This document shows positions 1-64,000 of a DNA stretch of 64,000 nucleotides, piece after piece. The stretch comes from Stieleria neptunia. GTDB lineage: Bacteria; Planctomycetota; Planctomycetia; Pirellulales; Pirellulaceae. The notes below the pieces were generated by a model. It was not told where the DNA came from. It searched no databases and was given only the letters and a program-made list of their open reading frames with translations. The DNA is taken from NCBI RefSeq assembly GCF_007754155.1, contig NZ_CP037423.1:9792938-9856937 (forward strand), given 5' to 3'. A program made the translations under genes and the position numbers. Position 1 is the stretch's first letter, and each line of letters begins with the position of its first letter.

Positions 1-2
1 AC

Positions 3-902
3 GTTCCACCGGGGACCCTGGTGATCGACGCCGAGCAGGGGTATGTCATCAAGGACCTGAAACACCACGGCGATTCCTTCGTCGTCGCACGCGGCGGCAA
101 GGGCGGCAAGGGGAATGCCCATTTCAAAAGCAGCACCAATCAGGCGCCGCGTGAATTCCAGCGTGGCGAGGAGGGTGAAGTCCGCACCGTCATTCTGGAA
201 CTGCGCTCGATCGCCGATGTCGGGCTGATCGGCAAACCCAACGCCGGAAAAAGCACGCTGCTGAGCCGGATCACAAGCGCCCGCCCCGAAATCGCCGACT
301 ACCCGTTCACCACCAAGCATCCCAATTTGGGCATCGTCGACCTTGATGAAGGACGCTCCTTTGTCTTGGCGGACATCCCGGGGTTGATCGAAGGCGCCAG
401 CGACGGCCTGGGGCTGGGCCACGAGTTCCTCAAGCACATCGAACGCGCCGGATTGCTGGTCCACCTGGTCGAACCCGCACCGACCGACCAGTCCGACCCG
501 CTGGACAACTATCGGGCCATCCGCTCGGAATTGACGCATTACGATCAGGCGCTCGGCGAGCGCGACGAGATCTTGGCCGTCACCAAGAGCGAGCTGCCGC
601 AGGCCACCGAGGTCGCCGAGCAACTGCGCGAAGAAACCGGCCGGCCCGTGCTGCTGATCAGTGCCATCACCGGAGCCGGTTTGACGGAGTTGACCGAAGC
701 GGTGATGACACGGGTCCAGCAGCGCCGCAAGGCACTGTTGGACGCCGGAGAGGACATTCCGGTGTTGCGTGAGTCCCAGCAAGCGCCCGAAAAACGGAAG
801 GTACCGCCACACCTGCGGGGCGCGACCGCACAGCTTTCCGATGAGCACCAAGCCAAGGACTTTGACCCCGTCGTCGACTCCTCCGCCGAGGACGCGCCGT
901 GA
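3..902 (+). CDS. obg: GTPase Obg/CgtA, 5' end cut off by window edge
   Basis: Obg-family GTPase involved in late 50S ribosome assembly and stress signalling; cytoplasmic. The frame is open from the window edge (it reads VPPGTL before the first GTG at 21), so the true start lies upstream and most of the N-terminal glycine-rich Obg fold is missing. Visible are the end of the Obg fold ([11 protein letters not shown], then TNQAPREF), the P-loop GKPNAGKST, the switch segment [11 protein letters not shown] and the G3 motif DIPGLIEGA. The usual NKxD base-recognition motif appears as VTKSEL, a diverged form. The stop overlaps the next start (GTGA), so the gene is probably co-transcribed with coaX. 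Family assignment is secure. Confidence 0.95.
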
Positions 903-1813
903 CGCCGGCTGAGACGATTGCTGCGATCGATGTCGGCAACTCGGCGATCAAGGTCGCGCTGGCCAACACATCCGACCTGCTCGCCGGCGCTGTGAATTCC
1001 AGTGCCCCCGACGGCTCCATCTGCTACCAGACGTTTCCACTGGACCAGCCGCAGTGGGACCAACAGGTCTGTCACTGGGTGCAGCAGCAAACCGGCCGGT
1101 CGGAGGTTTCGTGGTGGGTGTCGACGGTCAACCACGCCGCCAGCCGTCCCCTTCGCGATGCCGTGTGCGATTGCTGGGAATCGCGTCGGTCCATGTCTGG
1201 TCCTCCGCGGCAAGTGGATTGGCGTCACCTGTCGTCACACGATGTCCCGCTGCAAATCCGAGTCGACGCGCCGGAGAAAGTCGGGATCGATCGTCTGCTC
1301 AGTGCCTATGCCGCCTCCAACCGCTTCGACCCGCCGCTGGTCGTCGTCGACGCCGGTTCGGCCGTGACGGTCGACTGCGTCCGCCGCTCTCCCGACGCTC
1401 CACCGGTGTTCGCCGGGGGGGCGATTCTGCCGGGAATCCGGTTGCAACATGCCGCCCTGGTGACGGGGACCGAGGGGCTTCAGCAAGCGACGCTGGAAAC
1501 CGTCCCCGACGGGGGTCGGGCGATGGCACCGGCAACCAATACCCGGCAAGCGATTCGATTGGGCGTGCTGGCGGCCGTCGTCGGCGGCGTCGAACGACTG
1601 GCAAGGGAGTACGCCGAATCACCCCAAACATCCGATGCACGCGAAAACGGTGACGCGGACGGGGCGTTCCGGATCGTGCTCAGCGGCGGGGACGCGGTGA
1701 CGCTCTCGCCCTACTTGCGAGCCCCACACGAACGCGTCCCCCATTTAGTCTGCCTGGGGATTTTGGATCTGGCAATTCGGCAATGCCAGCTTGCCCCGAG
1801 CGGGCTAAAATAG
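899..1813 (+). CDS. coaX: Type III pantothenate kinase
   Basis: Phosphorylates pantothenate, the first step of coenzyme A synthesis. It has the ASKHA-fold signatures of CoaX: the N-terminal phosphate loop [15 protein letters not shown], then [25 protein letters not shown] and the [10 protein letters not shown] segment. The GTG start at 899 overlaps the obg stop by four bases, which suggests translational coupling. At 304 residues it is somewhat longer than common CoaX proteins, and the extra length appears to lie in variable loops. The assignment rests on these motifs; only enzyme activity is inferred. Confidence 0.93.
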
Positions 1814-1851
1814 TCTGCCGACACGCCCGATCCCCCCTCGCCCCCAAAGAA

Positions 1852-3495
1852 ATGTCCGCATCGAAACTCTCCGACCTGTTGCCGATTCAAACGTCGGCCG
1901 GCAAACCCAACGCCTACCAAGTGTTCGGTTTGAAAAACGGAGAACCGGACGCGGAGAAGATCACCGCGGCGATGCAACGCGTCTACGAGGGATTGAAGGA
2001 GTCAAAGCCCACCGCCGATCCGCTCGTCTGGAAACAGGCCGCTAAACTCGCCGAAGCGGCGCGAAAACAGCTGGAAGATCCGCAGAAACGTCGTGCCCTG
2101 GACGCCAGCCTGGGTGTGGCGGTCGACACGGCAGCGAAGCCTTCACCCGACACCGCCTTTGGCACTGCCCCAGGCACTGGTGCTCAGCCGGACGATCCCT
2201 TGGCGTCGTTGTTGCCCAGCTCAAAGCCCCTTCCGACCTCCGCGCCCGGATCTCCGACCGACGGGGCGCCGACCACGCGTGCCGCCGCCGTGCTGGGGGT
2301 TCCACCCGGCTTGGCGACGCCGGGAACCGATCGCAGCGGCAACGCGCCCTCAGCACCCGTCTCAGCGTTGGGGACACCACCGCTGGGGACTCCATCCGCT
2401 GCCAGCGATCACGCCGCCGGTCAAACGTCCAATCAGGTGAACGGCGCGGAGGCACCAATCCAATGGACGCCACCGAAACCCAAAAAGAAACGACGTCGCA
2501 AGAAGACCGGACTGTTTCTGTTCGCCGTGTTTGTGTTGGTGATGTTGGGAGCCATCGTCGGCCTGTTGCAATTCCTGACCCAGGGTGGACAGATCGCGTT
2601 GCGTCCGGACGGTCTGCCCGCAGACGACGGCATCGTGGTCGCCGAGCCGATGCCGGAACCGGGTCGACCGCGACCCGCCGCGGCCGATCGCGATGGCGTG
2701 CTCGGCAACGTGGCCGCCAGCGGGATCGCAGATTCGCTGCGCAATCCCACCAGCGTCCCGCCGACGAACCCCGATAGCGGACCGAGCAACGTCGATCCGC
2801 CAACCAGTCCGACACCAACCACTCCGACGCCAACGCCAACGAGTCCAACACCGACCAATCCGACGCCGGCAAACATGATGCCGCCGGTCGGGATGTCGAT
2901 CCCCGAGACGCCGATGACTCCGACCCCGAGTCCCGCGCCCGCGACGACTCCGGAGAGCATCGCCGCCAACCAGGCCAAGATCGAAGCGGTCCAACAGCTG
3001 ATCCGTTCGGCCGCTTGGGATCAGATGAAGCCCGCCGCCGACGCGTTGCTGAAACTTGATCTCAATGCGGATCAATCCAAGCGCGCCAGCACCCTCTACG
3101 ACATCGCCGACTTGGCCACCTTTTATCGCGGTGCGATCGGCCGTGGGTTGGCGACACTCAACACGGGAAGCACCTTCGATTATGTCGAGGGTCTGCCGGT
3201 GATCGTCGTTGAAGTCTCGCCGACGATGTTGGCGATCCAGTTCAACAAGCGAACCCGATCGTTCACCGTTGATGACATGCCGCCGCGGCTGACCGAAAAG
3301 ATCACGTCTTTCTCGCTTTCTCCCGAACGTCCCGACACGATCGCCGGTCAAGCGTTGTATCGTCTGATTCACCCCAAGTGGCGCGTCGAGTATCGTGACG
3401 ACACGTTTGCCCAGCTCGCCGCCATCGATGGCCAGCTCGAACAAGTTGACACGGCGATGCTGCAACAAGTCGCCAAAGAATTGTTTCCCGAATAG
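1852..3495 (+). CDS. Membrane protein with degenerate J-like domain and Thr/Pro-rich linker
   Basis: Function unknown. An N-terminal segment of about 70 residues (NAYQVFGLKNGEPDAEKI through LEDPQKRRALDASLG) resembles a DnaJ/CbpA J-domain in layout but has no HPD tripeptide, so it is unlikely to stimulate an Hsp70 in the usual way. A low-complexity Pro/Ala/Ser region follows, then a basic patch (KPKKKRRRKK) and one transmembrane helix near residues 220-240, then a long TPTPT-type linker and a C-terminal globular domain of about 180 residues. The ATG at 1852 is preferred to an in-frame upstream codon at 1783, which lies inside coaX. The stop abuts the next start directly (TAG then ATG). Confidence 0.75.
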   Translation: MSASKLSDLLPIQTSAGKPNAYQVFGLKNGEPDAEKITAAMQRVYEGLKESKPTADPLVWKQAAKLAEAARKQLEDPQKRRALDASLGVAVDTAAKPSPDTAFGTAPGTGAQPDDPLASLLPSSKPLPTSAPGSPTDGAPTTRAAAVLGVPPGLATPGTDRSGNAPSAPVSALGTPPLGTPSAASDHAAGQTSNQVNGAEAPIQWTPPKPKKKRRRKKTGLFLFAVFVLVMLGAIVGLLQFLTQGGQIALRPDGLPADDGIVVAEPMPEPGRPRPAAADRDGVLGNVAASGIADSLRNPTSVPPTNPDSGPSNVDPPTSPTPTTPTPTPTSPTPTNPTPANMMPPVGMSIPETPMTPTPSPAPATTPESIAANQAKIEAVQQLIRSAAWDQMKPAADALLKLDLNADQSKRASTLYDIADLATFYRGAIGRGLATLNTGSTFDYVEGLPVIVVEVSPTMLAIQFNKRTRSFTVDDMPPRLTEKITSFSLSPERPDTIAGQALYRLIHPKWRVEYRDDTFAQLAAIDGQLEQVDTAMLQQVAKELFPE

Positions 3496-4755
3496 ATGCC
3501 ACATTCGATCGAAGCTCCGCATCCCGATGGTACGATCGCTTCGGCCATCACGACGCTGGAGCAATTGATTTCGTTTCCCTCAGTCAGCGCCAAAAGCAAC
3601 GTCGACATCAACGACTGGTGCGCGGCCACGCTCGCCCGGATGGGATTCACGCTGTGGCACAGTGGTTACCGGGACGATCGCGGCGTGCGCAAGTCCAACC
3701 TGGTCGCGGTCCGCAAACCATCGGGCGTCGAGCCGCACGAGACGTCTGTCGTTCGCCACGCGGCGCCGTCGTCGCAACAGGGGCTCGCGTATTTTTGTCA
3801 TACCGATGTCGTGCCGGCCAAGAAGTGGGTCGGTGCCCCGGCTCCGCCGTTTCCTCGCACCGACGATGCCGCTGCGGGACCGTTTGATGCCGTGGTGACC
3901 GACGAACGCGTTTATGGTCGCGGCGCCTGTGACATGAAAGGTTCGCTGGCGGCGATGCTATCCGCGGTCGCGCGCGTCGATGTCGGTCAGCAAACCGCGC
4001 CGATCTGGATCGTTTGCACCGCCGACGAAGAAGTCGGATTCAACGGCGCCAAACACATGGTCGATCATTGCGACGGCTATCGTGACCTGGTCCGCGCCGA
4101 TCCCGTCGCGGTGATCGGCGAGCCGACGGAGATGAATGTCGTGTACGCGCACAAGGGGATCCAGGGGTTCACCGTCCACAGCCGTGGTCGCGCCGGTCAC
4201 AGCGCGACCAACTTTGGGACCAACGCGAACGAGGCGATGGTGCCGATGCTGGTCAAGCTGCTGGAGCTTTGCCAGCGGACGCGCGATGATGCGAGGCTGC
4301 AGGACGATCGATTCGATCCGCCGGTGCTGTCGTGGAACTTTGGCGTCAGCGATCACAGCAACGTTGTCAACATCACGCCGGAACGCAGTGACGCTTGGGT
4401 CAGTTTTCGCACGATGCCGGAGGTCGACGGTGCAGAGTTGGTTGCCGAAGCGGACGCGGCCGCGCGTCGGCTCGGTTTGACGCTGACGCCGATCGCCGGC
4501 TGCGACCCACTGTGGACCGACCCCGACAGCGAGATCGTGACGCAATTTCGATCGATCGCCGGCACTCGATCCCAAACCGTCTGTTACGCCACCGACGGCG
4601 GCGTGCTGGGAGAACTGTCGCGGCGGATCGTGATCGGACCGGGCAGCATCGCCCAGGCGCACACCGTCGACGAATGGATCGCCATCGACCAACTGCAACG
4701 CGGCATCGACTGCTACGAAAAAGCCCTGCACCACTGGTGCACCACCGTGGCGTAA
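3496..4755 (+). CDS. M20-family metallopeptidase, ArgE/DapE-type deacetylase
   Basis: Zinc-dependent amidohydrolase of the ArgE/DapE/ACY1 family; acetylornithine deacetylase (arginine synthesis) is the closest reading, but DapE-type or peptidase activity is not excluded. Metal and catalytic residues are in the usual places: HTD at 102-104, the GACDMKGS Asp near 146 and the Glu pair in TADEEVGF near 178-179, followed by GEPTEMNVVYAHKG and the lid-domain RAGHSATN. The length of 419 residues is normal. The ATG follows the upstream stop with no gap, so translation is probably coupled to the J-like membrane protein gene. Confidence 0.85.
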   Translation: MPHSIEAPHPDGTIASAITTLEQLISFPSVSAKSNVDINDWCAATLARMGFTLWHSGYRDDRGVRKSNLVAVRKPSGVEPHETSVVRHAAPSSQQGLAYFCHTDVVPAKKWVGAPAPPFPRTDDAAAGPFDAVVTDERVYGRGACDMKGSLAAMLSAVARVDVGQQTAPIWIVCTADEEVGFNGAKHMVDHCDGYRDLVRADPVAVIGEPTEMNVVYAHKGIQGFTVHSRGRAGHSATNFGTNANEAMVPMLVKLLELCQRTRDDARLQDDRFDPPVLSWNFGVSDHSNVVNITPERSDAWVSFRTMPEVDGAELVAEADAAARRLGLTLTPIAGCDPLWTDPDSEIVTQFRSIAGTRSQTVCYATDGGVLGELSRRIVIGPGSIAQAHTVDEWIAIDQLQRGIDCYEKALHHWCTTVA

Positions 4756-5167
4756 GCTTCCAGCTTGCGATCCCGACGACGTCTCGTCGTAATGGACCGT
4801 CTAGCGGTAAACGTCATGCGCCGGTCATCCGTCTGATTGGATCGCGGAGTCAAACCGGCGCGTTGCAGTGCGACGCTGGAAGCGTCAGCCTGAAGACAGC
4901 CCCGAGTGCCCGATTTAAATGAACCCACGGATGGCAGAGCGAACCCACGGATGAAAAGCAGCCTGGGATCCGTGGGTACGCACTGCCATCCGTGGGTGTG
5001 ATCCATTGCTGTGGTACCGGAGATCGTCTGTTCGATCGATCCAGGGAAGCCGATTGCCAGACGGTCCATGGCTCTCTCGCATGACATCTACCGATAGACG
5101 CTGCAGTAACGCATGCGTTGCTTGCCAGACGTCACCCGAAGCGTGACCCTATCGGCAAGCTGGAAGC
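4756..5167. repeat. Intergenic region with REP-like palindromes
   Basis: No gene is seen. At its left edge is a copy of a recurring motif, GTAAGCTTCCAGCTTGC, and at its right edge (about 5155-5176) the same motif occurs inverted. Between about 4921 and 5005 CCCACGGATGGCAG is matched by the inverted CTGCCATCCGTGGG, so this part can fold as a long hairpin. The same AAGCTTCCAGCTTG motif recurs near 16900 and 24720. Confidence 0.6.
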
Positions 5168-5431
5168 TTACCCCACTTCTTGCCGTTCCAACTCGATCGC
5201 GGCGTCGGCGATCAGGGTGGGGATCCCGCCGCGGACGGGATACAGACGCGCACCATCTGCGGTGGTAAGACCTTGGTCCAGTGCACTTTCGACCAGCTGG
5301 TCGGAGGCATCGCGGACCAATCCCTGGGCAATTTTTTCGTTCAACGCGACGATCAACGCGGCGGGCGAAATCTGCAGCGTTTGCCCCGAAATCGGGCACT
5401 GAACCAGGCGGAGGAGCTTTTCATCGAGCAT
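5168..5431 (-). CDS. Trm112 / UPF0434 family small protein
   Basis: An 87-residue protein beginning MLDEKLLRLVQCPISG and ending in the family-typical RGGIPTLIADAA followed by an acidic tail. Trm112-like proteins are small zinc-ribbon partners or activators of methyltransferases in other organisms; the bacterial role is unclear. The usual CPxCxG knuckle is reduced here to CPISG, so zinc binding is doubtful. The start at 5431 is chosen because family members begin with this MLDxKLLxLLxCP pattern; longer upstream reading is not needed. Confidence 0.8.
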   Translation of the reverse strand: MLDEKLLRLVQCPISGQTLQISPAALIVALNEKIAQGLVRDASDQLVESALDQGLTTADGARLYPVRGGIPTLIADAAIELERQEVG

Positions 5432-5597
5432 CTTTTTTTGTTCCGGCGAAGGTATTGTTTCGAGTTGGCACGGATCCGAACCGATTTTGGAAAGGTGGCG
5501 ATCGAGTGGCACGGAAGCCTTTCAGTCGCCGGCCCTTTCTCATCAGATTGAACCATTCACGCCGAGCATGGAATGTCTTGGGCGGGGAGGAACGAGC

Positions 5598-6380
5598 ATG
5601 AACGTCCGGAAAACGGAATTGTTACGCAAGACAGCAGCCACCTTGTTCGTCGCGGCGGGCTCGATGGCCCTGTCCGGCGGGGCTGGAGCCCAGGCCCCGT
5701 CCGGTGAATTGCAGAGGGACCCGGTGACCGGCGACATCTATCGTACCGTGACGCAACGGATCACGCGTCCGGTGGTCGAGGACCGCGTCGAACGCCAGGA
5801 AACCGTCGTGCACCGTCCGGAAACCGTCACCGAAATCCGCCCGGAAGTCCGCACCAGCTATTCGCCGGTGACGCAGATGAAATGGATGCCCTACGTCGAA
5901 GGCCGCTGGAACCCCTTCCGGCAACCCACCGTCGCCTATCGGCAAGTCCCCGAGACCCGCTGGGAAGCCCGCAGCGAAGTCGTCAACCGCGCGACGACGC
6001 AAACGCGTTGGGTGGCCGAAAGGCGGACCGTTGACGTGCCCAAACGGACCGTCCGCTACGAAACCACCGAACAAAGGGGACTGGAACTGGTCGCCCGCGC
6101 AATGCCGCAACCGACGATCGGATCCAACGTCGCCCCGGAAATCGCCGCACGACTGCAGCCGATTTCCACGGCAACCGACGGGACCTATGCCACCCAGCCC
6201 GTCACGGCGATCGCGTCCAACACCGTCGGCCGCTCCACCAGCGAACCCCCGCTCCGCAGCTCCACCCAGTCCGGCATGCGAACCAACGTGCTGCAACCGG
6301 ACAACGGGCTCGGCACCCCGATCCCGACCACCGCGGGTTCGGTGATCGCCACCGTGCCGTCGTTCTCGGTTTACCGCTAA
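5598..6380 (+). CDS. Secreted protein with Val/Thr/Arg-rich repeated motifs
   Basis: A 260-residue protein with a signal peptide (MNVRKTELLRKTAATLF, then a small-residue stretch ending in AGAQA). The mature part has a charged, beta-like region with recurring segments such as RPVVEDRVERQETVVHRPET and YRQVPETRWEARSEV, then a low-complexity Thr/Ser/Pro tail. A strong ribosome binding site (GGGGAGGAACGAGC) precedes the ATG. No enzyme motif is recognised; the composition suggests an envelope-associated or structural role, which is inference. Confidence 0.75.
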   Translation: MNVRKTELLRKTAATLFVAAGSMALSGGAGAQAPSGELQRDPVTGDIYRTVTQRITRPVVEDRVERQETVVHRPETVTEIRPEVRTSYSPVTQMKWMPYVEGRWNPFRQPTVAYRQVPETRWEARSEVVNRATTQTRWVAERRTVDVPKRTVRYETTEQRGLELVARAMPQPTIGSNVAPEIAARLQPISTATDGTYATQPVTAIASNTVGRSTSEPPLRSSTQSGMRTNVLQPDNGLGTPIPTTAGSVIATVPSFSVYR

Positions 6381-6412
6381 CAAGACCATTCGGCAAGCGA
6401 CTTTGGGGTCGC

Positions 6413-7351
6413 TTACCCCTGCGGTACATGGCTGGGGACGACCAGCACCGGATGGGGACTGCGGCGAATCCGGTCTTGAGCGAATCCCTGGCCGAATCGA
6501 TCGTCCACTTCCAGCGGCAAGATCAGCAGCGTTTTGTCCCGGTTTTGCAACGGATTGGGCGGCGCGACCTCGCCGGCGAGCGGTCGCAAGTGATAGCTGC
6601 GTCCGAACTCGGTCGCCGTCTTCGCCATCGCCCCGTGGATCGAGTGGTGCGTCTTGGTCAACGCGTCGGAAAACGATTCGGGGTCCAGCGTCGCGCCGTC
6701 GGAAAGGGCTTCGACGATCGATTTAATATTCTCGTACTGTTCTTTCTCGACGACCAGGTCCAGCGTCACCGTCGCATCGTCGGCTGACAGTCCGAACGCC
6801 CACGCGGCGGCTTTTAATTCCACGTCGCATTCAGCGCCGACGACGACCGAAACCTGATGCACGCATTGTTCCAGCGTCTGGTCGGCGCGGCGGATGACCA
6901 GCATCGGACAGGGACAGCGCGAGAGCAACACGTCGATGACCGTGCCGGCGCTATCGGTGCCGACCTTGTCGAAATCGCGTCCAAACGGACAGGGGACAAT
7001 CACCAGGTCGACCGCGTGTGTTTGCAGTGCGGCCAGAATCATGTCGTAAGATTCTTCACCCGTCCGCTGGATCGGCCGCGCCCCCGAGACGGACTCGATC
7101 ACCGCGCTGGTGACGTCTCCGTCGGCTGATTGGCGGGCGTCCAAGACCAGCGTTTCCACGTTGAAGGTTTCGCGCAGGAACCCCGCCGCCGCGACGCCCG
7201 ATTGGTCTTGGGCGGATCCATCGAGGACCAGTAGGACGCGGGAGGGTTTGATCGGCTGCAGTGCGGGCGCATCGCCGACCTTCGATTTTTCGAACATCCG
7301 CATGGACGCGTCGACGCCGCGGTCGACTTCGTTCGGCTCCGAATCAGACAT
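6413..7351 (-). CDS. Two-domain universal-stress-protein-like protein
   Basis: A 312-residue protein with two alpha/beta halves. The first starts with PSRVLLVLDGSAQDQSG and ends in DSAGTVIDVLLSRCPCPMLV, which has the shape of a UspA nucleotide-binding domain (beta strand, then a GxxGxxxxxLL turn, then PCPxLVI). The second half ends LILPLEVDDRFGQ and PHPVLVVPS, a weaker copy. The glycine-rich ATP motif is diverged, so ATP binding is uncertain. No secretion signal; cytoplasmic. The gene stands alone. Confidence 0.65.
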   Translation of the reverse strand: MSDSEPNEVDRGVDASMRMFEKSKVGDAPALQPIKPSRVLLVLDGSAQDQSGVAAAGFLRETFNVETLVLDARQSADGDVTSAVIESVSGARPIQRTGEESYDMILAALQTHAVDLVIVPCPFGRDFDKVGTDSAGTVIDVLLSRCPCPMLVIRRADQTLEQCVHQVSVVVGAECDVELKAAAWAFGLSADDATVTLDLVVEKEQYENIKSIVEALSDGATLDPESFSDALTKTHHSIHGAMAKTATEFGRSYHLRPLAGEVAPPNPLQNRDKTLLILPLEVDDRFGQGFAQDRIRRSPHPVLVVPSHVPQG

Positions 7352-7467
7352 GAATAGTGGGTCGCGTTGTGGGAAGAAGCGAGATTGAATGGCGAGACCG
7401 TGGAATCGGTTGTAACGTACCGGTCGTTGAAACGACGAGGCGCGCCGGATTCCACGTGTGTCGGTGT

Positions 7468-7535
7468 CTAGCCTTTAGGCGATCTCGGCCCCTCGTTGCC
7501 CACTCAAAGATCGGCTAAAGCCTAGACACCAACGC
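7468..7535. repeat. REP-like imperfect palindrome
   Basis: GTGTCTAGCCTTTAGGCGATC and an inverted partner (GATCGGCTAAAGCCTAGACAC) face each other around about 25 bases. The hairpin sits between two genes on the minus strand (upstream of the stress-protein-like gene at 6413-7351 and downstream of the gene at 7629-8654). It could act as a transcription attenuator or be a dispersed REP element. No other gene is seen between 7352 and 7628. Confidence 0.5.
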
Positions 7536-7628
7536 GCTGTTGAAATACCCGACGCTGGCGTTTGGCTCACTCGGTACTGCCCAGATTCTATCGCGATTCC
7601 CGTTTCGATGTAGCGCGACACCGCGCCG

Positions 7629-8654
7629 TCAGGACCCTCCCTGACCAAGTTCCAACAATTCGCGTGCCGCATCGCTGTATCCGAGCACGGCGACACGCAC
7701 TTGCATCGGCAACGACCGAATCTGCTGATCGGTGTAGGGGTTGATCCGGTTGCTGGTGACACCGTGATACCACTGCGAGGGCGTGGTCTGGTCGGTGGAG
7801 GATGGGACGACGCGGCGCCAGAGTTGTGTGATCGCATTGGAACCGGACTTCGGGTGCTGTCGCGCGAATGTCGCGAGCTTGCGATCCAGATTGGCAAGCC
7901 GCAGCGCGATCGTGGCCGCCTCGGCATCGCCTTGCTGATGAACGGCGACGACAAAGTCTTGCTTCGCCACGGCGCGAAGCTTTGTCGACCCGAACAAAGA
8001 TCGATCGACGCCGTGTGCGGTGACGTTTAGATCCAACAGTCCGCCACGCCAGGATTCGGGCACCGCGAATGAAATCTGAAATCGTTTCTCCCCTTCGAGC
8101 ACCTGCTGGGCGGTCCAGCGGAATTTGAAGTACACGCCGCGTCCGCGATCGGTGGTGCCCGATGCGATCACCGCTTGCAACGGCGCTTGACGTTGGAACT
8201 GTGTCTGATCGGATCGTTTGCGCGAATCGTCGGCGCCGAAATGTCCGGCACCGACGTGCGGCACGGCGCCGTCGACGCTCAGACCAAACGCATCGGACAG
8301 CTCGTCCTTGGTGGTCACCGAGATCGGGCCGGCGAAATCCGATTGCAACTCCGTCTTGGGTGAGAAATCGATCACGGGCAAGCGGTCACGCAAGCTGCAG
8401 TGAACCAGCAGATGGTCGATCGGCGGTGCGTCGTCTGGCGAAACATCGATCCGCCCCCCGATCAACGAGGACAACACCAACTCGACCGAAACTTCACGCG
8501 GCTGTCCGGGCAGGGACGAGTCCAGCGCGGTGGCAACGGCCGGCATGTCGAACTGGATTTTGGGGGCCTCTGCCGCAGCGTCGACCGCAACCAGGCTATG
8601 CGACGTGATCAGTAAACCCGCCGTGACAACGCATCGTTTGATGAAAGCATCCAT
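7629..8654 (-). CDS. Secreted protein of unknown function
   Basis: A 341-residue protein with an N-terminal signal peptide (MDAFIKRCVVTAGLLITSHS, cleavage probably after DAAAEA). The mature sequence is mixed alpha/beta without recognised motifs. A long middle region (residues about 60-230) has beta-sandwich-like alternation and the C-terminal third is helical (ALRLANLDRKLATFARQH). Planctomycete-typical in composition, but the family is not identified. Confidence 0.7.
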   Translation of the reverse strand: MDAFIKRCVVTAGLLITSHSLVAVDAAAEAPKIQFDMPAVATALDSSLPGQPREVSVELVLSSLIGGRIDVSPDDAPPIDHLLVHCSLRDRLPVIDFSPKTELQSDFAGPISVTTKDELSDAFGLSVDGAVPHVGAGHFGADDSRKRSDQTQFQRQAPLQAVIASGTTDRGRGVYFKFRWTAQQVLEGEKRFQISFAVPESWRGGLLDLNVTAHGVDRSLFGSTKLRAVAKQDFVVAVHQQGDAEAATIALRLANLDRKLATFARQHPKSGSNAITQLWRRVVPSSTDQTTPSQWYHGVTSNRINPYTDQQIRSLPMQVRVAVLGYSDAARELLELGQGGS

Positions 8655-9094
8655 TTGAGAAATCTCCCGTGATCGTCTGTTGCGTCATCGGAATCATTCC
8701 GTCGTGACCAAGAATCGGTTCCACCGATTCAACCTGTGCTTGACCGCTCAAGATGCAAGACTTGAAGTCACCCTCCCTTTTTAGGGAGGGTCGGACGCGA
8801 GGGACGAGCGGCCGGGGAGGGTTCGTTGTGGCTCGAAATCACTCCGTCACAACCAATCGACCTCCCCTCGCTTCGCTCGACCCTCCTGCCAGGAGGGTGA
8901 CGTCAAAACGGCACGTCCTCCGTCGATCCTCCCGGGCCTCCGCTACAGGCAACCATATCGCCACGCCTTACCGTGACAACGGAGATTCACCAGCGGCGAT
9001 GTGACTTCACGGCACGGCCTCCGTGGCCATTCCCTGTCGTGAAACATCGCCTTTAATCGTTCACCCCGGCCGACTGCGGCGTGAAACAATTCGA
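8655..9094. repeat. Intergenic region with inverted repeats
   Basis: No gene is supported. GTCACCCTCCCTTTTTAGGG near 8768 is an inverted match to CCTGCCAGGAGGGTGAC near 8886-8904, so about 135 bases could form a long hairpin. A close relative of this GTCACCCTCCC palindrome occurs near 34522. The rest is unremarkable. Confidence 0.5.
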
Positions 9095-9676
9095 TCAGCT
9101 GTGCATCCGCGCCAGCGGGCTGCCCTTGGCGATGATCGCCGTTTCCTGCTCGGACAGTTGGTCGAGTCGCTCGAGGACTTCGGCGCGTGGCGCGAATTGT
9201 TCGGCCAACTTGACGTAGGTCGTGTGATGGCGGGCTTCGGATTCGAACAGCCCGGCATAGAAATCGGCCAGTTCGCTGTCGCGTGGGCGAACGTGATCGG
9301 CCAGCAATCGAAACCGTTCACAGCTGCGGGCTTCGATCAGCGACGCGATCAGCAAGCGGTCGACGCCGCGCTCGGGCTCGCGCTGCCGCGTCAGCGCGTT
9401 GAGTTCGCGTCCGTAGTGACCGCTGGCGAGTCGTTTGAAGGTGATGCCGCGGCGATCGAGCACCTCCATCACCATGTGAAAGTGTTCCAGTTCCTCCTGG
9501 ATGATCCGCGTCATCTCGACACACAGCGGCCGATTGTCGGTGTAGGAGTTCATCAGGTTCATCGCCGTCGAAGCCGCCTTGCGCTCGCAATGGGCGTGAT
9601 CGATCAAGATCTCGGGCAGGTTTTCGTCGACTTGCTGAAGCCAACGTTGCGTCGATTCGGATTGGAGGTGAAGCAT
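9095..9676 (-). CDS. miaE: tRNA-(ms2io6A)-hydroxylase
   Basis: Di-iron monooxygenase that hydroxylates the isopentenyl group of 2-methylthio-N6-isopentenyladenosine-37 in tRNA. The family markers are the iron-ligand helices DHAHCERKAASTAMNLM, IIQEELEHFHMVMEVLDRRG, LIEARSCERF and ESEARHHTTY. The length of 193 residues matches MiaE. The ATG at 9676 starts one base after the ftsY stop, so the two are one transcript. A longer reading to 9757 would run into ftsY coding sequence and is not used. Confidence 0.92.
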   Translation of the reverse strand: MLHLQSESTQRWLQQVDENLPEILIDHAHCERKAASTAMNLMNSYTDNRPLCVEMTRIIQEELEHFHMVMEVLDRRGITFKRLASGHYGRELNALTRQREPERGVDRLLIASLIEARSCERFRLLADHVRPRDSELADFYAGLFESEARHHTTYVKLAEQFAPRAEVLERLDQLSEQETAIIAKGSPLARMHS

Positions 9677-9677
9677 G

Positions 9678-10748
9678 TCAATCGGCGAAGAGGGCGGTGG
9701 CAAAACTGTCGGCGTCAAACTCTGCGATGTCTTCGATGCTTTCGCCGAGTCCGACAAATTTGACGGGGAGTTCGAATTGGCGGCGGATCGGCAAGATCAC
9801 TCCGCCGCGGGCCGAACCGTCGAGTTTGGCCAAGATGATGCCCGTGCAACCGGCCGCGTCGCTGAATCCCTTGGCCTGGCTGATCGCGTTTTGGCCGGCG
9901 GTCGCGTCCAGGACCAACAGGACTTCGTGCGGGGCGTCTTCGATTTTCTTGCCGACGACGCGGCGGATCTTGTCCAGTTCCTGCATCAGGTTGGCCTGCG
10001 TCTGCAAGCGTCCGGCGGTGTCGATGATGGCGACATCGGCGCCGGTTTCGATCGCCTTGTCGACCGTTTGAAACGCCACGCTGGCCGGGTCGGCCCCCTG
10101 TTTGCCGGTCACGATGTCGCAGCCGATCCGCTCCGACCAGATCGTCAACTGCTCGACCGCGGCGGCGCGAAACGTGTCTCCGGCGCCCAGGACGATCTTC
10201 TTGCCGTGGGACGTCAGGTAGTGGGAAAGTTTTCCGATCGACGTGGTTTTGCCGCTGCCGTTGACGCCGACGACCAGGATCACGCTGGGTTTGCCGGGCA
10301 GATTCAGCGGGGCGGCATCCTGCTGCAGCATCGCCTGGGTTTGGGCGGTGATCGATTCGAGCACCTCGGCCAGCCCGACTTTGCGGCCACGGTATCGCTT
10401 GGCGACGTCATCGCGCAGCTCTTCGGCGGGGCCGGCGCCCATGTCGGTGCGGATCAGCTTGGCGAACAATTCGCCCAGGAATTCGTCGTCGACCAGCCGC
10501 CCCTCGTCTTTGAACAGGTCGCGGATGTCGGTGTTGAGTGCCCGCCGTGTTTTTTCCAGCCCGCTGCGAAATCGCCCCAGCAGGCCCGCCGGCGCGTCGG
10601 CCACGGGTTCGGGTTCGGGGGAGGCTGCCGACGCAGCGCGGTCGGGTGTCGCGGGATCATCTGATTCGGCCGGCTCCTGTTGCGCCGGACCGGACGGCTG
10701 GGCGGAGGCTGGATCGTCTGTTTTTTTCTTCGAGCGCCAGAAAACCAT
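9678..10748 (-). CDS. ftsY: Signal recognition particle receptor FtsY
   Basis: Membrane-associated GTPase that docks SRP-ribosome complexes to the translocon. After an acidic Pro/Ala-rich N-terminal region (A domain, residues about 10-60) come the N domain and the NG GTPase core: GVNGSGKTTSIGKLSHYL, GDTFRAAAVEQL, DTAGRLQTQ and LAKLDGSARGG. It has 356 residues from the ATG at 10748 (MVFWRSKKK); the extra codons up to 10793 are less plausible. Followed by miaE after one base. Confidence 0.95.
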   Translation of the reverse strand: MVFWRSKKKTDDPASAQPSGPAQQEPAESDDPATPDRAASAASPEPEPVADAPAGLLGRFRSGLEKTRRALNTDIRDLFKDEGRLVDDEFLGELFAKLIRTDMGAGPAEELRDDVAKRYRGRKVGLAEVLESITAQTQAMLQQDAAPLNLPGKPSVILVVGVNGSGKTTSIGKLSHYLTSHGKKIVLGAGDTFRAAAVEQLTIWSERIGCDIVTGKQGADPASVAFQTVDKAIETGADVAIIDTAGRLQTQANLMQELDKIRRVVGKKIEDAPHEVLLVLDATAGQNAISQAKGFSDAAGCTGIILAKLDGSARGGVILPIRRQFELPVKFVGLGESIEDIAEFDADSFATALFAD

Positions 10749-11262
10749 CGGTCGTGATCTCGGTCGGACTGTCGAGTGGGTGGGAAAAGGCAAAGTTTGC
10801 CGGAAAGGTCGCCATTGCGGTACCGCCCGACGGTTTGGAATCCGTTTTCCGCCAGTTTACCGTCGGACGATCGGCGGATCAGGGAGCCTCTTCCCAGTCG
10901 GAAAACTTTCTCTGACAGGGATCGGCGGCACATGCAGACCACGTGGACCGCTGCCGGGGGGACCGGCTGAAAACATTCCAATTCGACCCCAAATCATGAA
11001 CAAACCATCCCGATAACGCAGGTGACGACAGAGGCGACGCGTCAGACGGTCAAATCGTAGCGTCCGACACTCGAAGTCCCGTTTTGACCACGGTCGGCTC
11101 TGCCGGCGGGGGAGGAACACGGGACGGCAAGCAGTCAGACATGCCTTGACCCGACCAAGAAGGGTCTCAGCGGCCCGCGTACTTTGGTCGCGGGCGTAAT
11201 TCGTTGTTGCCCTGCCCCTATTTTTAGAACCCAGAAAATGGAATTCGGGAGAATTTAAAGCG
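10749..11262. other. Divergent intergenic region between ftsY and the first porin gene
   Basis: No credible gene. The interval should hold divergent promoters for ftsY (minus) and the porin gene (plus). Just before the porin start is GGGAG followed by AATTTAAAGCG, a good ribosome binding site. No clear operator or riboswitch is seen. Confidence 0.45.
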
Positions 11263-12597
11263 ATGAAGCTTAGCAAGATTGCCATGCTGGCTGCGATTGC
11301 CTGCGCGTCCTACACGAGCAGCATGACCGCGAGCGGAAATGACACAATTGAACTGGTTTCGCACTGTGCGGCCGCTTGCGATTGCGGCGAGCCGGTCTGC
11401 GGATGCGAGACGGTGGTAGGCTGTGATCCATGCGGCGACGCATGCGATAGCGGCTGTGGCGACGCAGGATGCTGCGACGCCGGATGCGACGGCGGATGCG
11501 ACTCGGCGTGTGGATGCGGCGTAGGAGGCGGCCTCGGCAGTCTTCTCGGCGACTGCTGCTTGGGCGATCAATGGTCACTGTTCGGTGAGCATTGTGGCTG
11601 GAGCGCAGGCGGTTGGGTCCAAATGGGCTACCACGACCGCGCCCTGCCGATCTTCAATGACCGCCCCGACGAGTACAACCTGCACCAAGCCTGGTTGTAC
11701 GCCGAAAAGGCGATCGACACCTCCTGTGGCTTCGATATCGGTGGTCGTATCGACTACGTTTACGGTATCGATGCACAGAACACTCAAGCGTTCGGCACGG
11801 GAAACCGCGGCTGGGATAACGACTGGGACAACGGCGGTGCCAACGGCTATGGCCACGCCCTGCCGCAAGCGTACTTCGAAGCCGGCTACGGCGATTTGTC
11901 CGTCAAAATTGGACACTTCTACACCATCATCGGATGGGAAGTCGTGACCGCCCCGGACAACTTCTTCTACAGCCACGCGTACACGATGAACTATAGCGAG
12001 CCCTTCACCCACACCGGTGCATTGGCAACCTACAACGTGAACGAAAACGTCACCGCCTACGGTGGATACACCATGGGCTGGGACAGCGGTTTCGACGACA
12101 ACGGCGATAGCTTCTTGGGCGGATTGTCGGTCGCTCTCAGCGATGACCTGACGTTGACCTACGCCACCACCTTCGGTCGTCTCGGGGCGGCTCCCCTGGG
12201 GAACCCCGAGCAAGGTTACATGCACTCGATCGTCGCCGACGTGACCCTGAGTGACAACCTGCAGTACATCTTCCAGTCCGACTACTTGGACACGGAAACC
12301 TCCGCAGGTGCAACCGTTCGGGAAACCTTCGGTATCAACCAGTACCTGATCTACACCCTCAGCGACTGCTGGGCAGCCGGTGGACGGTTCGAGTACTACA
12401 ACAACGAAGGCATCTTCGGTGCCCCCGGAAACGATTCGGACATCTACGCCTTGACGATGGGCTTGAACTACAAGCCGCACGCCAACGTCGTCGTGCGTCC
12501 CGAAATCCGCTGGGACTGGGATGACGATCAAGTCGCCGGACTGGAAAGCGGCGACGACCAAACGACCTTCGGCATCGACACGATCTTCTTGTTCTAA
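11263..12597 (+). CDS. Outer-membrane beta-barrel porin (BBP2/OmpL-like) with Cys-rich N-terminal tract
   Basis: A 444-residue secreted protein. After the signal peptide (MKLSKIAMLAAIACA) comes a tract at about residues 35-95 with roughly twenty cysteines in short Cys-Gly-Asp units (for example GCGDAGCCDAGCDGGCD). The rest is a beta barrel of the planctomycete BBP2 type: GGWVQMGYHDRALPIFNDRP, HQAWLYAEKAIDTSCGFDIG, KIGHFYTIIGWEVV, and a C-terminal strand ending in Phe (GIDTIFLF), a typical outer-membrane sorting end. Very similar to the next gene, so a tandem duplication. It has its own terminator. Confidence 0.85.
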   Translation: MKLSKIAMLAAIACASYTSSMTASGNDTIELVSHCAAACDCGEPVCGCETVVGCDPCGDACDSGCGDAGCCDAGCDGGCDSACGCGVGGGLGSLLGDCCLGDQWSLFGEHCGWSAGGWVQMGYHDRALPIFNDRPDEYNLHQAWLYAEKAIDTSCGFDIGGRIDYVYGIDAQNTQAFGTGNRGWDNDWDNGGANGYGHALPQAYFEAGYGDLSVKIGHFYTIIGWEVVTAPDNFFYSHAYTMNYSEPFTHTGALATYNVNENVTAYGGYTMGWDSGFDDNGDSFLGGLSVALSDDLTLTYATTFGRLGAAPLGNPEQGYMHSIVADVTLSDNLQYIFQSDYLDTETSAGATVRETFGINQYLIYTLSDCWAAGGRFEYYNNEGIFGAPGNDSDIYALTMGLNYKPHANVVVRPEIRWDWDDDQVAGLESGDDQTTFGIDTIFLF

Positions 12598-12635
12598 GAA
12601 GCTCCGATCCGAAGACCGTCACGGTCAATCGCACC

Positions 12636-12681
12636 GGCCGGTGGCCGCTCGAACCCCTCGAGCGGCCGCCGGCTTTTTTTG
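12636..12681 (+). terminator. Rho-independent terminator after the first porin
   Basis: GCCGGTGGCCGCTCGA pairs with TCGAGCGGCCGCCGGC around a loop of about five bases and is followed directly by a run of seven T. A textbook intrinsic terminator, about 40 bases after the porin stop. Confidence 0.9.
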
Positions 12682-12990
12682 TTGCCCGGCCACGGCAAAC
12701 GCCGCCTGACCGGTACGAATTAACACCGGGTGTCAAGCTCGGCAATCCTGGCAGAATGCGAAAAGCCAGAAGAGTCGATTTCTCGGCAATTTTCTCCCGA
12801 TACATCTCTTGGAAGATGGTCAAGCGGTTCTCGATCGGCGCCCTCGCAAGGCGGGCGTATCCGTCCTTCAGTTACCGCCGGACACGTCGAACTTCAGCCT
12901 GACGAGGGCTGCGGTTCGATGTGTCTACCGATCACACGCTACGCAATACCAAGAAAGGAACGTCCTTTGACAGGACGACGAGGGAGACCC

Positions 12991-14346
12991 ATGAAACGTA
13001 AATTGTTATTCAGCACACTCGCGTTGTTGTGCTTTGGCGGAAACGCCCTGGCCGGTGGACCGTCTGCCGATGGAAATTACCACGCCCTGTACCAAGCCGC
13101 CCCCGGGGCCAGCGGGCAGATCGCCCAGGTCGGGTGCACCGATGACGTCGGTTGCGGTTGCGAAACACCGTGTGATTGTGATGCCGGAGTCTGCGAACCG
13201 GATTGCGGGGCAGACATGATCGAGTACTGTGACACCGGATGTGACGGCGGCTGCGATGCCGGTTGCGGCTGCGGCAGCGCCGGGCTGTTCGACAAACTCG
13301 GCCAGTGCGATCTGGGCGAACCCTTCGCCCTGTTCGGCCAGTGCGGCAACCTGTCCGCCGGCGGTTGGGTCCAAATGGGATACCACACCGACGCCACGCC
13401 GTTGTTCAACAGCCGTCCCGATGAATACCAACTGCACCAAGCCTGGTTGTGGGCGGAGAAAGCGATCGACACGTCCTGCGGATTCGATATCGGTGGTCGC
13501 ATCGACTACATCTACGGTACCGATTCCCAAGACACCCAAGCGTTCGGAATCGCCAACAACCACTGGGACAATAATTGGGACAACGGCCCCGATTACGGGC
13601 ACGCGATGCCGCAACTGTACATGGAAGCCGGTTACGGAGACCTGTCGGTCAAAGTCGGGCACTTCTACACCATCATCGGATGGGAAGTCGTGACCGCCCC
13701 GGACAACTTCTTCTACAGCCACGCGTACACGATGTACAACAGCGAGCCCTTCACCCACACCGGTGCCTTGGCGACCCTGGCCGTCAGCGACGATGTCGAA
13801 GTCTACGGCGGTTACACGCTGGGTTGGGACAGCGGCTTCGAAGACAACGGTGACTCGTTCTTGGGCGGCGTTTCGTTGGCTCTCAACGAAGACATCAGCC
13901 TGATCTACGCCACCGTCGCCGGCCGTTTCGCCGACAAGGGCGGCAACACCGAAAAGGGCTACATGCACTCGATCGTTGCCGATGTCGCGCTGACGGATAA
14001 TGTTCAGTACATTTTCCAAAGTGACTTTCTGGACACCGAAAACCAGAACAACCAACTGGCGAGAAATACCTTTGGCATCAACCAGTACCTGATCTACACG
14101 CTGACCGATTGCCTGGCCGCCGGGGCGCGATTTGAGTGGTACAACGTCGAAGGCAGTGTGCTCAATCAAACCGCCGGAAACGAGTCTGACATCTACGCCC
14201 TGACCATGGGTGTCAACTACAAGCCGCACGCCAACGTGATCGTGCGTCCCGAAATCCGCTTCGACTGGGACGACGACCAAATCGCCGGCCTGGACGAAGG
14301 CGAAGAGCAAACGACCTTCGGGATCGACACGATCTTCTTGTTCTAA
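12991..14346 (+). CDS. Second Cys-rich beta-barrel porin (BBP2/OmpL-like) paralogue
   Basis: A 451-residue paralogue of the preceding gene. Signal peptide MKRKLLFSTLALLCFGGNAL, then a Cys-rich tract (CGCETPCDCDAGVCEPDCG and more, about residues 45-90), then the same barrel blocks (GGWVQMGYH, HQAWLWAEKAIDTSCGFDIG, KVGHFYTIIGWEVVTAPDNF) and the same end GIDTIFLF. The ATG at 12991 has a good ribosome binding site (AGGGAGA); an upstream in-frame ATG at 12730 would add a sequence without a signal peptide and is rejected. The coding strand is so biased that long antisense reading frames appear; these are not genes. Confidence 0.85.
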   Translation: MKRKLLFSTLALLCFGGNALAGGPSADGNYHALYQAAPGASGQIAQVGCTDDVGCGCETPCDCDAGVCEPDCGADMIEYCDTGCDGGCDAGCGCGSAGLFDKLGQCDLGEPFALFGQCGNLSAGGWVQMGYHTDATPLFNSRPDEYQLHQAWLWAEKAIDTSCGFDIGGRIDYIYGTDSQDTQAFGIANNHWDNNWDNGPDYGHAMPQLYMEAGYGDLSVKVGHFYTIIGWEVVTAPDNFFYSHAYTMYNSEPFTHTGALATLAVSDDVEVYGGYTLGWDSGFEDNGDSFLGGVSLALNEDISLIYATVAGRFADKGGNTEKGYMHSIVADVALTDNVQYIFQSDFLDTENQNNQLARNTFGINQYLIYTLTDCLAAGARFEWYNVEGSVLNQTAGNESDIYALTMGVNYKPHANVIVRPEIRFDWDDDQIAGLDEGEEQTTFGIDTIFLF

Positions 14347-14390
14347 GCATCGAGTCGCCTGAATCAAAATCGCAAACGCGATTCCCGCAA

Positions 14391-14430
14391 GAGGCCGCGT
14401 CCGCCAAACGGTGGACGCGGTCTTTTTTTG
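14391..14430 (+). terminator. Rho-independent terminator after the second porin
   Basis: CCGCGTCC and GGACGCGG pair around GCCAAACGGT and are followed by a run of seven T. Located about 45 bases after the porin stop, as for the first paralogue. Confidence 0.88.
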
Positions 14431-14994
14431 ATGGTTCTGGCACAGTGCCACTGCCCAATCCGTCGGCACTCGGTTGCATATCTTCTGGGCACCCCAACGG
14501 GATGCGACTCCCCAAATCGGCCGACCGAGCTTCGCCGAAAACCTGCGAGTTTTTTTAAGTCGTTTGTTTACAGAGGCTTAAGAGACGGCCGTGACGTCGC
14601 ATCGTCTTTTTGGCCCGGCAGATGCAACCTCCCAAGATCGTCCTGGTCAGCGATCAACCGCACGGCCGGCGATCAACAGTACAAATGGTTCTACCTACCG
14701 CTGCCCTGACGCCAGTCGAGACTTGTCTCGGCTGGTGGCAGGGCATCCGAACAACGCTGTCGGCAACGCCGCTCTCTCGGCGATTGCCGCGGCCCGAAAC
14801 TCTCGGTCCCGTCCCGGGCCGGAAGCTGCCCGGCTCGGAGGAGTGTCCGCCTCGCTCCTCCGAGCCTGGGCTTTTCCAGGGACCCTTCTTGGGGCTTTTT
14901 CTGGTCGCCGCCGTTCGGTTATAGTCGCCGTTTGCCAGACGCTACCACTTCTTGGTTGATGCGTTGACGGAAACCATCAAAGGACGCAGCAGCT
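14431..14994. other. Structured-looking intergenic region upstream of the PII gene
   Basis: No protein gene is supported. Between about 14700 and 14920 several GC-rich hairpins are stacked: CCCTGACGCCAGTCGAGAC facing GTCTCGGCTGGTGGCAGGG, and GGCTCGGAGGAG facing CTCCTCCGAGCC, followed by GGGCTTTTCC and a T-rich end. This could be a small structured RNA, a leader or a pair of terminators; no known RNA family signature was recognised. Confidence 0.35.
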
Positions 14995-15342
14995 GTGAAA
15001 CTGATCATTGCCATCATCCAACCGACCAAGCTTGAAGCCGTCAAAGAAGCCTTGACGCAGGTCGACGTGCATCGCTTGACCGTGCTCGACTGCCAAGGAT
15101 TCGGCCGCCAGAAAGGACAAACCGGCAATTACCGCGGCACCGAATTCAGCGTCAACCTGCTCCGCAAGGTGCAACTGCAGATCGCGGTCAACGAAGAGTT
15201 CGTCAAACCGACGATCGAAGCGATCCTGACCGGGGGACGAAGCGGTGACTCCGGCGAGATCGGCGACGGCAAAATCTTCGTCCTGCCGATGGACGACTGC
15301 ATCCGCATCCGCACCGGCGAAACCGGCAACGAAGCGATCTAA
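14995..15342 (+). CDS. Nitrogen regulatory protein PII
   Basis: A 115-residue PII signalling protein that senses 2-oxoglutarate and ATP/ADP and controls nitrogen metabolism partners. The T-loop region reads GFGRQKGQTGNYRGTEF, with the tyrosine that is uridylylated in enteric PII retained, and the C-terminal signature reads GDGKIFVLPMDDCIRIRTGE. The start is GTG at 14995 with AAAGGA upstream. No amtB is adjacent, so GlnB and GlnK cannot be told apart from context. Confidence 0.93.
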   Translation: MKLIIAIIQPTKLEAVKEALTQVDVHRLTVLDCQGFGRQKGQTGNYRGTEFSVNLLRKVQLQIAVNEEFVKPTIEAILTGGRSGDSGEIGDGKIFVLPMDDCIRIRTGETGNEAI

Positions 15343-15351
15343 CACCCCACA

Positions 15352-15432
15352 GGCGTCCAGCCTGTCAATGTGGGATAGCCTTCCAGCCTGTCAATCAGCC
15401 TCTTTGACAGGCTGGAAGCCTATCCCACTTTG
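15352..15432. repeat. REP-like hairpin
   Basis: GTGGGATAGCCTTCCAGCCTG pairs imperfectly with the inverted CAGGCTGGAAGCCTATCCCAC around a short AT-containing loop. The same palindrome recurs at 32258-32323. It lies between convergent genes and may help terminate both. Confidence 0.7.
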
Positions 15433-15449
15433 CACTCCCACCGCGCGGA

Positions 15450-15830
15450 CTAGAACGGGGCGTCTTCTTCGCTGGCCTCGTCGAACGCCGCGTTGGGGTC
15501 GGTCACCCGCTCGCTCATCGCGTCGGCCGGGTTGGCGTTCCCGGTGATCTTGAACGAGGTCGCTTCGACGTTGACGAAGAATTTGACTTCGCTGTTGGCG
15601 TCTTTTTGCCAACGCCGTCCGTTCAACCGATACGTGATCTCGACCTCATCACCTTCGTTCATCTCGTCGACCGAGTCACAGGAATCACGGGTGAATTCGA
15701 CCGGCACAAAATTGGTGAAGCTGCCCTTGTCCTGCTCCAGCACCACCAATCGTTTGCGAAACCCCTTGCTGCCATACGTCTTGGTTTCTTCGATCAAATG
15801 GACAACGCCGGTGACGGATGGATCGCTCAT
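15450..15830 (-). CDS. DUF3127 family protein
   Basis: A 126-residue protein resembling the DUF3127 family, small OB-fold-like proteins often compared to single-strand DNA-binding proteins; no function is established. Visible family features are the start VTGVVHLIEETKTYGSKGFR, KRLVVLE, PVEFTRDSCDSVD and EGDEVEITYRLNGRRW, followed by an acidic C-terminal tail ending EEDAPF. An acidic tail ending in Pro-Phe is reminiscent of SSB C-terminal tips. The ATG at 15830 is preferred to one four codons upstream. Confidence 0.75.
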   Translation of the reverse strand: MSDPSVTGVVHLIEETKTYGSKGFRKRLVVLEQDKGSFTNFVPVEFTRDSCDSVDEMNEGDEVEITYRLNGRRWQKDANSEVKFFVNVEATSFKITGNANPADAMSERVTDPNAAFDEASEEDAPF

Positions 15831-16111
15831 CGCTTCTCTCAAAATCGCTCGGAATTAGTGTTTTTCGGGGTCGCGAATTGTAGCCGGTCCGGCGCCGGAG
15901 TGAGAGGGGGAGCAGGGTCGGGGGTGGAGAGATGGCAGAAAAATCGTGGGCAGAAAAATGGGTAACAAGCAAAACGAAACGCCCGCCCGAGAAAAATCTG
16001 AAATCTGAAATCTGAAACCTGGAACCTGGAACATCAAACCCTGGCACCCCCAACCGTCTCCGGTCATAATACCGGGCTTGAATCACTCCCTCTGTCAAAC
16101 ACTCCCCCGTT

Positions 16112-16864
16112 ATGAGAACTCCCATGCTTCGCCCCTTCCTGTTCGGCACCCTTTGCCTGTTCGTTTCCGTCGCCTGTTTTGCCGAAGGGCCTGCGGTTTC
16201 GGCGCCGCCGGAGCCGGACGGGATGCCCCAGCTGTTCAACGGCGAGGACTTGACCGGATGGGATGGCGATTCACGGTTGTGGAGCGTTCGTGACGGCGTG
16301 ATCCATGGTGAGACGACGAAAGAGGTTTCGACGAAGGGAAATACGTTCCTGATTTGGAAAGACGAAGTCGCCGATTTTGAGTTGCGTTTGTCGTTCCGCT
16401 GCACCGCGTCGAACAACTCGGGCATTCAATATCGATCGCAACGCGTCGCGACGGACAAGCAAGCCACCAACCAATGGGTGTTGCGTGGCTACCAACACGA
16501 GATCCGCAATGAGGAAGACTTGCCGAGCGTGCCGGGATTCATCTACGACGAAAAAGGCTCGCGCGGACGGATCTGTCTGGTCGGTGAAAAAGCGGTCTGG
16601 AACGAAGACGGCAAGCAGGTCCAAGGCGAACCGTTGATCAGCAAGGCGGAGTTCAAGGAGTTGATGAAAGTCGACCAGTGGAACGACGTCGTGATCATCG
16701 CCAAGGGCAACCGCATCCGGCACTTCCTCAACGGCCGACTGATCCTGGACTTCACCGACAAGCATCCCGAAAAGTCGTTCTCCAAAGGCTTCCTCGGGTT
16801 GCAACTGCACGCCGGCAAGCCGATGTGGGCCGAATTCAAAAACGTCCGCCTGAAAAACCTCTAG
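16112..16864 (+). CDS. Secreted DUF1080 (3-keto-disaccharide hydrolase-like) protein
   Basis: A 250-residue exported protein with the concanavalin-like DUF1080 fold that is strongly expanded in planctomycetes. After the signal peptide (LRPFLFGTLCLFVSVACF) come the family marks LFNGEDLTGWDG, WSVRDGVIHGE, FELRLSFRC, SGIQYRSQ, GYQHEI and GFLGLQLHAGKPMWAEFKNVRLK. Members are linked to carbohydrate breakdown; the substrate is unknown. It stands alone. Confidence 0.88.
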   Translation: MRTPMLRPFLFGTLCLFVSVACFAEGPAVSAPPEPDGMPQLFNGEDLTGWDGDSRLWSVRDGVIHGETTKEVSTKGNTFLIWKDEVADFELRLSFRCTASNNSGIQYRSQRVATDKQATNQWVLRGYQHEIRNEEDLPSVPGFIYDEKGSRGRICLVGEKAVWNEDGKQVQGEPLISKAEFKELMKVDQWNDVVIIAKGNRIRHFLNGRLILDFTDKHPEKSFSKGFLGLQLHAGKPMWAEFKNVRLKNL

Positions 16865-17734
16865 TGGCACAAGCCCCCAGCTTGCGACCGCACCACGTGG
16901 CGTAAGCTTCCAGCTTGCGACCCGGGAGCGCAGCGACCTCCCCCAGCCCCCGCCGACGGCCCTCTCTCACCCTCCGCCGCGAAACCCATCAACCGTTTCG
17001 CCCGGCCCGTCGGCCGCACAAACAACGCCACCCACGTGAACGTCAAACGGGGCGTTGTTTGTTCGCGGCAGGGCGCGAGCCCTCCGGTCTTTCACGGTGT
17101 TTTTGACGCGCGACCGGACGGCTCGCGGGCTGTCGATTGAGTCGGGATCTGCTGAGTCAATGGTGAGCCGCTGGCCGTAAGGCCTCGGGCAGCGTCGCAG
17201 TGCCCGGCCGCTTACGCGTCGCGGCTCACAAAAACGACGGCCCGCTCGCGCCGTTCCGCTAACACCTTCAGCGCCAACGTAAGTGGCATTGGGCCGCCGC
17301 CCTCCCTCAAGCAGCCATCTCGCACGCCACCACCTTCACCACATGTGAAGGATTCGTGAAGCCAATGTTTGGGTTCCACGTCGATTCCCGTCTCGCATTG
17401 CGACTGATGAGCGTGATGTGAAGGAGTTGTGGTCGGGAATGCGAAGGAACGATGAAGTCTATCGCAAATCAATCCGTTTGCGATTGCACCAGGCCAACGT
17501 CTCGCTTGAATACGCCTGCCATCGGAGTGACGTGCACACCGATGTGCTGGAGTTTTAAAAGTAAAGAGAAGCCGGCCGGCAGGTCAGGGCGGCGACGCGA
17601 TCACTGTCAACGATTCCGCGTCACCTCCCGTCAAACTGCCAGCCGACTGCTCGAGATCGTTCCCCATTTTGGGCGCGGGCTGTGACCTTGTACACAGTGC
17701 CTGTGTCCACAGAAATCCAAACAAGGAATTCGAA
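16865..17734. repeat. Long intergenic region with REP-like repeats
   Basis: About 870 bases without a credible gene. It begins with two copies of a motif related to GTAAGCTTCCAGCTTGC, then (about 17060-17130) the pair GGGCGCGAGCCCTCCGGT and ACCGGACGGCTCGCGGGC, an inverted repeat that recurs near 29440-29480 and 30040-30100. Just before the next gene is AAGGAATTCGAA, a ribosome binding site. Promoter elements for the DUF1559 gene must lie in the last 200 bases but are not obvious. Confidence 0.55.
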
Positions 17735-19000
17735 ATGTCGCGTCTGCGAAAGTCAGGATTCACCCTGATCGAACTGTTGGTGGTGATCGCCATCATCTCC
17801 CTGCTGGCCGCCCTGGCGTTGCCGGCTCTGACGAAGGCTCGTGAAGCCGCTCGCCGCACCCAGTGCTCGAGCAACCTGCGTCAGTTCGGCATCGGAATGT
17901 ACACGTTCTCCGACCGAGACCCATTGGGCCGCATGTGCACCGGTGCATCGGACTTTGAACGTGACGGTGACATGGACACCTACGGCTGGGTCGCCGACCT
18001 GGTCAACACCGGATCGGCCATCCCCGGTGACATGCTGTGCCCCAGCAACCCCGCCAAGGCATCGGAAAAGTTGAATGACTTGCTGGGCGTTTCTTCGTCA
18101 GGAAACCTGGCCGGAATCGGCCCCTCGGCGGGAAATTCCTGGACGCGTATGCGAGCCGGTGCAGGCGCGGAGTTGTACGACGCGTCGGGAGTCGCAAACT
18201 ACGACGGTGCGGGTGACCTGACCACTGCGGTCACCGTCGGTGCGACCACGTTTACGACGATTTCGGGATACGTCGGAGGCACGTACGTCGACGAAGGCTA
18301 CATGACCAACTACGCCGCGGGATACTTCCTGGTGCGTGTTGCGCCGATCATGCAGTACGCCAGCGGTGAGATTCTGTCTGCCGCCAACGGGAACTTTAAA
18401 GAGCGGGCTGACACCAGTGGGCCGTTGATGGCCTCCGTGCTCGATCGCAGTCGCATTGCGACCAGCAGCATTCCATTGCTCGGCGATGCCGGTCCCGGCG
18501 ATGTCGATGAAGCCATCCTCCGTCTGGACGTTCCGAACACCAAAGAAGAGCTTCCCCGCGGGATGCTGCTGTCCGAAGCGTTCAATGACGGTCCCGCCTA
18601 CTTGTCGACGGCCAACAACCGTTTGATCTTGCTCAACGGCGGAGTCTCGATGGTGAACCAAATCAACTGCGAACGGGGCGCGCCGTCCACCATCAATTGC
18701 GGGCTGGCCAGCGGCAATGACGACACAACGCCATCGGGTTACTACTTGCAAGACACTCGTGACTGGTTCGCCATTCACAGCGGTGGATGCAACATCCTGA
18801 TGGGTGACGGATCGGTGCAGTTGTTCTACGACAGCAACGGCGACGGTTACCTGAATCCAGGATTCCCGATCGACGATACCCAGACCGATTTCTCGGGCGT
18901 TGGCTACTCCAGCTCGGAAGTCGAGCTTCAACCGGCCGAAATGTTCAACGGCTTGTTCATCGACGAAAGCTCCTTCAAGGGCCAATTCGAAGAAAGCTGA
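17735..19000 (+). CDS. DUF1559 type II pseudopilin-like protein
   Basis: A 421-residue protein of the DUF1559 family, massively expanded in planctomycetes. It has the type IV pilin N-terminus [20 protein letters not shown] with prepilin cleavage expected before Phe, then [20 protein letters not shown], the DUF1559 start block. The C-terminal part contains the [17 protein letters not shown] block that ends such proteins. Start at 17735 follows AAGGAATTCGAA; the upstream ATG at 17669 would mask the pilin signal. Followed by a hairpin and then a DUF1573/PilM-type gene set, suggesting an envelope-spanning pseudopilus system (inference). Confidence 0.88.
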
Positions 19001-19049
19001 TCCCGGCTTTGAGTGATAAGGTTTTGCCCCGGCAAAACAGTTTCGAAAT

Positions 19050-19094
19050 GGGGCCCCCATGGCATTTCATGCGATGGGGGTCTCCCCTGTTTAA
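19050..19094 (+). terminator. Hairpin between DUF1559 and DUF1573 genes
   Basis: GGGGCCCCCAT pairs with ATGGGGGTCTCCCC around GGCATTTCATGCG and is followed by TGTTT. The T run is short, so this may be a partial terminator giving high DUF1559 and lower downstream expression. Confidence 0.65.
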
Positions 19095-19114
19095 CAATCT
19101 AGCAATCCGAAAAC

Positions 19115-20308
19115 GTGCATCTCAATCAATTCACTAAACGGCTGATCTTCTTTGGCGTAGCCGTCATCGGATTCGCGTCGTTCACCTTCGCGCTCAGCCA
19201 AGCCGTCAGCTACAAGCCGTGGGGCGTCCCCGACAGTCGCCGGGATGACTATGACCGGCTCGTCGCCGAGCTGGACGATCAGGCTGAACTGCGCGACACC
19301 TACGCAGCCAGGGCCAAGCCGATGGCACGGGCTTGGCCCTCACAGCATGACTTCGGCTGGGTTCGGCCGGGTGAAGTCCTGCGACAGGTGTTTCGGATCG
19401 AGAACGCGGGTGATCAGGAGCTACAGGTAAAAGTACGGAACACCAGTTCCGATCGCGTGACGGCCGAATTGACCAATGAATTGCTGGCACCTGGCGAAGT
19501 GGCTCAATGCACCGTGGAGATGACGGCGGCGGCAGAGCCGATGACAAGACCTGCCCGTGAGACAGTAACGCTGACGACCAACGATCCATTCAACAGAACG
19601 TTGACGCTTGCCGTTCAAAGTCAACAAAGAAAAGAGCTGGTGTTTCCATCACAAATCGGATTCGAAAGCCATGACATCGGTCGGGCGGCGATGGCCGAGT
19701 GTCTGGTGTACAGCCAGCTGGGCCATGACTTGAAAATTCTCGACGTCTCGTGTGACAACTTTGATGTGGAGTGGGTTGCGGTCCCTGAACAGTCGGCGAT
19801 CGAACAACTCGAGGGGAAGTCCGCGACGGTTGCCAAGCGTCTGACCATCGAGATCGAATCAAACGACTACGGCAGCTATACCGGCGTGTTCGATCTCGCT
19901 CTCGAGCTGGACGGTGTCGCCAAACAAGTTCAGATCGAATTCGGGGGTCGCGTTCGACCGCCGATCGGATTCTATGGACCGATCGTGGACCGGCGTACCG
20001 GAATCGATTTCGGGACCGTTGATAGCAGAGAGCAACATGACTTGTACGTGGTCGTCCGTTCGCGGGCGGATCGATCGCGAAAAATCGCCGTCTTGGATGT
20101 TGAACCGAAGGAGTTGCAGGCGGAACTCGAACCCCTGGAGACGGAGGGAAGTTATCGACTTCGCATCTCGATCCCCAAGGACTGTCCGTACCGGCGTTTC
20201 AATTTGGCAGAGCAGCACGGATACGTTCAGATCGGTGACCCTGAGATGAAGTCGTATTCCAATTGGTTGCCCGTGTACGGGGTCGTGGGGCGATTTGAAT
20301 CCGAGTGA
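19115..20308 (+). CDS. DUF1573-like membrane-anchored protein
   Basis: A 397-residue protein with an uncleaved-looking N-terminal hydrophobic helix (LIFFGVAVIGFASFTFALS). After a charged segment it shows immunoglobulin-like repeats of the DUF1573 type: HDFGWVRPGEVLRQVFRIENAG, then VRNTSSDRVTAELTNE, and a later copy GIDFGTVDSREQHDLYVVVR. The start codon is GTG at 19115. DUF1573 genes often accompany DUF1559 pseudopilins in planctomycetes, as here. No enzyme motif is seen; a structural role in the periplasm is likely. Confidence 0.75.
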   Translation: MHLNQFTKRLIFFGVAVIGFASFTFALSQAVSYKPWGVPDSRRDDYDRLVAELDDQAELRDTYAARAKPMARAWPSQHDFGWVRPGEVLRQVFRIENAGDQELQVKVRNTSSDRVTAELTNELLAPGEVAQCTVEMTAAAEPMTRPARETVTLTTNDPFNRTLTLAVQSQQRKELVFPSQIGFESHDIGRAAMAECLVYSQLGHDLKILDVSCDNFDVEWVAVPEQSAIEQLEGKSATVAKRLTIEIESNDYGSYTGVFDLALELDGVAKQVQIEFGGRVRPPIGFYGPIVDRRTGIDFGTVDSREQHDLYVVVRSRADRSRKIAVLDVEPKELQAELEPLETEGSYRLRISIPKDCPYRRFNLAEQHGYVQIGDPEMKSYSNWLPVYGVVGRFESE

Positions 20309-20378
20309 GACCGTTTGACTGACGAACGTCGGCAGCCGGGTTGTTACTTTCAGTACTGATTTTTCTTGATAGTGCGAT

Positions 20379-22562
20379 ATGTCCATCTCTCCATCTTCCG
20401 GTGAAATCGCTTCGTCCCCTCCGTCATCGGTGCAATCCGGGAAGATCACGTGCGGGGCTTGCAAGGCAACGAACCCGGTGGGCGGGCAGTTTTGTGCCGG
20501 CTGCGGTCATGCTTTGTATGAGCCCTGCGCTCAATGCAACAAGCCGGTTCTGCTTGAGCAGTCGTTTTGCGGTCATTGCGGTTGTGATCTTGTCGCGTCG
20601 ATCTCGAATCGAAAGAACAGCTTGGAAGGGAAGATCGCCGATGCGATCAACGCCGCAAAAGAACGTGATTTCGACAAGTCGAAGGGGATTCTGGCAGTCG
20701 TCACCCGCGAGAAGGACTATCGATTCAAGGAGGTGATTGCCCACGCCAAAACGGCACAACAAAAAATTGATCTGATCGCCGAACAAGAGTGCGGGTCCGC
20801 TTCGGAACGCATTGCAGCGGCCCAGCAGGCGTACGACGTAGGCGATTCGGCTCGCGTCGTCGAACTCCTCAGCTCGTTGTCGTCAAAACTGCTGACGCCG
20901 GAAGCGAAGAGCCAGCTGCAGCGATCGACGACGCTGCTGGAACAACTTAAGACAGCGGAACAATCACTACACGAGGCGTTTCAGAAACGCGACTGGACCA
21001 CATCGGGAGTCGTTCTGGATCAATTGCTGGAACTTCAACCGGATGATCCGTCGGTCGCAAAACTGGCCCAGAAGGTGGGCAAGAAACTGATCGCAAAAGC
21101 CACCACACTTCGCCAGACGCATAAGTACGCGGCGGCTGCGGAGGTGCTGGACTGTGTCCCGGCAATTGCCCGGGGACAGGAATACCTAAACCTGAACGAG
21201 ACCGTCCAACGAGTGGTCTGGCTCGCGAACCAGTTCAATGGCGAACCGTTTGCGACGCCGACATTGGGAAGGATTGCCAAACAGTGGCTGGCAGAATCCG
21301 ATGGTGATCCGCGTGCCCGCAAGATGATCGAACGCATCAGCGGGCGAATCAAGGGTCCCAAGTCCACCTCTCGCGATCTTTTTGCTTGCCTGGACGCAAC
21401 GGAACGGAGTTGGGTCGGCGGACCGCTGGGGGTCTTGGCATTTCCAAAGAGCATCGATTTCGGCGATCACGCCGCGTTTCGATCGTCCGCGGGCCAGTTC
21501 AACGTCGCACTCGGCCTCGCACTACAAGGTCTCGGGCTAGGACTTGTCAAAGAAGACTTTTCACCCAAGAAAGGGTTGCTCAAACGACTCGGGCGAAAGA
21601 AGGCGGATCGATGTTGGGGACTGGATCTCGGTGCAACGGGCATCAAAGCCGTTTGTCTGGAGTCGGATGGTGACGAGCGGCCAAAACTGGTGGAATGCCA
21701 TAAGCTGGCGATTGAGACTCCGCTGACGCGGAGCACCGACGATTCCAAGCTCGATCAACAGATTCGCACGACAATGGAAACTTTTCTGCAAGAGCATGAG
21801 ATTGAAGGAACGCCCGTTTGGGTCAGCTTTCCGGCACGCGAATTGGTTTCCCGTTTCGTCAAATTGCCCCCCGTCGCCGACAAGCAGGTCAAAACACTTT
21901 TCGAGAAAGAAGTGGAGTCACGGATCCCGCTTCCGATGGACGAAGTCGCCTGTGTCAACTGGATCGGGCCCTTCCCCGACGATCAGCTGACCGCGATCGG
22001 TCGCCCCGCTTTTGTCTCAGCGGCCAAGAAACAATTTGTGGATCGGTATCTAGAGAACCTTGGCCTTGCCGGGCTGAATGTCAGCGGTCTGCAGGCAACG
22101 CCGATCGCCCTCTTGAATTTTGCGGCAGTTGAGTTCGCCGATCTGATCGCGCTCGATCGAGAAGATGACGATGATTTGGAATTGAAACTGCCAACGGTCA
22201 GTTTGTTTGACTGTGGTGCCGAAACGACCACCGCACTCTTGCTCAGCGGTGCGTCGTGTTGGTTCTGGTCATTCGAATCCGGCGGAAACGAATTCACACG
22301 GCTGGTCAGTCGAGCGACGAAAACGACACATGGTGAAGCTGAAAAACTGAAACGCAATCCGGCATCACTTCAGCACCCCGAATCGCAATTCGAGATGGTG
22401 GAACAACGCATTGAAGAAATGCATGGCAGACTCCGAAAAATCACATCCGATACGATCGCCGGTCACGATGAAATTGACGTCAAACAGTCTTGGTGCTGTG
22501 GCGGCGGAGTCCTCACCCATGGCTGGATCAAACGAATCTTATGCGACCGCAAAGACAAATGA
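20379..22562 (+). CDS. PilM-like ATPase fused to N-terminal zinc ribbons
   Basis: A 727-residue protein in three parts. Residues about 25-70 hold two zinc ribbons (CGACKATNPVGGQFCAGCG and CAQCNKPVLLEQSFCGHCG). Residues about 80-300 are helical with TPR-like repeats (ALEACNxAxxxxD-type spacing is weak). From about 410 an actin-like ATPase of the PilM/type IV pilus family begins: CWGLDLGATGIKAVCLE, then FPARELVSRFVKLPPV, EVESRIPLPMDEVACV, VSLFDCGAETTTALLL and CCGGGVLTHGW. PilM normally links the pilus inner-membrane complex to the cytoplasm. No pilN or pilO lies nearby. It overlaps the next gene by ATGA. Confidence 0.82.
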   Translation: MSISPSSGEIASSPPSSVQSGKITCGACKATNPVGGQFCAGCGHALYEPCAQCNKPVLLEQSFCGHCGCDLVASISNRKNSLEGKIADAINAAKERDFDKSKGILAVVTREKDYRFKEVIAHAKTAQQKIDLIAEQECGSASERIAAAQQAYDVGDSARVVELLSSLSSKLLTPEAKSQLQRSTTLLEQLKTAEQSLHEAFQKRDWTTSGVVLDQLLELQPDDPSVAKLAQKVGKKLIAKATTLRQTHKYAAAAEVLDCVPAIARGQEYLNLNETVQRVVWLANQFNGEPFATPTLGRIAKQWLAESDGDPRARKMIERISGRIKGPKSTSRDLFACLDATERSWVGGPLGVLAFPKSIDFGDHAAFRSSAGQFNVALGLALQGLGLGLVKEDFSPKKGLLKRLGRKKADRCWGLDLGATGIKAVCLESDGDERPKLVECHKLAIETPLTRSTDDSKLDQQIRTTMETFLQEHEIEGTPVWVSFPARELVSRFVKLPPVADKQVKTLFEKEVESRIPLPMDEVACVNWIGPFPDDQLTAIGRPAFVSAAKKQFVDRYLENLGLAGLNVSGLQATPIALLNFAAVEFADLIALDREDDDDLELKLPTVSLFDCGAETTTALLLSGASCWFWSFESGGNEFTRLVSRATKTTHGEAEKLKRNPASLQHPESQFEMVEQRIEEMHGRLRKITSDTIAGHDEIDVKQSWCCGGGVLTHGWIKRILCDRKDK

Positions 22563-24712
22563 TGATGAATTTCCAACGTGACCGACGTTTCTCACTGATC
22601 GCAACGCACTTGTCGATCTTGATCGCTTGCTGTGTGTCAGGATGTGGCGAAAGCCAGCAAGATCTGTTCATGAAACATGCCCAACGTGATCGGGGGACTT
22701 CAACGAAGGACGAGGCCAAGGCGCCCAAGGCGACGCCCGACGCAAAAGCCAAGCCGCCAACGCACCAAGTTGTTTCGAAGCAAAGTCCAAAAGTCGTTGA
22801 CACCAGTGTTTCGGTCTCGCCAGCCGTCCCGCTCGACACGCCGTCGACGGCGACGGACGATCCGTCGGACACCCAAAGCTTGGAAGAAATCGTCGGCATC
22901 ACGCCGATTTCCCGCCGCAAACCGGAAACAGAACTGACCGTCGCCCAGCGACGACGTCGTGCCTTTGAAAACCTGCAAAAAATCAACGACGCGCTGCTTG
23001 CCTACCAGGACAAAAACCAACGCTACCCTCGAACCTATCACCAGAATGCGGGAGGTGTCCCGACGCTGTCGTGGAGGGTCGAGTTGCTACCGTACCTCGG
23101 ATACGAAGAGCTTTACAAACGCTTTGATTTTGATCGCGCCTGGAACATGCAGCCCAACAAGGACCTGCTGCAATTCATCCCGGATGAATACGTTTCACCA
23201 GAACGCTTTGATGAAAAAACAAACTTCGTCTTGCCCGCCAGCCCCCCTTTTATTTTCGGAGAAAACCGCAGCATCTCCCAATCAATGATCGATGACGGTC
23301 CTGAAAACACGATCATGCTTCTGGAGATCAACGACGCGCACGCGGTCAATTGGACCGAACCAAAGGATTTCCTGCCCAAATCGACGATGCAGATGTCGCC
23401 GTACGTCGGCAAGTTACGCGTCGACGGCACCTTCGCTCTGTGGGCCAACGGTTTCCCAGTGCTCTTGGAAAAAAGTCTGAATGATCAGCAGCTCTTCCGC
23501 GCCATGAGCTACGAAAAAAGCGACGGACTACGTGCCAGGGATATTCACCGCGCGATCACCGTGGAAGAGTTTGAGGAAGATCCAGACCTGGACGACTCGC
23601 TTTCCGATCAAGATTTACAGCCCCAAGTCGCTGAAGCCGAGAGGGTTCCGGTCGGTGCGGATCTGCCGACAATGATCGACGATGTTACCATCGCCCGTGA
23701 ACCCGTTCCGTCGGCGGTCCAATTAGGCGAAGCACAGGAAAAACTTCGGCGGATTTATAGCGATCAACTTGCCAAGGCGACGAAACCGGATCAGAAGGGA
23801 AAGCTTGCTGCCGAACTGATTGACACTGCAGCGGGCATGGATGCGGATCCCGCCGGAGCATTCGTTTTGCAGCGTGCGGCACTACGACTGGCGATCGAAG
23901 CAGCTGACGGCGACACCCTAATCGATGCCATTGACCAACGGGTCGCACGCTTCGAAGTCGACTCGTTTCGAGAAAATCTGAAATGGATTCAGGCTTTCGG
24001 CGAAGAGACCGCCAGTCGTGACGCAAGTACCGTCGACGGCGATGGCATGCTGAAGCGGGCCCTACCGGTGATCTACGCGGGCATTCGAGAGAACGAGTAC
24101 ATGTTCGCCAGTTCGGTCGCTCGGATCGCGAATCGATTTGCCGGAAACAATCGCGAAGACCAAATCTCTCGCTTGTTGACGCGGCTGAGGACACAACTCG
24201 GATCGGCCAAGCGGGAATACGAACAATCCGTCGATGACTTGCATCGGTTTCGGATCAACCCGGATGACGTCGCCGCAGGTGCCGCGTTCGGAAGCTTCCT
24301 GTGCTTCATCAAGGGCGACTGGAAAACCGGATTGCCCTTGGTCGCCGAGGGCAAAGGCGGCGATCTGGTCGAGGTTGCCAGAATGGACCTTCGCGGGGCG
24401 TCACGGACGACCGACCAAATCGCGATCGCCGACGCCTGGTGGGAACTCAGCCGTCGCGGCTCGGGCGCCTACCGCCAGGGCGCCGAGGATCGCGCCGTGA
24501 TGTGGTACTCCCAGGCACTCGGTCGGCTCCCCGCATCACTCGATCGGATTCACGTCGAAAACCGATTGAAAGAAGCGGATGAAACCGATGGACGGAGCCC
24601 CATCGCGCTGTGTGTGCAGCTTGCCGATGAGCTGGGAGTTGATCTCAGTCAAAGCCTGACGTCCATCGCCGTCAAAGGCGGACGAGCGGCTCGGCACAAC
24701 GAGGATGATTAA
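22559..24712 (+). CDS. Lipoprotein with DUF1559-like domain
   Basis: A 717-residue lipoprotein: the N-terminus from MMMNFQRDRRFSLIATHLSI ends in the lipobox CVSGC. A Pro/Ala/Thr-rich linker follows, then at about residues 135-340 a DUF1559-type block without the pilin helix (LQKINDALLAYQDKNQRYPR, GGVPTLSWRVELLPYLG, MIDDGPENTIMLLE) and a C-terminal helical half with SEL1/TPR-like repeat spacing (GKGGDLVEVARMDLRG, YRQGAEDRAVMWYSQALG). The ATG at 22559 overlaps the pilM-like stop, so it is probably translationally coupled. Confidence 0.78.
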   Translation: MMMNFQRDRRFSLIATHLSILIACCVSGCGESQQDLFMKHAQRDRGTSTKDEAKAPKATPDAKAKPPTHQVVSKQSPKVVDTSVSVSPAVPLDTPSTATDDPSDTQSLEEIVGITPISRRKPETELTVAQRRRRAFENLQKINDALLAYQDKNQRYPRTYHQNAGGVPTLSWRVELLPYLGYEELYKRFDFDRAWNMQPNKDLLQFIPDEYVSPERFDEKTNFVLPASPPFIFGENRSISQSMIDDGPENTIMLLEINDAHAVNWTEPKDFLPKSTMQMSPYVGKLRVDGTFALWANGFPVLLEKSLNDQQLFRAMSYEKSDGLRARDIHRAITVEEFEEDPDLDDSLSDQDLQPQVAEAERVPVGADLPTMIDDVTIAREPVPSAVQLGEAQEKLRRIYSDQLAKATKPDQKGKLAAELIDTAAGMDADPAGAFVLQRAALRLAIEAADGDTLIDAIDQRVARFEVDSFRENLKWIQAFGEETASRDASTVDGDGMLKRALPVIYAGIRENEYMFASSVARIANRFAGNNREDQISRLLTRLRTQLGSAKREYEQSVDDLHRFRINPDDVAAGAAFGSFLCFIKGDWKTGLPLVAEGKGGDLVEVARMDLRGASRTTDQIAIADAWWELSRRGSGAYRQGAEDRAVMWYSQALGRLPASLDRIHVENRLKEADETDGRSPIALCVQLADELGVDLSQSLTSIAVKGGRAARHNEDD

Positions 24713-24781
24713 GTGGGGTAAGCTTCCAGCTTGCCGTCTCGTTTCACTCGTGAAACGCAGGCGGGGAGCTTACGCCACTTC
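24713..24781. repeat. REP-like palindrome at convergent gene ends
   Basis: GTGGGGTAAGCTTCCAGCTTGC on one side and GGGGAGCTTACGCCAC on the other enclose GTTTCACTCGTGAAAC, itself a palindrome. It sits between the stops of two convergent genes and belongs to the same dispersed family as the copies at 4756, 5155 and 16900. Confidence 0.65.
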
Positions 24782-24784
24782 CTT

Positions 24785-26653
24785 TTATCTCGGGGGCGAC
24801 TCGACGCTGCGAAGCTCTGTCACGACCTTCAAATTCTGGCGAGCGATTGCGTGATCGGGATTCAAAGCCAACGCATCGCGATAATGACCAACCGCGCTCT
24901 CATAGTTACCCGCTCGTGCGTCTAAATTGCCGAGGTTGGAGTGGACATCCGGATTCTCCGGCCACAGTTCAAGAGAGATCTCAAGATGTTTTCTCGCTTC
25001 ATCGCGGTCACGCAATGCCAACATTCCGCCCAGGTTATTGTGCGCCTCCGCATAGTCCGGATTCAGTTCCACGGCTTTGCGAAAGCACAGTTCTGCACGT
25101 CCGACATCAACGCGCCGCAGCAGATTCCCCAGGTTCAGGTAGGCTTCGGCGAACGCAGGGTCGGTTGCAATCACTTTCTCAAATAAGTCGATCGCGTCGC
25201 GGGTCCGGCCAAGTTTTGCCAGGCACAAGGCGAGGTTGTTTCTTGTTTGCACGGACGGAGACCCTTCATTGACCGCCGCTTCGGCATGCCCCAACGCGAC
25301 GCGATAGTCCCCTTCGATGATCGCGATCGCCGCCAGATTCGAGTGCGCCAAATGATTGTCCGGATGCACGCTTAAGACGTGCCCCAATAGCGTTTTCGAA
25401 TCTCGCCAATGATTTGTTTGAATGATCGACAAGACGCACAAAACGACGGTGATCGCGACGCCAAACGCAACGGCTTTCTGCCTTGAAATCGCAAGTCGAT
25501 CAGCTGCCAAGATGCATGCCGAACCCAGGAGCAGGAAGATGCCGATGCTCGGGACGTAGGTGTAGCGATCCGCCATCCACTGAATGCCGATCGGAACGAT
25601 TCCCGATGTGGGAAACAGTGTCCCGAGAAACCAGAACCAGCCGACAAAAACCAGCGGAGTGCGCGTCAATTGACGGCAAGCGTAGATCGAGACCCCGATC
25701 AGGGCGACGGAGGACAACAGTGCGGCCCAAAGAGGAATGCCGGCAGCCGGCGGCAGTTGTGCCACCGTCAAGTTCAACGGCATCACCAGCTGCCATAAGT
25801 ACAACACATAAACGCAGGGGATCTGCAACAGCCGATCTGTGAGTGAGACATGATCCAAAGACGCAACCGCCCCCGCACTACTTTGGGCCGCATGGGCAAT
25901 CAAAGAGAACACGGCGGTTAGGGCGAACAGCGGCGACTTTTCGATCACGCTGCGAGCCATGCCGATCATTTCTCGGCCGCCCAAGGCGTTACGATCAAGC
26001 AAAACGTCGTCGATCGCATCATGTTGATGCGGACCATCATCCGATCGAGTGAGCCGAAGTCGTCGCAGCGGCCATCGATCAAGCAACATCATTGCGAACG
26101 GGAACGTTAGCAGCGACGGCTTGGACATCAGCCCCGCCAACATGCACAAACACACCACGCCCATCCGTCGCTGACTCGGCTTGCGCGCGTAGTTGCCGTA
26201 AGCGAGCATCCCGAGCATCCAGAACAGCGTGCTGAGCGTACCCTTGCGTTCCGCGATCCACGCCACCGACTCCACGTTCAGCGGGTGGACACAAAACAAC
26301 ACCGCGACCGCTGTCGCCAACGCGTCTCGCAGTCCCAACGTCTTGAGCGCGACGAACAAGATGACGACCGAAAGGGTGTGCAAGATCACATTGGTCAAAT
26401 GAAACCCGAACGGACCATTTCCATACAGCTGCGAATCCAGCTGAAACGACCACCACACCAGCGGATGCCAATTCCCCATCCGCGTCGTCGTCAACGCCCA
26501 ACTCATGTCGGCCGGGTTGATCCCATTTTGGACGTTCGGATTGCGGCTGACGTATTCTGCGTCGTCCAACGCTACAAACTCGAATCCCATCGTTTGTACG
26601 TAGACGACCAGGGACAACGCGATCAGGCAGGTGGGGATGGTGTAGCGGTTCAA
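24785..26653 (-). CDS. Membrane protein with C-terminal TPR repeats (TMTC-like)
   Basis: A 622-residue polytopic membrane protein. The first 390 residues contain about 10-12 hydrophobic helices and the acidic pair in FEFVALDDAEYVSRNP, the arrangement found in GT-C glycosyltransferases of the PMT/TMTC type. From about 400 on there are five to six TPR repeats (HLAHSNLAAIAIIEGDYRVA, AEAYLNLGNLLRRVD, YAEAHNNLGGMLALRD, PDVHSNLGNLDARAGN). TMTC-like proteins are proposed O-mannosyltransferases; the bacterial substrate is unknown. It stands alone on this strand. Confidence 0.8.
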   Translation of the reverse strand: MNRYTIPTCLIALSLVVYVQTMGFEFVALDDAEYVSRNPNVQNGINPADMSWALTTTRMGNWHPLVWWSFQLDSQLYGNGPFGFHLTNVILHTLSVVILFVALKTLGLRDALATAVAVLFCVHPLNVESVAWIAERKGTLSTLFWMLGMLAYGNYARKPSQRRMGVVCLCMLAGLMSKPSLLTFPFAMMLLDRWPLRRLRLTRSDDGPHQHDAIDDVLLDRNALGGREMIGMARSVIEKSPLFALTAVFSLIAHAAQSSAGAVASLDHVSLTDRLLQIPCVYVLYLWQLVMPLNLTVAQLPPAAGIPLWAALLSSVALIGVSIYACRQLTRTPLVFVGWFWFLGTLFPTSGIVPIGIQWMADRYTYVPSIGIFLLLGSACILAADRLAISRQKAVAFGVAITVVLCVLSIIQTNHWRDSKTLLGHVLSVHPDNHLAHSNLAAIAIIEGDYRVALGHAEAAVNEGSPSVQTRNNLALCLAKLGRTRDAIDLFEKVIATDPAFAEAYLNLGNLLRRVDVGRAELCFRKAVELNPDYAEAHNNLGGMLALRDRDEARKHLEISLELWPENPDVHSNLGNLDARAGNYESAVGHYRDALALNPDHAIARQNLKVVTELRSVESPPR

Positions 26654-26828
26654 GGTCGGGGTTGATTTGGGCTGAGGCTTGTTTGTGTCCCCCCTGGACA
26701 GACTCGAGCTTTGGACGCTCTGTACAAATGAGGGGAATCAATCGGCGCCACCTAAAAACCCCATCGCGGAAAAACGGTCAAGCCACACCGCGACGATTCA
26801 CCGAACCTTCACATTCCAGTCACCCGAT

Positions 26829-27857
26829 TCAATAGCTGTTCGAATCCAGCTGCACCTTGCCGCGAAAGATCCAGTAGATCGTGATCGTGTAACTGGCCAC
26901 GCAGGGCATGCCGATCATCGCGATCCACAGCATCGTGATCAACGTCTGGTGGCTGCTGCGGGCGTTTTCCAGCGTCACGCTGTAGGCCGGATCGATCGTC
27001 GAAAGCATGAAATTGGGGAAAATCGCGACGCTGAACAGGGACGCCAGCGCGGCGATGATCATCGACGACGTAAAAAACGCGTAGCCCGGTTTCCCCAAGT
27101 GCATCGCCCGCGGAATGTTCAACACCGCCAATGCGTTGAGCACCGGAACGATCCACAACCAAGGATGCCGCGTCAGCGTTTCGGTCGCATGCGGCACGTG
27201 TAACCAAGTGGCGAACGTGACCACGCCATACAAAGCCGCAAAACAATAAAACAGTGGCAAAATCCGCTGCCGCACCCGCTGCTGTAACTCGTCTTCCGTC
27301 TTGAGGTACAGATAGATCGCCCCGTGCAGCGCGAACAATGACACGGTGAGCGCGCCGACGAGCAACGGATACCAGTACAACTGGTCCAGCAATCCGCCCT
27401 CGTACCGGAACATCGGGCCGACTTGCATGCCGGCCATCACGTTCCCACCGGCGATTCCCAGCAGCGCCGCCGCGGTGATCGAGGAGAGAAAAAATCCCGC
27501 GTCCCAAAATCGTCGCCAAGCCGGCGAGTGCACCTTGGAACGGAATTCCAAACTGACCGCGCGGCCGATCAAACACGTCAACAACAAATGAAACGCGGCG
27601 TAAAAACTGCTGAACACGGTGGCGTAGGCGTTGGGGAACGCGGCGAACAATGCCCCGCCAAACGTCACCAACCAGACTTCATTGCCGTCCCACAGCGGTC
27701 CGATGGAGTTCATCACCAATCGCCGCTCGCGATCGTCCTTGGCGATAAACGGATGCAGAATCCCAACCCCCAGATCGAACCCGTCCAGGATCGCGTACCC
27801 GGTCAGCAAGACGCCGAGTAGGAAAAACCAGACCAAGGTGATTGTGTCGTAGCTCAT
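26829..27857 (-). CDS. cydB: Cytochrome bd ubiquinol oxidase subunit II
   Basis: Membrane partner of CydA in the high-affinity terminal quinol oxidase. It is a 342-residue protein with about eight hydrophobic helices; the N-terminus ITLVWFFLLGVLLTGYAIL followed by DGFDLGVGIL is the CydB hallmark, and RRLVMNSIGPLWDGNEVWL is the conserved second block. The start overlaps the cydA stop by one base (TGATG), so both are translated from one message. No cydX was found in the gap that follows. Confidence 0.95.
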   Translation of the reverse strand: MSYDTITLVWFFLLGVLLTGYAILDGFDLGVGILHPFIAKDDRERRLVMNSIGPLWDGNEVWLVTFGGALFAAFPNAYATVFSSFYAAFHLLLTCLIGRAVSLEFRSKVHSPAWRRFWDAGFFLSSITAAALLGIAGGNVMAGMQVGPMFRYEGGLLDQLYWYPLLVGALTVSLFALHGAIYLYLKTEDELQQRVRQRILPLFYCFAALYGVVTFATWLHVPHATETLTRHPWLWIVPVLNALAVLNIPRAMHLGKPGYAFFTSSMIIAALASLFSVAIFPNFMLSTIDPAYSVTLENARSSHQTLITMLWIAMIGMPCVASYTITIYWIFRGKVQLDSNSY

Positions 27858-29347
27858 CAGCCATCCTCATCCATCAGTCCGCCGCCACGACCTGTGCCAC
27901 CGTGGCTGATTTGATCCGACAGTTTCGACGCGCCGCGAGTCCGTTTATGCGATTCAAGTTCCTCCATGCTCTCCGGACCGTGTTGGATCTTGTGGTTGAG
28001 CACAAAGATCCAGACCGCGAACAACAGCGAATAAATGACGGCGAACAACACGATCGAACTGAGCACTTGCTCGGCCGTCACCGATTCGCTCAGCCCGTCC
28101 TTGGTTCTTAATCCCATCATCGCGACACCGTTCTGAACGGACGGATGCACGATCCACGGCTGCCGTCCGACTTCGGCGGTGATCCAACCGGCTTGGTTGG
28201 CCGTCATCGCCGCCAGCGGCATCAGCACGATCGACCACATCAACCAGCGATGGTTTTGATAGGTTCGTTTGTACCAAAACCAACACGCCAGCGCCGCGAG
28301 CACGATCATCATCGTGCCCAGACCGACCATCAAGTGGAACATCTGAAACGGCAACCACACCGGCGGGCGATCGGACTCGGGAATTTGGTCCATACCGGGA
28401 ACCGGTTTGCCGGGATCGTTGTAGACCATCAAGCTCAGCAACCAGGGCACGCGGATGCCGAAGTGCACGGTTTCGTTTTCGGCATCCGGCCAGCCGAACA
28501 GGTACAGGCCCGTCGGCTGGTCGGTCGTTTCAAAATGTGCCTCCATCGCGGCCAGCTTGGCCGGCTGGGTTTCGATCAATTTCTGGGCCGAGTCGTGTCC
28601 GGACAAGGCGGCCAGCAAGGTGAACGCCAACGCGCTGGGCAGGGCGATCGAAAGGCAACGCCGTGCGACGTCTTCATGACGCTGCTTCAACAAATAAAAC
28701 GAACACACCGAAGCGACGAAGAAGGCGCCCAACACCAGCGCACCGATCACGGTGTGCGTCAATCGATCCACCGACGACGGATTGAAGACCATCGCCCAAA
28801 AATCTGTCACCTCGGCGCGGGGAATGCTTTGGCCCTGGATCTCCTGCCAAACGATGTGATAACCCGCCGGCGTCTGTTGCCAACTGTTGGCGATCACGAT
28901 CCAAACGGCGCTAAAGACCGATCCCAGAAACACCATCAAGGTGCTGAAAAGATGCATCTTCGGGCCGACGCGGTCCCAACCGAACACCAGAACCGCCAGA
29001 AAGCCGCTCTCCAAAAAGAACGCAAAGATGCCCTCGGCGGCCAGCGCGGACCCGAACACGTCGCCGACGAATCGCGAGTACGCCGCCCAGTTGGTCCCAA
29101 ATTCGAACTCCATCACAATCCCGGTCGCCACGCCCATCGCAAAGTTGACGGCGAACACGCGGGTCCAAAATCGCGCCGCCGATTCCCACGCCGGATGCCC
29201 CGTGCGGACAGACGCCAACTCGCACAGGAACAGCTGCAGCCCCAAACCGATCGAAAGCGGTGGGAACAAATAGTGGAACATGATCGTTCCGGCAAACTGC
29301 AGCCGACTGAGAAGCTCGACGTCCATCATGATGGTTTTCTCAAACAT
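27857..29347 (-). CDS. cydA: Cytochrome bd ubiquinol oxidase subunit I
   Basis: Haem-bearing subunit of the bd-type quinol oxidase (haems b558, b595, d) in the inner membrane. It is 496 residues long and starts [20 protein letters not shown], with the proximal haem histidine of that helix. [19 protein letters not shown] and [14 protein letters not shown] are the core signatures. The region between the sixth and seventh helices is short, which fits the short-Q-loop (cyanide-insensitive-oxidase) group. Upstream ribosome binding site is not strong; MDVELLSRL a few codons in is a possible alternative start. Confidence 0.95.
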
Positions 29348-30115
29348 GAGAAGGATTGCGACGCTGAATTCTAGGCCTGGGCACTCACCACGTGCAGCCG
29401 GTCAATTGTCGCACGCCGCCGCCGGACGGCTCGCGCCGTTCCGCTCACATCATCCGTTATTTGTGAGCGGCAGGGCGCAAGCCCAATACCGCTCAATCGA
29501 GAAGCGAAAATGAAACACCATGGCTCCCCTCTCCCCCGATTCCTGACGAGCCTAAGCGAGTCAGGAATGGGGGAGAGGGGCTGGGGGTGAGGGGGATTTA
29601 TTCTGTGCGCCATTGCTGGATGACGGCAACGTTACGTTCTCGAACCCCGGTTGGATCTGGCGATATGTCGTACTCTGGAATGCGAACTACATCAAATCGA
29701 CTCAGCAGAAATCGACGGTGCATCGCCCATCGGCTACGCACTTCGAAACTATCCTCCGGTGCAACCACGATCACGCGGCATCAGCTAAACCGAGTTTTCA
29801 AATTCAGTCGATCGGCCGCGCTGATCACGAGCAAACTCGGTGGCGTTGTGATTTCATCGTCTTTCGTCGTGCGGATCCCCCCTCACCCCCTGCCCCTCTC
29901 CCCCAAACAAGCCTCTGCTCGTCGCAACGTTTTCGCGTTCTAAAATCACTTGACGCGCATGATCGATCCGAATCGACCACGAGGCTTGTTTGGGGGAGAG
30001 GGGAGCCATTTTTTGGTAAGTCGCTTCTCGATTTAGCGGCAAGGCGCAAGCCCTCCGGTCCGTCAACGCGTTTCCCAACGCTGCCACCGGACGGCTCGCG
30101 CCGCATGACCTCCAG
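29348..30115. repeat. Intergenic region with long inverted repeats
   Basis: About 770 bases without a supported gene. Three inverted repeats are visible: GCGGCAGGGCGCAAGC-type segments with GGACGGCTCGCGCC (about 29430-29490 and 30035-30105); CCCCTCTCCCCCGATTCCTGAC facing TCAGGAATGGGGGAGAGGGG (29524-29581); and CCTCTCCCCCAAACAAGCCTC facing GAGGCTTGTTTGGGGGAGAGG (about 29893-30002). The last two share the CCTCTCCCCC arm, so they are one family in which only the inner part differs. Confidence 0.6.
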
Positions 30116-31156
30116 TCACTCTTGCCCCGGCAGACCCGTGACCGGCATGACGGTCGGAACCGGATCGCCCAGGTCGTGCAGCGCCTGCTCGACGGCTTCG
30201 TGTTGGACGAGCGACTTGATGAATCGTTCGCGCGTCGTGTTCTTTGCGGTCGTCCCGAGCAATTCGATGTCCCACTGGACGGTCATCCAATCGTCGGCCT
30301 GGGTCACGTGCACCTTGGATTCCATTCCTTCGTTTTGCAGGATCGCTTTCCGAATCGCCGTTGCCATCGCATCCAGTTTTGCTTGCCTGGACGCACTGAC
30401 GACGAACTGGCCCGTGCTGACCGGTTCTCGCGTCGTGTCGGGAACCTCCGAGATCGCGTCGAGACGCTTGAACGTCATCACGCCGTTGTCGAACACCATT
30501 CCAAACAAATCCGAAGGCACCGAGCTACAGGCCAATTGCTGGCCGCCGCACATCTCGGTCGGACACGGACTAAATGGCAAGAACCCGACGTACCGCCAAC
30601 CGTACAGACGCTTCTTGCCGCAGGCATCTTTGCTGATCACCGATTCGTAGTACCCGATCGGCACATTGGTCGCCGCGACGACAAACTTCTGCGTGCTGCC
30701 GGGGACGCTGCCGCCGGAGCCCTTGGCCGTGGGCAGGAACCCGGTTCCCGCCTTGGCCAAGTCGGCGATCGCTTGGACGCTTTCGTCAAACTGAGAATCA
30801 AGCTCTTGGTTCAGCGATGTCAGATTCCAACCATCGGTCAAGCCGACCGAGACGTTGGCCGTTCCCAGTCCGGGTCGCACGTCGATCGAATATTCTTCGG
30901 AAAAGTCCGGCAGGTATTCCAGCGAGATGGCCACGAACTCATCGCTCGGCGTCGTGGTCGATACCCTGCCTTCGGTCACCACACTGCCGCCCGGTTCAAT
31001 CCGCAGGTACGGCTTGGGGCGGTAGTACCTGATTCCGGTGTCGTCAGGCCCGGGCGCCGCTCGGATTCGGACGCGCGGGGTGCAGCCCAAACTTCCTGCT
31101 GTCGCCGCCAGCAAGCCGACCGCCAACAACACGGCGGGCAAAGAATTGTGACGCAT
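30116..31156 (-). CDS. Lipoprotein of unknown function
   Basis: A 346-residue protein with signal MRHNSLPAVLLAVGLLAATA ending in the lipobox SLGC. After the lipid anchor the sequence contains RYYRPKPYLRIEPG and a domain with several cysteines (KDACGKKRLYGWRYVGF, CPTEMCGGQQLAC). No recognised family. Start taken at 31156 because it gives a clean lipoprotein signal; an upstream ATG at 31183 is in frame but adds a non-hydrophobic stretch. Confidence 0.7.
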   Translation of the reverse strand: MRHNSLPAVLLAVGLLAATAGSLGCTPRVRIRAAPGPDDTGIRYYRPKPYLRIEPGGSVVTEGRVSTTTPSDEFVAISLEYLPDFSEEYSIDVRPGLGTANVSVGLTDGWNLTSLNQELDSQFDESVQAIADLAKAGTGFLPTAKGSGGSVPGSTQKFVVAATNVPIGYYESVISKDACGKKRLYGWRYVGFLPFSPCPTEMCGGQQLACSSVPSDLFGMVFDNGVMTFKRLDAISEVPDTTREPVSTGQFVVSASRQAKLDAMATAIRKAILQNEGMESKVHVTQADDWMTVQWDIELLGTTAKNTTRERFIKSLVQHEAVEQALHDLGDPVPTVMPVTGLPGQE

Positions 31157-31279
31157 TTCTGTCTCCCATCCTTGGTACGACAAAGTAAGTTCCCACGGGG
31201 GGTGTATCGGGACTGGGGGTCCCGCGGTTCACCCGCGGCCTGCGATCACCCTGTCAGAGCGGTTGATGGGATTGGACGG

Positions 31280-32254
31280 ATGATGCCAGCGGTAACGATC
31301 AAGCGATACGACGAACTCACACAGGATCAGTGGCGACGAGTGGTCGCGACCGCAAAACGTCACGTCAAAGCGATCACGGGTCAGTCCAGCGAAATCGGTA
31401 TCGGCCGAAAATACACCGGCGGCAAACCCTTCGGATGGCAGCTTGCCATTCGCGTCTATCTGCCCCGCAAACGTCGACGCGTGGCGAAAGCGAGACGGAT
31501 TCCTCCGCACTTTCAAATCCGATTAAAACGCAGCGACGGCAAATTCGACTTGCTGGTGATTCGATCGGACGTCGAGTCGCTTGCCGACTATGTACCGACC
31601 GGCGGAAGCGTCAAACTCGGAACTCATGACGCGGCCGGCGGATTCCTGCTGCGCTGGAATGGGTTCGATGGCCAAACCGAATGGGGATTCGCCACCGTCG
31701 GCCATCTGTTCGATGACACGTCCTTACGAGTCGGCTCGATCCGCGTCAATTCAACGACCCGGTTTCAATGCCGACGCTTCAAAGCGGCTGCCAAACGCGA
31801 GCACATTGATCTGGCCGTGATGGTGATCGTCGGCGAACAACAGCAGATCGAAGCGAAACTGAAACGTTGCAACTTGATCCAGACCAACAACCCGCCGGCG
31901 GTCGATCTGATGAGTATTCGCCAAGTCCACCGCGCGGCCATGCAACATCGTCGCGGCCGAACGCTGCCACCGGGCGAATCACAGGCCTTTACCGGTGAAG
32001 AGGTTTTTCCGGACGGCTTTCGATTGGGATCGCGAATCCTGGATGATTGCATTCGTGTCGGACGCTCCGCCGACGACACGTTCCGACAAGGCACTTCGGG
32101 ATCGGCATGGCGGTTCGGCGATCAAGCGGCCTGCATGCAAGTCGGCGGCAAAGTGACAGAGTTCCGCGAAGGCATCGGCCAGCCCTTTGATCGTTTCCTG
32201 AACTGGATTCGATCTGCGATCGATGAATCGGCGAAGGTCGTCGCGGTTTGGTGA
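31280..32254 (+). CDS. Trypsin-like serine peptidase domain protein
   Basis: A 324-residue protein. In the second half the elements of a chymotrypsin-fold triad can be seen in the right order: His in WGFATVGHLFDD (near 143), Asp in REHIDLAVMVI (near 180) and Ser in RQGTSGSAWRFGD (near 283), a GxSGS motif. No signal peptide or membrane helix is visible, so it may act in the cytoplasm, unlike most HtrA-type peptidases, and no PDZ domain follows. The first half is basic (YLPRKRRRVAKARR). The family call is inference from motif order. Confidence 0.6.
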   Translation: MMPAVTIKRYDELTQDQWRRVVATAKRHVKAITGQSSEIGIGRKYTGGKPFGWQLAIRVYLPRKRRRVAKARRIPPHFQIRLKRSDGKFDLLVIRSDVESLADYVPTGGSVKLGTHDAAGGFLLRWNGFDGQTEWGFATVGHLFDDTSLRVGSIRVNSTTRFQCRRFKAAAKREHIDLAVMVIVGEQQQIEAKLKRCNLIQTNNPPAVDLMSIRQVHRAAMQHRRGRTLPPGESQAFTGEEVFPDGFRLGSRILDDCIRVGRSADDTFRQGTSGSAWRFGDQAACMQVGGKVTEFREGIGQPFDRFLNWIRSAIDESAKVVAVW

Positions 32255-32257
32255 CAG

Positions 32258-32323
32258 CGATGTGGGATAGGCTTCCAGCCTGTCGAGATAGCCAATGACA
32301 GGCTGGAAGCCTATCCCACGCGG
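32258..32323. repeat. REP-like hairpin at convergent gene ends
   Basis: GTGGGATAGGCTTCCAGCCTGTC is followed after a few bases by its inverted copy GACAGGCTGGAAGCCTATCCCAC, a near-perfect stem of about 23 base pairs. The same sequence family as the hairpin at 15352-15432. Confidence 0.8.
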
Positions 32324-32331
32324 GCGACAGC

Positions 32332-33426
32332 TCAGCGCAGCCAGGTCTTGAGGTTTCGCGACACAAATTCGTCGTCGATCAAATGCGGATAGGCATCGCA
32401 CACACGATCGATCTCGTCGCGTTGGCCCGGCGAGAGTTTTTCTTTTGGATCCAGACACCGTGGGCTGGACAACAGCCCCTGGCGATACAACACCTCTTGG
32501 ATGCCGGCGATACAGCCCGCGAATCCGTTGGCCGCGTCGAACAGTGCGGCGTTGCAATCGGTGACTTGCGTCGCGAGGGTCAACAATCCGCGTTGCATTT
32601 GATCGGACCCTCGGGCGCTTTTGCACGTCTGCAACAATTCAACCGCCTTTTGGGTCCAGCACGCCCAGTGGCCGAGCAAGCCGCCGACGATCTGAATTCG
32701 TTTCACGTAGTCGTTGATTCGGATTTCATAGTCGGTCAGCAGATCCAGAACGATCGCGTCGTCGTTGCCGGTGTACAGCGTGACGTCGTTTCCGCGTCGG
32801 GCCTCGGCGACCGCGCGAACCACATCCAGCGTCTTGTAGCGATCGAAAGGCGAAATCTTGATCCCGATCAAGTTCTTGATGCCGGCCAAGCGTCTCCAAA
32901 AGTCGACCGACAGAACGCGTCCGCCGACGGCGGGTTGCAGGTAAAACCCAAAAATCGGAATCTGCTCGGCGACCGCCTGACAATGCCGAATCAACTGGTC
33001 GTCGCTGGCATCCGGCAGAGCGGCCAGCGACAACAATCCGATGTGATAGCCAAGATCTCGAGCAAGCCGGGCTTCACCGATCGCCTGATCCGTCGGTCCG
33101 CAGATCCCCGCGATCAAAACGGTCTGTCGGCCGCCGGCGGTATCCAACTCACGAGCCGTTCCCGCGGCAAGCTCCAGCACGGGGCGAAGCAGATCGAGCT
33201 GGGGCTCGCGGATTTGGAACTGTGTGGTGTGAACACCGACCGCCAGACCGCCGGCACCGGCCGCGTGGTAGTAACGCGTCAGGGCGCGTTGGCTGCGGCG
33301 GTCAAAATTTCCCTCGGCATCGAGCGCCAGGGGATGTGCCGGGATCACGATGCCGCTGCGCATCGATTGCGTCACCCAGTCAGGCGGCATCGGCGCGTCG
33401 TTACCGGTTGCTTCAGAAGGCTCCAT
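32332..33426 (-). CDS. DapA/NanA-like aldolase family protein
   Basis: A 364-residue TIM-barrel protein of the dihydrodipicolinate synthase / N-acetylneuraminate lyase superfamily. The Schiff-base lysine is probably that of IGIKISPFDRY, preceded by the tyrosine in FGFYLQPAVGG. The usual GGTTGE N-terminal motif is replaced by AAGAGGLAVGVHTTQF, so it is not a standard lysine-pathway DapA; carbohydrate or keto-acid aldolase activity is more likely. It overlaps the end of the upstream epimerase gene by 14 bases, so the two act as an operon. Confidence 0.78.
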   Translation of the reverse strand: MEPSEATGNDAPMPPDWVTQSMRSGIVIPAHPLALDAEGNFDRRSQRALTRYYHAAGAGGLAVGVHTTQFQIREPQLDLLRPVLELAAGTARELDTAGGRQTVLIAGICGPTDQAIGEARLARDLGYHIGLLSLAALPDASDDQLIRHCQAVAEQIPIFGFYLQPAVGGRVLSVDFWRRLAGIKNLIGIKISPFDRYKTLDVVRAVAEARRGNDVTLYTGNDDAIVLDLLTDYEIRINDYVKRIQIVGGLLGHWACWTQKAVELLQTCKSARGSDQMQRGLLTLATQVTDCNAALFDAANGFAGCIAGIQEVLYRQGLLSSPRCLDPKEKLSPGQRDEIDRVCDAYPHLIDDEFVSRNLKTWLR

Positions 33427-34459
33427 CGCGAACCTCAAAATGCGTCGGCTTGCCCAACAACGGAGCGTCCTGGCTGACCCAGTGGGCGGTCCAGCGAATC
33501 ACCTGGTCCATCGGAGTCGCCGGCGCGCCCAGCAATTCGGCGCACCGGGATGCGTTGCTCAGCAGTGCGGTCTCGGATTCCTGACCGCTGAACCGGACGC
33601 TGCGGTCCATCAGCTGTCCGAACGTCTGGGCGACTTCGCGAACGGCAAAGGTTTCCAGACTGGTCAAGTTGATCGGTCGGGGCGGCGAATCGGCCAGCGG
33701 TAGGGCGCGAAGGATCAAGTCGTTCGCGTCGCCTTGCCAGATGCAATTGAAGTAGCCTTGCGTCAGGTCAATCGTCTCTCCACGAAAAACTTTCACCGCC
33801 AAATCCGTCAGCACCCCGTAGCGCAGGTCGGTCGCGTAGTTCAATCGGATCATGGCGACCGGAGTGCCATCGACGCGGGAGAAATGATCGAAGATGCGTT
33901 CGCGGCCGACCGCCGCATAGGCATACTCGCCGACCGGTGCCAAGGGATCGGATTCGATCGAGCCGCGCTGATCTGTCGGGGTAAACGGATAGACGTTTCC
34001 GGTCGAGAGCGCGACAAAGTTGGACTTCGGGTAACGCCGCATCGCACAGGCCGGCGCGATCGTGTTGACGGCCCAGGTGTGCGATGGGTTTTGCCGAGTG
34101 CCAAACTTCGATCCGACCAAGTAGACGACCGTGTCGGCGTCGGGCAATTCGTCCAACGCGTCTTGCGACAGCAGGTCGGCGGCCACGGTCTTGACTCCCC
34201 GACGATCCAGCCAGTCGCGGGCCACGGGATCGGAGAATCGGCTGACCGCAACAACCCGGGCAGCGGCCCCGGCTTGATCGATCGCGCGCTGGGCACGTGC
34301 GGCCAGGGTCGGCCCCATCTTGCCGCCGGCCCCCAAGATCACGAGGTTTCCCGACAGCGTTGCGGCCAACTCGATCAATTTCGCCGACGGCGTGATCAAC
34401 AGCTCCTCGAGTTGAGCTTCGTCTTCGATGACTTCGGGAAGACCGTGGGGCGAATTCAT
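33413..34459 (-). CDS. NAD-dependent epimerase/dehydratase family protein
   Basis: A 348-residue short-chain dehydrogenase of the extended type. The cofactor loop appears as LVILGAGGKMGPTLA, a GxGGxxG form; DTVVYLVGSKF, NTIAPACAMRRYP, FVALSTGNVYPF and the YxxxK position replaced by YAYAAVGRERIF follow in order. The missing Lys of the YxxxK motif may mean altered catalysis. It is followed, with an overlap, by the DapA-like gene, suggesting a shared sugar- or keto-acid pathway. Confidence 0.75.
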   Translation of the reverse strand: MNSPHGLPEVIEDEAQLEELLITPSAKLIELAATLSGNLVILGAGGKMGPTLAARAQRAIDQAGAAARVVAVSRFSDPVARDWLDRRGVKTVAADLLSQDALDELPDADTVVYLVGSKFGTRQNPSHTWAVNTIAPACAMRRYPKSNFVALSTGNVYPFTPTDQRGSIESDPLAPVGEYAYAAVGRERIFDHFSRVDGTPVAMIRLNYATDLRYGVLTDLAVKVFRGETIDLTQGYFNCIWQGDANDLILRALPLADSPPRPINLTSLETFAVREVAQTFGQLMDRSVRFSGQESETALLSNASRCAELLGAPATPMDQVIRWTAHWVSQDAPLLGKPTHFEVRDGAF

Positions 34460-34521
34460 GGGCGGTGAAATGGTGGGGCGGGTTAGGAACTCACAAGCGC
34501 GGGCATCGGCATCAAGTTAAG

Positions 34522-34553
34522 AAGTCACCCTCCCGTGTGCGGGAGGGTGACTT
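34522..34553. terminator. Perfect 13-bp hairpin between genes
   Basis: AAGTCACCCTCCC pairs with GGGAGGGTGACTT around a six-base loop. It lies between the end of the kinase gene and the start of the epimerase gene, both on the minus strand. No clear T run follows on the minus strand, so it may be a REP-type element related to the palindrome near 8768 rather than a strong terminator. Confidence 0.55.
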
Positions 34554-34629
34554 GGACTCTTGCGACTTGTGTAAACACCAATGCTACCAGGGACGTTGAA
34601 CCAGGACGAGTTCCGCTTCTCCCGAAGCT

Positions 34630-35643
34630 CTACGAACCGGACTGTGAAACCACGACCAGACCGATGATGATCGCTGCGATCACCGCGATGGCGAGTGCCA
34701 ACCGCGGCCCGCTGACGGTGTTGGACATCGGATCCAGCCGCGCTCGAATGCGTCGCACCAGCTCGTTGTGCCCGGCCTCAAACACGGGATTGTCCGGATC
34801 CCCGGCCTTCTCGCCCGAGTTGTAGCTACGTGCCGCCTCCATCATCATCGCCTGGACCTGACGGGCATTAAACGGGCGGTCGTCGGGCGACTTGGCCAAT
34901 AGCTGTCCGATCACCTTGTCGATCGCTTCGGGGCAATCCACGAAGTCACGCACCGAAGGCGGCTTGCTCTTGAGATGCAGATCAAACAGCTTCGCGTAAT
35001 CATCACTGAGAAAGACTTTGCGGCCGGTCAACATCTCGAACATACAGCAGCCGAGCGCGTAAAGGTCGGCCTTTCCCGAAACCGATTGCTCGCCCCGGAT
35101 TTGTTCGGGCGCCATGTAGGCATGCGTCCCGACCGTGATGCCGGCGGACGTCAAGTCGCCGGCGGTCAGATCACGTGCGATCCCGAAATCCCCCAGCTTG
35201 ACTTCGCCTTCGGGGGTCAAGAACAGATTGCTCGGCTTCAAGTCGCGATGGACGATGCCGATGTTGTGGGAACACTGCAACGCGCTGCAGATTTGACGGG
35301 TGATCTCGACGACCACGGTCCAGGGAAGCGGTCCGCCGAACGTCAGCAGGTCCGCAACCGTCCCGCCCGAGACCACTTCCATGGCATAAAATAGCCCTTG
35401 GTCTTCGTCGACACGGCCTCCGCCGAAGTACTGGACGATGCTCGGGTGCCGCAGCTTCTCCAGAATCATCATCTCGCGTTTGAAGCGAGCGCGAATCAGA
35501 GTGTTTTGGCTGACTTTGGGATGGAGTATCTTCAGCGCGACACTGCGCCCGGTCTCCTTTTCCGTCGCACGGTAGATCGTGCCGACGGTTCCAACACCCA
35601 GGATTTCCCCCAGCTCGTATTCGGAGAGCCGGCTGGAAGGCAT
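34630..35643 (-). CDS. Membrane-anchored Ser/Thr protein kinase
   Basis: A 337-residue Hanks-type kinase. It shows the glycine loop LGEILGVGTVGTIY, the Lys in SVALKIL, the catalytic loop HRDLKPSNLF, DFGIARD and the APEQI of the activation segment. One transmembrane helix lies at the C-terminus (ALAIAVIAAIIIGLVVV), leaving almost no extracytoplasmic part, so no sensor domain is present. The ATG overlaps the rplU stop by one base, which couples its translation to ribosomal protein synthesis. Confidence 0.92.
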   Translation of the reverse strand: MPSSRLSEYELGEILGVGTVGTIYRATEKETGRSVALKILHPKVSQNTLIRARFKREMMILEKLRHPSIVQYFGGGRVDEDQGLFYAMEVVSGGTVADLLTFGGPLPWTVVVEITRQICSALQCSHNIGIVHRDLKPSNLFLTPEGEVKLGDFGIARDLTAGDLTSAGITVGTHAYMAPEQIRGEQSVSGKADLYALGCCMFEMLTGRKVFLSDDYAKLFDLHLKSKPPSVRDFVDCPEAIDKVIGQLLAKSPDDRPFNARQVQAMMMEAARSYNSGEKAGDPDNPVFEAGHNELVRRIRARLDPMSNTVSGPRLALAIAVIAAIIIGLVVVSQSGS

Positions 35644-35957
35644 CAGACGCCCGCGATGTCCGTGATCTTGACACGCGTGAACAGCTGACGGTGGCCGATG
35701 CGGCTCTTGCTGTGCTTACGCCGTCGAAACTTCTGCACGTAGATCTTCTTGCCTTGTTTCGGCCCCATCACCGAAGCGGTCACCGTGGCGCCGTCGACGG
35801 TCGGAGATCCGAGCTTCAAACCCGATTCACCTTGAACCGCAAGCACTTTCTCAAACGTCAAACTTTCACCAGCCGGCGTTTCACGGTAGTCCAGATCGAC
35901 TTCCATTCCGGGCTCAACACGGTACTGACGTCCACCGTCAACAATAATGGCGTACAT
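35643..35957 (-). CDS. rplU: Ribosomal protein bL21
   Basis: A 104-residue 50S subunit protein binding 23S rRNA. The start MYAIIVDGGRQYRV and the C-terminal KKIYVQKFRRRKHSKSRIG followed by HRQLFTRVKI are diagnostic. In most bacteria rplU is followed by rpmA (bL27); here a Ser/Thr kinase gene follows with a one-base overlap instead. The first methionine at 35957 is preferred to an extension of seven codons. Confidence 0.95.
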   Translation of the reverse strand: MYAIIVDGGRQYRVEPGMEVDLDYRETPAGESLTFEKVLAVQGESGLKLGSPTVDGATVTASVMGPKQGKKIYVQKFRRRKHSKSRIGHRQLFTRVKITDIAGV

Positions 35958-36096
35958 TTCTTGGTCTAACTTCGTCAAAATTCAATGGGTTATGCGAATT
36001 CGGGCCCCAGAGTGTATCGACCGGCATCGGCAGCGTATAGGGCTAAAAACACCAGCCCCACCAGTCTGTTCGCCCCGCCCCGCCGGATCGTTCCGA

Positions 36097-37512
36097 TCAT
36101 GCCAGCACCCCCTCCAAAACGCGGGCCCTCTCCACCCCCGTCAGTTTCATGTCCAACCCCTGAAACGGGTAACTGAAACGCTGGTGGCGGATCCCCAACA
36201 AATGCAGCATCGTGGCGTGTAAATCCCGCACGTGGGCGACATTTTCGGTCGCGTGGTACCCCAGTTCGTCGGTCGCCCCGTAGCTGATGCCCGGCTTGAC
36301 GCCCCCGCCGGCCATCCACATCGAAAACCCCTTGATGTGGTGATCCCGCCCCGGTCCGCCCTTGCCCTGGTACATCGGCGTTCGGCCGAACTCGCCGCCC
36401 CAAATCACCAGCGTCTCGTCCAGCATCCCCCGCTGTTTCAAATCCTGAATCAGCGCCCACGTCGGCTGGTCGGTCAACTTGCAGCACACGTTCATGTAGC
36501 GCTGCAGATCGCCGTGGTGGTCCCAACCGCGATGGTAAAGCTGAATGAAACGCACCCCACGCTCGGCCAGCCGCCGCGCGAGCAGACAATTGCTGGCGAA
36601 GGATCCGTCGCCCGGCGTCGCGCCATACATGTCCAAAATCCGCTGCGGCTCGTCGGACATGTCCACCAGATCCGGGACCGACGTTTGCATTTGAAACGCG
36701 ATCTCATAGGTCGAAAGACGCGTCTGGATCTCCGGGTCCGCATGGCGGGCAAAGCGATGCCGGTTGATCGCAGCGATCGCGTCGACGACCGCACGCTGGC
36801 CGACCTTGCCGACCCCCGCAGGCGGCTGGACGTAGTGCACGGGGACGCCGGTGCTGTTGAATTCGACACCCTGGTAGCGACTGGGCAGAAACCCGGACGA
36901 CCACTGACGCGAGGCAATCGGTTGCGGATTGCGGCCGCCGACGCTGGTCATGACGACAAACCCCGGCAAGTCATCGCACTCGCTGCCCAGCCCATAGGTG
37001 ACCCAAGATCCCATCGACGGACGCCCACTGATCGCGGTGCCCGTGTTCATGAAGGTGTGCGCGGGGTCATGGTTGATCTGCTCGGTGACCATCGACTTGA
37101 GGATGCACAAGTCGTCCGCCATCTTCTGATGGTAGGGCAGAAAGTCGCTGATCGTTTGCCCGCTCTCGCCGCAGCGGCGAAACGTGGTCAGCGGGCCTTG
37201 CACTTTCAACGGCTTGCCGGCGAGTTGAGCGATCGGTTGCCCGTCGGTGAACGACGCGGGCATCGGCTGGTCGTGCAGCCGCGCCAGCTCCGGTTTCTCA
37301 TCAAAGGTCTCCAAGTGCGACGGCCCGCCGGCCATACACAAAAAGATCACGCGTTTGATTCGCGGCGGAAAGTGCGGTAATCCCTCAACGCCCGGCGGCA
37401 ATCCCGTCGCAAGATCTGCCGACGCATCGCGAGCCAGCAAGTTCGCAAACGACGCCGCCCCCAAAGACAGGCCGCTTTTGGCGAGGAACGTTCTTCGTTT
37501 CAGTTCGTTCAT
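36097..37512 (-). CDS. DUF1501 protein with Tat-type signal
   Basis: A 471-residue exported protein of the DUF1501 family, alkaline-phosphatase/sulfatase-like in fold and expanded in planctomycetes. It begins [20 protein letters not shown], a twin-arginine signal. Family features are KRVIFLCMAGGPSHLETFD, LVIWGGEFGRTP and GRDHHIKGFSMWMAGGG. The start overlaps the stop of the upstream DUF1549/DUF1553 gene by one base (TAATG), the usual pairing in this phylum. Confidence 0.92.
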   Translation of the reverse strand: MNELKRRTFLAKSGLSLGAASFANLLARDASADLATGLPPGVEGLPHFPPRIKRVIFLCMAGGPSHLETFDEKPELARLHDQPMPASFTDGQPIAQLAGKPLKVQGPLTTFRRCGESGQTISDFLPYHQKMADDLCILKSMVTEQINHDPAHTFMNTGTAISGRPSMGSWVTYGLGSECDDLPGFVVMTSVGGRNPQPIASRQWSSGFLPSRYQGVEFNSTGVPVHYVQPPAGVGKVGQRAVVDAIAAINRHRFARHADPEIQTRLSTYEIAFQMQTSVPDLVDMSDEPQRILDMYGATPGDGSFASNCLLARRLAERGVRFIQLYHRGWDHHGDLQRYMNVCCKLTDQPTWALIQDLKQRGMLDETLVIWGGEFGRTPMYQGKGGPGRDHHIKGFSMWMAGGGVKPGISYGATDELGYHATENVAHVRDLHATMLHLLGIRHQRFSYPFQGLDMKLTGVERARVLEGVLA

Positions 37513-39980
37513 TAAGGGCGATAAAGGGTTTCGTGTAAGTTGAGGACCGCCCGCGCGACGCTGGACCAGGCCGCGCGCTCGGCAGCGGACGTCTCGGCCG
37601 GCCAGGCAATCGAGACGTCCCGTGGTGTTTCCAAAAACGCGTCGCAGGCGGCCGGGTCCTTTTCAAAGCGTTTGATTTCACTCTCCAGCAAACCCGCCAG
37701 CGCAACACGTTCGGCTTGATTGGCATCGCGGCCGATCGCGATCCGCGTCGCCGTGTTGATGCGCGTCTCGATCACTGCCGGCGACGACGTCTGGTCGCTC
37801 TCCCGCAGCACCCTGGCGGCCAGCGCCTTGGCGGCGATGACGAAGGTCGGATCGTTCAACAGCGCCAATGCTTCCAGCGGTGTGTTGCTCCGCGGGCGCT
37901 CGGCCGTGCATTCCTCACGACTCGGTGCGTCGAGTGCTTTGAGCGTCGGATGCAAAAACTGACGCTGCCAATGGGTGTAAACCCCGCGCCGCCACAGCAT
38001 CCGGCCCCGGTCAGGCGTGTAGATTCGCCCGGGAAAGTTCAAATGCCGATAGTAGCCACTGGGTTGATACGGCCGAACGCTGCGTCCGCCGACCTGATGA
38101 TCCAGCAACCCGGCCATGTCCAACACCGCATCGCGGACGGTTTCCGCCGGCAAACGATGCCCCGATTGTGACGCGGCCAGGTCGTTGTAGGGATCCAGTT
38201 TGCGACGTGATTCCCGCATCACCACCGCCTGGCGATAGGTTTCGCTGGTGACAATTTGACGAACCGTGGCCTTGAGGTCCCAGCCGGATTCCATCAAGAC
38301 GACGGCCAGATGATCCAATAAATCAGGATTCGTCGGAGGTCTGCCCTGGCCGCCGAAATCGCCGAGCGTCGGACTGATGCCGCGTCCGCTGTACAGGTAC
38401 CACAACCGATTCGCAAACACACGTGCGGTCAACCCGCCGATGCCCCGCTCGACATCAAACAACCAATTTGCCAAGTCCAAACGCGTGGCCCGTGCCTCGT
38501 CCGGCAAACCGGCAAACTCACCGATCTGGCCCAAAAACTCCGGAACCGCCGGCTGCATCACGTCGCCGCTTTCGTCCAACCAATTACCGCGTGGCAGGAA
38601 ACGAACCGTCCGCGGCGGTATCGCCCGGGTGACCATCGTCCGCTGCTTGCGTGCCACGATCGCATCACGCTCCTTTTGCAGCGATTTGAGTTGATCGGAA
38701 TCCTTCCCTGCTTCGGCGGATTCGATCGCGGCATCCAATTCAGCCAGCCGCAGCCGATCGGTACGCCCCAAAACATCGATCTCCGGTTCCCTGCGGGTCG
38801 GCAGCGCGTTGGTGCCATTTTTAAAGTGCTTTTCTTCGTCGATGTCGGCAAAGAATGCGGCCAGCGAATAAAAGTCCTTGGACGTGTACGGGTCATACTT
38901 GTGGTCATGGCACTGCGCGCAGCCCATCGTCGCGGCCATCCAAACGGCGGAAACATTGCGCACGCGATCGGCGGCGTAAATCGCCAAGTACTCTTTCGGT
39001 TGCAGTCCACCCTCGTGTGTGGTTTGCAGCAAGCGGTTGTATCCACTGGCGATCTGTTGCTCAATCGTCGGGTTTTCCAGCAAGTCGCCGGCCAGTTGTT
39101 CACGGCTGAAACGATCCAGCGGCAGGTTGTCGTTGATCGCATCGATCACGTAGTCACGGTACGGTGCGATGTTGTGGATTTGATCGCCGTGATAGCCGAC
39201 CGTGTCGGCAAAACGAACCAGATCCAACCAGTATTCGGCAAACTGTTCTCCGAACGCCGGCGACGCGAGCAACGCGTTGACACGCCGTTCATACGCATCC
39301 GGACGATCATCGGCGACGAAGGCCGCGATCTGGTCGTAGCTGGGCGGCAACCCGGTCAGATCCAGGTGCAGCCGACGAAGCTGATCGCGACGCGTCGCGC
39401 GCGGTGCGGGCTGCAGCGGACCGCGCGCCAACTCCGCCCGCACCAGAGAATCGATGACGCCCGCATCCGGCTCGACCCCGCCGGCCCCGTCGCCCGATTC
39501 CAGCGCCGCTGCCTCGGGCACCGCCACCGGCCCGGGTTGGACATAGGCCCAATAGGCTTCGTACTCCGCCCCCTGGTCAATCCAGCGCCGCAGAATCTCC
39601 AATTCCGCTTCGGTGACGCGTTTGCCGGTTTCCGGCGGCGGCATCTGAACATCGGGATCGGGATCCAAGATCCGCGCGATCAATTCACTCGCGTCGGCGC
39701 TGCCCGGTTCGATCGCCACCCCATAGGCCGCTTCGGACTGATCGAGCCGCAAATCAGCCGCACGATGCGATTCCTCCGGGCCATGACAAAAAAAGCACTT
39801 GTCGCTCAAAATCGGCCGCACGTCACGATTGAACGACAGCGGTCGCTCCGCCGCCGCAATCGCCCCCAGGGGCACAAGGACAGACAGCATGGCGAGCGAG
39901 CTGACCCGAAACGAGAAAGGCGTTGGATTCACGAGGAATTTCGCGGGGGCGGGGATTGGGGCAGGCTGGGGCACCTGCAT
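37512..39980 (-). CDS. PSD1-type cytochrome c with DUF1549 and DUF1553 domains
   Basis: An 822-residue exported protein. It contains a planctomycete cytochrome c domain with haem motif CFFCH ([20 protein letters not shown]), a DUF1549 domain ([39 protein letters not shown]) and a DUF1553 domain ([50 protein letters not shown]). It is thought to act together with DUF1501 partners in periplasmic or outer-membrane oxidative carbohydrate metabolism; the reaction is unknown. The exact start is uncertain because the N-terminal hydrophobic part begins about 25 residues in. Confidence 0.9.
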
Positions 39981-40144
39981 TCTACTCGCACTGCAGCCCC
40001 CGACACAAACTTGCCGAGGATCTCAGATCTGGAGTCTCCAATGGCGAAGCCGTCGCGAAATCCCGCCGGAGTCCGTGGTCGAAAAATGCTCCCCAACCGC
40101 TAAACTGCCCGTCTGACGTCTCCACCACCCAACCCCTCGATCCG

Positions 40145-41779
40145 ATGGCCACCACCATGCCCCAGAGTCTGACCGCACAGGACGCTTGGAAAAACTTGAA
40201 CGCCCACTACGAGCAAATCAAGTCAAAGCATCTGCGAGAGCTGTTTGCCGCCGATCCGCAACGTGGCCAAACCTTCTCGCTCGAAGCCGTCGGGCTGTAC
40301 TTGGATTACTCCAAAAACCGCATCGACGCCGAAACCGTTTCGTTGTTGGTCAAGCTGGCCGAGGCGGCCGGTTTGAAGGAACGGATCGAGGCGATGATGA
40401 CCGGCGAAAAAATCAACACGACCGAAGACCGGGCGGTGCTGCACACGGCGCTGCGGGCGCCACGCGATGCGACGGTCCAGTTCGAAGGTCAAAACGTGGT
40501 TCCCGATGTCCACGCGGTGCTGGACAAGATGTCGGCGTTTTGTGATTCCATCACCAGCGGCCAGTGGACCGGACACACCGGCGCACCGATTCGCAACATC
40601 GTCAACGTCGGAATCGGTGGCTCGGATCTCGGGCCGGTGATGGCCTACGAAGCGCTGCGTCATTACAGCAATCGTGATCTGACGCTGCGGTTTGTCTCCA
40701 ACGTCGACGGCACCGACTTTGCCGAAGCCACGCGCGATCTGGATCCGGCCGAGACCCTGTTCATCATCGCGTCAAAGACCTTCACCACCCAAGAAACGAT
40801 GACCAACGCGCACACCGCGCGGACCTGGTTGCTGGAAAAGCTCGGCGCCGATGACTCGGCCGTCGCCAAACACTTCGTCGCCCTGTCGACCAACGCCGAG
40901 CAGGTCGCCGCGTTCGGCATCGACACCGACAACATGTTCGGGTTCTGGGACTGGGTCGGCGGCCGCTACTCGATGGACTCCGCGATCGGACTGTCCACGA
41001 TGTTGGCCATCGGTCCGGACCAATTCCGTGAAATGCTGGGCGGATTCCACGAAATGGACCAACACTACCGAACCGCGCCGCTGGAAGCAAACCTGCCGGT
41101 GCTGCTGGGCTTGCTGACGGTCTGGTACACCGACTTCTTCGGTTCCCAGACCACCGCCGTGTTGCCCTACGATCAATACCTCAATCGCTTTCCAGCCTAC
41201 CTGCAACAACTGACGATGGAAAGCAACGGCAAGTCGGTCACACTGGCCGGCGACCGTGTCGACTATGACACCAGTCCGATCTATTGGGGCGAACCGGGGA
41301 CCAACGGCCAACACTCGTTCTATCAGTTGATCCATCAAGGCACACACCTGATCCCCTGCGACTTCATCGCGTTCGCCAAGTCGCTCAATCCGATCGGCGA
41401 TCACCACGACAAATTGAGCGCAAACGTGTTTGCCCAAGGCGAAGCGTTGGCGATGGGCAAGACGCGTGAGGAAGTGTTGGCCGAAGGCACGTCGGAGGAA
41501 CTCGCACAGCACCGTGTTTTCGAAGGCAACCGCCCCTCCAACACGCTGCTGATCGATTCGCTGACCCCGGCGGTGCTCGGCAAACTGGTCGCCCTGTATG
41601 AACACAGCGTGTTCACCCAAGGCGTGATCTGGCAAGTCAACCCGTTCGACCAGTGGGGCGTCGAACTCGGCAAGGTGCTGGCCAAAAAAATCGTCCCCGA
41701 ACTCCAGTCCGCCGACGCCCCGCTCGACCACGACAGCTCCACCAACACCCTGATCCAGCGCTACCGATCGCTCAAGTAG
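40145..41779 (+). CDS. pgi: Glucose-6-phosphate isomerase
   Basis: Interconverts glucose 6-phosphate and fructose 6-phosphate in glycolysis. It has the family sequence [44 protein letters not shown], the signature [14 protein letters not shown] and the late [15 protein letters not shown]. Length 544 residues from the ATG at 40145 agrees with bacterial Pgi; a second ATG four codons on is also possible. Upstream in-frame sequence back to 39923 does not match the family. Confidence 0.95.
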
Positions 41780-41870
41780 GGCATGCTGTGCATGCCACAC
41801 CGTAGGGCACGCTGTGCGTGCCACACCGTAGGGCACGCTGTGCGTGCCTTTTGTCATGCACCGCATGACC
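41780..41870. repeat. REP palindromes upstream of the RAYT gene
   Basis: Three tandem copies of a palindrome of the form GGGCACGCTGTGCGTGCC (the first has GCATGC in place of GCACGC), each preceded by GTA and separated by ACACC, followed by the inverted unit GTCATGCACCGCATGACC. These are REP sequences of the family mobilised or maintained by the adjacent REP-associated transposase. Confidence 0.85.
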
Positions 41871-41915
41871 GACTCACGACTCACCATGGATCGCATGACC
41901 GACGGAGGTTGAATC

Positions 41916-42491
41916 ATGCCGGATTACCGTCGCTTTTTTGCGCCGGGCGGAACCTATTTCTTCACCGTCGTCACCTATGAGCGACAACCAACATTCCGAC
42001 GGCCGGCAGCAATTGCGTTGATCGGAAGCATGCTTCGCAGGTGTTTGATGAGGTGGCCGGTGGCGGTCAACGCAATCGTGTTGTTACCAGATCATTGGCA
42101 CACGCTATGGACATTGCCGCGCGGGGATAGCGAGTACCCGAAACGCCTCGGCTGGATTAAAAAGGAATTCACGAAGCACTGGCTTTCCATCGGTGGCGAC
42201 GAAGGCAGGACAACAGAAGGCAAGCGGCGGCAGCGACGGCGCGGCGTCTGGCAACCGCGTTATTGGGAGCACCTCGTCGAAGATGAAGATGATTTCCAGA
42301 ACCATTTCGACTATATTCATTGGAATCCGGTCAAGCACGGGTATGTACGGTGCCCACGGGACTGGCCACACTCCAGTTTCCATCGCTGGGTCAAACAAGG
42401 AGTCTACCCGGAACATTGGGGCTGCTACACCGAAGGAATCGACCAACCTCCGTTAACCATCAAAGCCGTCAAGGAAGCCGGAGAACCGTAG
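41916..42491 (+). CDS. REP-associated tyrosine transposase (RAYT)
   Basis: A 191-residue Y1/HUH-type single-strand nuclease. The start MPDYRRFFAPGGTYFFTVVT is a RAYT marker, the metal-binding His-x-His is in LLPDHWHTLW, and the C-terminal block HFDYIHWNPVKHGYV is typical of the family. RAYT enzymes cut REP hairpins on single-stranded DNA. The gene is flanked on both sides by matching REP palindromes. It appears intact. Confidence 0.93.
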   Translation: MPDYRRFFAPGGTYFFTVVTYERQPTFRRPAAIALIGSMLRRCLMRWPVAVNAIVLLPDHWHTLWTLPRGDSEYPKRLGWIKKEFTKHWLSIGGDEGRTTEGKRRQRRRGVWQPRYWEHLVEDEDDFQNHFDYIHWNPVKHGYVRCPRDWPHSSFHRWVKQGVYPEHWGCYTEGIDQPPLTIKAVKEAGEP

Positions 42492-42595
42492 GGCACGCTG
42501 TGCGTGCCACGCCGTAGGGCATGCTGTGCATGCCACGCCGTAGGGCATGCTGTGCATGCCACGCCGTAGCCTTCTGTCATGCACAGCATGACCTA
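42488..42595. repeat. REP palindromes downstream of the RAYT gene
   Basis: Three more copies of the GGGCATGCTGTGCATGCC / GGGCACGCTGTGCGTGCC palindrome separated by ACGCC, then an inverted unit with GTCATGCACAGCATGACC. With the upstream cluster they form a BIME-like arrangement around the transposase. Confidence 0.85.
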
Positions 42596-42654
42596 CACAT
42601 GCGATTCCCTCTCGCCCTGCGTCGCATCACCTCCTTTTCTCTCGAGGCTCCCCA

Positions 42655-43548
42655 ATGAACTCTCGTCACCGGCAACCGGCTGTATTTCGTTTCTGCGTAG
42701 GCATTGGGGTATTCGTTGCCTCATCCGCTTTCTTCCTGGCGTCCGCGTCGTGCCAGGAGTCGACGGCAAACAAGGTGGTTTGGTCGGAAGAGTTTGACGG
42801 GCAGGCGATCGATCGGAACGTCTGGACCTACGACGTCGGTGGGCACGGCTTCGGCAACGGGCAACTTGAGTTCAACACCGATCGGCCCGAGAACTCCTAC
42901 CTCCGCGACGGCAGTTTGGTCATCGAGGCCCGACGGGAAGCGTACGGAGGCAATGCGTTCACTTCGGCACGGATGCACACGCGCGGCGGGTTCGCGTTCC
43001 TGTACGGAGACCTGGAGGCGCGGATCAAGGTGCCGGATACGGCCGACGGAATCTGGCCCGCGTTCTGGATGCTCGGCAATAACTTCCCGGGAACGGAGTG
43101 GCCCAAGTGCGGTGAGGCCGACATCTTGGAAATCGGCGGCAAAGACGCCATCGCAAAGGGCCTGCAGCACCGACAAATCAATTGTGCCCTGCACTTCGCC
43201 GGCGTCGGCGAGCAAAAAACCAGTCTGGTCGAGTGGTACGACGCACCGCAGGATCTGCATCTGGATTACCACCTCTACAAGATCTCATGGACACCGACGC
43301 ACATGAAGTTCTTCTTGGACGGAAAAGAGTTCGGTTCCTGGGACATCACGTCGCCGGAGATGAAGGAGTACCACCAGCCGTTCTTTCCGATCCTGAACGT
43401 CGCCGTCGGCAGCTGGCCCCACTCCTACACGGGGCTCGACACGCCGGAAAAAATCTCGGCGGCCCTGCCGGCAAGAATGCACGTCGATTGGATCCGGCTA
43501 TCCGGCCATCCGAACACCAAGGTCTATTTGCGCGGCCAGCAACGATAG
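42655..43548 (+). CDS. Secreted GH16 family glycoside hydrolase (laminarinase-like)
   Basis: A 297-residue exported protein with signal peptide and a mature domain of the GH16 beta-jelly roll. The catalytic motif ExDxxE is GEADILEIGG; WSEEFDGQAIDRNVWTYDVG, YGDLEARIKVP and GIWPAFWMLG are the substrate-cleft blocks. Beta-1,3-glucan (laminarin) is the likely substrate, by family. It is the last clearly core-type gene before the cassette array. Confidence 0.92.
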   Translation: MNSRHRQPAVFRFCVGIGVFVASSAFFLASASCQESTANKVVWSEEFDGQAIDRNVWTYDVGGHGFGNGQLEFNTDRPENSYLRDGSLVIEARREAYGGNAFTSARMHTRGGFAFLYGDLEARIKVPDTADGIWPAFWMLGNNFPGTEWPKCGEADILEIGGKDAIAKGLQHRQINCALHFAGVGEQKTSLVEWYDAPQDLHLDYHLYKISWTPTHMKFFLDGKEFGSWDITSPEMKEYHQPFFPILNVAVGSWPHSYTGLDTPEKISAALPARMHVDWIRLSGHPNTKVYLRGQQR

Positions 43549-43911
43549 CCCTTGACCGAAACGCTGCGGGAAAGAAAACGACACTTCGTCAAGATCCAAC
43601 GATCTCACGATACCAGTCTGAACAAGCAACGTTTCTCGCACACGACGTCGATTCTATTGCTGCAGCTTTTGGCAACCTTTTTAGTCTCTCTCCCTCTGGG
43701 AGAGACGGCGTTTGCGCAGCAAGCAAACGCCAGAGAGGGTCGGCGGCTTGCGAAAGTCTTAGCGTTTTCCGCTACGATCAAATCCGTCACTTATATCATT
43801 GACGTCCCGAAGGGATCACAGCGAGTAGCCGGAGGCCAGCGCAGCGACACCTCCGGAACACGCCCCCAAACCTCTCCTCGACCCCAGACGGGCAACGCTG
43901 TGAAGCATTTC
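43549..43911. other. Boundary between core chromosome and cassette array
   Basis: No gene is supported. A nested inverted repeat lies around 43686-43740 (CTCTCCCTCTGGGAGAG inside GGCGTTTGC/GCAAACGCC). From about 43800 a segment starting CCCGAAGGGATCACAGCGAG recurs in the modules at 45.46, 47.91 and 51.38 kb, so the repeat family of the array reaches here. An open frame on the plus strand through this area reads translated repeat and is rejected. Confidence 0.5.
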
Positions 43912-44502
43912 TTAGCGTCCTTCGAGTTGACGTTGTATGCGTTCATGTTCTTCGACAGCCGCACGCTTGAAGCGTTCAAACAATCCTCCACGACGAAGAC
44001 GCCGAGAACAATCCCTGGCTTTCTCAAGAAGACAAAATGATGTGGAACAACCATCATCAAGCAGTTGGACGGCGGCATCGAATGCCATTTCACTCAGTTC
44101 GTTTTCGCGACTTGCGGCTGCGGAGATGTCCAAGGCCAGTTCGACCGTTGAACGTGCCATTCCCGCCGAGTACCAGTCCTTGATTTCCGGCCAGTCGATG
44201 ACCACGTTTAACGCCGCCCACGCATGTTCGAGTTCGCCGATCTCAACGTAAAGTTCGCCAAGTCGAAGATGATCGGACATTCGTTCCCATGCATCATGGG
44301 GTCGGAGTTCGATCATTTTCTGGGCCGCATCAATGGCTTCATCGTGCTGACCAAGCAGCGGACGATAGTACCGGAGTTTACTGAGGGTATCGAGGTTTAC
44401 CGGTTGCGACGCTTGCCACGCATCGAGGCGTACGCGCCCGTCGGCAACACGCCTTGAGTCCAGTGCTTCTTGAACGATATCGCCAGCATCAGGTGAGGAC
44501 AT
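43912..44502 (-). CDS. Cassette gene: TPR-like helical protein
   Basis: A 196-residue all-helical protein with tetratricopeptide-like periodicity (LGQHDEAIDAAQKMIELRPH, LRLGELYVEIGELEHAWAA). No signal peptide, so cytoplasmic. The start at 44502 (MSSPDAGDIVQEALD) is chosen because the 14 codons before it lie within the attC-like site at 44512-44602. This is the most distal gene of the array in the window. Function unknown. Confidence 0.65.
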   Translation of the reverse strand: MSSPDAGDIVQEALDSRRVADGRVRLDAWQASQPVNLDTLSKLRYYRPLLGQHDEAIDAAQKMIELRPHDAWERMSDHLRLGELYVEIGELEHAWAALNVVIDWPEIKDWYSAGMARSTVELALDISAAASRENELSEMAFDAAVQLLDDGCSTSFCLLEKARDCSRRLRRGGLFERFKRAAVEEHERIQRQLEGR

Positions 44503-44511
44503 GTTTTTGTG

Positions 44512-44602
44512 GCAGAACGTCCACCGCAGCACGGCGAACGACATTGTGTTTTCGGGTTGACGCCGAATCAGACCCGGCTCTGCTTTCGCCCTGGCGTCTT
44601 AA
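44512..44602 (-). other. attC-like recombination site
   Basis: Outer core GCAGAAC on the left; inner arm ACGGCGAACGACATTGTG is shared with the site at 52763-52858. The right core is degenerate (about GTCTTAATCC) and overlaps the stop of the next gene. Less symmetrical than most others in the array. Confidence 0.5.
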
Positions 44603-44898
44603 TCCAACAGAATACCGAGTAAAAGAACAATCGCAATCGTCTCGCGATGAACGACACACCGAACATCGAACATGTCCGTGACCAGCCGGTTCCAGACTTC
44701 CTTCGCAAACCAGGCAGTCACGAAAACCATGATGAGAAACCGAACAAGGTCGATAAGCGATGTAAGGATGATGCCCTCCAGTGGAACGCCCTTGGCTGAG
44801 TCGGACATCGCAAAAGTGAAAACACCCACAACCGCCGAATAAAGAACCAGCAAGGCGTTGAATTTGGTGGTAATCGTCGCATCTGTTTTCACTGTCAC
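44599..44898 (-). CDS. Cassette gene: small membrane protein
   Basis: A 99-residue protein with two clear hydrophobic helices (NALLVLYSAVVGVFTFAM and LVRFLIMVFVTAWFA) and a third hydrophobic end (TIAIVLLLGILLD). Function unknown. Only about 50 bases separate it from the preceding gene and no attC is recognised there, so the two may share a cassette. Confidence 0.6.
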   Translation of the reverse strand: MTVKTDATITTKFNALLVLYSAVVGVFTFAMSDSAKGVPLEGIILTSLIDLVRFLIMVFVTAWFAKEVWNRLVTDMFDVRCVVHRETIAIVLLLGILLD

Positions 44899-44951
44899 GG
44901 CAAATCATTGATTGAAGTCGTCAAAAAGTCATCGCATACGAAAAGAGACAT

Positions 44952-45164
44952 TCATCCCGTCGGAAAACGGTAGAAATCATGCGGGTCGGGCAGGCGTCCG
45001 CCACAGTGGAAGCAGTGCAATAGCGGAGTCTCATCCGCAAGTGTAAATGCCTCCAACTGTTCGTCGAATGTGACCGGCGACGTGGGCGTCTGGGCATAGG
45101 CTTCCATCATGAAGCATTGACACTCCGGAAACTTTTGGCATTCAGTACTCACGCTATCAGCCAA
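44952..45164 (-). CDS. Cassette gene: 70-residue Cys-containing protein
   Basis: A small protein with a possible zinc knuckle (LLHCFHCGGRLPDPHDF) and another pair of cysteines near the start (CQKFPECQCF). Function unknown. The start would be TTG at 45164, just after the R'-like core GTTACGT; the weak ribosome binding site makes the start uncertain. Confidence 0.5.
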   Translation of the reverse strand: MADSVSTECQKFPECQCFMMEAYAQTPTSPVTFDEQLEAFTLADETPLLHCFHCGGRLPDPHDFYRFPTG

Positions 45165-45177
45165 TTGTTGACGTAAC

Positions 45178-46254
45178 GTATGGCGATCGATCCGCGCACG
45201 CGGAGGAACGGGAATCGTTCGTGCGCCAGCACTTTGTCGCTCCTCAGGTGGGCCGGTCAGAAAAGCTGATTAGAACGGATCCTGCCAGACGGTGCCACAT
45301 TTTAGTGCCAAGTGAAATCGGGCTGGGCGACGGCAGCACGATCCGGTTCAGCCTCCGGCCACTTTGCACTTTCTTGTTCACTTTTCGCACGACCAGTCGT
45401 ACCAAGTGCGAAAAACCCTCACCCATCGCGACGCCATCGACGCAGCGTCCACGGTATCCCGAAGGGATCACAGCGAGTAGCCGGAGGTCAGCGCAGCGCC
45501 ACCTCCGGACCACGCCCCCAATCCTCCCCTCGCCCCAGAACTCGCTCGCAGTCTTGAAGCACTGATCAAGTCAGAAAACGTCTGGCCCACCACGTCGACA
45601 ACTGCAATGACAATCCGGATTCGATCCGATCTGACCGAGGAAGCTGCCGCGTTTTATCGTCGAGAAGCCAACCTTCCGGCGGGACGCGTCAAGACGTGGA
45701 GTGTTTGGCCGCGAAAGAGTTCAAAGAGCACAAAAGGGAAGAACGCGACTTGCGTAGGCGGCCGCGCGGGACCCTTTGGGCGCTGCCGCAACATTTCGTT
45801 CGCGGTGCATCAAACGCACCATCAAATGACGGTTCAGTTCTGTTCTCCGCGCGGACCTTTTGCGTCCTTTGCGCTCTATTGTCGCGATCTCTCCTTGCCA
45901 GACGTCTGGTGGATCGTGCTGACCGCGTTCTCATCTCAGTGGTGCACTTCTAGCGTCCCAAGGCGCTCGACTCCCAAGCAACGGCGTGAGCGTGCGCCCG
46001 GTCGGATTCGTCTCTTCGTCAAAGAAAAACACCCTCGGACCACACAACGCGAGTGGCGGGGGAGTCAAGCGCCGCAGAATCACACGATGGGCCACAAGAG
46101 ATCAAGACGCTTGTCGCACCAAAACGCCGACGACCGACGGCCAAAGGATTGGAGAAGCTGGCGTCAGCCTACGGTCGTAAGCCCCACGCTGGCCTCAGCC
46201 CACCGCGACCACACGTCAACCGCCGAAGCCGTCGGCAATTCGATTCAGTTCAAC
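45178..46254 (-). repeat. Decayed IS91-type module 1 filling a cassette
   Basis: No intact gene. On the minus strand the module starts at the GTTGAAC core of the attC at 46248 and ends at an IS91-like right end next to GTTACGT (about 45171-45177). The last 250 bases align with the 3' end of the IS91-type transposase at 55921 (shared TACCACTCG-like and CCCATCG stretches around 45390-45440). The middle shares long stretches with modules 2 and 3, for example TTCCGGCGGGACGCGTCAAG and GATCCGATCTGACCGAGGAA. Confidence 0.7.
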
Positions 46255-46339
46255 GCCTGCCGTAGCCGGGCGGTCGCCAAAAGACTCTGATTTAAAAAAC
46301 CCGTGCCATCGACCGCTCCGATTCACGGCCTGGTTAGTT
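46248..46339 (-). other. attC-like recombination site
   Basis: Cores GTTCAAC and GTTAGTT enclose arms GCCGGGCGGTCG and CGACCGCTCC that pair, with a loop of about 30 bases containing TTTAAAAAACCC. The stop codon of the neighbouring lipoprotein gene lies within the right core, as in typical gene cassettes. Confidence 0.72.
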
Positions 46340-46972
46340 GCCCGTCGCTTCAATCGCTCGGCAGAATGCATCGACAGCCTGATCGGCTTTACGCATCGCG
46401 GTTAATGCGTCATGGCTGAACTGCTCGGTGGCTTCTGTCTCTTTCAACTCGGGCACTTCAGTCGGCAGGTCGAGGTGGAATTGTGAAACGCCCGGCGGAT
46501 CGAGCTTCATGTCGATGAGAAACACGCGTCCTTTGGATGAACCGAAGGCTTCGTCGTCAATCGAAATGGTTTCTGTCTCAATGCTATCCGCTCCACTTTT
46601 CAGGACAAGTTCATATTTGGCGGTCGATTCGTTGCCATACGTGTTGATCGTATGAGACGTACTGGCGGTCGCCCCGCGGCTTCCGCCTTCGGACGTTACC
46701 CCGGCATTCGGACGATCGTGATTGAACACCAGGAAATACGCGATTCTCTTGGACTGTCCGGGCAGTGTCACGGTCGCAAAGGCGACTCCCGGTTGGTTTT
46801 CTTTGACAACGACATTGCCATTCGATATCGAAAGGCCATCGCTCGTTGAGCTGCCTTCGCTCATGATCAGATGCTGGGGTTGCGACGACGCATCGGACAG
46901 GTTCGGTTGCCCGCCCGTGCAGCCCACCAGCACGGTGACGCTTGTAACGAGAATCAGTGTGAAGTCTTGCAC
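46334..46972 (-). CDS. Cassette gene: lipoprotein of unknown function
   Basis: A 212-residue protein with a lipoprotein signal (VQDFTLILVTSVTVLVGC, lipobox VGC). The mature part is beta-rich, with SGADSIETETISIDDEAFG, and ends in a helix. Start GTG at 46972; the reading frame continues upstream but through the attC at 47071-47123. The stop sits in the attC core at 46333-46339. Function unknown. Confidence 0.65.
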   Translation of the reverse strand: MQDFTLILVTSVTVLVGCTGGQPNLSDASSQPQHLIMSEGSSTSDGLSISNGNVVVKENQPGVAFATVTLPGQSKRIAYFLVFNHDRPNAGVTSEGGSRGATASTSHTINTYGNESTAKYELVLKSGADSIETETISIDDEAFGSSKGRVFLIDMKLDPPGVSQFHLDLPTEVPELKETEATEQFSHDALTAMRKADQAVDAFCRAIEATGN

Positions 46973-47070
46973 GATTGGGGTCTCGCGGTGCTGAGGAAAA
47001 TTACGTCCGCGATCACGTGGTTCGCGGAGGGTTTGTCTGCTGGATGTGATGGGCTGGCACGCTGCGATCA

Positions 47071-47123
47071 GGGTAACGTTGGCGATCGGTACCAGCGAAC
47101 TCTCGTGCATCCGATTGTTACCC
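47071..47123 (-). other. Short attC-like recombination site
   Basis: GGGTAAC at the left and GTTACCC at the right are perfect inverted cores. Inside are GTTGGCGATCGG and GTGCATCCGAT. Only 53 bases long, so the variable centre is nearly absent. Confidence 0.65.
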
Positions 47124-47166
47124 GATTCTGTTAAACAGGCAATCACGATCGGTCAGGTGTGAATTC

Positions 47167-47577
47167 TCAATTCCAGCCCACCCATTCGCTAATGTTGTAC
47201 TTGCCCTGCCATCCCTTCGATTCGATCGTCCAATGTTTTCCGGAAAGTCGTGCATCACCGCGAGCATCAAAGCCAACAAAACCCGTTTCCGGCAGAATCG
47301 TAGGGAACAAAGATTCCACCCTCCAGATGACTCGCGTTGGCGACCCAGTTCTACGTACACGTATCCGCAATTCGCCATTTACGGCGTCGATGGCCAAAGA
47401 AGCGGTGCAAAACGTTCCTTTGGGGGTTAGCGATTCGCGAACGGCAACAACCACATTCGCAAAAAGAGGCGGACACCCGTCTCGCTCAAACCCTTCGAAC
47501 CTTGGCCTTACCGCGTCATTAAGTATTGCCGCAACCAATTCGGAAGACGGCTGGATCTCGTCCTTAGCGGTAGCCAT
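47167..47577 (-). CDS. Cassette gene: hypothetical protein
   Basis: A 136-residue soluble protein (MATAKDEIQPSSELVAAILN) with mixed alpha/beta content and a block NGELRIRVRRTGSPTRVIWR. No recognised motif. The start at 47577 is preferred since the 18 upstream codons run through the GTTACCC core at 47603. Confidence 0.6.
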   Translation of the reverse strand: MATAKDEIQPSSELVAAILNDAVRPRFEGFERDGCPPLFANVVVAVRESLTPKGTFCTASLAIDAVNGELRIRVRRTGSPTRVIWRVESLFPTILPETGFVGFDARGDARLSGKHWTIESKGWQGKYNISEWVGWN

Positions 47578-47609
47578 GTTTGCGTGTGGAGGATTCTCTA
47601 TCGGGTAAC

Positions 47610-48920
47610 GAATTGCGATCGATCCGCGCATGGAGAGGAACAGGGATCCATCGGGCGTCAGAACGATGTCGCCCCTCAGGCGGGCCGGCTACAGGACGTG
47701 ATTAGAACGGATCCTGCCAGAGGGTGCCAGTTTCTCAGACCCAGGCAAACTCAAACTGCGTGGCGGCAGGAGGGGCCGACCCCAACTCCTTCTCCTTCTC
47801 CTTCTCCTTCTCCTTTGCACTTTCTTGCTCACGCTTCGCACGACCAGTCGTACCAAGTACGAAAAACCTTCCCCCATCGCGGCGCCATCGACGCAGCGTC
47901 CACGGTATCCCGAAGGGATCACAGCGAGTAGCCGGAGGTCAGCGCAGCGCCACCTCCGGACCACGCCCCCAAACCTCCCCTCGACCCCGAACGGGGTCGC
48001 AGCGAATCCCGACACCCCGCCGAGCGGAGCCTCCGGCTAAACGGAAACCCCGCGAGACCGACCGGAAACCCGGGAACGATCATTGGAGGCACGTCGTTTT
48101 CCCAACCAGCCAGATGCAGAAAGAAGAGAGGAAAATTTCGGGTAGAAAAAAGGTTTGTTGAGAAAGGCCTCGTCCCCAGAAAAGTTGGGTCGAGAGCGTC
48201 TCGCCCCAGAACTTGCTCGCAGTCTTGAAGCACTGATCAAGTCGGAAAACGTCTGGCTCACAACGTCGACAACTGCAATGGCAATCCGAATTCGATCCGA
48301 TCTGACCGAGGAAGCTGTCGCGTTTTATCGCCGAGAAGCCAGCCTTCCGGCGGGACGCGTCAAGACGTGGAGCGTTTGGCCGCGAAAGAGTTCAAAGAGC
48401 ACAAAAGGGAAGAATGCTACTTGCGTAGGCGGGTGCATGGGACCCTTTGGACGCTGCCGCAACATTTCGTTCGCGGTGCATCAAACGCACCATCGAATGG
48501 CGGTTCTGTTCGTAATCCGCGCGCACCTTTTGCGTCCTTTGCGCTCTATTGTGGCGATCCTCCTTGCCAGACGTCTGGTGGATTGTGCAAACTGCGCTTT
48601 GAACTCACGGGTGCACGTCAAACATCCCAAGGTGTTCGACTCCCAAGGATCGCGGCGTCGTGCGCAGAGTCGGATTCGTCTTTGAGTCAAATGAAACGAC
48701 CCGCGGACCACACGACGCAAGTGACGGGGGAGTCATGCGCCGGTGGATCACTCAAAGGGGCACAAGAGATCAGGACGCTCATCGCATCAAAACGCTGACG
48801 CCCCACGGCCATTGGATTCAAGAAGCTGGCGTCAGCCTACGGTTGCAAGTCCCACGCAATCCCTGCCACCGCGACCGCACGTCAACCGTCGAAGCGGCAA
48901 GCAATTCGATTCAGTTCAAC
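47610..48920 (-). repeat. Decayed IS91-type module 2 filling a cassette
   Basis: No intact gene. Ends are as in module 1: GTTGAAC on one side (attC at 48914) and the hairpin right end next to GTTACCC (47603-47609) on the other. It holds the same IS91 C-terminal relic, interrupted by a CTCCTT/CTTCTC microsatellite at about 47786-47818, a CCCGAAGGGATCACAGCGAG repeat at about 47909, and the shared middle stretch from 48280 onward. It also has about 200 bases (48000-48200) absent from modules 1 and 3. Confidence 0.7.
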
Positions 48921-49004
48921 GTTTGCAATCACCCGATCGCGACGAGAGATTGTCCATTTTGAAAACGCCCCATTCCGCGACTCGGGTGAATTGCTTGGTT
49001 CTGC
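48914..49004 (-). other. attC-like recombination site
   Basis: Cores GTTCAAC and GTTCTGC. Arms TTGCAATCACCCGATCGCGAC and CGCGACTCGGGTGAATTGC pair imperfectly, with a variable centre of about 30 bases (AGATTGTCCATTTTGAAAAC). One of the clearest attC structures in the window. Confidence 0.78.
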
Positions 49005-49021
49005 GGCTTTCGGGCCAGTGT

Positions 49022-49477
49022 CTACGTTGGGTAAGCGTGATCCGCTTCGCGCTGTGCCCAAGCAATTAGGGATAGCGATTCTTGTTTGCCAGTAATCGTT
49101 TCAGCGACCGTGGCAATGATCTTGATCAAGTAGTCGTCGCCACGTCGTTCGACGACGTCCAACCTCAGTCTTAACACATCATGTGATTCCATCACATTTA
49201 CGTCAAAGTACGGTTCGCCAGAATCTTCATCGCATGGCGAATTCAGTTCGATTGAAGCCCCCGTCAGATCGTCATTTGGCTCCAGGGGCAACGGACCGGC
49301 TTCTGTCATTAGTCGAATGCCGTATGGGTATTCGGGCTCGTCACGGTCGTCGGTGACGCAAGGTCCCGAGAAATTGAAGTCCCACCCGGGGCCGGAGCAA
49401 CTATCGGTGATGTACCGAAACGTTGCGGATTCAATCGCAAAGCGATGAGAGTCGAAATGCAATTCGTTTTCATCCAT
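49022..49477 (-). CDS. Cassette gene: hypothetical acidic protein
   Basis: A 151-residue soluble acidic protein. It has beta-sheet-like alternation (FDVNVMESHDVLRLRLDVVE) and conserved-looking GPGWDFNFSGPCV. Function unknown. Only six bases separate it from the preceding gene's stop, so the two form a two-gene cassette. Confidence 0.65.
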   Translation of the reverse strand: MDENELHFDSHRFAIESATFRYITDSCSGPGWDFNFSGPCVTDDRDEPEYPYGIRLMTEAGPLPLEPNDDLTGASIELNSPCDEDSGEPYFDVNVMESHDVLRLRLDVVERRGDDYLIKIIATVAETITGKQESLSLIAWAQREADHAYPT

Positions 49478-49483
49478 CGCACA

Positions 49484-49843
49484 TCATCTTGCCGGAGAAC
49501 TCGAAAAATCACAGGAATGCTGGTCAGCCAGAGCGATCATCTCACCCAACCATTTTTGTATGCTGGACTCATCTTTGCAATTCATTTGGGGATCCGATGC
49601 ACAATCCAGGTGCCAAATATCAAAAGCGTAAGATCGGGCAATCGCTGTCGAATACTGAAAGCTCAAGATGTCGCGAAGACGCAAAACTCCGGCTTCATCA
49701 TGTGAAGCGATCCGGAAGCGAAGGCATTTGTTCTCCAGCACTTCTGTGCCGCTGAGATGCAGAAGCGCAAACACCTTGTTGCTTGCCCCGAGCAATCGTT
49801 CGTATCTTCCCTGCCGGCTTTGTCCCGAGAACTGTTTAGTCAC
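49484..49843 (-). CDS. Cassette gene: hypothetical protein
   Basis: About 119 residues from a GTG at 49843 (VTKQFSGQSRQGRYERL); the open frame extends to 49897 but that start lies in the attC core. Shows GVLRLRDILSFQYSTAIARS and two cysteines near the middle. Function unknown. First gene of a probable two-gene cassette with the gene at 49022. Confidence 0.5.
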   Translation of the reverse strand: MTKQFSGQSRQGRYERLLGASNKVFALLHLSGTEVLENKCLRFRIASHDEAGVLRLRDILSFQYSTAIARSYAFDIWHLDCASDPQMNCKDESSIQKWLGEMIALADQHSCDFSSSPAR

Positions 49844-49882
49844 GGTCTTTGTCCGCGATGAAAACCAAGGAACGCTTCGCAC

Positions 49883-49973
49883 GCAGAACGGTAGCAATCA
49901 CACGGCGGCGACGAGCGATCATCCACACCAAACGACGTGACTTCGCCGCTCGTCATGCATCGCATTGTTCTGC
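49883..49973 (-). other. attC-like recombination site
   Basis: Cores GCAGAAC and GTTCTGC are perfect inverted copies. Arms GCAATCACACGGCGGCGACG and CGCCGCTCGTCATGCATCGC pair imperfectly around CACACCAAACGACG. Confidence 0.78.
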
Positions 49974-49995
49974 CACGTGCGAAACCGAATTGACG

Positions 49996-50475
49996 TTAGC
50001 CACGGGAGAGTGTGTTGACAAGACGCTCAAATTCTGCGTTGTTTGCAAATAGTGCCGACGACAGCGTTGTGCGTTTTCGTTTACCTGAAAGATGAATTTG
50101 TTTAACAAAGCCTATGTCGGTTGTCCGGACTGTTACCTTCGCTACCGGAAGAGACCAACCGGCACCGGCAAGGAGACCGCCCGGTAAAGTGAGTTTGCCG
50201 TCATGAATGGTGATCAGTTTTGGTGGACGTGAACGTGCGCGAAGGAGTGTGATGGATACAGAGAGCCCCGCGATGGCAAGCACCACGCCAACCGTCAGGA
50301 CAGTCCAAGAAGGAAGTGGAGCACGTCCAATCATTAGAGAATTGCGCAGAAGCCAAGCCAGAGGAACTGCAAGTATTCCCGTCGCCAACGTCACCCAAGC
50401 AATCCAAAGTTGGTTGGAGCGGAGTTTGCCATACTCCCACTGCATCGCATTGTTTCCGATTGGGCTTGCACTCAT
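49996..50475 (-). CDS. Cassette gene: two-helix membrane protein
   Basis: A 159-residue protein with two adjacent transmembrane helices (LWIAWVTLATGILAVPLAW and SWTVLTVGVVLAIAGLSVSI) and a C-terminal cytoplasmic domain carrying LITIHDGKLTLPGG. The layout resembles a bacterial PH-domain-like membrane protein, but this is only a guess. The start could also be ATG at 50445. Confidence 0.6.
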   Translation of the reverse strand: MSASPIGNNAMQWEYGKLRSNQLWIAWVTLATGILAVPLAWLLRNSLMIGRAPLPSWTVLTVGVVLAIAGLSVSITLLRARSRPPKLITIHDGKLTLPGGLLAGAGWSLPVAKVTVRTTDIGFVKQIHLSGKRKRTTLSSALFANNAEFERLVNTLSRG

Positions 50476-50542
50476 ATCATGCGTCTCAGCAAAAGTTGAT
50501 TATTCGAATCGCGGTGTTGTAAAAGCTGGAACAATTTAATCG

Positions 50543-50632
50543 GCAGAACGTTAACGATCACTTGGCCGCCGTGAACGACTTACCACTCGTATAAACTCAA
50601 CTCGGCGGCTCACGTGCATCGCCTCGTTCGTC
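50543..50632 (-). other. attC-like recombination site
   Basis: Cores GCAGAAC and GTTCGTC. Arms TTAACGATCACTTGGCCGCC and GGCGGCTCACGTGCATCG pair; the centre holds ACTTACCACTCGTATAAACT. Confidence 0.75.
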
Positions 50633-50639
50633 CCTTTGG

Positions 50640-51095
50640 TCACTGCCGGTCGGCATCGCCTGGATTCATGCCTTCAGAATGAGTAACAGTCATGACACCA
50701 GTTGACGTGGTGTCAGATGCCACAATTTTATCACGATTCGGGGGTGTTAGTAGCTCAACGACATGTCCATCCAGATCCTTTACGACAGCTCGCCTGCCCC
50801 ATTCGCTGTCGGCCGGTTTAGAGATCAATTCCGCGCCGACATCCAGAAGCATCGAGACAATCGAATCGACATCGTCGACCGAAAAGCCGATTCGCGTTCC
50901 GATCGTCGGCGGATGCTTCCCAAGCGGATAAATCTCAAAGACGAAACCATCGATGACTGATGCGTAGTGCTCTGGTCCGTTTCCGTGGCGGTGTCTTGTA
51001 AACAACAGCCCCATCTCCGAATAAAAATCGGATGCTCGGTCGATGTCCGTTGACCGCAATACGGTCAGATTCATGATCGGGGGAGCTGCAAACAT
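50640..51095 (-). CDS. Cassette gene: VOC (glyoxalase/bleomycin-resistance) family protein
   Basis: A 151-residue protein of the vicinal oxygen chelate superfamily: LTVLRSTDIDRASDFYSEMG, the middle GFVFEIYPLG and the end WGRRAVVKDLDGHVVELLTP. Such proteins include glyoxalases, dioxygenases and antibiotic-binding proteins; the metal-site residues (the Glu of EIYP and Glu of VVELL) are present. The substrate cannot be told. The start could be ATG at 51074, which gives the usual VOC N-terminus. It starts 8-30 bases after a GTTCGTC core. Confidence 0.85.
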   Translation of the reverse strand: MFAAPPIMNLTVLRSTDIDRASDFYSEMGLLFTRHRHGNGPEHYASVIDGFVFEIYPLGKHPPTIGTRIGFSVDDVDSIVSMLLDVGAELISKPADSEWGRRAVVKDLDGHVVELLTPPNRDKIVASDTTSTGVMTVTHSEGMNPGDADRQ

Positions 51096-51109
51096 ATGTT
51101 GGGACGAAC

Positions 51110-52134
51110 GAATTGCGATCTATCCGCGCACGCGGAGGAACGGGGATCCATCGTGCGCCAGAGCTTTGTCGGTCCTCAGGGGGGACCGGCTAGAGAACCT
51201 GATTAGAACGGATCCTGTCAGGCGATGCCAGCTTCTCGGACCCAGGCGAACTCGAGCTGGGTGGCGGGAGGGCGATCCGGTTCGGACTCCGCCTCCTCTG
51301 CACTTTCTTGTGCACTGTTCGCACGACCAGTCGTACCAAGTGCGAAAACCTCCACCCATCGCGGCGTCCCCGGCATCCCGGAGGGATCACAGCCAGTAGC
51401 CGGAGGTCAGCGCAGCGCCACCTCCGGGCAACGCCCCCCAGAACGCCGCAGGAAGGTAGGAAAATTTCGGGTAGGAAAACGGATGCCCGAAAAACGACAC
51501 ACCGGGCAAACACCCTACTCTCTTTTCCTACCCGAAATTTTCTACCTCCATCTCCAGCCGATGCTTCCTCCGCGCTTCATCATCAGAACCCCCGTTCCTC
51601 TTCGCATTGAGAAAGCTGGCAAAGACGCCGATACAAACTCTCGAAAGCCCCCACCACACGCCGCCCTGCCCCGTCGAACGCCCTGCCCCGTCGAACGCCC
51701 TGCCCCGTCGAACGACCTGCCCCGTCGAACGACCTGCCCCGTCGAACGACCTGCCCCGTCGAACGACCTGCCACGTCGAACACCCTCCGCCACAAGAATC
51801 ACTTGCACGCCGTTCATCAACGTCGCGGTGCAAGCCATGTCTTGATCTCAATGGTGCACTTCAAAAACCCCAAGGCGATCGACTACCAAGCAACGGCGTG
51901 AGCGTGTGCAGAGTCGGATTTGTCTTTGAGTCAAAGAGAAACAACCTCGACCACACAACGCGAGTGACGGAGGAGTCATGCGCCGCAGGATCACACGTTG
52001 GGCCACAAGAGATCAAGACGCTCATCGCATCAAAACGCGGACGACCTACCGCCAGAGGATTTGAGAAGCTGGCCTCAGCCCACCGCAACCGCACGCCAAC
52101 CTTCGAATCGGTACGCAATTCGACCAAGTTCAAC
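51110..52134 (-). repeat. Decayed IS91-type module 3 filling a cassette
   Basis: No intact gene. Ends as in modules 1 and 2: the GTTGAAC core at 52128 and an IS91-like hairpin right end next to GTTCGTC (51103-51109). It contains the C-terminal transposase relic (around 51290-51360), the CCCGAAGG-type repeat at about 51380 (here CCCGGAGGGATCACAGCCAG), a 17-bp tandem repeat and the same middle stretch as the others from about 51890. Confidence 0.7.
51662..51782. repeat. 17-bp tandem repeat, about seven copies
   Basis: The unit CCTGCCCCGTCGAACGA (with CCC variants in the first copies) repeats about seven times. Because 17 is not a multiple of three, all frames on the minus strand give repeating peptides; these are artefacts, not genes. 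Confidence 0.85.
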
Positions 52135-52205
52135 GACAGCCATCACCGATGGACGGCCATTGTGGTTTCAACTTTGCCGTTCGTCGGTGGATGGCTTGGT
52201 TATCC
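52128..52205 (-). other. attC-like recombination site
   Basis: Cores GTTCAAC and GTTATCC. Arms AGCCATCACCGATGGACGGC and GCCGTTCGTCGGTGGATGGC pair well. Length 78 bases, with a centre of about 22. Confidence 0.76.
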
Positions 52206-52210
52206 AGCGT

Positions 52211-52753
52211 CTACTGATCCTGGTCTGGGCGCCAACGAGGGTAGTATTCGAGTAACGATGGATGCATCGGGTACTCAAGGATCGCTGCGCGCGGACCCGT
52301 GATCATGTAATCTTCAACGCAGCACCCGCAACCGCCAATGGCTTCATATTCAAGTAGTTTTGGTTTCCATTTTGCCTCCCATGCTGCCTTGGCAATCTCG
52401 TGAGCCGGATCGCATGCGAACACGGTATGTTCAACTGTTGCGGTACAAATCCTCAGTTCACTGGAGTCATACGATTTTGCATTCCATAGTCGGTCGACGG
52501 CCTCTTGAAGGGATTGGTAATATTCATCTGCGGCGAGGTCTGGGTGCTGTGTGACTTTCGGTGACTCTCCCGCAGCGACACGTTCCAATTGTTGCTGGAG
52601 AAACTCCGTGTCAGTGAGATTTTCAGTTTGTCCACCGACATCCCAAGGCGTTCGTCGCAGATCCTGCGAACGGTCATTGCAGCCGATCACCGCTAACGTT
52701 GCGACCAACGCAACAGCGAAGCAAGTGTTTTGCGGTGGACTACCGATCGACAT
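52211..52753 (-). CDS. Cassette gene: lipoprotein of unknown function
   Basis: A 180-residue lipoprotein (MSIGSPPQNTCFAVALVATL, lipobox VIGC). The mature part has four further cysteines, two pairs in GGCGCCVEDY, and TEFLQQQLERVAAGESPKV. Function unknown. The chosen start is 10 bases after the attC core at 52763, the usual cassette spacing. Confidence 0.65.
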   Translation of the reverse strand: MSIGSPPQNTCFAVALVATLAVIGCNDRSQDLRRTPWDVGGQTENLTDTEFLQQQLERVAAGESPKVTQHPDLAADEYYQSLQEAVDRLWNAKSYDSSELRICTATVEHTVFACDPAHEIAKAAWEAKWKPKLLEYEAIGGCGCCVEDYMITGPRAAILEYPMHPSLLEYYPRWRPDQDQ

Positions 52754-52762
52754 GCTTTGCCC

Positions 52763-52858
52763 GGATAACGCGTCACCGTTCACCGCGGCACGGCGAACGA
52801 CATTGTGTTTTCAATGGACGCCGACTCCGTGCCTGCGTGTGCGGGCGGATGGTTCACG
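52763..52858 (-). other. attC-like recombination site
   Basis: Cores GGATAAC and GTTCACG. Arms CGCGGCACGG and CCGTGCCTGCG pair, with a centre of about 30 bases (CGAACGACATTGTGTTTTC), which is shared with the site at 44512. Confidence 0.7.
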
Positions 52859-53599
52859 CGTCCGGCCACGACGACAGCACGCGCCATCGTCGCTGACGGC
52901 CAATGTACTCGATCGGAATCATCGAGAGAAATTTCACTCCCCTCGCTGAACCGATTTCTATGTGGAGTCGGGATGAAGCCTCGGAGGGCTGGCAAAATGC
53001 TTGCCGGTGGTGTCAGCCACCGGAATCGAAAGAACGGATTTGCTGAGGCCTGGAAGGCCGGCACAATGTCTCCCGGTCCACTCGAAGCCCGGGTATTGTG
53101 TCGGCCCGCTGGGCCGTGAGTATTCCTTTGAATCCACCCCGGTGGCTGACGCCACCGGCAGACACTCTACCGGCCCTCCGGGCCTAAGACACTTCGTTCT
53201 GCCAGCCAAATCCGCTCCATTGATCCCTTTGGACTCGGAAACACGAAGCAGCCACCATTTCAGGCGTTGGTTTGTCTTCCTCGGCCGAGTCGCCCGGGCA
53301 CCTATCAAACGATGAAATCAAATGTGAATCACAGGAAACAGAGGTCCGATGAAACCCGGTGGGCGCAGTTCGAGCGTACCAACTGCGGCATGAGCGTGAA
53401 CTAAGAGATGCTGGGTTCACGCAAAGGCGCCAAGCCGCAATGGAGTGGGTTGTAATCTTTGCGGCTTGGCGACTTTGCGTGAGCTCCCACCAGCAAGTAC
53501 GCCGGCGCCCCAGTCAATCCGCCGCAGATCACTTGCCACAAAAAGCACGAGAAGTCGCGACAAGAAAAGGGGCGATCCGTCGACAGGCGTCGGTTAGCA
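52859..53599. repeat. Non-coding cassette filled with repeat family R2, copy a
   Basis: No supported gene. Begins CGGCCACGACGACAGC, contains CCAATGTACTCGATCGGAAT, the palindromes GGTGGTGTCAGCCACCGG and GGTGGCTGACGCCACCGG (53008, 53143), and ends with GCCAC and AAAGCACGAGAAG segments. The same sequence family occurs at 57060-57648, in both units of the tandem repeat at 58184-59045, and at 63644-64000. Short reading frames here are not conserved between copies. Confidence 0.65.
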
Positions 53600-53690
53600 G
53601 CGCGAACGGCACGTATCACCCGGCCCAAGCGGTTAAGCCACAACCTCCCAAGAGACACTCGAGGGCTCGGTGTGCATCTGATGGTTCGTC
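53600..53690 (-). other. attC-like recombination site
   Basis: Cores CGCGAAC and GTTCGTC. Arms GTATCACCCGGCCCAAGC and CGAGGGCTCGGTGTGCATC pair imperfectly; centre AGCCACAACCTCCCAAG. Confidence 0.68.
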
Positions 53691-53725
53691 GTCACTCTAG
53701 CGAAAGATTGCGGCAAGCGACGAGC

Positions 53726-54142
53726 TCATTGATAGTGCCGCTCGGAAATCGTTGCATCGGCAACATATGCGTCATTCTGCTCGACAAACATACCCGACAC
53801 GATCCAGATCGGTTTTTCACTGGCGGTCGCGAGCTGAAAAGTCAACTCGGCGGTATCGATACGCCAAAGGTCGATGTGCAGTTCGTTGGTGCCAGGATAC
53901 TCGTGCGCGGGTTTCGTTGCCGTTGGGATGACCGCGGGTGAAAGAGACGGTTCTTGCACACACAGGGAAACCAGCGCCCGTCGAAAACGCTGGACTTGAG
54001 GGTCTTCGTCGGTGACGACCTGTAGGTGCGATATGTTTGGTTGCGCCATCTCACGCCGTTCAAGGATTGGTGTGGAGTTGCCTGCACATCCCGCGACTGC
54101 GGCAGAAATGTTCAGCAACAGCAATGCGTGCAGCTTCGCCAA
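53726..54142 (-). CDS. Cassette gene: lipoprotein of unknown function
   Basis: A 138-residue lipoprotein starting at a TTG (54142) with AAGGGGAAAG just upstream: LAKLHALLLLNISAAVAGC, lipobox VAGC. The reading frame runs on upstream to 54274 but through an attC, so the short form is preferred. The C-terminal part (HIDLWRIDTAELTFQLA, PIWIVSGMFV) is beta-rich. Function unknown. Confidence 0.6.
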   Translation of the reverse strand: MAKLHALLLLNISAAVAGCAGNSTPILERREMAQPNISHLQVVTDEDPQVQRFRRALVSLCVQEPSLSPAVIPTATKPAHEYPGTNELHIDLWRIDTAELTFQLATASEKPIWIVSGMFVEQNDAYVADATISERHYQ

Positions 54143-54159
54143 GTGCTTTCCCCTTAATC

Positions 54160-54249
54160 GACGAACGTTGATGGTCACACGGTGGCACCCCAGGAGTTGG
54201 TGGTCACGAAAAGACGTTGCCGCCACTCGTGTGCACCACATAGTTACGA
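54160..54249 (-). other. attC-like recombination site
   Basis: Cores GACGAAC and GTTACGA. Arms GATGGTCACACGGTGGCACC and GCCGCCACTCGTGTGCACCA pair around GTTGGTGGTCACGAAAAG. The stop of the next gene lies in the right core. Confidence 0.76.
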
Positions 54250-54654
54250 CGATTCTTGTTCGGCTCGATGGCATGCGGACGCTTGAGTTTTGTTGTCCGC
54301 GCCGTCCGCATTCCGGTGCCCCCGTGCATCCAGGTTCTCGGTCTTACGATAGCGCATCCATTCTTTGTCCAGTCGCTTTAGTTCTTCGTCGGCGATGGCG
54401 TCAATCTTTTGCAGTGCGAAAAGAAGCGAGCGAGGCGAAATTGGCGGCAACGTCATTGCGTGTTTCTTGCCGCAGGATCGACACGTCATCATCGGCGATC
54501 GAATGTCTCGTTGGTCTCGAATGTCTGATCGGAGGGACGTCATCCGCTCGCAGAACGTGATGACTTCGCTCCAGTTTGGATTGTTGGACCAAAAGCGTTC
54601 CAGTTCGGCGAGCATTTCCGGAAACCAAGCTCGTTGGGCATCGCCGGATGGCAT
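54244..54654 (-). CDS. Cassette gene: hypothetical protein with CxxC motif
   Basis: A 136-residue protein with a single zinc-knuckle-like CRSCGKKH and a helical C-terminus (KIDAIADEELKRLDKEWMRY). Start at 54654; the 22 codons upstream overlap an attC. The stop TAA lies in the attC core. Function unknown. Confidence 0.6.
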   Translation of the reverse strand: MPSGDAQRAWFPEMLAELERFWSNNPNWSEVITFCERMTSLRSDIRDQRDIRSPMMTCRSCGKKHAMTLPPISPRSLLFALQKIDAIADEELKRLDKEWMRYRKTENLDARGHRNADGADNKTQASACHRAEQESS

Positions 54655-54672
54655 CGAGAATGTGTCCTTTTG

Positions 54673-54765
54673 AGTCGTAACGTTGGCGATCACGCGGTCG
54701 CCGCGAGCGATCCTCCACATCAGTCACCACGACTCCGCGGCTCGCCGTGCATCCGATGGTTATCG
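54673..54765 (-). other. attC-like recombination site
   Basis: Cores TCGTAAC and GTTATCG. Arms GGCGATCACGCGGTCGCCGC and GCGGCTCGCCGTGCATCCGA pair. Closely related to the site at 57649. Confidence 0.8.
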
Positions 54766-55266
54766 CTTTTCCGGAATCCCAATCACCAGAGGATCTATTG
54801 GGTAGCTGACCCTCGTAACCACAACTGTTTCTGGATGAAGCGAATTCGCGATTGCCGGATGAATCGTGGTTCCCTTATGCAAGAACACTACCGCTCGGTC
54901 TTTACTGAGCAAGTCTTTAATTACCGATGAGTCGATTACATCGCCATTCAAATGGGCGAATTGAAGTGTGTTGAAAGAAGCTGCAAACCGCTTTTCCCGA
55001 ATGACGAGTACTGAACGTCCCCGGTCAATCGAAGCCGTTATGGATCGACCACCGTGTTCGATTGTCCCCTCGTGATTCCATGTTTGTCGAGTTTCGCCCC
55101 AGTCCATCGTAGTCCCAACAAAAAGTTTTCCGTTGGGTGTATCGTCTTCGATGTGTGCGTCGATAATCGTCTCGGGGGGTCCGACGACCGGCTCGTCCGC
55201 CGTGGCGAAGCAAACCGACAAGAGAAGAGGAAGCAACACGATAACGGATCGGTACAAAATTGACAT
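54760..55266 (-). CDS. Cassette gene: secreted protein of unknown function
   Basis: A 168-residue protein with a cleaved signal (LYRSVIVLLPLLLSVCFATADEP). The mature part has beta-like GKLFVGTTMDWGETRQTWNH, SVLVIREKRFAASF and VVVTRVSYPIDPLVIG. Function unknown. The start at 55266 is the first plausible one after the attC at 55281. The stop codon is inside the attC core at 54759. Confidence 0.62.
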   Translation of the reverse strand: MSILYRSVIVLLPLLLSVCFATADEPVVGPPETIIDAHIEDDTPNGKLFVGTTMDWGETRQTWNHEGTIEHGGRSITASIDRGRSVLVIREKRFAASFNTLQFAHLNGDVIDSSVIKDLLSKDRAVVFLHKGTTIHPAIANSLHPETVVVTRVSYPIDPLVIGIPEKR

Positions 55267-55280
55267 TGGATTCTTCTTTG

Positions 55281-55362
55281 CGATAACGTTAGAAATCACG
55301 CGGGACGGTCGAAAGACGTGCAAGCAGACCAAAATCCGCGACTCTCGTCCTTATGGTCATCC
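55281..55362 (-). other. attC-like recombination site
   Basis: Left core CGATAAC; the right core is degenerate (GTCATCC). Arms TCACGCGGGACGGTCG and CGCGACTCTCGTCC pair partly. The stop of the next gene lies in the right core. Confidence 0.6.
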
Positions 55363-55800
55363 GCCATTTTCTGTGCGCTGGGAAGTGTTTGGCGAGACAA
55401 TTTCGAAGGCGGTAGGATACCAGTACGACTCGATCCAGTCATCTCCGATCGGAGCAATACGATCAACGGTCCATCCGGCATCGCGCATCGTGAACATCAT
55501 GCTGTCAGCGGCGGGCGCATTCGTTGAGTGAATCAGGGCCGGGCAAATCGCGTCTTGGGTTGCGAGGAATGTCGACACATCGCGTCCATCACCGGGATCA
55601 GGGTCACCTGGCGAGTCGACGAACAGGTCGTGGTCAAGGCAGATCAAGCAAGGAGTCGAAGAAAGGGCCGAGTACGCAGCAATGAAAGCGGGTGCAGTTC
55701 GATAGACGTCGAGACGAACGTTGGGATGGTGAGCCACGAGGATCGCATTGAACCGCCTTATACGGTCAAGATCGTCTTCGAGCATCACTAGGTATTGCAT
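55357..55800 (-). CDS. Cassette gene: receiver-like protein (cyclic-phosphate-processing receiver, cREC type)
   Basis: A 147-residue protein resembling the cREC receiver-like family: MQYLVMLEDDLDRIRRFNAI, CLICLDHDLFVDSPG with the Asp-His-Asp triad, GDGRDVSTFLATQ, PALIHSTNAPAADSMMFTM and AGWTVDRIAPIGDD. It retains acidic positions equivalent to receiver Mg sites. Family members are predicted, not proven, to act with cyclic phosphates or RNA ends. Carried as a single-gene cassette whose start follows a GTTCGCC core. Confidence 0.72.
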   Translation of the reverse strand: MQYLVMLEDDLDRIRRFNAILVAHHPNVRLDVYRTAPAFIAAYSALSSTPCLICLDHDLFVDSPGDPDPGDGRDVSTFLATQDAICPALIHSTNAPAADSMMFTMRDAGWTVDRIAPIGDDWIESYWYPTAFEIVSPNTSQRTENGG

Positions 55801-55920
55801 TGGCTGAACGCTGCGTCATTCAGTCGGCGAACGAAATGCGATCTATCCGGGTACGGAGTACACGGATAGATCGTGCGTTAAAGTTTGTCGGCACGACTTG
55901 GCCGCTTCTGGGGGACGCTA

Positions 55921-56490
55921 TTAGAACAGCATTCGTTGCTGCATGCCAGTTTCTGCGGCCGTCTCGGTCATGGCGTCCAAGCCCGGGGACTCTCCTGCAC
56001 TTTCAATGCCACTTTTCAGATACCACTCGTACCACTCCGAAAAACCTTCCCCCATCGAATCGTCCCAGAACCGAATCTCATCAAGTTTTTGGCTCTCACG
56101 GTACCAACCTGGGCTACACTCCGAATCGCGTCCCAAGATCTCGCTCCAGGATCGCTTCGGACACTCGTGCGTCAGACGAAGCGACTCGCTGCCACAGTGC
56201 TCACAGCATCGCTCCGGCTCGGTCTCCAACTCGGCCTCCGCTTCTTCCACCGCAGCCATCACGGCCATGCGAGCCTCCGCACCGTCGGCTGCACTCAGGG
56301 AGGCAAGGCAGCGTTGCTGATACGCCACCGCTTTCGTGCTCGACCAACCTCCGAATTGACGCGTTTTGGTTAGCTGATTGGGCTGGATGTGCAAGCACCA
56401 GCGGCAAATGAACTCCGCTGTCGAAAGAGTCAACGGAACTTGAATCGACTCACCGCCCGTCGTGTATCCTTCACGTGCCCAGAGCCGTAG
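55921..56490 (-). pseudogene. IS91-family transposase, C-terminal remnant
   Basis: About 190 residues, starting within the fused region as GYTTGGESIQVPLTLSTAEF, then ICRWCLHIQPNQLTKTRQFG and GWSS, a zinc-knuckle region CCEHCGSESLRL and the end SMGEGFSEWYEWYLKSG. IS91 transposases are HUH rolling-circle enzymes; the HUH and tyrosine residues lie upstream and are missing. The upstream frame VKDTRRAV on the recombinase reading also belongs to this type of transposase, so the deletion joint is before it. Confidence 0.7.
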
Positions 56491-56693
56491 GCAAGCTTTC
56501 GTTCTCGGATCAGATGGAGCTGGAAGGTTCTAACGTCTTCGACGGTTGCCTGGTCGAGCGGTTTTTCGATAAAGTCGGCAAACTTTCGCACGTGATAGGT
56601 GTAGGCGTCGATGGTGGCTTCGGCCATGTTGCGGATCACCATGTCTTCGGCGAGCCGCTTGGTGAGTTTGCAGGTTCGTTTTTTGTGTGACAT
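56430..56693 (-). pseudogene. Tyrosine recombinase, N-terminal fragment
   Basis: An 87-residue ORF starting MSHKKRTCKLTKRLAEDMVI followed by RNMAEATIDAYTYHVRKFAD and ATVEDVRTFQLHLIRER, the SAM-like core-binding domain of phage-type integrases. The catalytic domain (R...HxxR...Y) is absent. The ribosome binding site CAAGGACAAGC is good, so a short product might still be made. Recombinases of this kind commonly lie next to IS91-type transposases; this one is not an integron integrase by these residues. Confidence 0.72.
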
Positions 56694-56968
56694 CACGGTT
56701 GCTTGTCCTTGTTGTGAAACAGAGTTCAAAAGAAGTTCGCGCCGCAGCGTGCGGGGAACACAACAAGGGTGCGTCAACGAGCAAAAAGCGCAAGTTAAAA
56801 CGTCAGGCAAAGCACCAAGAAAGAGACCGTAAGAACGCCCAGCGCACACAACTAGCTAACCGCAAAAGCGCCTACAGGCGCGCCGAAAGACAGACGCGTT
56901 GTGACCCTCACACGCTCACCGCACCGACAAGAGAAAACGGTCACGCCAATGAAGTCGCTGCCGATTAA

Positions 56969-57059
56969 GTTCAACGGCGGTGGTCACCGCGTCGGCGCGA
57001 TCGACCCAAACTCAAAAACAAACTCAACTCGCCGACTGCGGTGCACCACATGGTTCACG
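56969..57059 (-). other. attC-like recombination site
   Basis: Cores GTTCAAC and GTTCACG. Arms GGCGGTGGTCACCGCGTCGG and CCGACTGCGGTGCACC pair around CCCAAACTCAAAAACAAACT. Nearly identical to the site at 63565. Confidence 0.76.
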
Positions 57060-57648
57060 CGGTCGGCCACGACGACAGCCCGAGCCAGCATCGGTCTGTG
57101 CCAATGTACTCCATCGAAATCGCCTTGGGAAATTTCACTCCCCTTGCTGTACCGATCTCATTGTGGAGTCGGGATGAAGCCCGGAGGGCTGGCACAATGC
57201 TTGCCGGTGGTGTCAGCCACCGGTATCGAAAGAACGGATTTGCTGAGGCCTGGAAGGCCGGCACAATGGGTCTCCCGGTCCACGCCAAGCCCGGGCATTG
57301 TGTCGACCCGCTGGGCCTAGGGCGCTCCTTTGAATCCTCCCCCGGTGGCTGACGCCACCGGCAGACACTCTACCGGCCCTCCGGGCCTGAAAGCCGCCCT
57401 CGTACTCAGCACCGTGGTACTCGTGCTCGTACTCGAATCAACAGGCGTCGGTTTGTCTTCCTCGGCCGAGTCGACCGCGCACCTGTCGAACGATGACATC
57501 AAATGCGAATCTCAGGAAACAGAAGCTCGATGAAATCAGATGGGCGTCCTATGGGTCACGATCCAACGACGGCGAATCAATTGCCACAAAAGAACGCGAG
57601 AAGACGCAAAAGAAGAAGTGGACGCTGTCGTCAGGCGTGGGTTACCAG
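57060..57648. repeat. Non-coding cassette filled with repeat family R2, copy b
   Basis: No supported gene. It follows copy a closely: GGTCGGCCACGACGACAGC at the start, CCAATGTACTCCATCG, GGTGGTGTCAGCCACCGG and its inverted partner, then CGTACTCAGCACCGTGGTACT and CAATTGCCACAAAAGAACGC near the end. Confidence 0.65.
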
Positions 57649-57739
57649 CGTGAACGTCACGGATCACGCGGTCGCCGCGAGCGATCCTCCACTTCAAAAA
57701 CCACGACTCGGCGACTCGTCGTGCATCCGATGGTTCGTC
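57649..57739 (-). other. attC-like recombination site
   Basis: Cores CGTGAAC and GTTCGTC. Arms GATCACGCGGTCGCCGCGAG and CGGCGACTCGTCGTGCATCC pair. Shares its left arm with the site at 54673. Confidence 0.78.
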
Positions 57740-57856
57740 GGGTCTACGATCGTTGGGGTCGCGATTCGCTAGTGATTGTCAACAAGTTACTCGGTGTGAA
57801 CTGCCGTGGGCAAACAAACGTGGCAATCTCTGGCGAGCAGTCAACGGTTCGTGGTA

Positions 57857-58159
57857 TCAATCGACGGTTTGTGATTCTGGTGTCCATGTGCTCGTGCGTA
57901 TCGCGCGATCGACCCAATTTGCAGGTCTAAAAAGTAACGATGATACACGGTGTTCGACACTTTCTGGGTCAGGGAATCCGTAGTGTGGTTCAACGTACGT
58001 CTTTATTTCCCCGGTTTCCAGCCATGCAATCTCCTCTGTCGGTTCAACCATCGCTGCATATGCCGATCCGTACAGCACTGCGATCACGCCGGCTGCAAGT
58101 ACGACCAAGCGGCGTCGCTGGCTCGGTGAAGTATCGGTCTCGTCTGACATCGTCTTCAA
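57857..58159 (-). CDS. Cassette gene: single-pass membrane protein
   Basis: A 100-residue protein: a short basic N-terminus, one helix (RRLVVLAAGVIAVLYGSAYA) and a charged C-terminal domain (EEIAWLETGEIKTYVEPHYG). Function unknown. Between the stop and the attC at 57649-57739 are about 115 bases without a gene. Confidence 0.55.
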   Translation of the reverse strand: MKTMSDETDTSPSQRRRLVVLAAGVIAVLYGSAYAAMVEPTEEIAWLETGEIKTYVEPHYGFPDPESVEHRVSSLLFRPANWVDRAIRTSTWTPESQTVD

Positions 58160-58176
58160 AGGGGCCTACTTACTCC

Positions 58177-58307
58177 GACGAACATCAGCGATCACCTCGC
58201 ACACGGACCACTACGATTGAGATGGCGTGAGCGTGATGAAGGCGGTCGGTGTGAAAGTTTGTGTATCGCAACAATGAGTGTGCTGGGGTGCATCGCCGGG
58301 TTCGTGG
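58177..58307 (-). other. attC-like recombination site, unit 1 of tandem pair
   Basis: Cores GACGAAC and GTTCGTG. Arms CAGCGATCACCTCGCAC and GTGTGCTGGGGTGCATCG pair. A longer centre (about 70 bases) than other sites. Confidence 0.68.
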
Positions 58308-59045
58308 CGTCGGTCGGCACGCCGGTTGGAACGACCGTCGCGGCTTGCCAATGTACTCGATCGGAATCGCCAAGGGAAATGCGAGCGTCCCAATCTGCAG
58401 CCGGCATGTCAGGCGTCGGTCGTCAGCGTTGAAGTCGTCAGGCGTCGGTTTGTCTTCGTCAGCTGAGTCGACCGCGCACCCATCAAGCCATGACATCAAA
58501 AGCGAATCACTGGAAACAGAGGTTCGATGACATCAGGTGGGCCAACTTCGAGCGCACTAATCAGCAGCATGGACGACAGGCGTTGGCCCATCGCAGCCAC
58601 GTCTACCGCCGCGAACATCAGCGATCACCTCGCACGCAGACCTCTACGATTGAGTTGGCGTGAGCGTGATGATCGAAACGGGGTGAAAGCTTGTGTCTCG
58701 CGGCAACGAGTGTGCTGGGGTGCATCGCCGGGTTCGTGGCGTCGGTCGGCACGCCGGTTTGGAACGATCGTCGCGGCTTGCCAATGTACTCGATTCGAAT
58801 TGCCAAGGGAAATTCCGGCGTCCCAATCTGCAGCCGGCATGTCAGGCGTCGGTCGTCAGCGTTGAAATCGTCAGGCGTCGGTTTGTCTTCGCCAGCCGAG
58901 TCGACCGCGCACCCATCAAACCATGGCATCAAAAGCGAATCCCAGGAAACGGAGGTTCGACGACATCAGGTGGGCCAACCTCAAGCGCACCAATCAGCAG
59001 CATGGACGACAGGCGCTGGACCATCGCAGCCACGTCTACCGCCAC
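58184..59045. repeat. Tandem duplication of a non-coding R2 cassette, period 433 bp
   Basis: The segments 58180-58612 and 58613-59045 are nearly identical over their length, including CCAATGTACTCGAT, CAATCTGCAGCCGGCATGTC and CGCACTAATCAGCAGCATGG / CGCACCAATCAGCAGCATGG. Each carries one attC. No gene is supported; the minus-strand frames that appear in both are low-complexity and not matched by similar frames in the other R2 copies. Confidence 0.82.
58610..58738 (-). other. attC-like recombination site, unit 2 of tandem pair
   Basis: Cores CGCGAAC and GTTCGTG, with the same arms as the site at 58177. Differs from it by a few substitutions in the centre. Confidence 0.68.
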
Positions 59046-59134
59046 GAACGGGGCGGTTCACCCAGTACGGGCGAAAGACGTTGTGATGGCCTATTATCGA
59101 TCCACCCGTACTTGGGTGCAACCGATGGTTCCCC
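59043..59134 (-). other. attC-like recombination site
   Basis: Left core CACGAAC, right core GTTCCCC. Arms CGGTTCACCCAGTACGGG and CCCGTACTTGGGTGCAACCG form a long stem with one bulged base, one of the best in the array. Confidence 0.78.
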
Positions 59135-59167
59135 GTGATTCAAGGTTCTAGTGTCGGTGAGTCGATT

Positions 59168-59542
59168 CTAAATCCCGAAGAACGCGACAAAGAAGTACCA
59201 GGAAAGTGAGAAGACTAGGAACGATATTGCGATCACGAATCCGTAGTGATGTAGTGCGAAACGCTTAACGAACGCCGTGCAGAGTGCGACGGCACCAGTG
59301 ACAATCGCCGCAAGAATCAAGCCACCATCGAGAAACCCCCAAAAGAACCCGAACCCCAGATGCGGTTGAAGGTACGGCGTACTCAATGCGTTTTCGGTCA
59401 GCCCGCCGTAGTATGCGGACACCGTCGTGATGAACACAAACGATAGGAAGGCGGGCCGCCGAGTCCAGAAACGTGTCGCCAACGTTTCGGCAGATGCATC
59501 TGGAATCGCGTGGTGTTGTGGCTCGTACGGATTCGGCTTCAT
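59168..59542 (-). CDS. Cassette gene: polytopic membrane protein with NPYEP motif
   Basis: A 124-residue protein beginning MKPNPYEPQHHAIPD. The N-terminal Asn-Pro-Tyr-x-Pro motif is common in small planctomycete membrane proteins. Three to four hydrophobic helices follow (LSFVFITTVSAYYGGLTE, GLILAAIVTGAVALC, YGFVIAISFLVFSLSWYFF). Function unknown. Confidence 0.65.
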   Translation of the reverse strand: MKPNPYEPQHHAIPDASAETLATRFWTRRPAFLSFVFITTVSAYYGGLTENALSTPYLQPHLGFGFFWGFLDGGLILAAIVTGAVALCTAFVKRFALHHYGFVIAISFLVFSLSWYFFVAFFGI

Positions 59543-59587
59543 CCACCGCTAGAGCCCAACAATCGTGATGCATTGCGCAATTTCCGT

Positions 59588-59679
59588 CGGGGAACGTCCG
59601 GGATCAGCGGGCGGCGGGAGTTGACATTGATCTCACCAAAAACCGCACCACCGCCGCTCCGTTGCATCCCATGGTTCGT
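59588..59679 (-). other. attC-like recombination site
   Basis: Left core GGGGAAC, right core GTTCGTC. Arms GGGATCAGCGGGCGGCGG and CCGCCGCTCCGTTGCATCCC pair imperfectly around TCACCAAAAACCGC. Confidence 0.74.
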
Positions 59680-59701
59680 CGCATGAATTGCCTATAAACA
59701 G

Positions 59702-60842
59702 TCACTCTGAATTCCAAGGGAAATTGACCTGTAGCCCTAATGGATCGTTGCTCAGTACTTTGGCATCAAAGCGACCAAACATTTCGCGTGCCCAGACTGA
59801 GAATTGGTCAATGTCACGTGATTGGGTTAACAAAGTGAATTCGCCATGTTCGTTGGTTCTTGCACCTCCGACGACATGACCTGCTTCGGAGCACGAAACC
59901 GCAGTAAATCGAAGGGGTTTACCGTTGCCATCTGTGATCGTTCCTTCTACGGAAAGAAGTTGCGGAAGACGCACGTCACCAAGATCGACGTGCCTGTCGC
60001 CAGGCGAAATTAATCGCTCAATGTCTTCTTCAAGCCAAAGCGTAGCATGGGGGGTAAATACTGTTCGGCCGATCTCTAGGGATCCTTCCGGTACGCATGC
60101 CGAAAAGCGGCCGTCCTCACTGGTCTGTACATAGCCACCCCGATCGACTGCCTCGATATGGCGAACATGCACTCCGGCTCCCGCAACCGGCGATAAGCCA
60201 TCGCTTGTTTCAGACACGAGTCTTCCCGTTATCTGACAACCGAGTTCGGTTGTGAAAGACACCTCGGTTGTTTCTCCTGGTCGAACGCGCCAAGGGCCAG
60301 GCTCACTCGGAACAAGTACATACTTATCATCGTGAAAGGACGCAGTAATTTCTAGGATCCCTGTTGTCATAGGTATCTCGAAGGCGCGTTGTTGCGGATT
60401 GCGTAGACGATGAAATCCGCGTACTGAGGCATTAGCATCTGAAAACAGTCGCAGTTCCTTGATGGACTCAAGGGCAACCACGTCTTCTATTGCAAGTCTG
60501 ACAGTCCCAGTCTCAGCGACAGTGAATTCGTTCGTCCCGCCTTCAGCAATTGAAAATCGTTGTTCACCAAAACGAACACTCCTTAGGCGAAACTCAGTTG
60601 CCTCAATTGTGTATGCCAACGGGAATTCTGCTTCTCCAGACTCATCAGTGATTTCTCTGCAGTCCTTCCACAATTCTTCCGGCACCTCTGACGCAACAGT
60701 GACGCCATTGTGGACGGCGAAGAGCCTGGAAACGCCTACGAACCGACTGTGGAGAGGTTGACTATTCTGCGCATAGAAAGAAGCAGTTGTTTGATTCTCA
60801 GTTGATCGCGAGATTCGCGCTCCGTACCAAGGCTGTTGTAAT
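59702..60842 (-). pseudogene. 3' part of an IS-interrupted cassette lipoprotein gene
   Basis: Continues the gene cut at 62617. Read in the frame of the 5' part the junction gives AELQ then QPWYGARISRSTENQ, so the halves fuse in frame and encode a protein of about 506 residues. This part is beta-rich with carboxypeptidase-regulatory-like repeats (ADGNGKPL-type pattern in VEGTITDGNGKPLRF; GCQITGRLVSETSDG). An ORF begins within the IS end (at 60856) but that start is an artefact of the insertion. Confidence 0.78.
60835..60842. repeat. Target site duplication, left copy
   Basis: GTTGTAAT directly before the left inverted repeat; the same eight bases stand directly after the right end at 62617-62624. 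Confidence 0.88.
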
Positions 60843-62616
60843 GGGTGCATTCCCATTTAGTTGACGCAAAAATCACGTTAATCGTCGGCCGAAAGGAGTT
60901 GTTGGTCAGTGGCTTCAACTTTGCAGCTCATTGGACGAGGCTCCCAGTGCCAACTGTCGCTTGCCTGGGTGCGACGGAATTCGGCCAGCTCGCCGATTGA
61001 TTCATCCCAACGATTAGGAATCAGATGAGCGCGAACTTGAAGCATCTGCTCCGCGTTTTCGCTTTTCCAAAACATTGCATTGCTCTTTAGACGCAAATTG
61101 ATCACGCGGCGAATGCTGCTTTCGATCGCCCCGCTACCACAAGGGATTCCGCTGCGACGATAGGCAGGGTAACTCAACCGACCCGCTTCACCATGTCGGC
61201 AAAGGTAATGGATTTCTGTTTCCAGTTCTGTGGCCGATTTTCCGACGCGTTCTAGGCCGGCGAGCTCATCAACCACTCGCCGCCATTGACCGTTTCGCAG
61301 CAGCGTTCGGTACTGACGATAAAGCCCCTGGCGGACGTCTGCGTCGAGCCCAAGCGAAGCAAGCGCTTTGGAAACGTGATGCACCGCATGGCAGCAGTCC
61401 AAGACCTGATGCGTGACGACGCTCGTGAGTCCCGCATATTGAATGATGCGATCAATACGATCCCAAATCCAGGGGGCGCCATCGGCGACGAACGTCACGC
61501 TATGTGCCTCCGCGGCTCCGAGCCGATGCAGATGCATCGCAACCAATTCGGCGATCGCGTCGGGCCCAGTCAGGGTGCCGTCGATCGTCGCTTCATGCTC
61601 CTTCACCATCCGCCCCTGCTCGTCGTGAACAAAAATCGTCATCAGTTTAGGCTCCCGCCAGTCCGCTTCAAACGAGCGTGCAGGTTTCTTTGCCGAGCGC
61701 CCGGGCGAGTCAGCTTGCCCCTGAGCGACATCATCGCTTGACGCATTGGAAGTCGATGCAGGTAGCATTTTGCCGCGTATTTTCATTCTTCCGCCATCAA
61801 TTTGCACCGACACTCGTTTCCCGGCCAATTCACCGGTGCTCGCCAACTTGCCCTGCCGAAACAGTTTGAGCCGATGCCGTCGTAGGCGCAATAAGCCGTC
61901 GCCAGATTGATAGGCGATCCGTTTGACCGCCTTGATATCAAGTGTGATACCATCGCGAACCAGTTCTCGGTGAGCCACTTCGATCGAAGGACACAATGCC
62001 ACTTGGCGTGCCACGCGACTCTCCAGCGCGGGCGAGACGCCTTTGCCGAACCCGAATTGAGCAAGCGAAACATGCAAGCCGACGCGGGGCGAATCGTCTC
62101 GACCAAGCAACTTTTTCTTAGGGGCACAGTAGAGCGCTGTGGCCCAGAACAGCATGCCGCCGAGCAAACGAACGGCGACCCTAGTCTCGCGCCCTTTCTG
62201 AAGCGGTCTTGAGAAGTTGACCCGACTCGATTGGCATGCCTTTTCAAAACCTTTTTCGATCATGGTCGCGGAGATCAGCCCGGCGACGACCATGTCCGCA
62301 CCGCGGGCAAAGGCATCATGGATGGTTCTTTCCAGCGTTGCGAGTTGCTCGGGATGATCTGAGATCCGTTGTTTCCAGAGCGTAACTTTGGGAACCAACT
62401 GAGCGTAAAAGAGCGCGAGCATTTCTTCGGCCGACTCAATCCGTTCACCATTCTCTTGCCCCATGTCTAGTCCTTGCATTGTCGTCGGCATCCTTGCTAG
62501 GCGAGTGGAAAATCATCCTTGAATCGCCCAAGATACCGTCAACACCGGATCCAGAAACAGCAGCCAAGCCCCCGACGGGTTGCTAGCAAAAACGTCAACT
62601 AAATGGGAATGCACCC
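60843..62616 (-). mobile_element. ISKra4-like insertion sequence
   Basis: A complete element of about 1774 bases. Terminal inverted repeats of 24 bases (60843-60866 and 62593-62616; they begin GGGTGCATTC and end AGTTGACG reading inwards) match perfectly. It carries one transposase gene on the minus strand and has 8-bp flanking duplications, so it looks like a fairly recent insertion. Confidence 0.9.
60878..62491 (-). CDS. ISKra4-family transposase
   Basis: A 537-residue DDE transposase. The blocks VSVQIDGGRMKIRGK, TFVADGAPWIWDRIDR, LDCCHAVHHVSKAL and CGSGAIESSIRRVINLRLKS match the ISKra4 / DUF-type family, with the catalytic acids in IDGG, VADG and the Glu in AIESS. The N-terminal half holds a helical DNA-binding part. 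The frame is intact and the gene almost fills the element. Confidence 0.85.
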   Translation of the reverse strand: MPTTMQGLDMGQENGERIESAEEMLALFYAQLVPKVTLWKQRISDHPEQLATLERTIHDAFARGADMVVAGLISATMIEKGFEKACQSSRVNFSRPLQKGRETRVAVRLLGGMLFWATALYCAPKKKLLGRDDSPRVGLHVSLAQFGFGKGVSPALESRVARQVALCPSIEVAHRELVRDGITLDIKAVKRIAYQSGDGLLRLRRHRLKLFRQGKLASTGELAGKRVSVQIDGGRMKIRGKMLPASTSNASSDDVAQGQADSPGRSAKKPARSFEADWREPKLMTIFVHDEQGRMVKEHEATIDGTLTGPDAIAELVAMHLHRLGAAEAHSVTFVADGAPWIWDRIDRIIQYAGLTSVVTHQVLDCCHAVHHVSKALASLGLDADVRQGLYRQYRTLLRNGQWRRVVDELAGLERVGKSATELETEIHYLCRHGEAGRLSYPAYRRSGIPCGSGAIESSIRRVINLRLKSNAMFWKSENAEQMLQVRAHLIPNRWDESIGELAEFRRTQASDSWHWEPRPMSCKVEATDQQLLSADD

Positions 62617-62624
62617 GTTGTAAT
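62617..62624. repeat. Target site duplication, right copy
   Basis: GTTGTAAT directly after the right inverted repeat of the ISKra4-like element, matching 60835-60842. Confidence 0.88.
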
Positions 62625-63004
62625 TCGGCATTGCTGACGTGGAAAGCGGAGAGCCCAATTGAAGGACTGTAGACCCAAAGCGTTCCACGCTCCGATTGCC
62701 GTAGACTCTGAGGCTCAAAGCTGGCGCGCCCACCCTCGATCGAAACAGGCACTATGACTCGATCAAGTCCGGCAAAAACGTCAGATAGCCTTAAGACGAC
62801 CCTGACGTCTTGCACGCGTTTGCCTTTGTCGTCCACAACCTCGACACTGAATTCGTTTGAGGTTGGTGTGGAACGAAAATCAAGACTTGCCTGTACAAAT
62901 GCAATTGGTTTCGCGTCACGAGAAGTCGATGTCGATTCTCCACATCCAAACACGAACAAGGAACAGGATAGGGATAGTGCTGACCAAACGACAGATCGGT
63001 CCAT
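62617..63004 (-). pseudogene. 5' part of an IS-interrupted cassette lipoprotein gene
   Basis: Starts MDRSVVWSALSLSCSLFVFG with lipobox FGC (ATG at 63004; a TTG at 63073 would add 23 residues). Then FVQASLDFRSTPTSNEFSVE and VRVVLRLSDVFAGLDRVIVP, an immunoglobulin-like fold pattern. After the target copy GTTGTAAT the frame runs into the IS and stops at 62513. Joined to 59702-60834 it gives 506 residues (388 + 1133 bases, divisible by three). Function unknown; perhaps a surface-exposed protein. Confidence 0.78.
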
Positions 63005-63076
63005 GAGGAAATTGACGCGATGAAGAAATCGTGGAAATGTAGTGTCGCTCACGTGAATTTCAGTTCTTGCCAAGTC

Positions 63077-63166
63077 GACGAACGGCAGGCATCACCGAGA
63101 TCGCGCGATAGATCCGACACTTTGAAAACGCCGACTCGCGATCTTCGGTGGATGCCATGGTTATCG
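63077..63166 (-). other. attC-like recombination site
   Basis: Cores GACGAAC and GTTATCG. Arms GGCATCACCGAGATCGCG and CGCGATCTTCGGTGGATGCC form a stem with few mismatches; centre CCGACACTTTGAAAACGCC. The stop of the following gene is in the right core. Confidence 0.8.
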
Positions 63167-63538
63167 CCTCTCGTCAATCCCTTCGGGCCACCAAGCGTCG
63201 GCAACTTCCGTCAGTTGAAGACGCCCGTCGGGATCGTGGGAAGTAACATACCATTTCGTCGCAATAAAAGCCATTTCACCTGCCCTCGCATCCTGGTGAC
63301 GGCTCAGCCAATCCGACTTGGATTTTGCGGCATGTTGTTGGATGTCGTAGCGTGCGTAGAACGAATCCATCGTCACGCTGTGTTTAGCGTGCATGAAATC
63401 AACAGCTGCTCGCGCGCACAAATCAATCGCTCGGCGTTCAGCATCCGTGACCCGATCGGAGCCGACCAAGGATTCGAGTATTGGGCCGATCTTGTCGAAG
63501 TCAAGTTCGTCTCGATCATCTTGCGAAAGCATTGGCAT
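63161..63538 (-). CDS. Cassette gene: hypothetical protein
   Basis: A 125-residue soluble, helical protein (FDKIGPILESLVGSDRVTDA, RRAIDLCARAAVDFMHAK, WLSRHQDARAGEMAFIATKW). Function unknown. The TAA stop lies in the attC core at 63160. Upstream of the start the sequence runs for only about 30 bases before the next attC-like core. Confidence 0.65.
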   Translation of the reverse strand: MPMLSQDDRDELDFDKIGPILESLVGSDRVTDAERRAIDLCARAAVDFMHAKHSVTMDSFYARYDIQQHAAKSKSDWLSRHQDARAGEMAFIATKWYVTSHDPDGRLQLTEVADAWWPEGIDERR

Positions 63539-63564
63539 TGCCGCGAAAAATCGAATCTCTAATT

Positions 63565-63643
63565 GCGATAACGGCGGTGGTCACCGCGTCGGCGCGATGG
63601 ACCAGAACTCAAAAACAAACTCTACTCGCCGACTGCGGTGCAC
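63565..63643 (-). other. Truncated attC-like site
   Basis: Left core GCGATAAC and arms as at 56969 (GGCGGTGGTCACCGCGTCGG and CCGACTGCGGTGCACC), but the right end is missing: ACATGGTTCACGC present at 57047-57060 is deleted here. Probably non-functional. Confidence 0.6.
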
Positions 63644-64000
63644 CGGTCGGCCACGACGACAGCCCGAGCCATCGCCGCTCTTTGTCAATGTACTCGATCG
63701 GAATCGTCGTGGGAAATCGAGTCACCCAATCAGCGGTCGGCACTTCAGGCGTCGGTTTGTCTTGGATCGTACTCGTACTCAGCATTGCGGTACTCGTGCT
63801 CGTACTCGATCGCCAGGCGTCGGTTTGCCTTCGCCGGCCGAGTCGACCGCGCACCTATCGAACCGTGACATCAAATGCGAAACCCAGGAAACGGAGGTTC
63901 GATGACATCCGGTGGGCGACCTTCGGGTCACGATCAAACGACGGCGAATCAATTGCCACAAAAGAACGCGAGAAGACGCGAAAGCAGAAGTGGGCGCTGT
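63644..64000. repeat. Non-coding cassette with repeat family R2, copy reaching the window end
   Basis: GGTCGGCCACGACGACAGC, TCAATGTACTCGATCGGAAT, GTACTCGTACTCAGC and CAATTGCCACAAAAGAACGC match copies a and b. No gene is supported; the cassette continues past the window. Confidence 0.6.

Follow-up and report, generated by a model that had tools for sequence, protein, structure and literature searches.

The Stieleria neptunia genome, a single contig of 10.98 Mb, contains, in the last ~20 kb of the 64,000-nucleotide stretch analyzed here (the window), a run of small genes that alternate with attC-like sites, and this locus raises the question of whether it is an integron and, if so, which integrase serves it. 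A preliminary description had proposed a minus-strand integron cassette array of about 20 attC sites, and the array itself was confirmed. When a covariance model of attC seeded with 12 sites from the window was applied, it found 18 minus-strand attC sites (24.5 to 86.2 bits) and none on the other strand in the window, and it gave 0 matches with E values up to 1 in a background of 20 loci of 20 kb each (400 kb). Since the 12 seed sites match by construction, independent support comes from the 6 other window sites and 279 sites outside the window; having been derived from window sites, the model also favors this attC type. The sites have the RYYYAAC/GTTRRRY-like cores, paired imperfect stem, and extrahelical bases expected of attC.

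Their arms covary. Among 93 distinct attC sites, 94.9% of arm cells were paired (77.3% when shuffled), 211 cells carried double-sided changes (60 when shuffled), and the covariation score was 0.397 (0.090 when shuffled), in an alignment that was fitted to the attC model and is thus biased toward the structure. Shifting the partner by 1 to 3 columns reduced arm pairing to 27 to 41%. Bottom-strand folding of single sites gave weaker evidence (median z relative to shuffles, -1.4; 7 of the 18 sites had z < -2). An architecture script for canonical attC (threshold 19) found 13 minus-strand sites and 1 plus-strand site in 43900-64000 and 17 and 4, respectively, in the whole window; one of the 13 (62244-62374) lies within a transposase gene and was unreported by the covariance model. 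Rfam (at gathering thresholds) and a tRNA scan returned nothing in the window.

The features of the window are given below in order. Genes are from the list of open reading frames (ORFs), "no family" refers to Pfam unless otherwise stated, scores are from the covariance model, and "script" marks attC sites also found by the architecture script.

42655..43548, plus: GH16-type glycosidase gene that borders the insertion on the left and is not part of the array (NCBIfam kappa-carrageenase/beta-glucanase matches below cut-offs)
43912..44544, minus: most distal array gene, 210 aa (weak Pfam TPR, below cut-off)
44599..44898, minus: array gene, 99 aa, no family
44952..45164, minus: array gene, 70 aa, no family
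45173..46254, unstranded: ~1-kb repeated element, copy 1 of 3, without recognized gene (its plus-strand ORF has no NCBIfam match), with IS91-like end hairpin (repeat families D2, D6, D11)
46248..46339, minus: attC, 32.6 bits
46334..47146, minus: cassette gene, 270 aa, no family
46998..47123, minus: attC-like, weak (25.7 bits) and doubtful, within the start of the 46334-47146 ORF and without a GTT end
47167..47631, minus: cassette gene, 154 aa, no family
47605..48920, unstranded: ~1-kb repeated element, copy 2 of 3, between attC and gene (repeats, hairpin)
48914..49004, minus: attC, 77.4 bits, script
49022..49897, minus: two-gene cassette, 49022-49477 (151 aa) and 49484-49897 (137 aa), no family
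49883..49973, minus: attC, 55.4 bits, outside the model seed
49996..50475, minus: cassette gene, 159 aa, no family
50543..50632, minus: attC, 83.2 bits, script
50640..51095, minus: cassette gene, glyoxalase/bleomycin-resistance-type fold protein (Pfam PF00903, over cut-off)
51105..52134, unstranded: ~1-kb repeated element, copy 3 of 3 (repeats, hairpin)
52128..52205, minus: attC, 47.9 bits, script
52211..52783, minus: cassette gene, 190 aa, no family
52763..52858, minus: attC-like, weak, 24.5 bits
52770..53607, minus: cassette of a 15-member (~680-bp) family (cassette comparison)
53601..53690, minus: attC, 38.6 bits
53726..54274, minus: cassette gene, 182 aa, no family
54160..54249, minus: attC, 67.1 bits, script
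54244..54720, minus: cassette gene, 158 aa, no family
54675..54765, minus: attC, 76.1 bits, script
54760..55332, minus: cassette gene, 190 aa, no family
55357..55800, minus: cassette gene, cREC receiver-type domain (Pfam PF20274, over cut-off)
55835..56975, minus: IS91-family element remnant with companion tyrosine recombinase (Phage_int_SAM_4; transpos_IS91 C terminus 29.9 bits, below cut-off), starting at the GTT of the 56969 attC, with a hairpin at its end that is common to other copies
56969..57059, minus: attC, 79.1 bits, script
56976..57655, minus: cassette of the 15-member family, 680 bp, 95% identical to I9.17_20
57649..57739, minus: attC, 86.2 bits, top score among sites scored in the genome, model seed member
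57857..58159, minus: cassette gene, 100 aa, no family
58177..58306, minus: attC, 58.2 bits, script
58184..58616, minus: cassette of a 69-member family, apparently non-coding (cassette comparison)
58610..58738, minus: attC, 55.8 bits, script
58617..59049, minus: cassette of the 69-member family with a 100% identical counterpart in the 7.27-Mb array
59043..59134, minus: attC, 62.9 bits, script
59168..59542, minus: cassette gene, 124 aa, no family
59589..59680, minus: attC, 74.5 bits
59702..60856, minus: cassette gene, 384 aa, carboxypeptidase-regulatory-like domain (Pfam PF13620, over cut-off)
60878..62491, minus: ISKra4-like transposase that has inserted into the array (NF033572 match of 113 bits, short of the curated 205-bit cut-off), with no attC reported by the covariance model between it and its neighbors
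62513..63073, minus: cassette gene, 186 aa (weak DUF7382, below cut-off)
63077..63166, minus: attC, 76.8 bits, script
63161..63538, minus: cassette gene, 125 aa, no NCBIfam family
63566..63656, minus: attC, 53.3 bits, outer R'' core altered
63573..64000, minus: cassette of the 69-member family, extending past the window (cassette comparison)

The higher site count of the preliminary description probably included four short hairpins (~55835-55890, 51100-51170, 47610-47680, and 45200-45260), its 53-bp site probably among them. The first resembles the end hairpin of IS91-family elements, and the other three resemble that of a related ~1-kb element found in other arrays; we rejected them as a second attC class, given this resemblance and that the attC model does not report them. 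The estimate of about 19 cassette genes agreed with our reading of the ORF list, and calling them a reservoir of unfamiliar proteins was fair: 3 of the 18 cassette proteins tested (of 19) passed a Pfam cut-off, and PADLOC matched 0 of 10. Among 21 distinct 468-bp members of the 69-member family, substitutions showed no codon-position bias (111/120/103), no frame was open in more than 4 members, and RNAalifold indicated no structured RNA (z, 0.27; 20 of the 21); in 62 of the 69 members, 10 of 96 deletions were multiples of three.

Both the integrase and attI had been expected beyond position 64000, and only the second was found there. The window contains the distal part of an array of 43 attC sites, 25 of which lie past 64000, as far as 9880282 (window coordinate 87345). 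The head of this minus-strand array is at 9880667-9880776, and its distal end is near window position 43900. This head, 23.7 kb past the window (window 87730-87839), is an attI-like block, known here from sequence alone, that was first detected by DNA search (81% identity) and scores 115.8 bits as a seed member of the attI model. It combines a promoter-like sequence (TTGAC and TANNAT spaced by 17 bp) with a leader containing an inverted repeat and with an attI that ends at GTT before the first cassette. The TTGAC-17-TANNAT arrangement is conserved in the attI-block alignment and is a putative Pc that would read into the array. The attI is only 72% identical to the one adjoining intI, and the 194 bp upstream of it matched no sequence compared.

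The sole IntI in the genome over the TIGR02249 cut-off (380 bits) lies at 9036714-9037652, 0.76 Mb below the window and 0.84 Mb from the head of the window array. It aligns to the Vibrio IntI structure 2a3v (residues 141-450), with RHRY-type catalytic residues conserved on our reading of the alignment. A tyrosine recombinase at 9874703-9875512, 18 kb beyond the window, was rejected as the integrase of the array (109.9 bits; cut-off, 265). Its two matches omit TIGR02249 positions about 176-239, which we take to be the IntI-specific insert; it is of the kind that accompanies IS91-type elements, and a related protein of 345 aa (177 bits) is encoded directly before an IS91-type transposase frame. 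The window array has an attI block at its head and no adjacent intI and, with 43 attC sites (at least 2 are needed) and no IntI found nearby, fits the definition of a CALIN.

This arrangement recurs across the genome. About 299 attC sites, a lower bound from the regions fetched and the best 150 of 8590 candidates scored genome-wide, form 13 arrays, each uniformly oriented, rather than scattered single sites. A DNA search found five copies of the attI block (E ≤ 1.5e-14), all at array heads and oriented with the array; six more matches were at chance level (E ≥ 1). With a covariance model, at least six blocks were found (E ≤ 0.1), again all at heads, although a confident block was absent from 7 of the 13 arrays (both among the best 150 of 2772 candidates), and the 2.72-Mb array head had one weak candidate (20.5 bits; E, 0.06). 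In contrast, intI is present at only one array (9.04 Mb), so that attI-headed arrays outnumber intI genes over the cut-off by at least six to one.

Cassette families are common to different arrays. Requiring matches over at least 90% of both lengths, 12 of 285 cassettes had a 100% identical match in another array and 28 had a match of at least 99%, and the identical cassettes in attI-headed arrays suggest recent activity. Homologous recombination between arrays could also spread cassette copies. Shared cassettes lay closer to the attI end in the window array (one-sided P = 0.007), the 7.27-Mb array (P = 0.013), and the four orphan-attI arrays combined (P = 0.013), values that are individually modest given about nine tests; polarity was not significant in the arrays at 2.54, 9.17, 9.04 (intI-bearing), 1.22, 1.43, and 8.18 Mb.

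The window array is inserted between two genes that are neighbors in related species. The GH16-type glycosidase gene on its left and the FMN oxidoreductase gene on its right lie 0.3 to 1.8 kb apart in all five relatives that have both, with no attC reported between them in any of the five. A search for a nearby platform in relatives G001 and G013 as the source of the array gave no flank match in the window plus 60 kb beyond. In an alignment of 26 attI copies from 6 genomes, homology stops at GTT in 24 and differing sequence follows. The upstream flanks of the orphan block at 7.27 Mb are orthologous in four other species (81.5 to 86.6% identity over 0.7 to 1.0 kb), and the G012 copy has lost GTT. 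The covariance model detected no attI block in 5 of 14 genomes of the genus.

The window contains the distal ~20 kb of an integrase-less array with its own platform, and it is probable that a single IntI serves several platforms in trans. IntI would excise cassettes by attC x attC recombination in any array and insert them at any dispersed attI site, so that several first positions would be transcribed in parallel; we infer from sequence that IntI recognizes the orphan attI sites and that their promoters are active.

A serious rival is that all attI-headed arrays started as complete integrons and later lost their own intI by deletion, leaving the orphan attI sites as relics and only the 9.04-Mb integron active. 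Relatives lend it weight: intI fragments occur at three orphan blocks in other species (3 of 26 attI loci), and G003 has six IntI genes, such that several complete integrons may occur in one genome. G001 has at least eight attI blocks (three weak, 31.2 to 38.7 bits) and no attI-model match near its one IntI, and the draft genome G013, where no IntI was found at E ≤ 1e-60, has at least six, two of them weak (34.1 and 27.5 bits); since these blocks lack a recognized cognate IntI, the platforms there may be relics. In S. neptunia, however, a tblastn search of ~1.5 kb around each of the four strong orphan attI sites found no intI fragment, nor did the genome-wide TIGR02249 search give a match near them. 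Moreover, because the window array is absent from five relatives, its intI would have had to come and go within the lineage, and the identical cassettes and the 7.27-Mb orthologues likewise argue against loss, which we consider unlikely.

Much less likely still is that IntI placed single cassettes at attG-like sites chromosome-wide and that these grew into integrase-less arrays. Such seeding is a proposed origin of CALINs (in the part of PMC8618304 consulted), attG insertion is reported (as cited in parts of PMC11023631 and PMC12444791), and the seven arrays without a confident attI block would fit it, but it leaves the conserved promoter-attI block at six array heads, including that of the window array, unexplained. 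Fragmentation of one large integron by rearrangements would account for the shared cassette families; we consider it highly improbable, since every strong attI block marks the proximal end of the array to which it belongs, and the genes on either side of the window array are adjacent in relatives. An ordinary complete chromosomal integron with intI just past 64000, which the anatomy and orientation of the array would suit, can, barring an assembly error, be dismissed given the distance of the only IntI over the cut-off from the array head.

Among known systems, the locus resembles a sedentary chromosomal integron of the Vibrio superintegron type in its TIGR02249-family IntI, attI, promoter-like sequence, and long one-orientation attC array, but it differs in distributing its sites over 13 arrays rather than one and in having a single IntI against at least six attI blocks. 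Unlike a CALIN, the window array has its own promoter-attI block, and its size contrasts with a CALIN average of almost 6 attC sites, as given in the part of PMC9024848 consulted; the same part describes integrons as typically having one attI, near the integrase, and attI sites outside class 1 as poorly described. The Xanthomonas CALINs away from the ilvD locus are similar in that attC clusters lie distant from a single intI locus in relatively conserved places, although the relevant passages of PMC12444791 mention no attI at these clusters and give one size (pv. citri), two cassettes. Delta-attI cassettes of mobile integrons also use attI-derived sequence away from the primary attI; there, according to PMC12901181, a cassette carries the attI piece as its recombination site, whereas here attI heads an array with promoter-like sequence. 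The open-access literature searched yielded no paper describing orphan or multiple attI platforms.

More tentatively, with somewhat less than even confidence, we propose a distributed integron: one integrase gene plus dispersed, inherited docking platforms of ~110 bp each (promoter plus attI). The platforms would spread to further places on the chromosome and assemble arrays of their own there, with one integrase feeding several independently transcribed first positions, and a group of Stieleria species would have retained this arrangement. With 26 planctomycete attI sites aligned, the origin of integrase-less arrays becomes testable. If the orphan attI blocks act in trans, several chromosomal sites could capture and express cassettes simultaneously, and clusters without an integrase would not have to be products of decay.

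The canonical attC architecture (outer AAC, a short spacer, an inner arm with one extrahelical base, the complementary arm, a spacer, and GTT) was searched for by script at a threshold of 19, and window positions 43900 to 64000 contained 13 such sites on the minus strand versus 1 on the plus strand. A covariance model built from an alignment of 12 window sites, with pairs assigned by hand, reported 18 attC in the window, including the 12 used to build it, and covariation of the attC pairs was far above that of shuffled and slid controls. The window corresponds to G000:C1:9792938-9856937 of the single-contig, 10,975,817-base genome. When 564 kb around arrays (184 kb plus 380 kb) of this genome was fetched and scanned, the model reported at least 297 attC in 12 clusters, with a single orientation within each cluster and scores of ≥30 bits for 281 of the 297; two further attC (39.5 and 35.1 bits) were found at 0.089 Mb. 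The model reported zero attC in 20 chromosome-wide background loci of 20 kb each. The arrays, named by their start, are as follows.

0.089 Mb, array of at least 2 attC
1.22 Mb, array of at least 44 attC
1.43 Mb, array of at least 11 attC
2.54 Mb, array of at least 39 attC
2.72 Mb, array of at least 7 attC
5.39 Mb, array of at least 5 attC
7.27 Mb, array of at least 16 attC
8.18 Mb, array of at least 37 attC
9.04 Mb, array of at least 60 attC
9.17 Mb, array of at least 26 attC
9.66 Mb, array of at least 6 attC
9.84 Mb, minus strand, the window array, at least 43 attC
10.44 Mb, array of at least 3 attC

The genome has a sole TIGR02249 match above the cut-off of 265 bits (380 bits, 9036714-9037652); each of the 51 remaining matches listed scored ≤110 bits. 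This intI adjoins the 9.04-Mb array in divergent orientation and encodes a 453-aa protein, of which residues 141 to 450 can be aligned to the known structure of a Vibrio integrase (2a3v). IntI (positions 3-1364 of L047, the fetched locus holding this gene) has an N-terminal extension, its first ~137 residues, that recurs in relatives among the planctomycetes and in a few other MAGs, and the top three IntI matches were records of Stieleria sedimenti ICT_E10.1, Rhodopirellula sp. SM50, and Planctomycetes bacterium TBK1r.

At 9.04 Mb, the stretch separating intI from the first attC contains a ~110-bp block. A DNA search recovered this block in five copies in this genome (E ≤ 1.5e-14), at 9.04, 7.27, 9.17, 2.54, and 9.88 Mb, each located at an array's proximal end and oriented as the array is; the 9.88-Mb copy heads the window array. 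The same search found 26 copies in total, in 6 of the 14 genomes of the genus Stieleria, this one included. Their alignment gives the layout TTGAC, 17 bases, TANNAT, a leader with an inverted repeat, and then AATAATTAAT-N-GTT. Since homology ends at this GTT in 24 of the 26 copies, with differing sequence beyond it, which is the outcome expected of recombination at G|TT, we call the block attI. A sixth copy in this genome (88376-88485, 73 bits), heading the small 0.089-Mb array, emerged when the 26 copies were made into a covariance model, which also scored a weak candidate (20.5 bits) heading the 2.72-Mb array. Among the best-scoring candidates of this model, attI blocks were present in 9 of the 14 genomes, including a single weak match each in G004 and G011, and were absent from G003, G006, G007, G008, and G010. 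One of these relatives, G003 (contig C1), has six IntI genes above the cut-off yet zero matches of the present attI type. When fetched loci were compared by eye, 25 of 26 attI-model matches had an attC ≤2.4 kb downstream on the same strand, including a G012 match at 7337369 whose GTT has been lost and which overlaps its first attC; the exception, in G009, lies 0.4 kb from a contig end.

In tblastn searches (E ≤ 1e-3) within 1.5 kb, IntI (residues 1 to 445, to the extent covered by the loci) was found beside 4 of the 26 attI copies and intI fragments beside 3 more, while 19 had no IntI trace nearby. Judged by upstream flanks, the orphan block at 7.27 Mb is orthologous across five species and some other orphan blocks are common to species pairs; no orthologue of the attI of the window array or of that at 2.54 Mb was found among the 26 copies. 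The platforms without a recognized cognate IntI in G001 and G013 are read more simply as relics; they speak against supply in trans and for loss of intI from once complete integrons, a serious rival that we regard as the less probable course.

A GH16-type gene (window 42655-43548) lies on one side of the window array, and an FMN oxidoreductase gene (9881164-9882183) lies on the other. In all five relatives having both genes (G001, G002, G005, G012, and G013), the two keep this arrangement but are separated by 0.3 to 1.8 kb, with no attC reported between them by the covariance model; at the cut-off used, G008 (first gene only) and G011 (a 56% copy of the second gene only) were left out of this count. 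Similarity with the relatives ends at the GH16 side and restarts ~194 bases past the attI block. The simpler reading of these alignments is that the array was gained in this lineage. A REP-associated tyrosine transposase gene (window 41916-42491, 181 bits) lies just left of the array flank.

Defined as stretches between successive attC, the cassettes number 285, of which 145 belong to families of more than one member. Matches in another array over ≥90% of both lengths were found for 97 cassettes at 90% identity, 61 at 95%, 28 at 99%, and 12 at 100%; of the 42 cassettes in the window array, 13 had a ≥95% match elsewhere. Cassettes shared at this level lay closer to attI in the window array (P = 0.007) and the 7.27-Mb array (P = 0.013), with no such tendency in the 1.22-, 1.43-, 2.54-, 8.18-, 9.04-, and 9.17-Mb arrays. 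Combined tests gave P = 0.013 for four orphan-attI arrays and P = 0.38 for two arrays without a confident attI; given the number of tests, the single polarity P values are modest. Homologous recombination could be an alternative route by which cassettes were copied between arrays. By reading of the ORF list, the window holds 19 cassette genes; 3 of the 18 products run passed a Pfam cut-off (glyoxalase, cREC, and carboxypeptidase-regulatory-like), and PADLOC matched none of the 10 run. One cassette family (69 of 285, about a quarter; mostly 430 to 480 bp; eight arrays plus window 58184-59049 and 63573-64000) showed neither signs of coding nor a conserved RNA structure and appears, from its sequence, to be noncoding.

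Array direction equals replication direction in 11 of 13 arrays (binomial P = 0.011), assuming an origin near dnaA (base 838) and a terminus at ~5 Mb, and in 10 of 12 (P = 0.019) if the array near the terminus is left out; the exceptions are the 1.43-Mb and the intI-bearing 9.04-Mb arrays. GC skew of background loci (8 versus 11, the 5.0-Mb locus omitted; P = 0.016) backs these positions, and a second DnaA C-terminal-type match at 4.77 Mb (G000:C1:4771600-4771800) casts some doubt on the origin. A leading-strand bias of chromosomal integrons is reported in PMC11023631.

Elements of the IS91 family accompanied by a tyrosine recombinase occur at window 55835-56975, L047 12009-14745, and in other arrays. 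They begin at an attC GTT and end in a hairpin beside GTT (ends read by eye at two places); the attC core appears to be their target. An IS91-type transposase gene (376 bits) is also carried as a ~1.5-kb cassette with its own attC (L047 1634-3144; 659-2169 of L044, another fetched locus; and the 2.54-Mb array), with six such cassettes between attC sites over three arrays. Copies directly follow attI at 9.04 and 2.54 Mb, and a rolling-circle transposase beside attI could copy platforms. Elements of ~1 kb with no recognized gene and an IS91-like end hairpin (window 45173-46254, 47605-48920, and 51105-52134) lie, within the array regions searched, mostly toward distal array ends.

Taken together, the window array lacks an integrase, carries its own promoter-attI block, is inserted between genes that are neighbors in relatives, and has identical cassettes in common with arrays far from it; the genome contains one IntI above the cut-off. 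IntI, attI, Pc, attC, and CALIN are known as separate parts, and we found no paper in the open-access literature on orphan or multiple attI or on Stieleria integrons. The CALIN origins listed in PMC8618304 are off-target insertion, loss of intI, and rearrangement, none of which covers several attI-headed arrays with one integrase, as here. CALINs are said to be mobilizable in trans in PMC12444791. We infer that the single IntI would supply all platforms in trans, and such service by one integrase is the probable arrangement in this genome.
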